From the NCBI GenBank assembly GCA_963855995.1, contig OY979724.1, positions 13,019,032-13,083,031 on the forward strand: a DNA stretch of 64,000 nt. The letters run 5' to 3'. Below, one piece after another: positions 1 through 64,000 of the stretch (positions within the stretch are counted from its first letter, which is position 1; every line of letters begins with the position of its first letter). The notes beneath the pieces are model-generated. The model made no database searches, was not told where the DNA came from, and was given only the letters and a program-made list of their open reading frames with translations. A program made the position numbers and the translations under genes. This DNA comes from Muricea muricata. Lineage: Eukaryota > Cnidaria > Anthozoa > Malacalcyonacea > Plexauridae.

Positions 1-945
1 GTCGTAGTTCCACATTTCATTCTTGACGAGCCAGCGATTGGCTCTGGTCCTAAGATGGGATTCAGCAAATTACCTATGGCTACAAAGGCAATGAAAAAAG
101 GTGAATGCTATTTGTAAGGAATAAGGATTGTTATGACTTATGACAAGGATTGTAAATTACCACTGAAACAGTAAAACACTGACTACTGGAACAACAGATA
201 CTTTGACAGGGATTTTTTGAGAATGAGTGGTAGTTTATCATTCTTCTCATGTTCTGGTGGTATTCTATTGTTCCAGTGGTGTTCTGCTAGCCATTATTTC
301 ACTTAAAAAACTCTTACCTTCCATTTCTAAGGCTATGTCGAGCATAACTTTATTGGTTCCACTTATAGCCGCATTCCGTGCTTGATTGGCTGTATTGAAT
401 CCAAGTAAATAAGGAGTAAACTTCTGTGGGTGCTGAAGGCAGTATTCAACCTGACCGCCAACAAAGGGTGCGGATAACCCACAAGATATCCCGATGTACA
501 GAACCTTGTCTGACCCTTTGGCTGCAATTTCCAACTCTTTCTTCCCAGCATTCCAGTCGTCCTCACAAGACTCTACCGATGTCATTAAAGCTTGGTCGCC
601 CCCAGAAATGATGTACCTATAGCAAGGTCGCAAGCTGTCATTTTCTGCCAACTCGTTAAATGCTCGACTAATTAGGAATGCTATTCTTCCCGAAGTTCCA
701 CAACCACTCAGAACTATTTTGGCATTTCTTGTCTTCGGTTTGATATACAGAGAGGCAACCTCAGACACATTGTATAACTTCTGTAAAAAACTTGATGACA
801 GGACATTCTGGTAATTTTCCCAACCATTAAAAATTTCCAAATCACATTTGTGTAAATTCTCGAGAATTTTTTCTGTGGGTGCTTTGTCGATATCTTGAGA
901 TATCACGTTTGACTGCTCAGTTATAGGAAATTTGTTTCCCTTCAT
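1..945 (-). CDS. GCKR: Glucokinase regulatory protein / MurQ-family SIS-domain protein, 5' part
   Basis: Two exons are visible, 945-318 and 79-1 (continues off the left edge). The first exon starts at the ATG at 945 and carries an N-terminal PITEQSN segment, as in the GCKR/MurQ family, then a SIS sugar-phosphate fold with the glycine loop VLSGCGTSGR (around residues 77-86) and a second conserved stretch, IGISCGLSAPFVGGQ. The donor at 317/316 (GTAAGA) leaves phase 1. The acceptor at 81/80 restores frame and gives LLNPILGPEPIAGSSRMKCG, the family signature that carries the MurNAc-6-P etherase/GCKR active-site loop. In vertebrates GCKR binds glucokinase in a fructose-phosphate-dependent way; bacterial MurQ is an etherase. 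Only the first SIS half is in the window, so regulator and etherase cannot be separated here. The family call is secure, the exact role is not. Confidence 0.85.
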
Positions 946-1187
946 TTCCTCCCATTGATCAGAAACTTATAGCTTACATAGGTCACAAGGGAGTCACACA
1001 TCATACGTGGCGAAACGGGTGCCCGTTTTGGCAACCCCTGGGGGAAAACCCTAATATTCATACGTCATTCTCACGCTTTGCGTGATTTTCGCGTGTGTTA
1101 GTGCCTATTCCCCTTAAACTTCACCTTGGCGCGGACGACGGCCATATATTGCTTTATTTTTTGTAAAAAGTCTCATAAAAAGTGAGG
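946..1187. promoter_or_regulatory. Divergent intergenic region, GCKR-like / ATP5PD
   Basis: 242 bp separate the two start codons, so the core promoters and both 5'UTRs must lie here unless there are upstream non-coding exons. The stretch is more GC- and CpG-rich than the surroundings (for example around 1010-1030 and 1128-1142). No TATA box at a convincing position was seen for either gene. Bidirectional promoter function is inferred from the spacing only. Confidence 0.5.
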
Positions 1188-2373
1188 ATGTCGTCAAGAC
1201 AGGTTGGGAAATACGTCGTGGATTGGGTGAAAATCGCTACTAGAGTACCTCAAGCAGCCAGGGGCGAGTTTTCCGGCTTTCGTTCAAGGCACGAAACTAT
1301 AAAAACAAGGTATAGTTTTGGAGTTTCCAATATTTATATGTATTTTACAATTTTGAATATGTACTCCATCTTTCTTTGTACATAAACAATGCTTTTAAAT
1401 ACACATGTACAAAAATTACTTTCAAATTTTGTCTCCTATTAACTGTTAGGCTAGAAACGCTGTCAGCACAGCCTGAGGCGATCAACTGGGAGTTTTATAA
1501 AAAGCATATTTCAAAACCTGGTTTCGTGGAGGCATTCGAGAAGTCGGTAAGATTAAAGACACTTAGTGTATGTTGTAGAGTCTAGTCATACGAGCCTGGT
1601 CAAGCCGAGTTGGTCTGCTTTTCCTGGGATCTCACCTCATGCAACCATTTGCTTGTTGTATATTGTAGTTTGCCACAGTAAAAGTGCCATACCCACAAGA
1701 TACTAAGTCCGCTGGTATTAATGAAGAAGAGAAAGAATTTGTAAGTACCTGTCCAGGCTGCCTTTCCTTTGAAGTGCACCAAAATTCGAAACGATAATAT
1801 GAAACTGTCCAAACTAAGTGACTATCACCATTGAAGCGACAGAAAAGAGTAGCAAAATAACCAAAATAAATGACAGAAACACCCTAAGATCAATGTGATG
1901 GTTGGTTACATTTGTTCCAGTAGTTTCATAATGGTCTTCTTCCCAACAGGATCCAAGATTTAAACACATGAAATTTTGCACAAATAAAGCCTGTTTTTTA
2001 CCTTTACCATGTTGTTGTTATAGGATAAGAAATGTGTCGAAGTCGTGCAAGAAACGAATGCAAACATTGCCAGTCTCAAGGAAGAAGTATGCTTGTGTTT
2101 AATGGATTACATTGAAAAATAGACATAAAATATTGATTTGAAATCTTTTACTCTTATAGCTTGCTCAACTGAAAGGATTAAAACCTTTTGAAGAAATATC
2201 GGTAAGAAGGAACAAGCAATGACCTTGGCTTTAAACACACAATTTGTTTCAAAATGTTAACTGTCATAATTTATATTCTATTCTTCCTTCTATAGTCTGA
2301 TGAATACCTTGCTGACAAACCTGATCTACGCAAACAACTGGATGATGAATTTAAAAACTGCATATACAAATAG
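1188..2373 (+). CDS. ATP5PD: Mitochondrial ATP synthase subunit d
   Basis: Six exons: 1188-1309, 1450-1546, 1669-1740, 2024-2086, 2160-2201, 2296-2373. Total 474 nt, 157 aa; the human protein is 161 aa. All introns are GT-AG and phases agree. The ATG at 1188 is used because the peptide from it (MSSRQVGKYVVDWV) matches the family N-terminus; a GTG six bases upstream is irrelevant. Family landmarks in order: DWV near residue 14, INWEFYKKHISKPGFVEAFE (mammalian IDWAYYKANVAKAGLVDDFE region), then the VKVPYPQD motif and an EEEKEF acidic patch. Subunit d belongs to the peripheral stalk of complex V at the inner mitochondrial membrane. The C-terminus (NCIYK) is a little shorter than in vertebrates. 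Confidence 0.96.
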
Positions 2374-2960
2374 ATGTTTTGATCTTTGAATATCTTAATT
2401 CTTAGCAGTTGGAAGTTTGTTAAATATATATTTTATTTCAAGCCTTGAAGACAAATTGATTTTGAACAGCCAATTGGCACAGCCCTTGTACACTTCAAAA
2501 TGCCCATAAGTTCATTTTGAGAATTGTTTTGCCCTAAACATGACATTTCATTTCTTAATGAATACAGTCACACATTTACCAATACACACACACATACATG
2601 TAATACATACATATAAATACAGTTTATTGGGTGGATAATAACACTAAGTATTGGCATTGCCAGTGTAGGTAGTGCAGTCAAAAGCACATGAAAGGTATGT
2701 AGGTGCTTTCACTAATGATAGGACAGAATTTGAAATTTCAAATGAAGGCAGTTTGTTGGGAAGTTGCTATTAACTTCCCAACGGGGGCCTTGCACGAAAC
2801 ATTGAATTCTGTTTGATCTTTTTAAGTGGTGAGAGAACCAATATCATTCCTGGTGTCAGAGTTTTGACTGTTTTCTAAAAATACCTTAATTGTTCATCTA
2901 TGCTGTGAGCAAAACATTTTTTCATTCATCAATGATAGTCTGTTCGAATCTTTTGATATG
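2374..2960. other. Convergent intergenic spacer with shared 3' ends
   Basis: This is the 3' side of both ATP5PD (plus) and TMF1 (minus). A minus-strand AATAAA (plus-strand TTTATT at 2623-2628) lies about 330 bp beyond the TMF1 stop and is the likely TMF1 poly(A) signal. No AATAAA was found for ATP5PD; AT-rich variants occur near 2420-2435. A short CA/CATA microsatellite sits at about 2583-2612. No other gene seen. Confidence 0.6.
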
Positions 2961-5900
2961 TCACCTTCCACTGAGTAGTTCTTGAATCTGAAAGAAAAAG
3001 CAGCATATTAGAGATTCAGATTTACAAATACAAAACAGAGAGAATTTTCTTTCCAATTTGCTTTTGTCCTAGTATGGGTCATAAGCCTTACGCTTGTGCC
3101 AGCTGTATGTGCTTATATCATACACTTCACTGCACTTCTTTATTTCAATTTAGGCTAGAGTTAAAGCTTTGCATGGTGACTCCTGTATTATGAGAAAGCG
3201 AATAATTTCGGGAGTTTTACCATGCATTTATTAAAACAGTTCTGAGCTTCCAAAGAAGCACAAATGTTTTCAAGCTTGTAACTATAACATAACTGCTATG
3301 AGTATAGCCAGGGCTATCAGCATTGAGTAGTTCTAGTAAATACACAGGTAGAGTGCACCATTCTCTTGTCTTGTGTTCAATCAAGCAGTTGACTGTGAAG
3401 ACGTTTACCCACCTGGGCTTTGTACATGTTCTTGATATCCTGTAAATCTAACTTGAGCTCTTCAGTTTCCTCCTGTTTCTCGCCGTACATTTGTAGCAAT
3501 GCGTTGTACTTCGTCTGAAGCTCCTGAGAGATGTGACAAAAAAGACTCAAATTTACACTCGAGAATGTTTAATTTGAACGTTAAAATATAATTTTGTGGA
3601 ACACCACGTAAATTTACTATCGCCTGCACGTAAATTTATTATGCGATGATAAACTTTTGTGGTGTTTCCACAAAATTATATTTTAATTTGATGCAGTAAA
3701 ACCCCGCATCAAAGAACCAGTGGGTTAAGAACCACCAGACTGAAATTTAGGCAAATAGGTACCCAAAATAAAAGAACCACTTCAGGCTGACAAATCAAAC
3801 TGGTTCTTCTTAAAAAACCTTATTAAACTTTTAGCTGAAATAGTTGCTAATCATGTACTAGGAAGAAAACAAAATACTGTGATCTTCCCAGCAGGAATTG
3901 AGGAACAGTTAAGAACCACTACAGTCTGATTTCTTTTCTAAGTACCTGTTGCATAAGAAACACTTCAGCCTGAAGTCGAAATTAACTGGTTCTTTTATGC
4001 GGGGTTTTATTGTAATCACCATGCAAAGAAACTTACGTTGTACAGGTAGGTGTTACGGCAAGGGCGATGAGATCTTCTGATATGGAAAATGTATCATATT
4101 AACTAATTAATACACGAAAATGGGCAGAAATGAACTGTTAAAGAAAGTTTTGGAAGATTTCTTCCCCTTTGGAAGATTCTTACCTGAAATGATTTTCCAA
4201 TATTTCGAAGTTGTTTATTTTCCTTGCTGAGATCTTCATTGCTGTTCATGAGTGTGGTCAATTCTTTGGTCAGAGATTCTCGACTTGACTCCAACGTTGA
4301 AATGGCAGACTGTGTGATAAATGATATCGAGACATTAAGCAAATTGTGCTTTATTGTATATGGTTATGGTTAATTGAAGAGGAAATCCTTCAACACTTTT
4401 AATACTAATACCGAAATTTTTAGGCAAGGTATCAATGATCTTAAAGCTTGAATATCTTGGTTCTTTCCGACAAATACACAAGATTTCTCATCTTATGAAC
4501 AAACGTTTGTTTTGGTGAACAAATTCGGAGTTTTAAAAAACGAAAAACACCTTAGTTTTTTTTTTATTTTGCATAATGAACAGCAATATACGCTTAGTTT
4601 TGTGGTAACACCAGGTAGATTTATGATTGAAAAGCTTTCGATCCCTAAACTACGGGATCTTCATCAGTGATTATAAAGATTTAATCCTGTCCAATCTTAT
4701 TATGTTCCTCGTCTTCGTTCATTCATTACAGGAAGTTCACGTTGTGCTGGCAGGCTCGACGACGTGGTCCCCAAAAGCAAACGTATATTTTTCACGGAAG
4801 ACAAAAAAAAATGAAGAATTTGTGGTCTTGCTAATAGTGGATGCATTCCTAAGGTTATACCCAAGGGAATTGTAGGCAAGGTTGCCATTGGGAATTCGCA
4901 ACGGCGTTTGCCATTTCGTGTGGCAGGTCACACAGGACGAACTATCCAGACGAATTACGTAAAAAGATAGTTCGTTTGATAATTCACCTGCGTGTAAACG
5001 CGGGCAAGCAGACGGATCATCCGTCAAGACGAACTACGCGAAAAGTTCGTTTCAACAGATAGTTCGTCTTGACGGATGATCAGTCTGCTTGCCCGCGTTT
5101 ATACACAGAGAAATTACCAGACGAACTATCTTTTCTTTGCTCAACTTCCTCCAGACGGATTATCTATCTCTGGTATAAATGTGGCCATTATCCGAAGTCT
5201 TTTGAGCAACGAGGTTATTGGGACTTCAACGCTGTTAGTTTAGATACAGTACTTCGACAACTCTATTACATGTATAACCATAACACTCTTAGATTCAACT
5301 TTGGCGTGAACTAATGTTATTTACAGCAAGCTCTTTTACTACCAAGATGCTCCATGCTTGTTTTAAAACTGTAAATCGTGAACTCTGGAATATTAGCACT
5401 GATAATGATCCGAGCATACGATCGAAAGCTTTGCAACAATATATTTACGTGGTGTTTCCAGAAAACTAAACTGATATAAAGGACACCTGACATGTTTGAT
5501 CATGGACAGATAGAGCATAATTTTCCATTTGGTCGTAGCAAAGTCATTCTGGACGATGTGATGTGGTCTAGATCTACCTTTTTTTTATGGGCTGTATTCA
5601 AATCAGTCACATTAAGTGTAGATCGGCGTACATACTCTATTACATTGGTCACTTTGATATAGTCACAACTAAATGGAAACAACAGTAGTGAAGCCAGCCC
5701 GACAATTTGGTCATGCTATCCAAATTAAAATCATCATCATTATTCATTTCTTCTGAAATTGATTCCTAATACGGTCTATCAGAAGGGGTCGCTTCGACTC
5801 TGGGCTTTAAGGACACCTCTACTGTAGCATGTCTCATTCTGATCATGGACAGTTAACACAGAGACAACCATGCAGAAACTAAAACAACCTACTTGCATAG

Positions 5901-8900
5901 AAGCCAGTTCTCCTTCTTTGTGACGAATCGTTGCTCGTAATTCTTCTAAAACCGCTGTACCAACGGACGGCAGGTTTCTCGTCATGGTCTCGGACAAGGA
6001 CAAGATGGAGGAGGAACTAGAGTTGCGACTCCGACGTCTATCCGATGATGATGTTGCCTGCGTCTGATCCTGCGGTCAAACAAACGATATTACACTGTGG
6101 ATATTCTAGCATATAAAGCCCCCTTTACACGACCAAATTTTCTTTGCAAAATTTCATGTGTCAAATGTGTTTTGACTGTAAATTTGGCAAAACCCCCTAA
6201 TTTACATGGTCAAAAGTTGACACATGAAATTTGACAAAGAAAATTTGGTTGTGTAAAACGGGCTTTACTGTATACCCTACTTCCCATCACATGCTCTGAG
6301 TGGGAAGACTTTATAACTGATAGTGATGTGGTACAGTCACTGCTCAAAAGTTTCAATACAAATGTGAAATGTAGTTTCATGTATTGGTAAACTGATACCC
6401 ATAGCTTTTTTTTGGTTAGTCATTCTTGACTTGTGTCAAGATTAAAAATTCTGACTTGCATCTTCTAAAGTCTTTGTACACTTGCGATTAAAATAGTACT
6501 AGTAGAACATGCATATAACCTCAAAATCAAGGAACTGGATTGGCATAGTTGACTAAGCACATCAGCAGGTGTATTCAAACTTTTGAGCAGTAACTGAAGC
6601 TTTCACAGGTACGATTTTAAATTATTTCTAACTGAAGCGCTTTTGTGATATATTTCTCCAGCATTTTTGTTCGTGCAACGTAAGACAGTGTAAAGAACTC
6701 AAGGAGCATTCAAAGTCTTTAAGATGAGGTGTGTTGCCAAGTAGCCAACAGGCTACATTGCCAAGCTTGATGCATCGACAAGCTTAATGTAAATTGTTTT
6801 AACAACTTGTAGCAAGTCTACAAATATTAAGTCTCATCAAGTTTGTTTTTTACAGATGCAATGAACTTGGTGATTAACTTGCACTAAGCTGTTAAGGCCA
6901 CAAACTGCATCAAGTCTGGCATTCCTGGCTGTGCAATTGTAAAACTTAATTTACTACGACGAACTTAAAAAGGAGATGCCAGTTTTACACCTATAAGTCG
7001 ACGAATTTCCCCCTCCAAATGCTTACGGATTTACCTCGTTATCGCCTTCTTCAAGGTCTTCGACTTTCTCCAATCTGTCTTTCTACACAATTCAAATAAT
7101 CAGAATTACGAGCAATTCGCCGAGGTACCCCTTAGGCCTTAGACTCCCCTAGCCTTAGCCTAGATTAGGAATGTAGTAATGACATTGACCAAATCATACC
7201 GTTTGTTCTTCTAGTTTTATCAATTTCTTGTGCTCTGATTCATACTTGGTTCGCTCTACGACAAGTTGTTGCTCCAGAAGACCCTACATATGAGATACAT
7301 TTACCTTGAGAAGATGCTCGCTTCATCGTTCGTGGAAGTTGTTCAAATTTATTTAACAGCATAGTCGTGTTTAAGTACTACAGTATTCACAACATGAATG
7401 ACCGTATTGTATCGGATATACAAACTCTAGCTGAAGGCGAGAGTTGTACATACATTTAGTGTGTCCCAGAAAAAAGGCTACCTTTTGATGTCAAACGTGA
7501 GCGCCGCATGTTCGAATTTGAATGTTTTAATTCCCTAAAGAGCTCATTCTGTGTTATTTTGACAGAGCCAATTTAATTAACAAGCAACGTAAGCATAAAA
7601 AATCTCTGTGTACCAGAGAATTTCGCATTCTTGTGCTCATTGGGGAGTTAAAACATTCAAATTCGAACGCTCGACACTGGCGCTTGATTTCAAATGGTAG
7701 CCTTTTTCTTGGGACACACTGACAGTATATCTCATACAACATGGACGCGAATGCTGTAGATGGCTGGTGAAACTCTCCGATTTTAAAGATCTATTGACGA
7801 AGTAATTTTCAAAATACATCTTACGTAAGATGGGAAAATACAGTTAAAGTTCATGTAAATCAAGAAATCTGTCTCACATATACAGACTCCTTTACTCTCA
7901 TGATTTGTTTTGTGTTTCCTTCCAAGAATGCACTTACAGTACAGTACCTTCTCAACTATCATTGTTTCCAGTTTTTTCGAATGCATAGTCTTCAATGCTT
8001 CGATCTTCCCGGACTCCCTAAGGTCAAATTCATTATCGCGATTTATTAAGCAGTTCACCCTCTCTAAATTCAACACATATAGAATATTAAGGTAGGCAGA
8101 TGCGATTGGGGCGTCTCTTTACGCTCTCTTTATTCAGCTACGACAGAAATTTCCACAATGATGTGATTAAAACAAACGAATTTAAACGCTGTGTAGCAGT
8201 GATCTAAATGCTTAGAATGAATTCACATTCTTCGATGAGAATGCAGTCTATATCTCTGACCTGCTTTTGTAATCTTCCAGTTCTTCTAATTTTGCTTTTT
8301 CCAGCTCAAACTCCGCCTCGATTCTTGACTTTTCTTGTCTGTAGTTCGCCACCTGTGATTCAAGCGATGCAACTCTGGAAGTAAGGTCTATGGACCTCTC
8401 TGTTGCCGCACGTTCCTTCTCCTGTGCCGTCGCTAAAAGACTCTGTGCATCGCCTGAAATCAAAGCATAGAGATGTTGGTAAAGTGTTAGTTGCATTGAA
8501 CTGCTAAAGGCCTTTGCGCCTCGGTTACACGCGAGAAACCTCGATGAAAGAAGTTCAGAAAACCACGCCAGACTTGTTGCAAGTTGTCAATTACCCGTCT
8601 TGTTGCAACTTGTCAAGAAGTGGCAACAAACTTGTCAATTTCATCAGGTTGCAACAAGACTGTTAAAATCAGGATTGTTGCAACTTGTCACTTGCAGATT
8701 TGTTATAACTTGTTATAACTTGTTGTAGCAAGCCTGTAGATAACAAGAATATGAGCTTGTGGATGACTAACCTACGTCACGGGGCTATGACGTAGGCTAG
8801 TGGATGACTCGCAAGAATATTGTGGACAACTTGAAACAGCGACAAGAAACGTCAACAAAGCTTTCTCAACTAATGCAACCGCATCCTCATATCGGCTCGT

Positions 8901-11900
8901 TGATAACAAGTTTGTCGCAAGATGTCAACAGACTTGTTGCAACTTTCGCATTTTTGACCTTGTGTAGCGAGATAGCAGGCTCTAAATTGAATTTCTTTGT
9001 GTTTACATACCCAATCGCTCCGTGAGGTTCTTTTCCAGTTTTTCCCAGGACGTTTGCTGAGTACCATAGGAATGCTGAAGATTTTCAATTTGGCGAAGTA
9101 GAGGTCTTGTGGCTAATAAGTGATTAAGAAGAAATTGTATACAGCAAAAGCCTAAATATCGAGTAAAGGACGTTGAATATATCATTTATTCTTCTCACCA
9201 ACAGAAACGCTTTGTGTTAACTCCTGATTCCGAGTCTCAGCTTCCTGGAGTCTCTGTAACAAAAGTAATGATGGTGGTTAGAAAGTAAAGTTAGAGCTTG
9301 AGAGAGCGATGACAGTGAATGTATTCTGATATACGCTTGATAACAGGAAGGCAACTAGCCTGTACCGGACTAAGCCTTGGCACAACTTGCGTGTTTCTGT
9401 CCGTGTAATAGAAACATTTTCTATAAGTCTTACCATTTGAATGTCAGCAACTTCTTGTCTTAAGTTGTCCTCTCTTCTTGCGGCTTGCTGCTCGCTTCGG
9501 TTCAGCTGTGTTTGCAGATCGCTCACCTACAAGAAACGATCGTGCTACTGGGCTAAGGATGCTTACCAATAGACCACAGATGGCAGTTTGTCCAAACATT
9601 CAAACATTTGGATATATGCAATAAGAAAAGTCCCAAACTCACAGTATGAAAGACAGTTCAACCGACTCATGCTACATTACCTCCATCGCCAAAACTTCGC
9701 ATTCTTTTTGAGATTCTTTCTTCAACTTTTCCATCGCAAGCCTTAATTCTTCTTTGGCCGTCATCTCCACGCTAAGCGTTGCCTCCTTTGAAAAGACAAC
9801 GAGAAATTCGTTCTGCTCAATGACCTGGTTGTTATAGGGAGTCTCCAATGCACAATCATCATGCTCACCTGAACTTCGGTCGACCTGGCTGCGTTTACTT
9901 TATGAAGTTCGGCTATTTCCCTGAAATTCAATGTGTACAGCAGATCAAAATTGTGTTTAAAAATCATCTCATCGAGGATGTTGGAGGATATTGTTTTGCC
10001 AAATGGTATCGAAATAAAATGTCAATGGCTATTGCATGTTGAATCGGATTACGACAGACAAAGTGCTCGACTATGGCAATACAGAGATTCCAGGTTCTAA
10101 CCTAACAAAAACTTGAGATGGGGGGGGGGGGTAAAGCACACCCTATCCCTTGGGCTCTGCGAAGCTTCATGTACAGTATATAGTGAGCATTTGACAATTC
10201 TTGAGAGGGAAGGGCGATCGAATTTCGAATATGAGGTACAGGTAAATATAGACTAGATATCTTGAAAATTGAATGAAACATAGAGACGTACTTGTAAGCG
10301 TTGTCTAATGCCGTTTGTAGACTTGGTAATTTTGCAGCAGATTCTTCCAGCTCGACCTATGACAATTTAACCAACATCACAAAGTCACCACGAACAGTTA
10401 TTGAAGCACAACACTATAATCCCAAGTCTTTAGTCTACGTAAATAGAAACCTTTTGTTTTGCAATCACATCTTCTTGTTTCTTTGTGTAGGCATTTAGTT
10501 TCTTAATTGCGTCTAGAAACGTGAGCAAAAGTGCCAGAATTAGATCTACTGTCACTGGTTTCATCTTCAAAATGACAATATTTAAGGTCGCAATAATGTG
10601 TTACATAAACCTTGACCGAACGACAATTTAATAATTACACTCTCAACCGTTTCTTGTTTTTAACTCGAGTATTGAGTTTACAAGATGTATTTCTTCGGAA
10701 TATGTTTTATTTTTTATTCTGTGTTACCGTCCTGTTCTTTCTCGTGACCGTCTCGTTCTTTTAATATTCCCGTCAATCTTTCAATCTCTGACTCAGCTGC
10801 GTCCAATCGTGTGCTGTAAGAACATGTTTGAGCTGACAATTATTACCTGTTAGAATGCGTGGTTAACTCTGTAATGGTTTAAGCTGTAATGTACCGAAAT
10901 ATATGCGTTTCTTCAATAGTTTACTGTGTCGAAATTTTGGCATGCGTCACCAACCAAGAGTTTGTATCATGAAAGAGAACATGAGTTGTATAAGGTTGAT
11001 AAGAGTTGACAAGCGAGAGTTTGTACGAGAGTTTTCTAAACTGTTATGTCCATAGGCGGCCCAATTCACTGTGTAGTTTCATATATAAGTTGTTATAAGT
11101 ACAGTGAGTTGTTCTTGTATAAGGGTTAAAGAGATTTAACAAGCTAGAGTTTTTATGAGAGTTTTCACAACTCTCATGTCCTGGTCAAACGAGAACAAGA
11201 GTTGCATGAGAGTTAATGAGAGTTGACAAGCGAGAGTTTGCAAGAAAGTCTTTTCAATTCTCATGGTCTATTCAAACAATTAAACAACAGTACAACTATT
11301 ATCAACTGTGATTCTTGTACAACACCTTCAAAAACAATACAAGGACGCCTTGAACACTAAACCACAAGATGACATTTGGGAATATCTGGCTTCCAATATT
11401 AACTTGCCTTAGGTTTTCGTTTGAAGAATTTAGCTCTTTCTCCTTTGTTCGAAGTTTCTTAATATTGGTATTACGTTGGAGAATCTGTTTTGATAATTTT
11501 TCACCTGTAGCACAAAAAAACGGTTTGGTTTACTTGGGGCAAAACTACAAACTGTCATCTACTGTTGTGACATACCCTCTTCCATAAGTTGAGAAACCTG
11601 CTCATCCTTTTCTTGGAGAAGCGATTGGAACTCCTTCAGTTGTCTTTCCATGCTGTACAAAACAAAGATCTGTTGTTTAAAATGCACACTAATATATACA
11701 AACATTACCACCAGAGCGTTTCTGTAGATCACATCAGCTAGTTACTTATTACTGTATGTCAAAGCTGATAAAAAAGCATCTGCAAATCTTACTCTGAGCT
11801 CAAACATTTCTGGGTCTCTTCAAGCTGTTTCTTGAACAAATCTCTTTCCTAAATTAAGTAGAATATTGCAATAAGCAAAGCTCTCTCAGCCACGTGTTTA

Positions 11901-14900
11901 ACAAGGTTACCAGTGCGTGTTTTACCTTGGCGGCCGTTTGAAGCTTGCTATCTGATTCGCCAATTCTTTTTGTAAATTCTTCTTTCATTTGCTCCAGTTC
12001 AGCATCTTCACTTTTATGCACTTCTTCTAGCTGTTCAAGTTGGCTGAAGATTTGAAAATATTGAGGTTTATTCAACTAAATTGCAGTGGGGGTGGTACTG
12101 AGTGCATTCCCCCTCCCCACACCCAACTTCCAGATCCTTGTCAGTGTGTAAAATTGATATTGGCAGTACTGTAAATCTACGTGTAAAACTCTGTGAAGAC
12201 ACATCCTCCCCAAGAATAATGATGCTGTTCTATCAGCCCCAATGAAATGGTCAACCATACCACAATACTTCTACATTATGTTACCTTCTTAAGACAGCAT
12301 TTGTCTCCTGGAGATTCAGATTCTCTTTGCTTAGCTCAACCAGCTTTGACTCCCTGACTTCAATAACTTGCTGAAGCCTCTCATTCTCCTGGAACATGGC
12401 ACAATCAGAGTTAACACGGGATGACATTGTCTCAGCATACAGGCACATCTGGCTGATCTTTTATTATACCGGTGACCCAGGAAATCCGTCCCGCCGTAAT
12501 ATCGCCCTCAGGGCATGATATTCCTAGGAAATTCGCCCCCCTTTAGGAATTTCGCCCTCCCATTTATTCTCAGTCACTGGGACTGTATCTACTTCACCAA
12601 ATTTAGCTAAAGAGGGAGTGCGAATTCCTAAAGGGGGGGTGAAATTCCAAGGAAATTTCCCCCCAGGAGGGCAATATTCCTGGGAATTTTGCCCTCCTGG
12701 GGACAAAATCCTAGGAATATTGCCCCCCCTGGAGAAGGGGGGCAAATTTCCTAGGGGGGCAAATTTCCTGTGACACCGGTACTTTAAAATAGATAAAATT
12801 AAAGATGATATCACTTTATTTCGGGATGTTTTACCTACCTCTTTGGAGACCGGATCACTAATTTCTTCATTTCTTTCCAATCCTTTAACATCTTCTTTTA
12901 CTTTTGTTATTTCATTATCATCATCATTAAAATCCTTATCAGCATCGTTAAGAGGACCAGAAACAACCTCCTGCTTAACATTTTGATTGTCTGCAGGCTC
13001 ACTTGCTTTTAGCAGTTCATTGAGATTGCTTAACCCATCATTATCTCCTTTGCCGTCAGTTTTATGATGAAAAGGATCTTTCCTTTGAGGTGTTGATGCT
13101 GCAATAGGAGCAGATGATAATAGATCTAAATTTTGAATACTTTCTGCCACCAATTCCTGCTCTTGTTGCCTTAAAAATTCTCCATCTTTATTTTCCAAAA
13201 AATTCTCACTCACTTGGACATCATTCATTCCGTCCATACAAAACTTAGCTGAACTTTCGTTTTCATTTATTTCCTTGTTTTGTAGATTAATAACTTCAGA
13301 AGCTTTGTCTTCTATTTCATCATTTCTGGCACATTCTAAAGGTTCTAGGTTTTCAACCTGTGCAATTACTTCAGATTGTTTTGTCAATTCAACTTCCTCA
13401 AATGCTGCATTCTTTCCTCCTTCTTTTTCTGGAAGAACTTCAACATTATCTGCGATCGAAACATCTTTGATCTTTTCAAGAGGATCTCCTAATTTTGTCA
13501 TTCTCCCCTTGCTCTCTGGTTTTTCTTTCACAAGATTCTCAGGTTTGTTAATTAAACCATTGTCATTGGAAGCCTTCAAATTTCCCCCATCTGATTCATC
13601 TTCGAGCAGCAAGCAAGCTAATTTAGCTTTACTAATGCTATCAGTTTTTGGACTAGACAAGTTTGAACTTTTATTCTTTTTTATTTGACCTGATTGAGCC
13701 TTGGAATCATTCATTTTTTCAGTGTTTGTTGCTGTCTTATTTTCGTGTGTGCTCATGGTTGCTTTACCATCAATAGGTTTTCTCTCTGTGGCTTCAGCTT
13801 TCATTTTCAAAGATTTCTTCTTGTTATTTCTTTTCAAATTCATAGCTTTCGAGGGAGGCAATTTAGCTTCCTTTTGTGGAACATCATTTGCCTTCTCAGG
13901 AGCTGGTTTACTGTTTGTTTCATGATCATGGATGCCTTTTTCTTTACTTTGTACCAGGGAACTGGTGCCAGCATTTTGAGCAAAGGAGCCCCAAAATGAA
14001 TCGGCTCCTGACAGCCAACTGCTCGAGGACTTTTTCTCAGGCGATTTCTCATCTTGTTTTTTGGGTGGTTGAGATTTGGATGGTTTTGAAGCACCTGGAT
14101 AACAAGTGGCAAATAGGGGCATCAATCATGCAAGCGCGAATTGTCTATGGAGTGGGTGTTTTGAGCGTGAATGCCTTATTAGAGAGAAAAGAATGCTTAT
14201 TAGAGAAAAATTAGAAAAGAGGGTGCAAAAAAGATAAAGAAGGGGTGAAGAACGGGTGAAGAAGGGGTGAAGAGGGGATGAAGAGGGGGGTAAAGAGGGG
14301 ATGAAGAGGGGGTAAAAAGGGGGGTGAAAAGGGGATGAAAAGGGGGGTGAAAAGGGGATGAAAAGAGGCATAAAGAGGGGATGAAAAGAGGCATAAAGAG
14401 GGGATGAAGAGGGGGTGAACATGGGATGAAGAGGGGGTGAAAAGGGGGTGAAAAGGAGGTAAAAAGAGAGTAAAAGGAGAGAAAAATTAGAGAGAAAGAC
14501 AAGGGTGGTTATTGAATGGTAAATAGGGGTTAGAAATGGAGGGACAGGAATGCTTATTGAAAGGTGAAATGGGTGAAGTGGCATTATTAGAAAATAAATA
14601 ACAGAATGTTGGGGGGGGGGATGAGTCGATGAGGGCATCTTAAGATCAAAGGAGGGTCTCAATGAAGTGTTAATGGGGGTTATTAAAGAGAGATGATTGA
14701 TTAATTAAAGGTTATTAATACAAACCATCATACCAAACACATTTCATTCCAATGAGAATTCAAGTGAGGCATGTCTGTATTCAGTCACTCACAAAATGTC
14801 CATGTATTTGATGTGCACTTACCTGTGTCTAAATCCTGGCATGCTTTCTTACTCGTCTTATCGTCCTCTCCCTGTATATCTAACACTTTATCAATGGACT

Positions 14901-14952
14901 TCTGTGCCTGACTCAACAAACCAGAAAACGAACTGGAATCCAGCCAATTCAT
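2961..14952 (-). CDS. TMF1: TATA element modulatory factor 1 (Golgi coiled-coil tether), complete
   Basis: Exons: 14952-14823, 14094-12839, 12388-12285, 12043-11926, 11848-11793, 11652-11576, 11504-11408, 10813-10728, 10512-10451, 10356-10292, 9920-9869, 9785-9681, 9526-9434, 9253-9199, 9112-9011, 8453-8261, 8017-7948, 7283-7200, 7082-7035, 6069-5893, 4309-4184, 3523-3413, 2987-2961. Total 3294 nt, 1097 aa (human about 1093). The N-terminus has the conserved LSQAQKSIDKVLDIQ helix. Exon 2 (418 codons) is a fast-evolving, Lys/Glu/Ser-rich disordered stretch. From exon 3 on the protein is coiled coil, including TRPLLRQIENLQ and TSWEKLEKNLTERLG, nearly identical to vertebrates, and ends in the conserved Rab6-binding/TATA-binding-type C-terminus (LLQMYGEKQEE). 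Intron 7 has a GC donor (CTAAG|GCAAGT at 11408). Known role of the family: tethering in retrograde traffic at the Golgi. The ATG matches the family start. Confidence 0.96.
3581..3685. mobile_element. Short MITE, TIR TAAAATATAATTTTGTGG family
   Basis: The two ends are near-perfect inverted repeats of about 27 bp (left from TAAAATATAATTTTGTGG, right its complement ending at 3685), with about 50 bp between. It lies in TMF1 intron 21. A related copy sits in FOXRED2 at 26716-26790, and the longer element at 4595-5468 has similar ends (TTTTGTGG.AACACCA). Confidence 0.75.
4595..5468. mobile_element. Non-autonomous inverted-repeat element with nested hairpin
   Basis: The outer ends pair imperfectly over about 45 bp: TAGTTTTGTGGTAACACCA at the left and, on the minus strand at the right, AGTTTTCTGGAAACACCACG; both run into a GCTTTCGATC motif. 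Inside, about 4940-5165 is a second, stronger palindrome centred near 5055 whose arms share GCGGGCAAGCAGAC and CCGTCAAGACGAACTA. The two short ORFs that read MTDD.SACPRL on opposite strands are mirror images produced by this palindrome, not genes. Either one element inserted in another or a single complex MITE. It lies in TMF1 intron 20. Confidence 0.65.
5674..5768. repeat. Dispersed repeat arm, same family as 39500-39664
   Basis: The segment with AGCCAGCCCGACAATTTGG and TTATTCATTTCTTCTGAAAT matches the right half (39580-39664, inverted) of the element in the giant gene. Only one arm is clear here, so this is a truncated or decayed copy. Confidence 0.6.
6114..6267. mobile_element. Palindromic MITE about 154 bp
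   Basis: Arms TAAAGCCC...TTTACAC..CCAAATTTTCTTTG and AAATTTCATGTGTCAA are repeated inverted at the right end, finishing at GGGCTTTA. Nearly the whole element is stem. It lies in TMF1 intron 19, 45 bp upstream (transcript sense) of exon 20. Confidence 0.75.
7458..7720. mobile_element. MITE with about 80-bp TIRs (AGTGTGTCCC ends)
   Basis: Left end AGTGTGTCCCAGAAAAAAGG and right end, inverted, AGTGTGTCCCAAGAAAAAGG. The arms stay similar for about 80 bp, to GTTTTAA.TCCC. The internal 100 bp is unique. The ends resemble those of mariner-type elements such as the one at 24644-25013. It lies in TMF1 intron 17. Confidence 0.75.
8556..8946. repeat. Irregular repeat of TTGCAACAAG / CTTGTTGCAA
   Basis: Many direct and inverted copies of a 10-12 bp core (TTGTTGCAACTTGTC and its complement) are spread through TMF1 intron 15, with a small hairpin CCTACGTCA..TGACGTAGG at about 8771-8795. 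It looks like a decayed palindromic element. No coding potential. Confidence 0.5.
11003..11275. repeat. About 110-bp tandem repeat, three diverged copies
   Basis: GAGTTGACAAGCGAGAGTTTG occurs at 11003 and 11220 with a diverged copy at about 11130; the flanking GAGAGTTTTC..CTCATGTC also recurs. It lies in TMF1 intron 7, the intron with the GC donor. The rest of 10814-11407 shows no exon. Confidence 0.6.
12469..12779. mobile_element. MITE with CCGGTG.CACAGGAAAT ends and TA duplication
   Basis: Terminal inverted repeats begin CCGGTGACCCAGGAAAT (left) and CCGGTGTCACAGGAAAT (right, complement), each flanked by TA (12467-12468, 12780-12781), the target-site duplication typical of Tc1/mariner relatives. 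The interior is made of iterated G-run blocks such as GGAATTTCGCCC. It sits in TMF1 intron 2, and the open frame of exon 2 reads through into it without meaning. Confidence 0.75.
14217..14480. repeat. Purine-only minisatellite (GGGATGAAGAGG / GGGGTGAAAA)
   Basis: Irregular 10-16 bp units, almost only A and G on the plus strand (pyrimidine-rich on the transcribed TMF1 mRNA strand), inside TMF1 intron 1. The Pro/Ser-rich frames read from it (minus strand, 14126-14662) are low-complexity artefacts. The rest of the intron (14480-14822) holds nothing recognised. Confidence 0.8.
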
Positions 14953-15667
14953 TTTGAATTTTACGGTTTTCGCGAACCTTTGAAAATATCCAGTATCAAG
15001 CTACATGACTGAGCATTTTCTTCGCCTGAAAATGAAGTCAATTAGGCCAAAAACCTGTACAATTCCACCATAATAAACACACAAATATTTTTGAACAAAA
15101 TCAGCTATGTGGCAATTATGGTAATTTTAAATACCATCCTTTAAAAGTATGTTAGTGCATCATCGGATCAAAATCAATGGTGCGTGAGTCAACTTCCGCA
15201 TATTTTGGGGGGATATTTTTGCACACGTGAGCTCATAACAATAAAGTGAACTACATTCACAAGCACGTTTAGAGAATAGAGTAAGATCACAGTAGGTAAG
15301 ATTCAGAGAGTGGAATTTTAATTTCCAGAGCAAATATTGCAGATACATCATATGAGCCCGAAATGCTCCGAACACCCTTGCATCTTCTGACGGATGTTTT
15401 TATCTTGATCAACAACTCGTTCCATTTCACCGGTGCTTTCGCGGAATTAATACAAAGATGCTGTTAGTTTAGTTAGAGGTATGAATATTGTGATGAGTGA
15501 TCAATGAATGCTCGCCAGTGTAATATATCGGTATTGTAATTTAAAAACATATTTATTCAAATTAATGCAAATTTGTTTAGTTAAACACTGAGCCGATTTA
15601 AGGCACACAACAAGTTCCTGCTCCGAGGCTGATTAAGCGAGGTCTCGAAAGCAAGTAGAGATATTAA
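14953..15667. promoter_or_regulatory. Divergent intergenic region, TMF1 / FOXRED2
   Basis: 715 bp lie between the two start codons and contain both promoters and 5'UTRs. No clear TATA or initiator element could be assigned. A minus-strand open frame at 15160-15375 has no family resemblance and is treated as chance. Confidence 0.45.
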
Positions 15668-18600
15668 ATGGCGTATATAAAAGCAGGGTTAATATTCGTC
15701 GTGGTAACGCTCTCGTTCGGTGTATATTCAACAAGTTTGTCCGAATATGACTATTGCGTTGTGGGAGCAGGGCCTGGAGGTATTACATTGACAGACTTTT
15801 GTCTTAAATTTAGCGGAGCTCACTACGTTTTGATATTAATTATGTAGTGTTTTCTTTCAGGTTTACAAATCGCATATTATTTGGAGAAGGCAAATCGTAA
15901 CTATATTGTTTTTGAACGGGGCAGCTCGGCTGGTAAGAAATTTTTTTAAATGACAAACTAAAATCAATAGTAAGTGCTGCCCTAATTGTTCATCTCTTAT
16001 ATTTCAGGCACGTTTTATAAGACATTTCCTCGCCATCGCAAACTGATTTCGATTAATAAAAGGTTTACAGGTAAATGGAACGTTTGAATCAGTATAAATC
16101 GCAAACCAGACATCAACGCGTTTGCTGAACCGTACTGGTCCGTCTGGTCGCTTTCCTAGTAAATTTTTATGCGTGTTCAAAATATTCCAATTATCTGAAC
16201 ACTTATTATTTATATGTCAAAGTGGAAATTAAAAATTAGCCATAAAAGCGCACTTTGTTTTGCTGGATTTAGTGCACAACATCACTGGGAAAATTGTTTT
16301 GGTAGAGTTTATTTCACATACAATGACGTGTCGTTCGACAGACTACAGGTTCTCTTATACAGTGTTAGTAAACTGACAGTTATCGATTCATCGTTATTTT
16401 CTTATCTGCCTAGTTTCGGAAAACGTAACCACATTTTATTGTACTTTGAAAAACGCTCACGATTCAATGTTTGTTAAAATAGCTAGTTTACATTTAAACG
16501 CGAGCTTGTCATGCCGTCTGACCCATAGAACAGGAAGTAAATAAACATTACTGAAGCTAACATTCGTTGCGGTAAAGCTGAAACATATTTATCAGGAAAA
16601 ATATAATGACGTTTCTCCCTATTTGATGGAGGAAGTTTTAGCACCAAACAAGTTTCCAAGGTCGCGAAGTATTTCTGTAGAATGCGGATATTATTTTTGC
16701 CTTTTTTAATGATATAAGCCGCTTTCAATGGTAATTCTTATTAATTTCGCACATATAATTCGCATTGGGCGATATTTATTAACCAAATAAAGCTTTTTGT
16801 TGTATTTCTACCAATAAATTTTACGTGTCTGCAATTCTTTCAATAAATTTCGAGTCAAAATGAAATGCAAGCTGAAATAAATTGGCTTATCTCACGGTAT
16901 TTTTATAATTCGCCATTTTTGGCTTCTGTCTCCCTTCCCTAAATTTGACACGATAAAGACTTTTTGACCTGCATGTACGTGTCTCTATATCATTTTATCT
17001 ACTTGTGTTACCGTGTCAGTTTTACATTTCTAACTTTGCGATTTTAATTGGGGTCCTGTAACTTAAAACGAACCTTTTAAACATTACAGCAATAAGCTTG
17101 TAATACGTTTATAAGGATAAATAGAATCCTATTTAAAATCTCAAGGATTCCGTCATGCATTCCTGACAGCTCAGAAGATAACGTAGCCATACTTCCGTTT
17201 CAGCAATTTTTTTGTGACTTTTTTAGGCCAAACAAATAAAGAATTTAATCTACGGCACGATTGGAACTCGCTGATAAGCGATGACGAAACCTTACGAATG
17301 ACTCGATATTCAAAAGAGTTTTTCCCCCAGGCAGATGTTCTGGTTGGTTTTGATTTTGTTTTCATTATTTTTCACAGTAGAAACCGATTTCATGCTGTCT
17401 TTGTTTTATATTCCACGCAATCAATTTCGAACAACGACTTTGTACTTCGTTTGCATAATTGATACATCAAACACTCCATCAGTTCTAAACTGAACTGCGT
17501 TTATTTATAATTAAAAAGATAGCTTATCAATACCCCGTATGCCCTGCCCGACTCAGTGGCGTGCTAGCGTGGATAAGTCTGTAACTGACAGGGGAAGGGA
17601 TATTAATATATTCTTACGCACTGATTGTGGAAACAACCATTTTCAACAGACATAGAACAGAACACAAATATATAAATATTATTCACCCTTCAACAAAGGT
17701 TTTTGAATCGCCGGAATAAAGCGAAATATTAAGCATGCCCCACACGGGAGAATAAGAGATATCGGCTGAGCAAAACTTACTCCTGCCTCTTTGCTCAGCC
17801 GATAGGTCACTGTGTGCGGCGGATGTATTTACTGCGTTTCATGAAGCATATTATATCAAACATGTTTGATAAGATTGCACGAGGCATAAAACTGAGTAAA
17901 ATCCACCTAAACGATGCTTTCATATTATAGTTAGTAATTCCACAGTTTTAGAATTAAAATTTAAGTGGGAAGTTCATATTTGTTTTTCCCAACGAAAAAA
18001 GTGTGAAAATTAACACCTGCTCAGTGTGTGTGTATGTTAGGTATTTGTCTGTTGTTATTTTTGTCTTTTTTTCACTGATTTTGTACGGGGCAATCACGAA
18101 ACACCAGTCTAAGTATATTCTCTCAAGCCAGGCTTTACATTCCTGACCGTAAATTCGACGACAAGTCCATCTGCTTATGTCTATAAGCTAGTATTTTTGA
18201 TGGGAGGGAGTATTTTTGATGCTTTAAATGATCCGCGCTCTTCAAACTAATCATATTACAGCCGTGACAATTGAAGTGTTCCTAAAATATTGTATCAATT
18301 CATTTGCCAACATGAACGAATTCATTTGATAAAACATTTGAAAATTTTACAATTTCGTAAATAATTGATCAACTTCCTGTTGAATGCTCCAATCACCATT
18401 GGCTTTGGCACAAGCGGCCAATCATAACGAAGCAGGAAGTGACTAGAGATGGTCAGATTTGTGAAGTTTGTAAACAGTTCCACCAACTTAGCCTCCTCCA
18501 CAGGCTGCCTCTCTGTGGGAGGGAAACCACCAACTGTCAAATCAATTTATTCTAGTGAGCAGATGAATTGATGCAATATTTTAGGAATACTTCAATCGCC

Positions 18601-19735
18601 ACGGCTGTAAGTGATTGAAACTCCACTCTAAACTTGATACAACGCTTATTTTTTTGCCATTTCAAGTTTATTTCGTCCTTATTTTGCAATCTTTTTTGCC
18701 ATTTGCTTGGAATATTTGCCCAGTTACTCCAACATACTTATTAATTATATGCAGTCTTTTAAATAAGGACAGTTAAATGCCAAGTATTAGTTGTATTTTA
18801 AAAATTTTGGACATAAAATTCGGGTTGAAGGAAGAATTATCAATTAAAGAAAGTCTGCATTTCCAACTGAAATCTTTCTTTTACTAAAAGCAAAGTTTTT
18901 TATATCATTTTCTTTCCACCTCTACAACTTAGTCTTAAATGCAACACAAGAGAAATTAAAACCACTTGTTCCACTGCATTGACGATTTAATTTTGAAGAA
19001 ACAACCGTCTCAACGTTTTCTTCAATATTCCTGCAGTTTTTGCTAATAATAGAAAATTATAACCCAACGCAGCCATATTAATTCGTTTTGTTTGCGCTCG
19101 CGATGCAATATGTCATTTTTATTTGAAGTACGTATTTTCTTCGACGTAGCTTATTTGTTCAGGTGTAGTGACAAAACTCATAATAACAGCCGTAGCATAC
19201 GAAATTAAAATTTCCTTATAGCAGCTAGAACAGGTAGAAATGTAAAATTTGTTAAGTTTCTAGCTATAGGCGTGATAATTGCAACAAAGTGTTGTAATTA
19301 TTCAAGAAAAAAGTTATTCATTCTTGAATTGTGCATGGATTTCAAATTAACCTTAACTTGACTTGGTAAATGTCTGTAAGAGGCGAATATAATATTTCAC
19401 CGCCTTCGTCATTTTTTTTTTGTATTTTTCCGTAGTCAGTTGATAACGGATTATGGATCATAGTGTTTTTGTTGGACGTCACGCAGCAAAATTACACCAG
19501 TTTCATTAAATTATTTAAATAAGTTAGTCTGATGTTAAACAGGTGTGTTTTTTGTGCGGTGAGTCGTTTAAAAAGCGTTTTATATTAGATTACCATCTCA
19601 CTACTAATTCGTGTACAGACTTTATAAAAAAATCGTCCGTAGAAACCTAAAATAGAAAAGAAAAGGATAAATTAAAGGTTTTTTTCTGCGATTAAATTGG
19701 TTTCTTAACAATAAGCCAGACAAATCGCCACCCCC

Positions 19736-19766
<31 letters not shown>

Positions 19767-22700
19767 ACTTGACACCCACGCATCCGCAAGACAATATGAA
19801 AAATCGTACAACACGCTATTTCCTAGAAGTCAACATTTTAGCGTACTCGGAAATTTGAAATTTTGCTTGATACGGTACGATCAGTTGATGTGGAAAACGA
19901 CCTTTTATATCGAGTGGGAACAACCCATCGGAACGTTGTAACCCAATAAAATTACTATTTACAACGTTTGATAATTTCAGTACTTATTGGAATTGTCATT
20001 TCGTGCATATAAAATGAACTACACATGTCGAACTTCAAGAAACGTCGAGAAAAAGCCATCAGCTACTACAAGCCTTGCGGCAGAAATCGAACCTAGCCCT
20101 TCGCGATGTCGCGAGAAGGTTTTTCATTTACTCTTGCCAGCTGCAGTGGATAGATAAATAATCGGCGTCGCACAGCTTTAGTGTCGGTTCCTGTTAGAGG
20201 ACACATACACAGCCAAAAATAAACAACCTGTTCTGGCCTGATGAGTGATAAAAACAGCATTGAACAATGTTTTGCAGCCCACATTGTTGAAGATTGTCGA
20301 CAATATTGTTCAACATTGTTACACCTGCTTGCAGGCTAGTTCAGGCTCAACAACTTGTTCAGTATTGTTGACCACATTGAACAATGTAGGCAGCACAACA
20401 TTGTTCAATGCTGTTTTCATCAGGCCAGAACAGGTTGTTCATTTTTGGCTGTGTAGTTGATAATTCTTCTCAACTGTTCCCGGCCTGAATTTCGACATGT
20501 CTATGATTTCCACTCGAAGTAAGACACATTTGCCCTACAAAAAAATTCAAACCTTAACAATGTTTATTTAGCCTGCAAGTATACTATAATCTACCACCAG
20601 GAAAATAACCGTGAACTTTTCTTCTTCCGTTAAAATAGGTTCGTAGAAACAGCCCTGGCCTTAAACCAGACTAAACGCCGCGTGAAAATATCCACTTATT
20701 TATTTTAATAGATATACATTAACATACAAGACAACGTGTTTAATGGTCTTTCCTTTTTTTGTTCTCCCCCTCCAGGTTCAGTATTTAAATGACTTCGCCA
20801 CAAAACTCAACTTGAAGGTGTCTTACAACTCTAATATTCTAAACATATCAAAAGATGCGTTTAATGGTGTGTTCATTCTCAAAGATCAGAATTCTAAACA
20901 ATTCAAGTGCGGTGATTTGATTATGAGGTAAGGCAAATCGATGGTTGATCTTTGCCAATGCAACTGCGATCGTCTGTCAGAGCTGAGCTGAATTGACTGC
21001 AAAGAAGTGGGGGGGGGGGGATGAGGGGGTTTTGTATGAGGGCTTCAGTGGTATAATGACAAGGCAAGCACTCTTCCCTTTTGAGAAGGACAGAGTGGAT
21101 TCCTGTGTATTTATCATCGCGACACTTCTGGGCGTTGTGGAAAAAGTGACATTCTCAGGGTGCTGGAAAACCAAAGCTAAGTCCGTTCTTGTTAAATTGG
21201 GAAAATGTTGTTTTTATTTACAGTATTTTCTTTATAATATAAATAACGATAAAAGTAAACAAAAATATACACAATCACATTCATCTTATAGAATAGAAAC
21301 TTCCCACTTGTGATTGGGAAAGTTCCTTAGTTATCTCAATTGGGAAGAGTCCGTCAAACGGACACTATATGGGCGAGCTAACACTCTGATTCTGCTACCG
21401 TTTGCATGAGTACTGCAGTTACCTTGTACACAGATTGTTGGCAGAGTGAGTTGGGATTGAGAGGGCTATGCGCATTAGAAGGGTGCTAGGAAGGCTGACC
21501 GTGCTCACCTTTTCTTACTCTTCTTTTCATATTTTTAGCACGGGAATGTCAACAGAAATATTGCCTGCATTTCAAGGATCTGAGTACGCAGAGGTCTGTG
21601 GATTTTCTTGATTATTAGATTATTAACATTGCTCCAAGTGTACTGTCTTATTAATAAAACAAGAGCTTTTTGATTATTCCAATTCAGAAAGATTATTCAA
21701 GCATATAAGAAACGATAAAAATGCCAACAATTCATGTAATGAAATTGCATTAGACGCCAGTTAACAAAAGGGGTTTATTTCCACGAACATATAAAAATAA
21801 TCTCTTTTTTCAGACTTATGGAAGTATGTCTTTGAATACTGAAGATTATGAAGGGCAGAGCGTTCTTATTCTTGGCAGAGGTAATTTAACATGTTAGGTG
21901 GTAGTGGGTATAGATGATGGTAGTGATGATGTGGTGGTGTTGTTTTTAGTGTTGATGATGTTGGGTGTCCTGGTGATGGAGAATGTAATGGTAGTGAGTA
22001 TGGTCATGATGATGGTGATATTAGGTGTGGTGGTTAAGGTAGAGGGTGGTGTTGGTGATAATGATGGTTGTGGTTGTAGTGGTATTGGGCGCGGTAGTGG
22101 TGGACGTGAGGTGCTGGTGATGGCAGTGGTGAATGTGAAGTCTGGTGATAATAGTGGTGGACGTGAGGTGCTGGTGATGGTAGTGGTGGCTGTAGTATCA
22201 TTATATTTGTTTTATTTAATTTCAACTAATATATCATTGCAGGTAACTCAGCATTTGAAACAGCAGATCACATCATCAGCGCTACAAATCTTATTCATAT
22301 GGTTGGGAGATCACGTGTCCGCCTGGCTTGGGCCACGCACTATGTTGGTGACTTGAGGTAAGTCATCTCTCTGAATCTCTGAATTTCATTCTGACACCAT
22401 GCACGACTCGGATTTATAAGTCCGTCTGTATTTTTCAACGTACAGAGCAGTAAACAATGGTCTATTGGACACCTACCAACTCAAATCTTTGGATGGTTTG
22501 CTCGGTAAGAAAGGAAATCAGCTTGTAATGGACACTCGATCTCCATGACAAAATCTATTTGCAGCAGGCTTGTAGCAAGCTTCAGTTACCACTTATGTTT
22601 TGACCTATTTATCGCCCGTTCACTGACTGTTAATACGGGCTGTGTTTTTTTTTTGTGTACTGGTATTTTGCTCTCTACAGAGGCATCCATTAACTCGCAA

Positions 22701-25700
22701 ATCGCGCTGGTAAAACGTGATGGTAAATATTATGTTGATGTTTATGGTGGGTCTGGTCGAATGCTGAATACGACAGGGGTTGGACGTGAGTATTTCATTT
22801 GATGTAGACATTTCAATGATACGACAGGGGTTGGACGTGAGTATTTCATTTGATGTAGACATTTCAATGATACTTTACTCCTGGTATCATGTAGATTCTG
22901 TGTCTGGGCACACAAAATGATACCTTGAACACCCAGTTAACCCTAGCATTGTGAACTTCGCCGCTAATGTGTTCAGCCACGAAAGTGTGAATAAATGTTC
23001 AACTGTTCAACTGTTCAACCTGAGTCGTTTTTTTATTGCAGCCGACAATTTTGCTATCCGCGATCCGTATGACAAAGTTCTCTCATGTCTTGGTTTTAAG
23101 GTTGGTTACCTTAACTATAACTACATCTTCTTCTTGAACGCACTACATGTCTATTATACATTCTGTAGGTCGTTCTTTCAGTTTTATACTGTTTGGGGAC
23201 CAGATCCTAGAGGCCCAGTAAGGATCATCTCTTATAGATCCAGTGTTACTGTAGTAGGAAACCTAAACTAAACTAACTTTATTTATACTAGATAGCTCTA
23301 TCAGTTCTAAACTGTTCTTCCTAGAGGTCCAGTAAGGATCACCTCTTATTGATCCAGTGTTACTACAGTAGGAAACCTAAACTAAACTAACTTTATTTGT
23401 ACTGGAAAGTTCTATCAGCTCTAAACTGTTCTTCCTAGAGGCCCAGTAAGGATCACCTCTTATTGATCCAGTGTTACTACAGAAGGAAACCTAAACTAAA
23501 CTAACTTTATTTATACGTGATAGGTCTATCAGTTCTAAACTGCTCTTCCTAGAGGTCCAGTGAGGATCATCTCTTATTGATCCAGTGTTACTACAGGAAG
23601 AAACCTAAACTAAACTAACTTTATTTATACTGGATAGGTCTATCAGTTCTAAACTGTTCTTGCTAGAGGTCCAGTAAGGATCATCTCTTATTGATCCAGT
23701 GTTACTACAGGAGTAAGCCTGAGCTAAACTAACTTTATTATTACCTAAACTATTTTATTGGTTGAAGAAAAATTTCATTTCTTATTTAGTTTGATTTTTC
23801 AGTCTTCGATGAGACTGCCCAGCCAGGCCCGTGTGAGGGAAAGAAAAAGAAATTTCCCTCCATTAAAGGGAATTTTGAAAGCGCGAAAGTTCCGCGAATG
23901 TGGTTTGGTGAGTAAAGAACAAGTAAACCATTTCAAGAGACGTTTGTGTTTGCAAGAAAACTGGAGTGTTTTATGTGCCATGGTTGACGATATTGACCAA
24001 GATGAAAGAGACCTGTTGATGTTTTAACTTCAGTCATGTGTTTGCGTTTCATTATAGCTGGTGTCGCGACTCATTCCCTGGACTGGCGAAAGTCTGCTGG
24101 TGGATTCATTCACGGTTATAGATACACAGGTATTTATTTCTACTGGATGGCCGTATCAGTTCTTAATGGTTCTTCCCAGTAAGGATCGTCTCTTATTGAT
24201 CCAGTGTTACTACACGAAGAAACCTAAACTAAACTAACTTTATTTACACTGGATAGATCTATTACTTCTAAGCTGTTCTTCCTAAACCCTAAATCTCAAC
24301 AAATTCCAGTTATACTTTTGTCGTTTTATGTTAGCGCGAGCTTTGCATCGCATCTTGGAGTGGAAAAACCATGGAATAAAATGGCGCCATCATGAGTTAC
24401 AAACACTTGATGTCTTGAACATGATCGTTAAAAGAATCAACGAAGCTTCGGTAAGTCAGTTTGATCTTTCTCTCAAGAACTTGTATAAAGTTCGATAATT
24501 TTTGCCAAGCTTTCGCTATCATGATTTTTTAATGATCTTTTATTATAGGCTCCATATCAAATGTTTGGAGTTTTAGTCGATGTTGTTATTTACCGTAAGT
24601 ACGCTTTTCCTTGACTTACATGACTTAATCTCCGTCCGCACTATACAGGGTGTCCCAAAAAAAACCAAAAACTATTGAAATCACCTATTGTTAACATTTG
24701 AATGCCCTAGCACTTGTTAAAAAATTAAAATATCTTTGTAAAGTAGGTTTGTTTTGCTCATGGGAATATTGATAAAAACCAAATTGAATAGGCTAAAATA
24801 ACCCATGCATAAAATTTGGTTGCATCTTTAATATGCACTCGTAGGTTTAGTTTTTTTGTCTGGCATGACAATGGTTAACACTGAGTATTACTATTAATTA
24901 TGACGGTTATGCCAATAGTTTATCCACTCGTGGATTCAATTTAGTGCTAGGCATTGAAATTCTAACAATAAATCATTTTCAATAGTTTTTGGGTTTTTTT
25001 GGGACACCCTGTATAGCGACATAACCACACACGCTAAAACAAAAGACGAAACAAAGAAATTCAGTGAAGTGTGCGACATAAGTATCGACACAAACAAAAT
25101 TACACGAACATAAGCTATGGTAGAACAAAAGCAAATTCAAATTAAATTTCTTTTTGCTTCCTTTCTGTATACCTCTGAGAAAAAGTAATGTTTTGATTTT
25201 ACTATTCCTGGAAGTTTACCATTCCTGAAGTCGATGTGATTGTATCTGATCAATTTCTAGAACCAGATGGAAAAGTTTTGTATATCGAAGAATATCCTCT
25301 ACAGTTAGTCCCAGAAATTGAACGTAAGTCAAGATTCAGGAGGATGTGGGGAATATGAGGGTAGATGTTTGCATGGGGGGGTGGTAGGTAGGTGTGTGTG
25401 GAGGGAGAGTTATGGGCTGAGATGGGGAGGCTAGGAAGCAAGGGGAAGGATGGGAGATGGATGGAAATAGGAGAGAGATGAAAAAGTTGGGATGAGGCCG
25501 GTGAGCTTCCTTAGCCTTAAGGAAATGTGTAATGACCTCAGTGGCAATGACCAATTTCCTGATTGCTGCGTTTTTCTTAAGATTATACTGGCTTACCTGA
25601 GGGACCAGTTCTGGTTATCAATCTTGAATACGGCAAGGGCTTCTCGGGTGCTGGGTATGTATGTGAAAGGTCAAAGAAACGATTAAAGAACAATTTCGTT

Positions 25701-26972
25701 GGCATTTATTTGTATTAAGAAGTACACAGTTATTGCCTTTAGCAGGCATTAAAGAAAAACGAAAGATTAATTCGTTTTTCTCTTCCAGCAAAGATCCATT
25801 CCGTGAAGACAGAGCCACAGGTGACCCATCAGACGCTCACAATTCCAACTTTCTTCATCCAGTTATTTACTTCTACCAAAGTCCACCGAAACAGTTGATG
25901 GGTGGCTTAAAGCTACCTAAACCAGATCGTATCCATCATATTGTGGAAGATTTCTTAACCAATTGGTGAGTCTTCACATTAAATCTTACATTAACAGTAC
26001 ATTGTTCCTAACAAACAAAGTTAGTGCAGACTCTGCATCCAAGGATTCCAAGAAACACGTCCAGTATAAATAAAGTTAGTTTAGTTCAGGTTTCTTCCTG
26101 TAGTAACACTGGATCAATAAGAGGTGATCCTTAATACACCTTTACGAAGAACAGTTTGGAAGTGATAGAGCTATTCAGTATAAATACAGTTTAGTTTAGT
26201 TTAGTTTAGGTTACTCTTTTGTAGTAACACTGGATCATTAAGAGGAAATCTCTAGGAAGAACAGTTGAGAACTGATAAAGCTATCCAGTATATAAATAAA
26301 GTTATTTTATTCGTCTATAGTAACACTGGATTAATGAGAGATAATCTTCTAGGAAGTAATCTATCCAGTAAAATTAACATTGGTGTCTTAAACTCCGCTA
26401 TTCAGGATGGCACCGAGTTCACACATTATTCCATTAAGACGTTTTCTTGAGAATGTTGCTGAGAAAGATTTAAGAAATTTCTTTGCTCAAAGCTGTTTTA
26501 AGGTCAGTTGAGAGTTTGAATCTCCTCATGACAAACGTTGATGGATTACAATCTTAAATAACATGCTATATCCTCTTGTATCCATAGCTCGCCATGACCC
26601 ATTCCACTCTACCACAAACCTGTCAAGACCAATACCTGAAAGGCAAGTAGGATGCAAACTCCGAATGAATTTTCAATAATAACTTCCTTGTATGTTTGCA
26701 TGGTGAATATCAAATTAAAATATAATTTGTGGAAATACCACGAAGTTGCGATAATAAACTTACGTGGTGTTTCCGCAAAATTTGAATTTTCAATAATTTG
26801 GATATTCCTACCAAAACACCTTGAGTCTTAAGTGTTGCATACTGCTTGAGCCGGCAGTCTGTATTTTAAAACAATCGTTTGATTCAATCTTCTTTCTGTT
26901 TTTGTAGGGCATGGATTACCGGGGGTGCAAAATTTGATCGCTTATGCTGAGTCTAAAGCGATTCTCGCCTAG
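15668..26972 (+). CDS. FOXRED2: FAD-dependent oxidoreductase FOXRED2 (ER-associated degradation), complete
   Basis: Exons: 15668-15779, 15861-15932, 16008-16070, 17227-17342, 20776-20927, 21539-21593, 21814-21880, 22243-22357, 22446-22504, 22681-22785, 23042-23100, 23790-23907, 24058-24129, 24335-24450, 24549-24594, 25261-25323, 25582-25654, 25789-25965, 26406-26502, 26588-26642, 26908-26972. 618 aa (human 684). A hydrophobic signal peptide (residues 4-20) precedes the FAD-binding GAGPGG loop; next come [16 protein letters not shown] and the NADPH-type loop [11 protein letters not shown], then [20 protein letters not shown] and [11 protein letters not shown], all as in vertebrates. Introns 4 and 11 have weak GTTGGT donors. 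Intron 20 uses a GC donor (GAAAG|GCAAGT); only this gives the family-like end YLKGHGLPG...ESKAILA. No KDEL-like ER-retention tail is visible, unlike the human C-terminus. Family role: ER-lumen flavoprotein acting in ERAD. Confidence 0.95.
16071..17226. other. FOXRED2 intron 3, nothing recognised
   Basis: 1.16 kb of AT-rich intron. Chance ORFs on both strands (for example 16214-16477) have no codon or family signal. No inverted-repeat element stood out. Confidence 0.5.
17761..17803. repeat. Perfect 14-bp hairpin, 15-nt loop
   Basis: ATCGGCTGAGCAAA (17761-17774) is repeated inverted as TTTGCTCAGCCGAT (17790-17803). No longer homologous arms flank it, so it does not look like a MITE. Confidence 0.75.
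18256..18610. mobile_element. MITE, TTACAGCCGTG ends
   Basis: Left arm TTACAGCCGTGACAATTGAA and beyond; the right arm, inverted, reads TTACAGCCGTGGCGATTGAA. Similarity continues about 50 bp (AGT.TTCCTAAAATATTG.ATCAATTCAT). The interior of about 250 bp is unique. Intron 4 of FOXRED2. Confidence 0.75.
19736..19768. repeat. CA/CG-interrupted dinucleotide microsatellite
   Basis: About 16 CA units with GC interruptions near the right end, after a C run. Confidence 0.9.
20208..20453. mobile_element. MITE, CACAGCCAAAAAT ends with TA duplication
   Basis: Left CACAGCCAAAAATAAACAAC and right (inverted) CACAGCCAAAAATGAACAAC are each bordered by TA (20206-20207 and 20454-20455). Arms of about 70 bp continue through CTGTTCTGGCCTGATGA and ACAGCATTGAACAATG. 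The interior holds further short inverted copies of CATTGTTCAA. Non-autonomous, with no transposase. Confidence 0.85.
21897..22200. repeat. GGT/GAT-rich minisatellite in FOXRED2 intron 7
   Basis: Irregular GTGGTG, GATGATG and GTGATGGTAG units; a block GTGGACGTGAGGTGCTGGTG recurs at about 22100 and 22158. Its Gly/Val-rich open frames are artefacts of composition. Confidence 0.8.
22769..22870 (+). repeat. Perfect 51-bp tandem duplication spanning a 5' splice site
   Basis: The unit starting TACGACAGGGGTTGGAC|GTGA is present twice (22769-22819, 22820-22870). Copy 1 contains the last 17 bases of FOXRED2 exon 10 and its donor (exon end 22785). Copy 2 carries an identical donor at 22836/22837. Use of the second site would add 51 nt containing an in-frame TGA (22800-22802). 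Confidence 0.9.
23180..23745 (+). repeat. 114-bp tandem repeat, five copies, FOXRED2 intron 11
   Basis: The motif GATCCAGTGTTACT recurs at 23237, 23351, 23465, 23579 and 23693, exactly 114 bp apart. Units contain GAAACCTAAACTAAACTAAC and CTATCAGTTCTAAACTGTTC. A single further copy lies at about 24130-24285 in intron 13, and inverted copies lie in intron 18. Confidence 0.9.
24130..24285 (+). repeat. Extra copy of the 114-bp repeat, FOXRED2 intron 13
   Basis: Contains GATCCAGTGTTACTACACGA and the AAACCTAAACTAAACTAACT block in the same orientation as 23180-23745. Confidence 0.8.
24644..25013. mobile_element. Mariner-like MITE (TACAGGGTGTCCC ends)
   Basis: Left end TACAGGGTGTCCCAAAAAAA and right end its inverted copy, arms about 37 bp (to AAAAACTATTGAAA), bordered by TA at 24642-24643 and 25014-25015. 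CAGGGTGTCCC is the classic mariner-type terminus. The 300-bp interior has no transposase frame. FOXRED2 intron 15. Confidence 0.85.
26050..26370 (-). repeat. Inverted copies of the 114-bp repeat, FOXRED2 intron 18
   Basis: Three diverged units in the opposite orientation, each recognisable by GTAGTAACACTGGATCA and GTTTAGTTTAGGTT. Confidence 0.8.
26716..26790. mobile_element. Short MITE, same family as 3581-3685
   Basis: Ends TAAAATATAATTTGTGGAAA and, inverted, AAAATTCAAATTTTGCGGAA; the core TGGAAATACCACG/CGTGGTGTTTCC matches the TMF1 copy. FOXRED2 intron 20. Confidence 0.65.
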
Positions 26973-28020
26973 AATTACACAGAAATTACTTCTCCGCACA
27001 AGATTTTGGATTTTGTCTGAATATTTATTTGTTGAATCACAGCTAGGTGTTTAAGGGGGAGTTCACATTTAGTACTCATTGGTTCAACCTCGTTTCCAGG
27101 CTCTCTTTTTGGTGAAACATGTAGTGGACAGATGTCCTGGCAAGGGCTGGTTGTCACATGACCAAATTTTTCAGTGTATTTGGAAAATTAATTACAGAAG
27201 TTCAGTACTCGATAATTTGGCAAGAAAATTTTCCAACTATTTTGAAAATTTGGTCATGTGACAATCAGCCTTGTCTGGGCCTTCTAGCTCACGTTCCACC
27301 ACGGAGGGCGTGGGACGAGGTTGACAAATTTGGTTTAATCTAATTCAGTTTGATAGCGAACCAAATCTTATAGTGGCTGCCTTCCTCAAATCTTAATCCC
27401 GTTTTTATTTTTTATTGTTTTTTGGCCAATGAATTGCGGCCGCAGTACACGGAATCTCTCTTTGTCCAGCAACAAATAGGTAATTCCCAACTCCCATTTT
27501 ACTCCTTCAGGGCCCTCGACTCTTTGAAATAGAGATGAAACTCAGCGAAAAACGTTTTTGTTCAAGAAATAGGGGAACATGACAAAATAAAGCATACATA
27601 AGAACGAAGCCATTGGGTAAAAATGAAACAAGTCTATTGGATTACAACATTACATTGTCAATGTTTCTGCGATCAATTTTTTTGGTCAAAAAATGTGGGA
27701 AATTGATTGTGCGAAATGAACTTAATCATGTTATTTTCCATCCTGTCTCGATCGTTAAAAATGCATGCGCCTGTTCCATTTAGTGATGACCCTCCATTTC
27801 CATGGCAAGACTGTAGAATATAGTGTAGTGTAGTATAAAAGAATTGTATTTTAGTTAAATTATAGAAAAATTGTACATAGTAACGTAGATTTTACGCATA
27901 TTAGTTACGTTTCATTTTACCACATGCATGCAATTGTTTACAGGAGTTTATAGGAAAACATTGGTCTTGTTCTGTGCTGTAAGACTTGTATTCCTGTGAC
28001 TTTATGTATTTATAAATAAA
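26973..28020 (+). other. FOXRED2: FOXRED2 3'UTR with poly(A) signal
   Basis: After the TAG at 26970-26972 there is about 1 kb without coding signal, ending at AATAAA (28015-28020). This is the first canonical hexamer in a plausible position. It includes the foldback element 27141-27275. Confidence 0.6.
27141..27275. mobile_element. Foldback MITE in FOXRED2 3'UTR
   Basis: Arms GGTTGTCACATGACCAAATT and, inverted, GATTGTCACATGACCAAATT, bounded by CAAGG/CCTTG, with about 70 bp between. If transcribed, it would form a long hairpin in the mRNA tail. Confidence 0.75.
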
Positions 28021-28228
28021 CCAAAATCTCCCTTGCAAAATCTATGACTACCTTGCCTTGCTACAGTGAATGGTATCGTATTAATACTACCACATGCAAT
28101 CTACCGTGAGCAATCAAACGGTTTGTCTTATGCTTATATATATAAAAGTTCACACGTCGTTTTCTGTAGTTTCATAATTATTTTAACTTCATTTAAAGCA
28201 ATTTCTGTTTTATATTAAACGCAGTAAT

Positions 28229-28592
28229 GGCCGATTGCATTGTGGACAAAATTTTGAAAAAAGTTGAAATAGGAAAATTTATTACAACAGCATGGAAGAG
28301 CATCCTAAAATTAGTAAAATTGCAAAATTTTGTTGCGAAACGTTATAAAATGTGGAAAATGTAAGCCTGTGAAGATTGCAAATTTTGTATGTTTTCATCG
28401 AGAAAACGGTATCAATTTTCCGTGCGTAATACAAGTGTATAAAATTCGCAAACTTTGCAGGGCTATATTTTCCTCATTTTACAACATTTCGCCACCAAAC
28501 TTTGCAATTTTACTAATTTTAGGATGCTCTTCAATGCAATTTTCCCATTTGAACGTTTTTCAAAATTCTGTCCATAATTATACAATCGGTCC
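28229..28592. mobile_element. Long foldback element, about 150-bp arms
   Basis: Left arm GGCCGATTG...GGACAAAATTTTGAAAAA and right arm inverted; arms also share GAGCATCCTAAAATTAGTAA and GCAAA.TTT. The stem covers most of the element, with a short central loop near 28405. It lies just past the FOXRED2 poly(A) site. Confidence 0.8.
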
Positions 28593-29899
28593 ATTTGCCC
28601 CCTTTAAAACCGACCTCAAGTAAATTTTTGGCGTGAGAAAGCCAAGATGGTTTTTGCCCACGAATAAACTTGGTCTTGTTCAGGAATGGCCTTCGCTCTA
28701 AACATCGATGCATTTTATAATCGCAATCCGATGAGATTATTGTTTATATCAAATTGCCATGATGAATACTTGACCAGGAGCTATTGTTCTGATTGTTATG
28801 CAAGCTTCTGAATTTAAATTCGACAAAAATATTTCCTTCGATTTCATTGGATGTTGAAATCAATGTTGCACTTTAAATTATTTTAAGTTAAATATGCAAC
28901 GTTTCTTATTAAACGGTTTATTTTCGAAGCGAAGTTTTTCGCGTTGTGGGCTCTTGAAACTGTCTTTCTTTGTCAACGAAACACCAATAAGTTAAGTAAA
29001 TTTAATGGTCGAAGGACACAAGTGTTTGTTTTGGACTTTTGGCATCGTTTAAAGATTTTAGAACCAGCTGTCTGAATTGTATTTTGGATTTAAACGACGG
29101 AGAAGGCGGCAACACTCTCAAACGTATGTACAAAGTTTTTTGTAGTAAGTTGTAGACCATATATGCTTGTGTTATGGCTTTTCTGCAAAGAGTTTGGTTT
29201 ATTTACTTGTTAGTTTTTGCAGTAGTTTATGTGTTTCAGTTGTTTCTTGACCGCCGTTTGAATACACGTTGTATAAATCGACATTTGTTTGGTGTTGAAA
29301 GTTAAATTTACTGTATATGTAACGTAATTTGTTTTAAATACTGTAGTGGTTTAAAATACTCGAAGTTCGTTAAAGTTTCGTTTTTAACACGCTTTCCGGG
29401 GTAAAAATCGCTTGAATATAAAGTGTTCATTCCTAAGCACCTATGTATGAAAGTCTGAGTCTTTATTACTTTAGTTGCGCTGAGATTGCAGGGAAGCAAA
29501 AACATACAAGAGAAGTATCTTATTTATGTTCGGAGTAAACCAAATACAGAGAGATGAAATGAAAAAAATATAAGAGCTAATTAACTGTTAACAATACTTA
29601 GGTTTAAATACAAAGTGCTTGCAAACTTTATTCGGTATTATGTATACTGCGAATATTCAGTTAGTAATATGCTAGTAATATTATGTATTTAGATGCGAAA
29701 CATAGTTGTGGGATTAGGGGTTAGCTTTGGGATAAGGGGTTAACGGTTAGGCTATCGGCTTGGCACAAAAACTGAGCTGATAGTCGAGTTATAGTGTATA
29801 CATTTCATGCAAGTGATTGCTTAATAATTAAATGTTTTTGAGTTTCAATGTTACATAAACATGTTGGGTGCAGTGTTTGAGTTATATCCGATGCAGCAA
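28593..29899. other. Convergent intergenic region / 3'UTR of the giant minus-strand gene
   Basis: No gene seen. Minus-strand AATAAA candidates (plus TTTATT) lie at 29627-29632 and near 29461, suitable for the PKHD1L1-cadherin transcript. 29710-29755 has GGGGTTAG-like words but no regular telomeric repeat. Confidence 0.5.
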
Positions 29900-30171
29900 T
29901 CAAGCGATGATTTTTATTTTCACGTTGGACACGAACACGCTCTGAACCGTTGTTTGCTCTTCGCGACTTGCTTCGATATTGTTGAAATCGTTGTCCACAA
30001 AAATATAACGCTTGTTTTTCAAATCCCCCGTGTTTCCAAGCTCTGCGTCCAAAATTCCTCGGAGTTCTCTCAAGCTTCCCTGAATGTTGACTCTGATTTC
30101 TCCCAGGCGTTCAAACATGTAGCCACTGTCTGGTTTGACGAGGTTTACGAAAAACTTTCGTAGTCGCCCAC
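29900..30171 (-). CDS. Predicted last coding exon (cytoplasmic C-terminus) of the fusion gene
   Basis: An open stretch from a good acceptor (30173/30172) to TGA at 29900 encodes about 89 residues with a charged, ordered look ([35 protein letters not shown]). It starts two bases into a codon, and the preceding tail exon has a perfect donor, GGAA|GTAAGT, at 31082 in phase 1; the join gives ...AYGSGRLRKFF. I do not recognise the domain. The alternative is that the tail exon is not spliced and ends at the TGA at 31059-31061 (…SKSSYKN), leaving this exon to an unknown gene. Confidence 0.6.
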
Positions 30172-33100
30172 CTGGTGGGAATAATTAAAAACATTTTATA
30201 TGTATTTATGATATAGACTATCATCGAATATTGAGTATTCTGTAACCTGAATGGCTCGCTACTAGTAGGACATTAGCTCATATCCAACTAGTTGAGAAAA
30301 CAAGATGGCGGCCGAAAGTTTTTCGATCGCAAAAAATCTTTTGAGCATTGTGGCAGCCTTTCTTGGCCATACGTACAACACATAAACTTAGATAAAGTTT
30401 TTGAAGGTTGGTACTTGATTTAAATGTCACCTAAATAAGTATAAAATACAGTTACGAAATAATACTGAATAAGTCTGGAAAAGATTGTTTTGAATTGCTA
30501 TAATAACAAAAACTGTGCTCAATTTTGAGGTCAACAAGCGTTTGTTTCGCCCAAAACATTTATATTTTTTAAGAATTTGAAACGTTTGGCAAAATTTGTT
30601 TGAAACATAATTTTGAATAAGGATAAGTAGTGTTTTATGCGGTATTAGCTGAAGTTGTTTACATTGCTAAACTAATAAGCATATTTTATTAAAATATAAC
30701 TGCAGTCATGGAGTGTTTTTTTGGCAGCAGTTGTTGTCTATATAACTAAAAAAGATAATAACTGTTAAATATAAGAAGGGCATTCCCTGTGATGGACTAA
30801 ATTTTGACCTAAGCTACGAGAGCGAAATCAATCAGCGCAGCTAGAAAGAGCAGGTTGAAATTAGCAATATTGTAAAACTTGCTTGCGAAATGTTGCAAAG
30901 TACAGACGATAATATAGCCTCGCAAAAATTACAAAAAATTGTATATATTTGCATTACGCGCGGACAAGCTTGCCATCAACAACATAGCTCGCGAATAAAC
31001 TCATCTTGCGCTCAGTGTGTTGAATTAACGGAGAACGAATGTCTTTATATAAGACCACTCAATTCTTGTAAGACGACTTACTTCCATAAGCTCCAGAACG
31101 CACATTGGTACTCAAAGACTCGTCAAATACTGGGTTCAGTTTAGACAACTCCCCTCCAATCGATGTCTTATGATCATAAGCATGATAACCACTACCCACA
31201 GACTCGTATCCATTGCCGCTCCTTTGGAAATTCGGTCGTTCGTAACTGCCGCTAGAGTTCGGCTGACTGTCATAGTTGGACGTAGTGTGTCGCCCTGGGG
31301 TTGATGGCATTGAGGTGTAGAGGTTCGGTGAAGCGGCCGAACCGGGTTTTCCTGGCATCTGGACACGAGATGAAGGGCCATAATAAGATCCGATGTTGGT
31401 TGGTGGTTTGGAACTGGTTGGGGTTACCGCTCGGAAAGCTGTACGCGATTGGCTGGTTGTGTGGCCTCGTACATCGTCGTTAGTTGCCGTATTTGGTCGG
31501 CTTACGTCGTGACTGGCTGCGGTATTTGATCGAAGCAGATCGTGATTACTTCCCTGTGAAGAAATATGGAAGAAAATCAGCGTATCCTCAAAAAGTGACC
31601 TCATCATACGTGTAATAAAGAAAACCATATGAGTCATGAGACGATGTCTTGCGAAATGAAAAAGACGTTTTGTGATGTGTTCGACGTGTTAACATGGTAA
31701 GATCTGGAAATCTTTCTATATATATACGTTTCTTAAACCCAGAGGGTTAAGCATTTTCGAGTTCAATTCCTTTTTAATTTTTTGCAAGTTCAATATTCCT
31801 GATGTCATTGATTTTTATGCCTTTCTGCAGCAGTTGAAAAAATCACTATCCAGTGGATAGCGTTATCTACCTTTGTACAACCGACCCCCAGAATATACAG
31901 GTCTATGCAGGAGGCCTAAACAAAAAACTTGTAAGTGGAGATCTAGAAAAGCATTCAACGTCAAAAGAAGATCTTGTAACTTACTATCGTCTGATTCGGT
32001 GCTGATCTCTCAACGCTAGGTGCCATGCTTCTCCTTACATGACTGGGTGGTCTGTGACTGTACCCGGGGTCACTCTTATAAGAGGGAGGCGAATCTTGTC
32101 CTGGCATGTAGCCCCTGTTTGGAATCATTTCGCGAGGCTCCTTTTGTTCAGATTTGTACCTGGAGTAACACGCTAGGATCACAGCGACCAGCACGCCCAC
32201 CGCCAATATGGCACCGCCTATTGACCCGAGAACAACTGCCAACTGAAATAAGAAAGATCGTTGCCAATTTAAAATACTCTAAAACTATCATTTGGACTAT
32301 TATTGGTCTTATGCGGAACCTGCTATGGCGTTGTCACATTCTTTATCTAGTTGCTCGGGGACTATATGTTCAAAAGCCGGTTAATTTACGCCCTGGGTTA
32401 ACGTAAAATTTAATAAAAATTTTTTAGCAATTTGTTTATAACTTTGGAACTGGTATTTCGTCAGAAATCTAGTCTTGAAAACCATAATAGTAATGTGAAA
32501 ACAAGTTGTTTGCTTGGAGCCAAGTCGTGAGATGCTACTTCGGGATTTCAACACTAACCCAAAACTCGTACAATAACGCGAGAAAAATTCAACAATGAAT
32601 GCCGGGCTGCTTTGATGGAGCACGCAAAAAACAACAATTCTACATACAACTCGAGATAGGATATGCCAGACTACGAACACAGTTAGACAGATTATTTTAT
32701 GTGAGCGAGGATCGTGGTAAGACAACAAAAAGCTTATTTCCAAGCAACTTACCACGGTGGAACTATCTTCGCTGTCGCTTCCAGGTGCTTTGTAAGTCAC
32801 TCCATCCCGTTTCAATTCGTTCGTCGTTATTGTAGTACCATTGTACTCGAGTTGTAATCCCCCAGGGCTGTTCACGTCGTTTGATATTTGAATTAAAACA
32901 TCAGTCTGCTGAGACTCTCTTGTGATCATGTCGAACGTCACGATGATGCTGCCTTCTCGTACAGCGAAATTGGTGAAGATCGCGTTGGGATATTTGAGGC
33001 TTAATGATCTATTCACTTCCGCAATGAAGTCTTCCTCCTTACCCTGCACCACGCTATTGTAATCCGCGTCCGCGAAAGTGAGTTGGAGTTCGGCAAGCAC

Positions 33101-36100
33101 CTCAGGATCACTGGCTGTTGTGTCTGGAGTGAAAGTCACTGAGATTTCTACTGTGGTTTGGGTTGATAATCTTTTTCCTGCCGGCGCATTATCTTCCACC
33201 TTGGTTGTCAACGAGTATCTATTTGTTATTTTGTAATCCAATGCTTTATTCAAAGAGATCATGCCTAAAACACAAAAAATATGATACTTTGAGACTTGGT
33301 CATAGTCAAACTAAACTGACTTCATCATAGAACATGCCGAATAATGCTATCCACCATGGATGGTGCTATCCACTATTCATACAACCGACCCCAGACCTAT
33401 ATTGATACTATTGATCGGTGACAGTTCCTTGGAAGCAGAACACGACTGCTAAAGGAGCCAGCTTACCTGTTGTCGTATTGATAACAAAATATCCTCCACC
33501 ATTTCCACCAATGATACTGTAGGACAATCTTCCATCATCACCGCTATCCTGATCTTCAGCAATCACCTGTACAACTGGAGTGTTTACCAGGGTATCTTCC
33601 CTCAACACTTGCGGAGATATTGCATTCGAAAATCTTGGTGTAAATTCGTTCACCGGGCTCACTTGAACATTTACAACTTTTGTGGCAGATAAGGGTGGCG
33701 TCCCTTGATCTTCGGCTTGAATCGTCAACGCATATCTTGCGTTTGCCGCATGGGTTTTGGTTTCCAAGTCTAAGCTCTGATTCACTGTCAGGGCTCCGCT
33801 GTCTTCGTTGATTTTGAAGAAGCCCAGTTGATTTCCAGAAACGATAGAGTATTTGATCATCCCGTTTGGTCCCAGATCCGTGTCTGACGCTTGCACGCCC
33901 AGCACAATAGTATCTACCGTCGCATTTTCTACGATGCTCACATCATCTGGAATACTTACAGAGAACACTGGTGCCACATTATCAACATAAATAACTTCGA
34001 TACTCAGCAGCATTGAAGCTGTTTTAGGTGCCCCTTGAGTCGCTTGATCTGTAGCGGTGATTGTAATGTTAATCGGAACAGTGGTGAGACTTAACGCTTT
34101 TGCAACAGAAACTTGTCCGTTATTTTGATTAATAGTAAAATAGCCATCATTATTTGGCGATGTCATGGTGTACTGCATTTCTCCGTCTATGCCAAAGTCT
34201 TGGTCATCAGCTTGTGGTTCGTACACCACATCAGATACTGGAGTATTGTGAGCGACTGTAATGAACTCGACATCCTTATCAAACGCGGGTGTAAATTCGT
34301 TAACACTTGTCACTGTGATGCTCAAACTCTGTGATGCGGATCTCGACGGAACACCGGAATCTGTTGCAGTAATAGTGAGGGTATAGCTCAGGCCTTGTGC
34401 GTGGCTTGAAGTTTCCAAGTCCAACGATTTCGCCACATTCACCTCTCCAGTAACCGAATTTATACCGAAGAATCCTAGCGAATTTCCTCCCGTGATGCTG
34501 TATGATATCCTGGCATTTTCTCCAATGTCTGCGTCAGTTGCTTGCACTTGAGTGATAACTGTTCCAACGGCTGCATCTTCGGACACTTCTTGTGGAGTTA
34601 TGGCACCAAATATCGGTTCCTCGTCATTGATATCTGTAATAACAATGCTCAGGACCATCGAGGCTGTTCTGGCTGGTCCAACATTAGGTTGGTCTGCTGC
34701 CTGAATGGTCAGGTTTACCCCATCAGGCATTGTTTCTCGATCCAAAGCCTTCGCTACAGTTACTTGTCCTGAAACATCATTAATTATGAAGTAACCAACA
34801 GGAGTCTCCGAGGTAATACTGTACACAATCTGACCATCTGTTCCGGCATCACCATCAGTTGCCCTAGCTACGTAGACCTCAGAAGACTCACTGATACCTT
34901 CGCTGACCTCTACAGTATCACTGGAGCTAGCAAACTGTGGCGTAAACTCGTTTTCAGGAAGAATAGAAATCTCCACATCCATCGTACTGTCACGTGCTGG
35001 ACTGCCGCCGTCGCTGGCTTCAATAGTCAGTGTATACCTCAAACTTTGTGGTGGGTCATTTCCTTCCAAGTCTAAAGACTTCTTTACTTTAATCTCTCCA
35101 GTTTCGCCATCAATTTCAAATATGTCATCGGAGTTACCAGCATTAATACTGTAGCTGACGTCAGCATTTGCACCCAGGTCTGCATCAGTTGCACCGACCT
35201 GAACAATGACGTCACCTACAGATGCCCTCTCTGATACGTTTTGTGGACTGACCTGAGTTGTAAAACCTGGACTGTTGTCGTTGTAGTCAGTGATTTGAAC
35301 AGTAAGTTGCATGGTTGATGATTTGGCTGGTCCAGTAGCTGGTTTATCTGCAGCTTGGATGGTAAGGATAACACCATTAGGTGTAACCTCTCTGTCTAAT
35401 GCCTGAGCTACTGTAAGGCTTCCCTCGGAGTTAATTTTGAAATAGCCAGAGGGATTTTGAGCTGTAATAGAGTACTCCAGTTCCCCATCAACACCATAAT
35501 CTTTGTCTGTTGCATTGACCTGGTAGATTTCTGAACTTACAGAAGCGTTCTCCATCACTTGAATTGTGTCGCTAACGTTACTAAATTCAGGCGTAAACTC
35601 GTTTTCAGGTGTTATGGAGATATTCACATCCATTGTTGTTGTTTGGGTAGGAATTCCGCCATCTCTTGCTTCGATTGTTAGGGTATAGTTCAGATACTGT
35701 GGTGGGTCATTTCCTTCCAAGTCTAAAGACTTCTTTACTTTAATCTCTCCAGTTTCGCCATCAATTTCAAATAGGTCATCGGAGTTACCAGCAGTAATAC
35801 TGTAACTGACGTCAGCATTCGTACCCAGGTCTGCATCAGTTGCCCCGACCTGAAAAACGACGTCACCCACAGATGCTCCCTCTGATACGTTTTGTGGACT
35901 GACCTGAGTTGTAAAACCTGGACTGTTGTCATTGTAGTCAGTGATTTGAACAATAAGTTGCATGGTTGATGATTTGGCTGGTCCAGTAGCTGGTTTATCT
36001 GCAGCTTGGATGGTAAGGATAACACCATTAGGTGTAACCTCTCTGTCTAATGCCTGAGCTACAGTAAGGCTTCCCTCAAAGTCAATGTTGAAATACCCAG

Positions 36101-39100
36101 AGGGATTTTGAGCTGTAATGGAGTACTCCAGTTCCCCATCAACACCATAATCTTTGTCTGTTGCATTGGCCTGGTAGATTTCTGAACTCACGGAAGCATT
36201 CTCCATCACTTGAATTGTGTCGCTAACGTTACTAAATTGAGGCGTAAACTCGTTTTCAGGTGTTATGGAGATATCCACATCCATTGTTGTTGTTTGGGTA
36301 GGAACTCCGCCATCTCTGGCTTCGATTGTTAGGGTATAGTTCAGATTCTGTGGTGGCTCATTTCCTTCCAAGTCCAAAGATTGTTTTACTTTGATTTCGC
36401 CAGTTTCACTGTCAATCTCAAACAGGTCTTCCGTATTGCCAGCAGTGATGCCAAAACTAATTTGGGCATTAATGCCAAGGTCACTATCAGTTGCGCCTAC
36501 CTGGATTATGACGTCACCCACTGCGGCCGTTTCGGAGACAGTTTGTCCAGAGACTTGGGCACTAAATTGCGGGCTGTTATCATTAATGTCAGAGATATTT
36601 ACACGAAGTACCATGCTGTCTCCAGCCGCTGCCCCAGAGAATCCTCTGGCTTCGATAGTCAGCTCATATCCATTTGGTGTATCTTCACGATCTAGCTCTT
36701 TTGCAATGGATATTATACCTGTGTCCTCAGCTATACTGAAGTATCCATCAAAATTCCCCGCTGTGATAACATAGACGATTCTGCCAAAGTTGCCGTAATC
36801 GCTGTCGGTCGCTGTTGCTCGGTAGACTTCGCTAAGCAACGTAGCATTCTCTGGTATCGAGACTGAGTCGCTTGCCTGGGGAAACTCTGGGTGATGTTCA
36901 TTAACGTTGACAACAGTTATGACGATATTCAGTGGCGTCGAGGTCATCTGAGGTGCGCCCTTGTCTTTGGCGATAATTTCTAAAGTTACAGTGTAGTTTT
37001 CTTGCCTCAATGTGTCCAGATCGATGGATGCTGAAAAATGAAAGGATTTCGATTAGTAAAGCTCTTAGTATCAAAGTGTTGGTGCCACAGTGTATTGTGA
37101 TCACAAATATTCTTAACACAATGTTAAACCAAGCATAAAAAGTCGTAGTGTCGGCAATGAAGCTTAAAGCATACAAAACTACATGAAACAATTTAAACAG
37201 ACCTTCAACGCTTCGCGCGAAAGACCCACGCTCAAGATTTTGTACTTTCCTTACATTTTTTTCGTAGCATATACAAAGAAAATCTTCAAAGCAAAACGGA
37301 AATCCTTGCAACGCAAAACATGTTACTGAAGTCTAGCCAGCAAGACGAATCACATAAATTTGGTGTCGCTGAATTCCATATGGATGATGCTTATGTTTGG
37401 ATTCCGCATCGTGGATTATACAAACTTAAAGAGCTACAGTTCAGCTTTATAAATTGCTGGCAAAATTTTCGAGCTTCACCTACCATTCAAGGTAAGATCA
37501 CCGGTGTTTTCATCTAATTTGAACCAACCATCATCATTTCCTGATCGTATCTCGAATGTGACCATCGCATTGATACCAGAATCTGCGTCTGATGCTGAGA
37601 AGTTCGCTAAGACATTCCCAGTGGTGAAGTTCTCTGGAATCATCACCAGTGTTGGTCCTTGAAGTCGTGGAGGACTATCATTAACATCCTCAATGGTGAT
37701 TGTTAATTGACCATGTGTGTACCGTCGCCTTGGTGGTAAACTGCCATCATATGCTGTCACTGTAAGAACGTAACTCGCAGTTGTTTCTCTGTCTACCGAT
37801 GCAGATGTTTGAACAAGCCCTGTGTTCGCATTAATCTCAAATTTGTTCTCGTCGTTACCCCCTGTGATGTTATAGTACACCTCCCCCCGGATTCCGGTGT
37901 CTTGATCCGTGGCATTAATCGAAGTAACATTGGTCCCGACCGCACTGTCTTCTGGGATACTTGCTGTGTACTGGCCGTCTGCTGGTATAAATTCTGGAGC
38001 GTACATATTTGGAGTTACAACGTCGAAAGTGTGACTGACCTGAAATTAGTTTCAATAAGAAAGTGTAAGAGGTGGAAGTATAGAAAAGTTGTTCAAGGTT
38101 TGGTTGGCGAAAGCCTGGGTTAAAGTTTAACGCCGTTTATTTTAAATCATCAGAAACTACAACTACAGTCTATTATTAATTCTGACGAGATTGCTGAAGA
38201 AATATTTCCATGTTTGCAAATAAACTGCTGGCAAATTTCGTCTGAATTTTACGTTAACCTAGTGTTAAGCTAACTGGCTAGGGGCCAGGGACCAATTGTA
38301 GATAACTCTTTATGAATGATCACTTTTTAATCACTGTTTTGTAGTTATATGTACAGTGATTAAGTTCAAAATACGTGGTTTGTTGACGTTTCCACTAATC
38401 ATAGTCAACTTTAGTCTCTGCTAAATCGTACACACGATTCTATGAGGACAAAAATAAACCTAGTGTTTCTACTCTCCCCATAGAACGAGCATAATTCAGG
38501 CAAGGACTACTGCAGTATACTTCAAGTAAGGACTCTCTTACCGTGTGTCCATCACTAGAACTGACTTGCACTGTATAACCAGTCGCCAACTGATCAATCC
38601 CCAAGTCTGTGAAATTTCCAATAGCATCCACCACACTGACATTGTGGGTGCCAGTAAACGTAGCGCCAGAGGGGTTCACAGTTAGTGCCACAGTCAATGT
38701 CATTGAAGCTCTCCAAGGTAAAGCAATGAGACCTGTACCGATATCTCTCACTTCGACAACGAGCGAAAATGGCAGAGCTAGATCAGCAGCAACCTCTCGA
38801 GTTACCACCAAATAAAATTGTCTTTGTTGTACTTCTATTCCATCCGAGTTGGCTGTGAGCGTGTTATAGGAAGATGCTGGTTCAGTTTCGATTCCGAATT
38901 GTAAGATAACACCAGTACCGACGTCGCTGAGTCCAATACCTGAGAAGGTCACCTGCCCGTTTGTTGGAATTTGCACGCGAGTTTCTCCGATGAGAGTATT
39001 GCCGTTTGTCGTTGATACTGTTGCAGACCTAAAGGAAAATAAGAAGCCGTTTTGGTCAAATTCTACAAACTGCAACATGGTTCGTTTTGATTGTATAGAA

Positions 39101-42100
39101 TTCTATTTTGCTGTTGTTAATCACTTATACTTTTTGTTTTTCTTTGTGAAACTTGTTGAAACTTAGTAACTGTCTTAAAAAAAAAGTATAAGTCTGCCAG
39201 AAATTTAGAAACAAAGTAAATTATATTTCATGAGAATTTTGATAATTTGGATCGAAAAATGGATTTCTATTACAAAACTAGTGCCAGTACTTTTCCGTGT
39301 TTTCAGATCAACTGGCAAGTGTAAACCAGGCTTTAAGGCATGAGATTTTAGTAAAGCTATCTAGCATAGAGAATGTTATAATTTAGTTTAGGCTTTCTGA
39401 TTTAATAATATCTGTCGGCAACATGTTAGTTTAGTTCAACAAATGATAGAGGAAGGTTTACTTCGTTACAAGCTAAAAGAGAAAGGTGTTTATGCATTTC
39501 CAACCAGTAGCGAAGCCAACCCGACATTTGGTCATGCAAATGCAAATTTTTCTGTGTTTTTGACCTTATAAGGAATGAATTTCTAAAGAAATGAATAATG
39601 ATAATGATTGAAAATTTGCATAGCATGACCAAATTGTTGGGCTGGCTTCGCTACTGTTTCCAACAAGATTAGTTGGTTTAGAAGGCAAAGAAAGATGAAA
39701 TGAACAAAATGGAATCACCGAATCAGACTACCTACCATGTACGTCCACGCCAACCCAGATTTCCAGCAGCTACATTAGTGTGGCTATCCCGTACTTCAAC
39801 CATCGGCTGTACACCACATGCCACGGTATCGTTACAATCTCCAGGCTGTCTCACGACCATCAAGTACAGCACTCTGTCACCAACATTAAATGTCTCGCTC
39901 GTTATCGACCCCTGATACAGCGACGAAGGCTCGGTCCTCGTGTCAACAGCTATCTGATAATCTCCGGCTGTTTCCACAGCCAGATCAGTAAAACTTGCCA
40001 CACCATTCTGGAATTCGACCATCCCAGTTCCGAGTAGTTGAGAGTTGCCGCCTACCAAACTGGCCACAGCATACCACGTACGATTTTTCCAGCCAGTGTT
40101 ACTCGCTATCATCCCGCTAGCAGCATCTCTGACTTCGACAGCAGGCTGCGTGGTTAAAGGAGACATTTCGGTCACGTTACCAGGTTGCGTTTTAAAGGCA
40201 AAGTATAGCTCTCGTTCCTTCACCATGAATGGATCAGACGACGCTTGGAAATTTGCAGTGTCTGGTTTTGAAATATGAAAATCTAGTATGTAAGTTCCAT
40301 TGTGTGAAATACTTAACGACGTGAAGTTTGCCCATCCTTGGGAAAATTTCGCTGTGTTGTTGCCAGTGAGCGTTGCTTTAGGGTCACCCCTGCCAGGACG
40401 TATCACAGCAGTCGCTATCCAAGCGCCGGCCTCTCCATAACCAACACTGTTGACTTGCTCGCCTTGGGAATCGAGCATCCAAAGCTTGGGTTGGATACCA
40501 AATGGGACAGTTTCGTTTGCTTCACCAGGTTGAATCACAATTGATAATGTCGAGGGTATTTGATAGACTGTCTCTTCTTCATTGTCTGTTTGTTGCTGCT
40601 GTTGTAGTTCGTCGTAACGTAAGGTATCGTTGCCAGCAGTAACATTGGCAACTAAAATGCGAATAAAGTTGGATGCAATCAAGCTGTTGTACTGTATGTA
40701 ATTCAGTTACTATTAAATCAGTCGCTATTATTAAAAGTTGGGTATAAATCAGTATGTTTTTCAGTTACAACCAGAGTGTTTGCAACTGAAGTACATTGAT
40801 TTGTTTAAGGGTTTACGAGTACGCATGTGATGGAAAGTGTAACTGGGTATAAACATTATTAATTATATTATGAATTTCACAAATGTTCCGAGCATCCAGT
40901 CATACGTCCATGGTGCATCCCACACTGTGGGCAGGCGAAAATTGAAGCCGGATCGCAGGCGCTGGTCGTTCCCACAGAGTTGACACCGAGCATGATAATT
41001 TGTGTATTTTGTATTGCCGAAATAGACAAAGTTGACAATAAATCCTCTTTTATGTAGCTAAAAAGTATTTAATACACAAATGCGGAAAAGTATAGTGTTT
41101 TCTGTAGCATTTTTTCGATGAGTGGGAACGACCAATATGGCCGCCGCGTATTGTTATTAGGGGATACCGGTGAGATATTTGGCTTCACTTTTTGTTATAC
41201 AGATGCGCTATCTATTGCATATGAGATATCTATGTACAAACCTCTATATTAACGTACATTTTACGGACTGACTTACCTGACTCGTTCGTGGCTCTAATTC
41301 CTCCAGTGGGATCCACGGGTTCAGGTGCCGGCTCAGTCATTGCAAAGTCTTCCACAGTGAGGTTCAAAGACTCTGACAAGGCGCCGGTCTGAACCTGATC
41401 CACTAAATCACTTGCGATTTGTTCCAGTTCTTCAAATGATGTCGCATTTGCAACGCCTAGGGTTATAAATGTTTATTAAATAAGTTCTCTTCTGTATGTT
41501 TCGTATGCCTTTTTCATTTTCACATTTTCGCATGCAAGTAGAAATGCATAGAAAGTTTACGGTGTCTAGCAAGAATTGAATTGAAAACACTCGTCTTATA
41601 AGCAACTAAAGTAATATCTAAATAACTATACACTTTGATGTTTGTGGTGTTACTTAGAATCTATATTTACTCCCGGCAAGCAGGAAAATATGCCTGACCA
41701 CGGTAGGAATTGAACCTATGACCATCGGAATGCTGCGCTGTCAGGTCCGTTGAATTATGTGAAAGAGATATTGTGATATTCGAGAAATTTGAGATTGAGA
41801 TAGTTTCTTCGATACTACAATCGCGGCAATCCTTCAAAGTTTTGAGGAATTGAAAATGCAGGAAAAATGCAATCATAGTTTTTAAATCTTACGGTTTTAC
41901 CTCCTACGTACTTGTTCTATTTTTGGTTACTCTGAGTCGACATACACACAGGACAGGCTAAAAATATGCCTGACCCCGGCGGGAACGATCCTACATTCCC
42001 ATCGAACCCTCACACAAGAATGATACAAACAGATCTATAGTAATTCATTACTTGCCTGTATAATTCTGCGTAGCAGCGGCGCCATCTATAGTGGAATTGG

Positions 42101-45100
42101 TGACTGTGCTGTTATCACCTTCATCTGTCTCTATGGTGGGCACAGGAGGGTCGCCAACCTCAAATTCTACCACCATGTTTTGATCTGTCTCTCTACGTTT
42201 CCTCGCTCCCGGTCCGCCAGCTCCAACCACGTTCATTATGCGAATCCTGGATGTGTCAATCCCCAACAAGGCCGCCAAATTCTGGACCAAGTTAACCTCG
42301 AAGAATTCATCAACTGTCACCGGCTTCATTCCCAGTTTTACCTGAAAGAAAATGTTAAGACGTTAAAGGGTATTGGCAACAAAAAATATTCCTTGCTCAT
42401 TTGAAAAAACTTTTGGATTAACCTACAAAGCTTGTTACAGCTTTTTCATACCTAGCTTGATTCTTGAGACATTTCGACTCAAACATGTCAGCTGTCCGCC
42501 ATCTTGGATAAATTTTTGAGCTCATTACATGACGTCACATGTGGGATAAGACTTGAAAAATTACTCGCAAGAAAGTAAGTAACAATCACTAGTTGGCCAA
42601 AATGATTTTACTCAATATGTGATACCAAGTGACAAATAGAAACGGGTTTCTGATTCGTTCTGATCAATGCTTGTCAATAACTAAATGTCGCGTGATCCCA
42701 CTCGTGACGTAAACATGCATATTCTTGAAAATCCAAGATGGCGGACCGCTCCTGTGTTTAAGCTGAAATATCTCTCAAGTGAAGCTAGATGTGAAAATCT
42801 GTAAAAGGCGTTGTTAGTTATTCCAAAAGCTCTTTTAAATGAGCAAAAAATTTTTTTTGTTGCTTTACCCTTTAACGTTGTCTCAGCTGGTATGTTTAAT
42901 ACATGTTGCGATGTAATCTATGGCGTTTACTTAAGTTGATCTCTAAGACAGAACAGGTGAGTATTCATATCTTCTTCTGTCGGACGAATTTCTTTTGAAA
43001 TCAGTTGTTAGTAGGGTTGGTTTCAAAAGAAATTGGTCGGGCAAGAATAGAACGTTTTCATCGACGCCATTGCCACCATGTTGGTGTACCAGGACAAAAG
43101 AATTTTAAACATATTCTTTTGAAAGTAAACCAATATAGCCGCCAACTTGTTTTAATTCCCAGTGCAAAAGCACTGTACATGAATATATCCCTCTCCTCGC
43201 TTCAATCACGTACTTTCACGTCGAAAAAATAAGAGAACGATACATGAATCTGAAACGAGTTTATTTACCACAATGTCTCAACCGTCAACTATATCTCATG
43301 TAAACACGAGTTGAATTTAAACTGTAATTCAGATTTATGTTAAACACAATTGTACTTGCCATAGGCAATCTAGTGATCGCCATTGCGGTCTCTTAAACAA
43401 AGACGATTGATGATATTTCGCGATGATATTGTTTTCCTCAATCCTGCTCTCTTAAACCTTGAGTTGTATCATTCTACATCTTATCATTCGCTTCTGTCGG
43501 GTTGTTGTTTGTTTATTGCGATATACGAAATATCACGGACTCCGTCGTTTAGTGTTCATGTGATTTATATTGTTGTGCGGGAAATGCCTGAATAGTTTGC
43601 ATTTCTTCCCGTTGTTTGTTCGCTTTATTTATATATAAATAAATAAACGAAAATACCTGGATAACAGGAGTTGTTCTGATATCAACTGGTTCAGAGCCCC
43701 TCACGACAACGTACAATAAGTTTGTGTCACGGTCCCAATAATTTGCTCCACTAAAGCTCGAAAGTTGTGGTTCAAACTGGTCGTTTGGCAAATTAGGATC
43801 TTTGCGTTTCAGTGTGAATTCTTCTCCAGACAACTTGGCATTTGTCGGATTGATATAAAGACCTGGACATTGTAACATAATAAAAGTAAATATATATTAA
43901 AAATAATATTGTAATTTTTCTCTTACAGCGAGACTTGAACCGGGCTAATCTGCTACCAGCACCAAACCCTTTACCACTAGACCACTCGGAGGTTATGCTT
44001 AAGCAAGCGAAATAAATTATTGACTTTAATTTATCTTTAATCCTTATTTTAAACCAGAATTTTTGCAAACAACTTCAGCAAGAATTGAACCCGCCTTATT
44101 AGCTATTCACACCAATGATTTTACCATTAGACCAGTCCACTCAATCATCCTTCCGCTTTCGATATAAATTATTGACGTTAATCAATCTTAAATTTCTATT
44201 TTAAGCCAAAATTTTTTCAAAAGACTTCAGCGAGATTTGAACTCGACTAAATGGTTGCTCACAACAACGTTTTTACCACTAGACTAGTTGGGTTCCTAAC
44301 AGTTAGTTTCAAATCTCGCTGAAGTCTTTTGAGAATATTTTAGCTTAAAATAAAGATTTAAGATTGATTAAAGTCAATAATTTACAGTTCATTCGTAGGC
44401 ATGAACGAGTGGTCTAGTGATGAAGGTCATAGATGTGGATAACCATCCATTTAGTTGGGTTCAAACCTCGCTGAAGTCTTTTGAAAAAGTTTTGGCTTAA
44501 AATAAGGATTTAAGATTGATTAAATTCTATAATTTATAGTTGACTCGTAAGCATGAACGAGTGGCCTGGTGGTAAAGGTCATAGATGTGACTAATCATGT
44601 AGTTGGTTTCAAATCTCGCTGTAGTCTTTTGAAAAAATTTTGGCTTAAAATAAAGATTTAAGATTGATTAAAGTCAATAATTTATACTACATTCGTAAGC
44701 ATGAACGAGTGGCCCAGTGGTAAAGGTCATAGATTTGAATAACCATCCATTTAGTTGGGTTCAAATCTCGCACAAGTCTTTTGAAAAAATTTTGGCTTAA
44801 AATAGACATTTAAGATTGATTAAAGTCAATAATTTAAAGTTCATTCGTAAGCATGAACGAGTGGCTTAGTGGTAAAGGTCATATATTTGAATAACCATTT
44901 AGTTAGGTTCAAATCTCGCTGAAGTCTTCTGAAAAATTTTTAGCTTAAAATAAAGATTTAAGATTGATTAAAGTCAATAATTTATAGTTCATTCGAAAGC
45001 ATTAACGAGTGGCCTAGTGGTAAAGGTCATAGATTTGAATAATCATCCAGTTAGTTGGGTTCAAACCTCGGTGAAGCCTTTTTAAAAATTTTTGGCTTGA

Positions 45101-48100
45101 AAAAGAAATTTAAGATTGATTAAAGTCAATAATTTATAATTCACTCGTAAGCATGAACGAGTGGCTTAGTAGTAAAAATCATAGATTTGAATAACCGTTT
45201 AGTTGGGTTTAAATCTCGTTGAAGTTTGTGGAAAAATTTTTAGCTTAAAATAAAGATTTAAAATTGATTAAAGTCAATAATTCAAAATTCATTCGTAAGC
45301 ATGAACGAGTTGCCTAGTGGTAAAGGTCATAGATTTTAATAACCATTTAGTCGGGTTTAAATCTCGTTGAAGATTGTTGAAAAAATTTTAGCTTAAAATA
45401 AAGATTTAAAATTGATTAAAGCCAATAATTCATAATTCATTCGCAAGCATGAATGAGTGGCCTAGTGGTAAAGGTCATAAATGTGAATAACAACTAGTTA
45501 GTTGGTTACAAACCTCGCCGAATTCTTTTGAAAAAATTTTAGCTTAAAATAGACATTTAAGATTGATTAAAGTCAATAATTTATAGTTCATTTGTAAGCA
45601 TTAACGAGTGGCCTAGTGGTAAAGGTCATAGATTTGAATAACCATCCATTTAGTTGGGTTCAAATCTCGTTGAAATCTTTTGAAAAATTTTTGGCTTAAA
45701 ATAGAGATTTAAGACTGATTAAAGTCAATAATTTATGGTTCATTCGTAAGCATGAACGAATGGCCTAATGGTAAAGGTCATAAATGTGAATAACAACCAG
45801 TCAGTTAGTTTCAAACCTCGCTGAAGTCTTTTGAAAAAAATTTGGCTTAAAATAAAGATTTAAGATTGATTAAAGTCAATAATTTATAGCTCTGTCGTAA
45901 GCAGGAACGAGTGGCCTAGTGGTATAAAGGTCATAGACTTGAATAACCATCCATTTATTTGGGTTCAAATCTCGTTGAAATCTTTTGAAAAAATTTTGGC
46001 TTAAAATAGAGATTTAAGACTGATTAAAGTCAATAATTTATGATCCATTCGTAAGCATGAACGAGTGGCCTAGTGGTAAAGGTCGTAGATTTGAATAACC
46101 ATACATTTAGTTGGGTTGAAGTCTTTTGAAAAAATTTTGGCTGAAAATAGACATTTAAGATTGATTAAAGTCAATAATTTATAGTTCATTCGTAAGCATG
46201 AACGAGTGGCCTAGTGGTAAAGGTCATATATTTGAATAACCATTTAGTTAGGTTCAAATCTCGCTGAAGTCTTCTGAAAATTTTTTAGCTTAAAATAAAG
46301 ATTTAAGATTGATTAAAGTCAATAATTTATAGTTCATTCGAAAGCATTAACGAGTGGCCTAGTGGTAAAGGTCATAGATTTGAATAATCATCCAGTTAGT
46401 TGGGTTCAAATCTCGCTGAAGTCTTCTAAAAAAATTTTAGCTTAGAATAAAGATTTAAAATTGATTAAAGTCAATAATTTATCGTTCGTTCGTAAGTATG
46501 AACGAGTGGCTTAGTGGTAAAGGTCATATATTTGAATAACCATTTAGTTAGGTTAAAATCTCGCTGAAGTCTTCTGAAAATTTTTTAGCTTAAAATAAAG
46601 ATTTAAGATTGATTAAAGTCAATAATTTATAGTTCATTCGAAAGCATTAACGAGTGGCCTAGTGGTAAAGGTCATAGATTTGAATAATCATCCAGTTAGT
46701 TGGGTTCAAACCTCGCTGAAGCCTTTTTAAAAATTTTTGGCTTAAAAAAGAAATTTAAGATTGATTAAAGTCAATAATTTATAATTCACTCGTAAGCATG
46801 AACGAGTGCCTTAGTGGTAAAAATCATAGATTTGAATAACCATTTAGTTGGGTTTAAATCTTGTTGAAGTTTGTGGAAAAATTTTTAGCTTAAAATAAAG
46901 ATTTAAAATTGATTAAAGTCAATAATTCAAACTTCATTCGTAAGCATGAACGAGTTGCCTAGTGGTAAAGGTCATAGATTTTAATAACCATTTAGTCGGG
47001 TTTAAATCTCGTTGAAGATTGTTGAAAAAATTTTAGCTTAAAATAAAGATTTAAAATTGATTAAAGCCAATAATTCATAATTCATTCGCAAGCATGAATG
47101 AGTGGCCTAGTGGTAAAGGTCATAAATGTGAATAACAACTAGTTAGTTGGTTACAAACCTCGCCGAATTCTTTTGAAAAAATTTTAGCTTAAAATAGACA
47201 TTTAAGATTGATTAAAGTCAATAATTTATAGTTCATTTGTAAGCATTAACGAGTGGCCTATTGGTAAAGGTCATAGATTTGAATAACCATCCATTTAGTT
47301 GGGTTCAAATCTCGTTGAAATCTTTTGAAAAATTTTTGGCTTAAAATAGAGATTTAAGACTGATTAAAGTCAATAATTTATGGTTCATCCGTAAGCATGA
47401 ACGAATGGCCTAATGGTAAAGGTCATAAATGGGAATAACAACCAGTCAGTTGGTTTCAAACCTCGCTGAAGTCTTTTGAAAAAAATTTGGCTTAAAACAA
47501 AGATTTAAGATTGATTAAAGTCAATAATTTATAGCTCTGTCGTAAGCAGGAACGTGTGGCCTAGTGGTATAAAGGTCATAGACTTGAATAACCATCCATT
47601 TATTTGGGTTCAAATCTCGTTGAAATCTTTTGAAAAAATTTTGGCTTAAAATAGAGATTTAAGATTGATTAAAGTCAATAATTTATGGTCCATTCGTAAG
47701 CATGAACGAGTGGCCTAGTGGTAAAGGTCATAGATTTGAATAACCATACATTTAGTTGGGTTGAAGTCTTTTGAAAAAATTTTGGCTTAAAATAGACATT
47801 TAAGATTGATTAAAGTCAATAATTTATAGTTCATTCGTAAGCATGAACGAGTGGCCTAGCGGTAAAGGTCATAGATTTGAATAACCATCCATTTAGTCGG
47901 GTTTAAATCTCGTTGAAGTTTGTTGAAAAATTTTTAGCTTAAAATAAAGATTTAAAATTGATCAAAGCCAATAATTCATAGTTCATTCGAAAGCATTAAT
48001 GAGTGGCCTAGTGGTAAAGGTCATAAATGTGAATAACAATCAGTTAGCTGGTTTCAAGCCTCGCTGAATTCTTATGAAAAATTTTTGGCTTAAAATAAAG

Positions 48101-51100
48101 ATTTAAGATTGATTAAATTCAATAATTTATAGCTCTTTCGTAAGCAGAAACGAGTGGCCTAGTGGTAAAGGTCATAGACTTGAATAACCATCCATTTAGT
48201 TGGGTTCAAATCTCGTTGAAATCTTTTGAAAAATTTTTGGTTTAAAATAGAGATTTAAGATTGATTAAAGTCAATAATTTATAGTTCATTCGTAAGCATG
48301 AACGAGTGGCCTAGTGGTAAAGATCATAGATTTGAATAACCATTTAGTTGGGTTTAAATCTCGTTGAAGTTTGTGGAAAAATTTTTAGCTTAAAATAAAG
48401 ATTTAAAATTGATTAAAGTCAATAATTCAAAATTCATTCGTAAGCATGAACGAGTGGCCTAGTGGTAAAGGTCGTAGATGTGAATAACAACCATTTAGTT
48501 GGTTTCAAACCTCGCTGAAGTCTTATGAAAAAATTTTGGCTTAAAATAAAGATTTAAGATTGATTAAAGTCTAGAATTTATATTTCATTGGTAAGCATGT
48601 ACGAGTGGCCTGGTGATAAAGGTCATAGATTTGAATAGCCATCCATTTAGTTGGGTTCAAATCTCGCTGAAGTCTTCTAAACAAATTTTAGCTTAGAATA
48701 AAGATTTAAGATTGATTAAAGCCAATAATTTATCGTTTATTCGTAAGCATGAACGAGTGGCTTAGTGGTAAAGGTCATATATTTGAATAACCATTTAGTT
48801 AGGTTCAAATCTCGCTGAAGTCTTCTGAAAAAATTTTGGCTTAAAATAAAGATTTAAGATTGATTAAAGTCAATAATTTATAGTGCATTCGTAAGCATGA
48901 ACGAGTGGCCTAATGGTAAAGGTCATAGATTTGAATCACCATGCACTAAGTTGGGTTCAAACCTCGCTGAGGTCATTTGCAAAAATTTTGGCTTAAAATA
49001 AAAATTTAAAATTGATTAAAGTCAATAATTTATAGTGCATTCGTAAGCATGAACGAGTGGCCCAGTGGTAAAGGTCATAGATTTGAATAACCATCCATTT
49101 AGGTGGGTTCAAATCTCGTACAAGTCTTTTGAAAAAATTTTGGCTTAAAATAGACATTTAAGATTGATTAAAGTCAATAATTTACAGTTCATTCGTAAGC
49201 ATGAACGAGTGGCCTAGTGGTAAAGGTCATAGATTTGAATAGCCATCCATTTAGTTGGGTTCAAATCTCGCTGAAGTCTTCTAAAAAAATTTTAGCTGAG
49301 AATAAAGATTTAAGATTGATTAAAGTCAATAATTTATCGTTCATTCGTAAGTATGAACGAGTGGCCTAGTGATAAAGGTCATAGATTTGAATAACCATCC
49401 ATTTAGTTGGGTTCAAATCTCGTTGAAATCTTTTGAAAAATTTTTGGCTTAAAATAGAGATTTAAGACTGATTAAAGTCAATAATTTATGGTTCATTCGT
49501 AAGCATGAACGAATGGCCTAATGGTAAAGGTCATAAATGTGAATAACAACCAGTCAGTTGGTTTCAAACCTCGCTGAAGTCTTTTGAAAAAAATTTGGCT
49601 TAAAATAAAGATTTAAGATTGATTAAAGTCAATAATTTATAACTCTGTCGCAAGCAGGAACGAGTGGCCTAGTGGTATAAAGGTCATAGACTTGAATAAC
49701 CATCCATTTATTTGGGTTCAAATCTCGTTGAAATCTTTTGAAAAAATTTTGGCTTAAAATAGAGATTTAAGATTGATTAAAGTCAATAATTTATGGTCCA
49801 TTCGTAAGCATGAACGAGTGGCCTAGTGGTAAAGGTCATAGATTTGAATAACCGTACATTTAGTTGGCTTCAAACCCCGCTGAAGTCTTTTGAAAAAATT
49901 TTGGCTTAAAATAGACATTTAAGATTGATTAAAGTCAATAATTTATAGTTCATTCGTAAGTATGAACGAGTGGCTTAGTGGTAAAGGTCATATATTTGAA
50001 TAACCATTTAGTCGGGTTCAAATCTCGCTGAAGTCTTCCGAAAAAATTTTAGCTTAAAATAAAGATTTAAGATTGATTAAAGTCAATAATTTACAGTTTA
50101 TTCGAAAGCATGAACGAGTGGCCTAGTGATAAAGGTCATAGATGTGGATAACCATACATTTAGTTGGTTTCAAACCTCGCTGAAGTCTTTTGAAAAAATT
50201 TTGGCTTGAAATAAAGATTTAAGATTGATTAAAGCCAATAATTCATAATTCATTCGTAAGCATGAACGAGTGGCCTAGTGGTAAAGGTCGTAGATGTGAA
50301 TAACACCCATTTAGTTGGTTTCAAACCTCGCTGAAGTCTTATGAAAAAATTTTGGCTTAAAATAAAGATTTAAGATTGATTAAAGTCAATAATTTATAGT
50401 TCATTCGTAAGCATGAACGAGTGGCCCAGTGGTAAAGGTCATAGATTTGAATAACCATTTAGTCGGGTTTAAATCTCGTTGAAGTTTGTTGAAAAAATTT
50501 TAGCTTAAAATAAAGATTTAAAATTGATTTAAGCCAATAATTCATAATTCATTCGTAAGCATGAACGAGTGGCCTAGTGGTAAAGGTCATAAATGTGCAT
50601 AACAACCAGTTAGTTGGTTTCAAACCTCGCTGAAGTCTTTTGAAAAAATTTTGGCTTAAAATAAAGATTTAATATTGATTAAAGCCAATAATTTATCGTT
50701 CATTCGTAAGCATGAACGAGTGGCTTAGTGGTAAAGGTCATATATTTGAATAACCATTTAGTTAGGTTCAAATCTCGCTGAAGTCTTTTGAAAAAATTTT
50801 AGCTTAAAATAAAGATTTAAGATTGATTAAAGTCAATAATTTATAACTCTGTCGCAAGCAGGAACGAGTGGCCTAGTGGTATAAAGGTCATAGACTTGAA
50901 TAACCATCCATTTATTTGGGTTCAAATCTCGTTGAAATCTTTTGAAAAAATTTTGGCTTAAAATAGAGATTTAAGATTGATTAAAGTCAATAATTTATGG
51001 TCCATTCGTAAGCATGAACGAGTGGCCTAGTGGTAAAGGTCATAGATTTGAATAACCGTACATTTAGTTGGCTTCAAACCCCGCTGAAGTCTTTTGAAAA

Positions 51101-54100
51101 AATTTTGGCTTAAAATAGACATTTAAGATTGATTAAAGTCAATAATTTATAGTTCATTCGTAAGTATGAACGAGTGGCTTAGTGGTAAAGGTCATATATT
51201 TGAATAACCATTTAGTCGGGTTCAAATCTCGCTGAAGTCTTCCGAAAAAATTTTAGCTTAAAATAAAGATTTAAGATTGATTAAAGTCAATAATTTACAG
51301 TTTATTCGAAAGCATGAACGAGTGGCCTAGTGATAAAGGTCATAGATGTGGATAACCATACATTTAGTTGGTTTCAAACCTCGCTGAAGTCTTTTGAAAA
51401 AATTTTGGCTTGAAATAAAGATTTAAGATTGATTAAAGCCAATAATTCATAATTCATTCGTAAGCATGAACGAGTGGCCTAGTGGTAAAGGTCGTAGATG
51501 TGAATAACACCCATTTAGTTGGTTTCAAACCTCGCTGAAGTCTTATGAAAAAATTTTGGCTTAAAATAAAGATTTAAGATTGATTAAAGTCAATAATTTA
51601 TAGTTCATTCGTAAGCATGAACGAGTGGCCCAGTGGTAAAGGTCATAGATTTGAATAACCATTTAGTCGGGTTTAAATCTCGTTGAAGTTTGTTGAAAAA
51701 ATTTTAGCTTAAAATAAAGATTTAAAATTGATTTAAGCCAATAATTCATAATTCATTCGTAAGCATGAACGAGTGGCCTAGTGGTAAAGGTCATAAATGT
51801 GCATAACAACCAGTTAGTTGGTTTCAAACCTCGCTGAAGTCTTTTGAAAAAATTTTGGCTTAAAATAAAGATTTAATATTGATTAAAGCCAATAATTTAT
51901 CGTTCATTCGTAAGCATGAACGAGTGGCTTAGTGGTAAAGGTCATATATTTGAATAACCATTTAGTTAGGTTCAAATCTCGCTGAAGTCTTTTGAAAAAA
52001 TTTTAGCTTAAAATAAAGATTTAAGATTGATTAAAGTCAATAATTTATAGTGCATTCATAAGCATGAACGAGTGGCCTAATGGTAAAAGTCATAGACCAT
52101 CCATTTAGTTGGGTTCAAATCTCGTTGAAATCTTTTGAAAAAATTTTGGCTTAAAATAGAGATTTAAGATTGATTAAAGTCAATAATTTATGGCTTATTC
52201 GTAAGCATGAACGAGTGGCCTAGTGGTAAAGGTCATAGATTTGAATAACCATACATTTAGTTGGTTTCAAACCTCGCTGAAGTCTTTTGAAAAAATTTTG
52301 GCTTAAAATAAAGATTTAAGATTGATTAAAGTTAATAATTTATAGTTCATTCGTAAGCATGAACGAGTGGCCTAGTGGTAAAGGTCATAGATTTGAATAA
52401 CCATACATTTAGTTGGTTTCAAACCTCGCTGAAGTCTTTTGAAAAAATTTTGGCTTAAAATAAAGATTTAAGATTGATTAAAGTTAATAATTTATAGTTC
52501 ATTCGTAAGCATGAACGAGTGGCCTAGTGGTAAAGGTCATAGATTTGAATAACCATCCATTTAGTTAGGTTCAAATCTCGTACAAGTCTTTTGAAAAAAT
52601 TTTGGCTTAAAATAGACATTTAAGATTGATTAAAGTCAATAATTTATAGTTCATTCGTAAGCATGAACGAGTGGCCTAGTGGTAAAGGTCATAGATTTGA
52701 ATAGCCATCCATTTAGTTGGGTTCAAATCTCGCTGAAGTCTTCTAAAAAAATTTTAGCTTAGAATAAAGATTTAAAATCGATTAAAGTCAATAATTTATC
52801 GTTCATTCGTAAGTATGAACGAGTGGCTTAGTGGTAAAGGTCATACATTTGATTAACCATTTAGTTAGGTTCAAATCTCGCTGAAGTCTTCTGAAAAAAT
52901 TTTAAGCTTAAAATAAAGATTTAAGATTGATTAAAGTCAATAATTTATAGTTCATTCAAAAGCATTAACGAGTGGCCTAGTGGTAAAGGTCATAGATTTG
53001 AATAATCATCCAGTTAATTGGATTCAAACCTCGCTGAAGCCTTTTTAAAAATTTTTGGCTTAAAATAGAAATTTAAGATTGATTAAAGTCAATAATTTAT
53101 ATTTCACTCGTAATCATGAACGAGTGGCTTAGTGGTAAAGATCATAGATTTGAATAACCATTTCGTTGGTTTCAAATCTCGCTGAAGTCTTCTGAAAAAA
53201 TTTTAGCTTAGAATAAAGATTTAAGATTGATTAAAGTCAATAATTTATAGTTCACTCGTAAGCATGAACGAGTGGCCTAGTGGTAAAGGTCATAGGTGTG
53301 AATAACCATTTAATTGGGTCCCGATGTAAGTAAATTTTATGTTTCACTATCTTGTCCAAGGTGTGCTTTTTAATGCTTTTTGTTCATTATAATACGTATG
53401 ACGGCTTTGTTCGTGAAAATTAATTGAACTGCCGGTTTTTTGTTGTTTTAAAGTACAAAGTTTGAATTAAAGACGTCTGTTGTCGTTAGACTATATTTTT
53501 TTGCTTTTGCACATTTTTATAAAGTTCCCCAATTTATAGAAGCTTCACTCCCTGGTTTGTTTTAAAAAACAACACTTTTGAACCACGGTCAAGATATCGT
53601 ACAAAGCCGCCCGCTTCTGTAGTCAATCAGATTCGTGAAAATCAAAAAATAACTAGGCATGGACAAAAATAAATATAAATTATTTCTGTACTACCTCTTC
53701 GATAAATATCCAATCTTTGTGGAGTTTTGTAGAATATTGCAAAGCGTATGACTTTCTCCTTGTCCGCCAGTAAATGTAGGCGAATCTTCTGTGGGTTGGT
53801 GTTGGTGAAGAAAACAGAATAGTTTCGATGTGATGCAACGATGCCGTAAAAGGTTGAAATTCTTTCTTGACAAGTATAACCCAGACACCAACCATGATCC
53901 ATAGGCCCATTTAGTAGGTTTACATATTTATCACCTTAGTGGAAAGCATATATATTCAGGCAGTGAGAGCTTTTGATAAAGTTCATTTGGGATGAAGATT
54001 TTAATGCATAGAGACTTAAAATACCAAATAAAATTAAGGATGCAAGGAAGAAAAAAGTGGCGATCAAATGGACCAAGAAATAGTGGGATGAAGTGACCAG

Positions 54101-57100
54101 ACTCATTAGAATTGAATGTTTATGAAGTAATCTTCAACTTACAAGGACGTTTGAAAGGAGAATGTTTAAATAGAGATCTAAATGGCAAGGATGGGTGCAA
54201 TTAAGATAGGAGTGGCGATCAAATGTACTTGGAAATGATGGAATGAAGTGACCAGATTCATTGGAACTGAGTGTTTATGTAAGACTCTTCAACGTTGCAA
54301 AGCGATTTAGAAGTGGAAAGTTTAAATAGAGATCCAAAAATGGCAACGATGGCTCAATGAAGATAGAAGTGGCGATCAAGTATACCAAGAAGGGACTAGA
54401 TCCATTAGAACTAAATGTTTATAAAATAACATCTTCAACTCACCAAAGATAGCAACCGGAGACAATCTTCTGGTCTCGGTATCAGTATCCAAACTTTCAA
54501 TAATGGCCATTTCATGAACCATATCTGAACATTTATAAGCGTTCCAGTTTTCAAACCAAGTACATTGACTATCGCCTCTGATAATTCCTTTGTAGGGAAG
54601 ATATGTACTGATGTCAATACGAGATCCATCTGGACGCGTTTGCGCTGCGGTTGGAATTCTGTAGTCACCTAAGGTTTAAAAACAATCTTAGTAACACTCT
54701 GTTGCTCTTGTTATGGTCCTTAATCATTATTGTTCTAGCTATTCTGCTTCTTTTTGCTTGTTGTCCTGGCGTTGACTGTACAGACACTACTTTTCGGTTG
54801 CCGCTGTGATGCTATTCATTAGCCAAGGCAGTCCTAAGAAAAAACAGTGTGCATTTAAAACGTAATCTCAGTACCTAGACCAAACCTAGGATCTCCGCCC
54901 CATTGGTATTCAGCTTTGGGAATAATCGTAGTTCCCGCTTTCCCTGTAAAACTACCATCGATATCAGTGATCAACAGTTGGCGCCGTCCATCGCAATCCA
55001 TATCCACACAATCTGAAGGATTAATCCATCTGAAAGAACAAATAACATCATCTTATTTGTAAGTTTGCAAGAAAGGGATAGTATACTTGGCGCTTCAGTT
55101 TGTAAACTTGTTGTATGCGGGTTTTAGGTTGGGTTAACTGACTAAAAACAGTGTCACAATCTGCACAGAAATATTTACAGAATCATTCCTAAAATCTCCA
55201 CTCAAAAGCTGCGAGGCCCACGCAATTTTCACGCGCGCAATTAAGCCTCGAACTAGTCTGATATGAATATTCAAAATGGCGGCAGATTTGATTTTAAAAA
55301 CTTTTTTGATAAGAATAGTCAAGAATAAAATATGGCTTGTGTTGGTTGTTTTACGATGCAAATATTTGTGTACGTATACAGGTTGGTTTGGAATTGGCGA
55401 AGATATGTTGGGCACTGTTTGCTTCACGAGAAAGAATTGGTTTTGGTTTAAGGATTGTGAGTACATCAATATTATTAAATATTAATATGATTTTTTAAAG
55501 TTACACAATTTCCATTTTCATTCATAAAGTTATTCTAAGATCCTACTCATGTTTTAAATAATACTTCAAACAAACATTTCATACCAGTTATCCCAAGATC
55601 CTACTCATGTTTTAAATATACTTCAAACATCATTAATAATTCATAAGGAGAACACAAAGAAAATCACGGCGATGAAGGAGTGTGACTCGCATAAAATGTT
55701 TGCCACGAAATTTCTTCACAAAATTGATCTAAAATGGCTCGTTTTTAAAGCTATTTTAAATACTTGCAGTTTGTGCTTAAAATAAGATATAAAATGCTTG
55801 ATTGCTCTATATGCACTCTGGCTTGTGTTTGAAATAATACATAAGATTTTGGTGTAGGGGGGGGGGGGAGGGGTGGGCTATAAAAATTTAATTATTAAAA
55901 GGCTAATTTTGTGTGGCCCACCCCTGATTTTTTTGGCACTAGAAATCCTTAAATATCCTCCCAGTATGTTCTCAAAATTTTCATGACCGACCCCTATTTG
56001 TGACTTGAAAAATTCATGACTCACCCCTCAATTTCCATAGCCCCCCCCCCTATACTTTATGACCAGTCCCTTTTTATTGAAAAGTAATGATTCCATGGAT
56101 CATTTATAAACAACTTTTTGTTAACTTGAAGAGAGGTGATGTTTAAAAGATGTCATCTTACCGAGTGGTCGGGATTGTATAGAAAAGCATAGATTCATTG
56201 TCCATGTTTGATTTAATTATTCCTTCCATTGACATTGGATGAGTAATATCACCAACAACTGGGTTCGACATGATTGCTGAATCACGTTCTCCATCGCATG
56301 CCGTTCGAAAAGAATCAAATGTCACGTTCATGAGTTTTGTTATCCCATAAATGGCAGGATAAGACTTCTGGGCATCCCATCTCATTACTGGCCCCATTCC
56401 TCCTTGCGACATGAAACTTGGCATCAGTATGCCAACATTGCCACCTTAACATGATATAGATGAAGTAGTCAGTCAGGTCAGCTGATTAAATGTCAATTCA
56501 CACGGTGCTATGTTGGGTGCAATTTCTGCTTTTAGAAAATGTCAACGAGTGCACCTAAAATCTGAGCAAAAGTCAACTGTGAATCTTAGCAAACGCAATA
56601 ATATTTTTACTCTTTCGTGTCTCGTTGACTTAATATTTCTGATACTCATCTTCCCCCTAATTTGACAACCCTATTCAAGTCTGTATGTCCGTAATGTTAA
56701 CACAGTTTCAATCTGTTTCAACTCCAAAAAAAATTTTCCAGTACGCTATTTCTAAGTCCACGTTTCGAATCTTTGGAACTTCTTAATTGCAATTTTTGTT
56801 TATACTTACTTATAAGCATAATACACAAGAGCAACTTTAAATATTCAGTATATCAATTATATACATTAATATCAATTATATAGTTTAAGTTCAAAATGTA
56901 AACATTAAGCAAAATGCGTACACTACAGACTTCACATCATCTTTAACGCTCATTGCTCAGCTTTCAACAACCAGCTACATATTGAAGTTTAGACTATACA
57001 CAAAATACTTTACCTGATCGAGTTCTAAATGCACGTTGAAAGTCGTTGACCACCGTTGTCACTGGTGCAACCGCATCAACAGTACAATCCCAGCTTGAAC

Positions 57101-60100
57101 TTCTTCCGATTATCACCGTATCTCGTATGTGGACAAACTTATCTGATGTCTTATGGGTAAGCGCAGGTGGATCATATACTATCGCGTTTATAGAGTTAAC
57201 ATTGTCCGCAAACACATTATCCTGGATCACCAGTCTTGATTTCGTAAAGGCAAACATTCCCCAATCGTAATTTTTCCACGCCAAGAAACCAGAGATCATG
57301 GCACAATTTGGAATACCTTGTTTGTATAGTATGCTGATTCCATGTAAAGCACCATGGACAGTATTGCCATGCCATTTTGATGGTGATGTTTTGGGCGAGT
57401 CGCATGGTTCACCGTCGATGAAGTAACCGACGCGTTCACTGCCACCTTGAGGAAGGAAATGATGTCTCACACATGTCACACGTCTTCAGCTACTGTAGGC
57501 AAATTCAGTCAGGGGATACTTGCGCGCATTCATGGCTTAAATCATAGAGTTGGGGAGTTTATCATACATCCTGTTCTGAAGATTTGGGTATTACAGTAAG
57601 ACAAGAATGACTAACTTACATCACTTTGTTGTAAATTTGTACAGCATAAAATGTATGAAATTACTTTAGTGAATTTTGTCTTGTCATAATGTACATGTAG
57701 ATAGCAATAAAAAGCAAACAAAATGTACACACATTCAAAACCTTCCCACTCAGATCGGATTAGGATTAAGCTCCTTCATATCTCAATTGAGAAGTGCCCG
57801 TCCAACGGATAATATATGCAGTAGGCTAGCTAACTCTTTGGCAGTTGTAAAAAAGCTTTTAACGAACCAATCTCCACTGTACGTACCTACTGTATTGTTT
57901 ATGAGGACAATGTCAGTGCCTGAATCCGTTTCAATTGCTCCAGGCCAGTGGATATCGAACTTATCACGACGATCCTTGTACGTGGAGTACGAAGCAGAGT
58001 AAACAACCAAGTTATGTGTTATCTTATTAACCTTTCCTCCCACTCTTATTGAAGCACCGATTGTAAAGTACACAACATTGTCTTCGACTGATAAATCACT
58101 CGTGCCAAATATGCCCAAAGCTGAGTTGAAGTTGTAGTTGAAAGAGTTGCCTTTCACGTAGGTCTCGTTGCTTCTGGTTGCGCCAACGTTCAGGATAGCG
58201 AGGGAATACCTAAACAACAAGAATGTCTTAAGCAGATGCTAGTGTCAAAGTGTGTATGGTAGTCGTGTGGTGGGATGTGATGTGGTTTGTTGGGTTCTGT
58301 CGTTTTATGATGTGATGTGATGCAGTGTTATGTGATGTATAGTGTGATGTGATGTGATGTAACACATAGAAATAATAGATATAGAATACGTGCTCGGTAA
58401 CCTAGCCGGTACCCAAATTGAAAAAGAATTGCCATTATAAATCCGCCATATTGGATTTGTCCTTGGAGCGGTCTATGCAAAATGCAATAGGCCGAGTCTA
58501 ATTTTGCCCTTATAAATCGGCCATTTTGAATTTTAATGTGGCGTCACTTGTTTACCTGAAAATAGATAGGAGCACGCATTCTTTATCTGTTATTTCTATG
58601 GTGTAACATAGCACGGTAGGCAATGGTATGTTTCTTGATGTTATGTGATGGTCGAGTAAAATTGTTGTATTATTTGTTTTTGAATTATTCAGCGTGGTAT
58701 GGTGTGGCATACAGGTAATGGGTATATCATTGATGTAGCATTCTCGATGAGCTACTCTATGGCAATGTCCATCGAATGGAAGTAATATGCATAACGAGTA
58801 TAATACAACTTTTCTACCTTGGATCATAGGAGTCGCTCCATCCTCGTTGACCACAATGTCTGAACTCGACATTCTCAATCTTTGCCTTTCCAATGTACGT
58901 GTCATCACCAGCCATGGTCCGACCAACCAAAACTCGGCAACCAAAGTCCTGGTTAGAAATGGATCCTTTCGGATTATCTGCACCTTCTATTTTCACATTC
59001 CTGGTCAGCAGGCCAACCTCAGCCCCGAGTCTGTATTCTCGTCCATCTTCCAGGCTGTGAAGTATGCTAGTATGCTTGTACTGCAGTGGTTTCTCCAGAG
59101 TAATTCTCTTGTTGGTAACTGCCGAGATTTTTACCACCTCTGCTTGTCTTGCTTCGAAACTTGTTGAAGTTATGACAATTTCATCTCCAGCTTTCCAGTC
59201 TCCGGCGCCTCCGTTACCCACATTGTCTTCGACATCAATCACGTCTCCTCCCGCATTCACTGTCGACGAAAGTCGAGTCCAGTACACATCTCTCGGCAGG
59301 CCGTGCAGCTCAAGGGTCCCGAACACACCCAGGGCTTTGGACCCGAGATTGGGCCCGTTATTCATGGGCATTTCCGGTGAATACCAGTCTCCTTGAAGCG
59401 TGATTAGCACGTTTCCTGGATGAGGGTTCTCTTCTGTACCGACAATAAGCTTGGCAAAATCACCCATGATTAAAATAATTGAAGCATTCAACACGTAATC
59501 TACAGCGAAATATGACAATTATGAAGTGACTGAAAGTTTTAATGGTTGTGTTTGGTGCTGTTGCGTGCATTTCCACTCGATTAATCAATCACATGTATTC
59601 TCAGACTGTGCACATACGAGATCGTTTCAGCAGAGCGTTTTCACAACAGTCAAAATGAAAATTATATGAACTATAAAAATTTTTATCGCACGAAGTTTTT
59701 AGTTTTTGTCCATAGACGAGGTTTATGCTGGTTTTCATTAAATTATGTCAACAAGTCAGAAACTTTTTGAAAGAATTCGGAATGAAAACGCTCGGAAACG
59801 TAGTAAACCTTGGCAGTGGATTAATGATTCATTGTACAAGAGTCTCTGATTACCTCGGGTATTTTCCAGTTCTAGCACACCATGAATAATCAATCTATTC
59901 ATCTTGGGGAGTTGGGTGTCTGCAATCATATGCCAGTTTGATCGAATGTTTACATCGTCTCCATCTTCTGGCAAAACTCCGCCATACCCCCCGTATTGCA
60001 GTTCGGTTGGAGATTCTGGTCTATTCCAATCTGCTGCTATAGACCATTTCAGGTCGTAAATTTCACCAGCTTCCCCAGGGGGAGGAGGTGTTGGTGGTAT

Positions 60101-63100
60101 GCACTTCAGGTAGAAGCATCGATATACCTATAGCATGATATGCACTGTATGTTATGTATTGAAGTATTTTGTATGTTTCTTATGTCTGATCAGTGCACGC
60201 GTGTTTCATCTCTGTGACTGAGATGTTGGTGACGCAGTGGTTAGTACATGTATATTTCATCTCTGGGACTGAGATGTTGCTGACACAGTGGTTAGTACAT
60301 GTGTCTTTTAATCTCTGTGATTGAGATGTTGGTGACGCAGTGGCTTATTAGCTACATCATGTATACACATAAACGAGTATAGCTTACCTTTAAGCTGACA
60401 TCTCTTGTCGCTGGATTATTGTTCACGCTCAGCTCAGCATCTTTGCCGCTGACCAAATATGTCAGTGTTTTTGTTCCATTATTAAATCCCCAAGAACCAT
60501 GATCATCGGTTGGTGTCGGAATTTCGTCAGTGACATTCTGTATTATTCCTGTCGTTGTGAAGAAATCTGGTTCTTGTGTGAAAGTATGTTCGACTCTGTA
60601 GAAATACATATACGAGAAATGAGACTTGTTGTGAAGCTTTCGCAAGCCATACGAGCGCATCCTAATATCGATTTGACGACTACACTGTTGCAAGAATCCA
60701 ACTTGTCCGACTTGTTTCAACTTGCAGGGTTACTGCAATTTCTAAGCTTGGTAGAACAAGGATTTTCTCGCTTGTGCAAGGAAACAGACCAACGTAAGAA
60801 TGAACAACATCATGAAATACTTTAAAGAGAAGAACAGCTATTCACCCAAAATTTGTGTTGTCATTTCTTCCCTTGATTGTACCTACCTGATGTAGTCTGT
60901 GGGTTGAAAATCGTAGAAGGAACCAGAGTATGTAATGTTTGTTATTTGGGTGTGATTCTTAAAAGCCAATTTATAGTCCTGACCGACTATTACTGTTGTT
61001 GTCCATCCGTCTGGATGAGTTATAGCTTTGGCTTTCCACGGCACTGCGCTCGTTCCTGCTGAGTTTGTTAGTAAAGCATCCATAGGGTTAAGCGATGAAG
61101 GCAAAGCTCTGTTAAACGAGAATCTCTTAAAGGTAACCGTTGCATCACAAACGCTGCCACCAACGCTTCCAAAGCTATGTGCAGGTTGTTCTGTACAGGA
61201 GTTTGGTGGAAGATTTTCATTTGTCGGAACTAAGCTACCTCCAGGAATCCCTAGAAGAAAGGATTGAGTTTAGACATCAGTTTATCTCGCGTTCCACGGT
61301 GTCTGAACCCGTTACCATTGACATATAAAGGAGCTTGAGATTTATAACGCAGCAGCTCGATGATGCGTCGTCAAAATAAATAATTTTCTTCTAGAAAACG
61401 ACTATGAATAATTTGTAGTAAGAAAGAAGTACCTAAAAATACGGAAAAGTTTCAAGTACTTTCCTTTTTCTCAAAGAAAATTGTACATTATATGTACATA
61501 ATATATGATAGCTTCAATTTGATATACGGTTCAATATTTAAATCTGAATCAAGTCGGCTTCATCTCCTCTTCTTGAGTTATTGTTCTAGCTTTACTTAGG
61601 GCTCGATGTCTGTTACTTGGCTTCGTAGTTATCACCGTTCTCGTAGCACTAATAACGTTGGCATTTATCGGCTATAGGTTCATGTCACTCCAGAAAGCAT
61701 GTCCGACGTGAGTATTATTGCCTGACATGACATTATAACCATTTACCTGTCAATGATCCGTCTAAATCCTTAAAAACGACTTCGTGTTGCCACTTGAACT
61801 TTGTCCGCCTGGGCGAGTTGATGAAAGTCATTTTCTCCAGTCGAACTGTCCATCCGCCTTGGAAGATTTTGCAATGAGCGCAAGCCTCCATCGTTGTGCA
61901 CGTTTCGTAGTCAAAGTTCACCAAGGTTACATTGGATATTGTTAATCTCGAGGTCTTGGGCAACTTTAGTCCAATCTCAGTGCAGTTTCTGTTTGTAGAA
62001 ATACGGTGTGGTAACCCTTCCGACAGCAGACTATGACCAACAATGAGCGAATCTTTGATCATTGCACCACCCCACGGAGCATCGTCGCTATCAGCGTCGA
62101 TATATTCAATCCCAGCTAGATCGTTGTCCATCATGATAAAGTCAACAAACCTCACGGCGCCCATTTGTACACCTTCAGAAGAAGAAGAAGTATTTTATTT
62201 GGCACAATAACTCCCAATATGTAATAATTTGTTATTAACAATTAGATTACGAGGCCGAGATTTCTATGAAGTGATAGTTGACAAGGGTGAAGCGAGTAGT
62301 CGAATCATAAATCCAAATCCAACGTGACATATTTAACTGTGTCCGACAAAACCAACGTGACATACTCAAGAAAATTGAGCAATTTTAAGCAATTTTTTCA
62401 TAAAAGATCTCAACGAAAATGATTATTTCGCTACTCGCTATTTATTGAGAAATAGATGTCTATCAAATTACAGAGTATATAGTAATTAAATGTGCACAGT
62501 GGTCGAAGTAGTGCAAAGCTTTTTTTCTGAGACCATTGTCTCTTTTGAAACTGACCTTCAGATCCTCTCATGTTGTTGTAAGCCAACAAAGAATTGAACT
62601 CAGCCGGCTCTGCTATTTTAGAATCACAACTACCGTCTTTCTTGGGGTGATAAACTGGGAAGATCCATAAACCGTATCGTCCAAATGAATGTGCGGTGTT
62701 ATTCCTGAACTCTAACATGAACACATTTCGCGGACAGACGTCGGGAGTGAACGATGGGCCATCTGGGTGTTTGAACATTTGATACCAAAAGCCGAAGTGA
62801 CTGCCACCTTATTAACAAGAAACAAACTTTTAGATTTGGCTAAAGCAATGAGGAATATAATTTATAGTTTAGCGACAGAAGAGATTATCTCGAACGATTT
62901 GTAAGTGGTCAAAGACAGTAAACTATAGAAATTGGTTTTCTAAAAAACGAATAACAAATTACGATGTCTTTTCTTTTAAAAGTCTAATCAGAATTGGCAT
63001 TTACCCCTTAGACGGGGGGGGGGGGGGCTACATCTTTCCATCAAGCTTTCACCTCTGAGATCCTGGCTTCGGTCCTGGAGGTCAACACTCTCCCGAAAGT

Positions 63101-63860
63101 CGTGAGTTTTCTCTGAGTACTTGCGTTTCTCCCCACATGGAAAGCTGATAGAGTTAGTTAGGAGATGCGGTTCTACAGTGAAGACTACTTTCATTATCTA
63201 CACTTAACATATGACTAGTTCATGACCTGTGACTAGTCCTAGACTATACACATCGTTGAAGATGTGGCAACGCTAAATAATAATACATCAAAACTTTAAG
63301 TAAAAAGTTCCAATTACCTGCAGCTACATTATGACGGACAGTGTTGTTCGCGTTAGTCACCCAGTACGAGGCTGGAGTCACATCCACATTCAAAGTTGAA
63401 GTCGAAGAAGTCACGAAGATACCGAGATTGTATTGAATAACATTTCCAATTTCTATACCATCTTCCATAAAGAATGCGTTTCCTTTGGCGTTGTAGAACA
63501 CATTGCGCTCTACGAACAGATTATTGATTCCATGCATCGTCACAGCGCGATTAAACGAATGATGAATACTACATCCTTTTACATAAGAACCATCAACATC
63601 ACCACTAATGTGGAAATGTATGGGATATCTTCCAATTCTGAATGCCTGTCCTGCATGACGGATTTCGGCGTGGTTGAAGTGTGCTGTGACCATGCCTGAA
63701 CTCTTGACTGGAGCATGGATCATGATTTGCACCCCAAATCCATCGCTGTCTGGTTCTTCGCCAAAACGTCCCTGGAAGCATGTCTGCGTTTGGAATTGTC
63801 CTGGTTCGAAGGCCGCAGGACAAGCTTCGATAGTTCCTTTCCATTCATCATGTTCAGAAC
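29900..63860 (-). CDS. PKHD1L1: Fibrocystin-L (PKHD1L1)-like protein fused to cadherin repeats, 5' partial
   Basis: Exons: 63860-63318, 62807-62556, 62172-61747, 61250-60887, 60595-60388, 60127-59854, 59499-58818, 58209-57887, 57445-57014, 56444-56162, 55029-54875, 54668-54444, 53934-53695, 43862-43657, 42341-42056, 41456-41277, 40651-39736, 39028-38542, 38039-37484, 37030-33467, 33264-32753, 32242-31985, 31553-31082, 30171-29900. All phases agree; about 4037 residues; the start lies beyond the right edge. Order (residues counted from the first exon here): beta-helix repeats 1-400, G8 and second beta-helix block 600-1400, fibrocystin C-terminal region 1400-1700, Ig-like repeats 1700-2180, cadherin repeats 2180-3600, membrane-proximal domain to 3705, one TM helix, tail. 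Vertebrate PKHD1L1, a large hair-cell and leukocyte surface protein, ends soon after the first Ig-like unit as I recall it. Intron 15 has a GC donor; intron 13 holds a 9-kb repeat array. Single-gene status rests on splice phase and domain logic, not on RNA. Confidence 0.85.
30172..31081. other. Last intron of the fusion gene
   Basis: 910 bp, AT-rich, no element or exon recognised. Confidence 0.5.
31082..32242 (-). other. Transmembrane and cytoplasmic exons of the fusion gene
   Basis: Exon 32242-31985 encodes a 23-residue hydrophobic helix ([20 protein letters not shown]...), then [10 protein letters not shown], a basic stop-transfer, and a Pro/Ser-rich tail with PPSYKS, a possible PPxY-type adaptor motif (family-level knowledge only). 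Exon 31553-31082 continues a Ser/Thr/Asn/Tyr-rich, Arg-punctuated tail with several YxxP and SxxY motifs. The single helix puts everything upstream outside the cell. Confidence 0.85.
32753..33264 (-). other. Last cadherin strand and membrane-proximal domain
   Basis: The first about 50 residues complete the final cadherin repeat ([11 protein letters not shown]). The rest is a separate alpha/beta unit with [20 protein letters not shown] and [14 protein letters not shown] that resembles a SEA-type ferredoxin fold by pattern. No GSxxV cleavage site is seen. It ends about 5 residues before the TM helix. SEA assignment is tentative. Confidence 0.5.
33467..38039 (-). other. Cadherin-repeat region (about 13 EC repeats)
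   Basis: Exons 38039-37484 and 37030-33467; the latter is one uninterrupted 3564-nt exon. Linker motifs of the DxNDNxP type mark the domain ends: VNDSPP, VNEHHP, INDNSP, ENEFTP (three times), YNDNSP (twice), INDEEP, VNEFTP (twice), VDNVAP. Each repeat has the DxD/DRE calcium-ligand motifs ([13 protein letters not shown]). The repeats alternate between ENEFTP-type and NDNSP-type, so the evolutionary unit is a pair of domains. Confidence 0.92.
34950..36900 (-). repeat. 651-bp (two-cadherin) tandem duplication within one exon
   Basis: Landmarks recur 651 bp (217 codons) apart: for example ACACCATTAGGTGTAACCTC at 35371 and 36022, and TCATTTCCTTCCAAGTC at about 35058, 35709 and, diverged, 36358. 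Two copies are almost identical at DNA level and a third is older. This points to recent unequal exchange or gene conversion between domain pairs. Confidence 0.85.
39029..39735. other. Intron 17 of the fusion gene
   Basis: Holds the MITE at 39500-39664; otherwise nothing recognised. Confidence 0.5.
39500..39664. mobile_element. MITE with CAGTAGCGAAGCCA arms
   Basis: Inverted arms of about 50 bp share CAGTAGCGAAGCCA.CCC and ATTTGGTCATGC. A decayed relative lies in TMF1 intron 20 at 5674-5768, so this is a dispersed family. Confidence 0.8.
40652..41276. other. Intron 16 of the fusion gene
   Basis: 625 bp. No exon or clear element. The acceptor at 40653/40652 (TTTTAG) was chosen over the CAG about 27 bp upstream because only it keeps the frame (NES|VANVTAG). 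Confidence 0.55.
41660..42010 (-). repeat. Two fragments of a tRNA-derived SINE
   Basis: On the minus strand, about 41760-41660 has GGTTCAATTCCTACCGTGG (B-box-like) followed by GTCAGGCATATTTTCCTG, and about 42010-41935 has a diverged GGTTCGATGGGAATG and the same tail GTCAGGCATATTTTTAGCC. The shared tail downstream of a B box suggests two insertions of one SINE family, different from the array at 44291-53330. Confidence 0.5.
42361..42877. mobile_element. MITE with about 150-bp TIRs (CGTTAAAGGGTA ends)
   Basis: Left CGTTAAAGGGTATTGGCAAC and right (inverted) CGTTAAAGGGTAAAGCAACA. The arms include TTGCTCATTT.AAA and TCCGCCATCTTGGAT. The core (about 42540-42700) is unique. It lies in intron 14, next to exon 15 of the fusion gene. 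Confidence 0.8.
42878..43656. other. Rest of intron 14
   Basis: AT-rich; small ORFs without family signal; nothing else recognised. Confidence 0.5.
43905..44290 (-). repeat. Three tRNA-like units in minus orientation
   Basis: Reading the minus strand, A-box-like TGGTCTAGTGGTAAAGG and B-box-like GGTTCAAGTCTCG occur about 43 bases apart in the outermost unit (about 43990-43915). Two more diverged units lie at about 44140-44070 and 44290-44220, separated by the same spacer (TTAAAGTCAATAATTTAT) as in the main array. Stems of a tRNA cloverleaf are only partly possible (T stem with mismatches, acceptor poor), so these look like tRNA-derived relics, not functional tRNA genes. Confidence 0.7.
44291..53330 (+). 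repeat. 9-kb tandem array of about 60 tRNA-like units
   Basis: Units of 148-153 bp follow head to tail through nearly all of intron 13 of the fusion gene. Each has GAACGAGTGGCCTAGTGGTA (A-box-like), a variable middle, GGGTTCAAATCTCGCTGAAG (B-box-like), an A/T linker (AAAATTTTGGCTTAAAATA) and TTAAGATTGATTAAAGTCAA. Variants alternate (with or without about 4 bases in the middle). Some units lack the B box (near 46110 and 47755). Higher-order copies exist, with offsets of 1204 and 1645 bp. No cloverleaf with a sound acceptor stem was found by eye. The array is antisense to the host gene. Confidence 0.9.
53331..53694. other. Intron 13 between array and exon 13
   Basis: Unique AT-rich sequence after the last array unit, which breaks off at about 53330. 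No element recognised. Confidence 0.5.
54038..54432. repeat. About 156-bp tandem repeat, 2.5 copies
   Basis: AAGTGGCGATCAA recurs at about 54055, 54210 and 54367; units also share AGTGACCAGA.TCATT and GTTTAAATAGAGATC. The last partial copy runs into the donor of exon 12 (54444/54443), whose flank CATCTTCAACTCACCAAAG resembles the repeat text ATCTTCAACTTACAAGG, so the repeat was seeded at the splice site. Confidence 0.75.
55030..56161. other. Intron 10 of the fusion gene
   Basis: Contains a G-run/C-run bounded element at about 55851-56060 and a direct repeat around 55530-55630 (ATCCTACTCATGTTTTAAAT twice). Otherwise nothing recognised. Confidence 0.5.
55851..56060. mobile_element. Inverted-repeat element with G-run / C-run ends
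   Basis: Starts GTAGGGGGGGGG...GGGTGGGCTATAAAAATTT and ends, inverted, TATAGGGGGGGGGGCTATGG, with internal ACCCCT words repeated (GACCCACCCCTGA-like). Arms are imperfect; a decayed MITE is the likeliest reading. Confidence 0.45.
56445..58817. other. Introns 7-9 of the fusion gene
   Basis: Gaps 56445-57013, 57446-57886 and 58210-58817 hold no exon. The last has a GTGATGTGATGTG short tandem repeat at about 58258-58366 and a duplicated TATAAATC.GCCAT.TT word at about 58436 and 58511. Confidence 0.5.
60185..60350. repeat. About 56-bp tandem repeat, three copies
   Basis: ATCTCTG.GACTGAGATGTTG followed by GACGCAGTGGTTAGTACATG occurs three times at about 56-bp spacing in intron 5 of the fusion gene, the last copy diverged. 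Confidence 0.85.
60887..63860 (-). other. First beta-helix block of fibrocystin-L part (exons 1-4 in window)
   Basis: Exons 63860-60887. They carry beta-helix repeat stretches typical of fibrocystin-L between its two G8 domains: [40 protein letters not shown] and [13 protein letters not shown], with [20 protein letters not shown]. Cysteines are paired by spacing ([19 protein letters not shown]). TIG repeats and the first G8 domain would lie beyond the right edge. Confidence 0.85.
61251..63317. other. Introns 1-3 of the fusion gene (61251-61746, 62173-62555, 62808-63317)
   Basis: AT-rich introns without exon signal. A 14-base G run lies at about 63014-63027. No element with clear inverted ends was seen. 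Confidence 0.5.
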
Positions 63861-64000
63861 CTGTTGTAGAAATAAGTTATAAAAAAGAGTTTTCTTTAAA
63901 TGTTATTTGTGGCCTTACTCTGAGACAAACTTTGAAGAAACTCTTTTTGAAATACACAGAACAGTGCTATAGAGCTGTGCGATAACCTGAAATTAAGCTC
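63861..64000. other. Intron sequence at the right edge
   Basis: 140 bp upstream (transcript sense) of the first visible exon. A possible acceptor (TTTCAG) near 63987 is followed by stops in two frames and has no donor, so no exon is called. Confidence 0.4.

Follow-up and report, generated by a model that had tools for sequence, protein, structure and literature searches.

A probable single-gene receptor joining a fibrocystin-type head to a cadherin stem in the anthozoan Muricea muricata

In vertebrates, fibrocystin-type proteins and cadherins are encoded by separate genes. Vertebrate PKHD1L1 carries only one Ig-like unit and is not known to have cadherin repeats, and the CEMIP/TMEM2 hyaluronidases carry a single G8/beta-helix module and no cadherins; TMEM2 has its transmembrane (TM) segment at the N-terminus. 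In the available text of two papers, PKHD1L1 is described with one TM segment and a tail of 8 aa (PMC6707252) or 9 aa (PMC13424714), and the domain descriptions given there name no cadherin domains. According to the accessible parts of the literature, PKHD1L1 is the surface coat protein of hair-cell stereocilia and a hearing-loss gene (PMC6707252, PMC11043200), and was selected by asking how a stereocilia link protein should look (PMC6707252). Hedgling proteins, in the available description, are large, span the membrane and occur in choanoflagellates, sponges and cnidarians; they carry an outer Hedgehog domain on cadherin repeats, and were proposed as antecedents of Hedgehog (PMC4054682). The literature text accessible to us described no G8-cadherin or PKHD1L1-cadherin fusion, and a deposited gene model with the same architecture may well exist.

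Here we describe a 25-exon minus-strand model in a window of 64,000 nucleotides of Muricea muricata contig OY979724.1, the N-terminus and earlier exons being off the window. At the level of sequence, the locus presents one exon chain in one frame, a domain order (CEMIP/TMEM2-type beta-helix, G8, second beta-helix, RKRR site, four sandwich-like units, 13 cadherin repeats, TM helix and tail), a single TM helix and the TMEM2 histidine-finger motif. The initial annotation had read it as one gene with one membrane-anchored product, a fibrocystin-type ectodomain followed by a cadherin array, and the exon chain, domain order and single TM bear this out. The locus is very likely one gene and, given one gene, we are confident that its product is a surface receptor; a single gene for a very large single-pass receptor, with a fibrocystin-type head and a stem of 13 cadherin repeats, is the probable reading as a whole.

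Exons were called by dynamic programming with codon usage and generic GT/AG splice matrices, and the codon table was trained on 16 hand-picked ORFs of the same region, the junction exons 18 and 19 among them. When the exon penalty was set low, the chain fell into 99 pieces and the 38039 acceptor went unused, acceptor 37993 being taken instead with extra small pieces; this run was superseded by a phase-enforced run at higher penalty, which gave 24 minus-strand exons from 63860 to 29924 (Table 1). The sole stop of the spliced 24-exon frame stands at its end, at 29900. A further run kept the higher penalty but dropped the phase rule. It returned 22 of the 24 exons unchanged, lost exon 15, shifted the donor of exon 11 by 11 bases and gained a spurious exon at 63974. 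The junctions of this run were phase-compatible in 21 of 23 cases (20 of 22 without the spurious exon), against a chance expectation of one third. Its chain scored 847; the plus strand reached 33, and three random sequences gave 17.5, 15.4 and 1.5. The phase-enforced chain agreed with the annotated one on the three points compared, namely 24 exons, the same range and the phase-0 join 38542/38039. However, one more open stretch, exon 12b, fits in its GT/AG sites and phase and keeps the frame open; presumably it resembles fibrocystin-L. With it the model reaches 4051 aa, free of stops. The true count is probably 25 rather than the annotated 24. Exons 12b, 15 and 24 are weak members of the chain. 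Searches for relatives of exon 17 among genome contigs and of exon 18 among viral contigs gave 47 and 27 pattern matches, respectively, none confirmed, as expected for an animal gene.

Table 1. Exons of the minus-strand model. Exons 5, 6, 13, 15, 16, 22, 23 and 24 were outside the codon training set.
Feature	Coordinates	Strand	Content	Evidence
Exon 1	63318..63860	-	start of CEMIP/TMEM2-type beta-helix; GRYPIHFH at 63633-63610	both exon runs, Pfam, TMEM2 alignment
Exon 2	62556..62807	-	remainder of beta-helix 1	both exon runs, Pfam
Exon 3	61747..62172	-	region beyond beta-helix 1	both exon runs
Exon 4	60887..61250	-		both exon runs
Exon 5	60388..60595	-		both exon runs
Exon 6	59854..60103	-	G8 start	both exon runs, PF10162
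Exon 7	58818..59499	-	remainder of G8 and region beyond	both exon runs, Pfam
Exon 8	57887..58209	-	beta-helix 2	both exon runs, PF13229 (9.8e-9)
Exon 9	57014..57445	-	beta-helix 2	both exon runs, Pfam
Exon 10	56162..56444	-		both exon runs
Exon 11	54875..55029	-		phase-enforced run; phase-free donor 11 bases off
Exon 12	54444..54668	-		both exon runs
Exon 12b	53695..53934	-	length 240 bases, phase fits exons 12 and 13; absent from 24-exon chain	codon score -1.6
Exon 13	43657..43862	-	region beyond beta-helices	both exon runs
Exon 14	42052..42341	-	possible SEA-type region, RKRR furin-like site 42203-42192	both exon runs
Exon 15	41699..41814	-	weakest internal exon, score -2.1; phase requires it	phase-enforced run only
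Exon 16	41277..41456	-		both exon runs
Exon 17	39736..40651	-	sandwich-like units 1 and 2, beginning of unit 3	both exon runs
Exon 18	38542..39028	-	remainder of unit 3 and unit 4, apparently minus last strand	both exon runs
Exon 19	37484..38039	-	join: VSHTFDV (apparent final strand of unit 4), linker, first cadherin repeat and part of second	both exon runs
Exon 20	33467..37030	-	single 3564-base exon: remainder of cadherin repeat 2 to most of 13	both exon runs, Pfam
Exon 21	32753..33264	-	last part of cadherin repeat 13; juxtamembrane region, SEA-like by pattern only	both exon runs, Pfam
Exon 22	32039..32242	-	TM helix 32236-32168 and start of tail	both exon runs
Exon 23	31082..31553	-	tail	both exon runs
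Exon 24	29900..30171	-	putative last exon, 89-aa tail segment, stop 29900; membership uncertain	

The head was identified by Pfam as a CEMIP beta-helix (PF24606, 5e-62), a G8 domain (PF10162, 1.4e-28) and a second beta-helix (PF13229); a PDB sequence search with exon 6 gave no match at E up to 1. The first beta-helix also matched the TMEM2 structure 8c6i (2.7e-23), and the GRYPVHFH of TMEM2 aligned with the GRYPIHFH found here, a conserved histidine-finger motif whose key residue would correspond to TMEM2 His552 under an inferred numbering offset. Two family features are present: the G8 flanked by two beta-helix modules of the fibrocystin family, whose expected first G8 would fall off the window, and the beta-helix with a histidine-finger residue of the CEMIP/TMEM2 hyaluronidases. 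The signal peptide, IPT repeats and PA14 expected at the N-terminus of a fibrocystin would likewise fall outside the window.

Between head and stem lies the RKRR site. Its region had a best PDB sequence match at E 1.6, and Pfam SEA gave no match at E up to 10 in the putative SEA regions. Four mutually similar sandwich-like units separate this site from the cadherin repeats. They had been annotated as Ig-like repeats, a label based on their mutual similarity; no Pfam match reached the cut-off and the PDB sequence search returned none at E up to 1.

Thirteen cadherin repeats were counted, in line with the annotated number of about 13 and with the two or more consecutive EC repeats of the cadherin superfamily. 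Pfam Cadherin matched exon 20 (8.6e-202), spliced exons 13-19 (3.6e-32) and the stretch holding the end of repeat 13 (2e-8). Among the best 60 of the 168 PDB sequence matches of exon 20, CELSR1 stood on top (6.1e-97), and protocadherins, protocadherin-15, cadherin-23 and Fat4 were also present. Across the 12 linkers, the D-x-N-D core is kept in 5 and x-x-N-E in 6, EC11-12 having neither; DXD is kept in all 12 and is the only one of the motifs checked that remains at EC11-12. The stem had been described as calcium-stiffened, which holds in part: only five linkers keep D-x-N-D and EC11-12 lacks most motifs, so the stem is better predicted to alternate in stiffness. No Pfam match to EGF, laminin G (both at E up to 1) or seven-TM domains was found in exon 20 and the C-terminal part, nor to cytoplasmic cadherin families in the C-terminal part at E up to 1.

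Hydropathy confirmed the single TM helix annotated, with one strong segment (Kyte-Doolittle 2.60, next best 1.77), followed by roughly 207 to 290 aa of cytoplasmic tail. From its pattern, the juxtamembrane region is possibly a SEA-like module; its best PDB sequence match was at 0.34, the AlphaFold model built without alignment was too poor (mean pLDDT 52.5), and Foldseek on that poor model returned 880 matches at values up to 10, of which none lay at 0.001 or below. Exon 24 was also modelled too poorly without alignment (mean pLDDT 43.6). Its likeness to S100A12, from four PDB matches at 0.18 to 0.23, was judged to be chance and rejected.

The annotation had placed the join of the two parts at the phase-0 intron 38542/38039. 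This position was not supported, as the last strand of unit 4 is apparently encoded in exon 19 according to a motif test, and the boundary between the fibrocystin-type and cadherin domains probably lies inside exon 19, about 9 to 17 residues in. The start of exon 19 resembles the motif ending units 1-3: its 9-mer ranks 37 of 3963 and it comes second among 231 open AG starts of phase 0 in 43600-37400, cadherin-repeat strands being among the sequences that score above it. An HMM of units 1-3 gave unit 4 25.7 bits without exon 19 and 26.6 bits with it, against a mean of 26.9 bits over 500 random additions. With a score of 46.0, exon 18 ranked third among the 24 exons, and exon 19 shared fourth place with 44.8, both ORFs being in the training set; the donor of exon 18 scores 6.2 and the acceptor 38039 is weak (2.3).

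A possible but unlikely alternative is that one locus yields several products, the long cadherin-stemmed receptor and a shorter form, either lacking the TM or separately started. Beyond exon 18 the frame runs for 33 codons, without an anchor, before it stops, and of the 21 poly(A)-like hexamers listed in 44000-29000, two fall in intron 18 (38331 and 38141); read-through past the exon 23 donor likewise reaches an alternative stop at 31059, with an AATAAA at 30690. Such a form would recall the soluble extracellular PKHD1L1 reported from platelets in the available part of PMC11043200. However, the exon 18 read-through would truncate unit 4 ahead of its apparent last strand.

It appears improbable that the gene finder chained together two same-strand neighbours, a fibrocystin-L gene and a cadherin gene. 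The hexamers inside intron 18 and the separate genes of vertebrates would fit such a pair, as would a possible second start: a scan of 43600-37000, covering unspliced signal stretches only, found in intron 17 one ATG with a hydrophobic stretch, at 39626; it has three weak donors that fit the phase of exon 18 (1.9, 1.3 and 2.2) and one that fits exon 19 (2.0). Yet the codon use of this ORF is noncoding (-11.6 over 66 codons), starts of this kind are no rarer in control sequence, where the plus strand of that stretch gave 7 and the minus strand of 1-29800 gave 2.9 per 6.6 kb, and splicing 39626 to exon 18 would make a protein beginning in the middle of unit 3. Intron 18, 502 bases long, yielded no ATG of this kind in the same scan. 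Moreover, the first half has no candidate anchor (a stop-free 19-mer of mean hydropathy above 2.0) on the minus strand in 44000-38040, where control sequence gave 2 to 3 per equal length. Exons 18 and 19 also apparently each carry part of one domain by the motif test, which the HMM did not settle.

A fusion of two unrelated loci by assembly error is very improbable. Two features are prone to misassembly: a 9-kb satellite of 152-bp units within an intron (44301-53306), and cadherin repeats that are almost the same, EC5 and EC7 having 96.0% DNA identity. However, about 5 kb separate the satellite from the join and the frame runs on from one side of the satellite to the other, no tandem array was reported at the join or within 4 kb upstream, the window contains no N and hence no recorded assembly gap, and misassembly within the repeat array would alter the repeat number without affecting the fusion.

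Returning to one gene for one receptor, we can propose how such a protein might work. Cadherin repeats are 4 to 5 nm long, and a stem of 13 would keep the head some tens of nanometres from the membrane, its linkers alternating between stiff calcium-bound and softer ones, with EC11-12 as one probable calcium-poor hinge. Outside the cell, the beta-helix head may bind or cleave a glycan such as hyaluronan; the RKRR site may allow clipping of the head from the stem, and the tail would link the receptor to the cell. We give about even chances to a head-on-stem function in adhesion or in a coat.

The presence of head and cadherin stem in one protein would suggest that the two kinds of protein act together. 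Such an ectodomain on a cadherin stem with a real tail suggests long cadherins as a partner class, and a mechanism made of a glycan-binding head, a spring-like stem and a signalling tail. It is doubtful that the fusion was ancestral in early animals and that its functions were later parted in vertebrates between PKHD1L1, as coat protein of the stereocilia, and the long cadherins that form their links; if it was, the fusion would be a "Rosetta stone" predicting PKHD1L1 and tip-link-type cadherins in one hair-cell complex. The locus also bears, as Hedgling does, on how large animal adhesion receptors were assembled and split.

Compared with PKHD1L1/PKHD1, the locus shares the order of beta-helix, G8 and beta-helix given in the fibrocystin domain table, as available (PMC13424714), as well as the TMEM2-type histidine-finger motif (accessible part of PMC11043200) and a single C-terminal TM. 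Its basic site stands in what may be a SEA region, at the place where the table has a SEA with a cleavage site. It differs by four sandwich-like units and 13 cadherin repeats added before the membrane, and its long tail contrasts with the 8 aa (PMC6707252) or 9 aa (PMC13424714) given for PKHD1L1 in the text at hand; it falls outside a strict vertebrate definition of PKHD1L1, with its 8-9 residue tail. With TMEM2/CEMIP it shares the CEMIP-type beta-helix with GRYP(I/V)HFH, whereas here a G8 domain, another beta-helix, the sandwich-like units and the cadherins come after it, in place of a single G8/beta-helix module without cadherins. A long EC run is common to this protein and the long non-classical cadherins (protocadherin-15, cadherin-23, CELSR, Fat4/Dachsous), and the calcium-poor EC11-12 linker recalls the elastic EC9-10 linker of protocadherin-15 as described in the available part of PMC5120219. 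Unlike in these proteins, a fibrocystin ectodomain comes first; unlike in CELSR and Fat, no EGF or laminin G was matched by Pfam between repeats and membrane, and unlike in classical cadherins, no catenin-binding cytoplasmic domain was matched. Hedgling, likened here by architecture, has Hedgehog and VWA domains rather than beta-helix and G8, and offers the precedent for an outer domain placed atop cadherin repeats.

Both the fibrocystin-L-like and the cadherin half are very probably encoded by a single gene, and at the sequence level they form one continuous frame in this domain order within 64000 bases that include no N. An exon finder based on codon usage and generic splice matrices, with phase enforced, placed 24 minus-strand exons from 63860 to 29924. 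Their splice gives 3971 residues, a stop at 29900 ends the frame, and the exon count, range and join (38542/38039) of the initial annotation were reproduced. When the penalty per exon was set low, in an initial run that also enforced phase, the gene fell apart into 99 pieces with different splice sites at the join. Both runs imposed phase, and codon usage had been learned from 16 ORFs hand-picked within the same region (eight exons of the chain lie outside this training set); the search was therefore repeated without the phase rule. It recovered 22 of the 24 exons exactly and still picked 7 of the 8 exons outside the training set; exon 15 was dropped, the donor of exon 11 moved by 11 bases, and one spurious exon was added at 63974. 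Phase was compatible at 21 of 23 junctions (20 of 22 minus the spurious first exon), against a third by chance, and the score reached 847; the plus strand scored 33, and three random sequences 17.5, 15.4 and 1.5. With an added exon (12b), the frame stays open over 25 exons and 4051 residues. With a codon score just below zero (-1.6), this exon was skipped by the finder; its product seems to resemble fibrocystin-L.

Coordinates of the features discussed (forward-strand positions)
Feature	Position	Strand	Description
Added exon (12b)	53934-53695	minus	open stretch, acceptor 2.9, donor 3.1, phase fits exons 12 and 13
Exon 18	38542-39028	minus	
Exon 19	37484-38039	minus	
Exon 20	33467-37030	minus	main cadherin exon
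Apparent two-repeat expansion	34932-36563	minus	in cadherin repeats 4 to 8
Putative last exon (24)	29900-30171	minus	89-residue tail segment
Satellite	44301-53306		9 kb, about 60 copies, 152-bp unit
Exon of glucokinase regulatory protein-like gene	265-966	minus	GKRP_SIS_N, 4e-40
Coiled-coil gene	4103-14125	minus	possibly TMF1-like
Tandem array	23205-23739		114-base unit, 4.7 copies, 91% matches

The satellite takes up the greater part of the intron preceding exon 13. Its plus strand holds 44 TGGCCTAGTGG-type and 24 GGTTCAAATC-type motifs, and 15 of the first 30 motif spacings measure 44-50 bases, resembling tRNA A and B boxes; ARAGORN found no tRNA. In the coiled-coil gene, TMF_TATA_bd matched at 1e-4 over 4103-4363, beneath the curated cut-off, and the long ORF at 12524-14125 matched nothing in Pfam at E up to 1.

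Beyond the region bearing an RKRR site follow four mutually similar sandwich-like units of 103 to 115 residues each. Units 1-3 close with a short strand-like motif (S-D-P-F-M-V, S-E-T-F-N-V and S-D-G-I-E-V). Exon 18 stops short of the equivalent in unit 4, and exon 19 starts with V-S-H-T-F-D-V, then M-Y-A-P-E-F, and runs into cadherin repeat 1. The 9-mer at this start ranks 37th of 3963 in similarity to the unit-end motif, outranked by the three motifs it was built from and by some strands of cadherin repeats, and the exon 19 start is second among 231 open AG starts (phase 0, 43600-37400). An HMM from units 1-3 gave unit 4 25.7 bits without exon 19 and 26.6 bits with it, 500 random additions averaging 26.9; because it could not separate the alternatives, the data are suggestive of a last strand of unit 4 encoded at the start of exon 19. 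In that case exon 19 would contain the domain boundary, and each half would be incomplete by itself. The splice junction of the initial annotation at 38542/38039 was retained, and the domain boundary placed there would move some 9 to 17 residues into exon 19.

Intron 18 carries two (38331, 38141) of the 21 poly(A)-like hexamers listed, and read-through from exon 18 runs for 33 codons before a stop; a short alternative product ending in this intron may therefore exist. Two separate genes, one per half, are improbable. On the minus strand, 44000-38040 holds zero stop-free 19-mers with mean hydropathy >2.0, which leaves the first half without an anchor there. Over an equal length, controls hold 2 to 3 of these segments (11 on the minus strand, 29800-64000; 16 on the minus strand, 1-29800; 3 on the plus strand, 38040-44000), which makes zero a mild result, yet no candidate remains. 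As a start for a cadherin gene, the sole ATG closely preceding a hydrophobic stretch in 43600-37000 is 39626, in intron 17. Its ORF, 66 codons long, has a codon score of -11.6. Weak donors would link it in phase to exon 18 (three: 1.9, 1.3, 2.2) and to exon 19 (one: 2.0); spliced to exon 18, the protein would begin in the middle of unit 3. Control sequence has such starts no less often: the plus strand over the same positions holds 7, and the minus strand of 1-29800 holds 2.9 per 6.6 kb. We retain the single gene.

The Pfam matches of the fibrocystin half are, in order, to a beta-helix of CEMIP type (5e-62), to G8 (1.4e-28) and to another beta-helix (9.8e-9). Exon 1 matched human cell surface hyaluronidase TMEM2 (8c6i) at 2.7e-23, with GRYPIHFH aligned to GRYPVHFH, whose second histidine we take to be TMEM2 His552 (offset: a length of 1383 minus 1301 chain residues). 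A passage of PMC11043200 describes His552 as a histidine-finger residue common to PKHD1L1 and TMEM2. According to a passage of PMC13424714, fibrocystin carries two regions of G8 and beta-helix, a SEA domain that contains a cleavage site, and a single TM segment; here, the RKRR-bearing region after the beta-helices had no match to the Pfam SEA model. InterPro entries of a marine flagellate transcriptome include 'Fibrocystin-L' and 'G8 domain' (a passage of PMC7852580), which suggests that the fibrocystin part predates animals.

The stem consists of 13 cadherin repeats (EC1-EC13) of 102 to 111 residues each. Among the best 60 of 168 PDB sequence matches of exon 20, CELSR1 came top (6.1e-97), and protocadherins, protocadherin-15 and cadherin-23 were also present. 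DNA identity is 90.6% between EC5-6 and EC7-8 and reaches 96.0% for EC5 against EC7; over half of the differences fall at third codon positions. Identity is 85.5% between EC6 and EC8 and 80.0% between EC4 and EC6. A recent expansion by two repeats seems to have shaped repeats 4 to 8, the identities suggesting tandem duplication or gene conversion. D-x-N-D and DRE are retained in linkers EC1-2, 3-4, 5-6, 7-8 and 9-10, and x-x-N-E with DLE or DLD occurs in linkers EC2-3, 4-5, 6-7, 8-9, 10-11 and 12-13; in EC11-12, only DXD is left among the motifs checked, D-x-N-D/x-x-N-E, DRE/DLE/DLD and XEX being gone. As a calcium-free linker of protocadherin-15 is bent, with elasticity in simulations (a passage of PMC5120219), a stem of alternating stiffness with one hinge appears a better reading than a uniform rod. 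The 'calcium-stiffened' stem proposed initially may hold for the alternate linkers with D-x-N-D, whose x-x-N-E neighbours would be softer, with a probable calcium-poor hinge at EC11-12.

One strong TM segment was found (2.60; runner-up 1.77). By pattern, the juxtamembrane stretch before it looks SEA-like, with no support from Pfam, PDB or predicted structure (model too poor). The tail counts 290 residues with exon 24, uncertain as last exon, or about 207 if translation ends at 31059, beyond exon 23, against 8 (PMC6707252) or 9 (PMC13424714) in PKHD1L1. Neither Pfam nor PDB gave a meaningful match for the exon 24 segment (in Pfam, none at all), which may form a small, uncharacterised domain on the cytoplasmic side.

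We give an even chance to a function in which the head would bind glycan, the elastic cadherin stem would keep it away from the cell, and the tail, a real one, would link the receptor to the cytoplasm; the head would perhaps be releasable at RKRR. Full-text literature searches found no description of a fibrocystin-cadherin fusion among the matches listed, and a deposited gene model may exist. Hedgling, in a passage of PMC4054682, provides a precedent: in early-branching lineages, its cadherin repeats carry a signalling domain.
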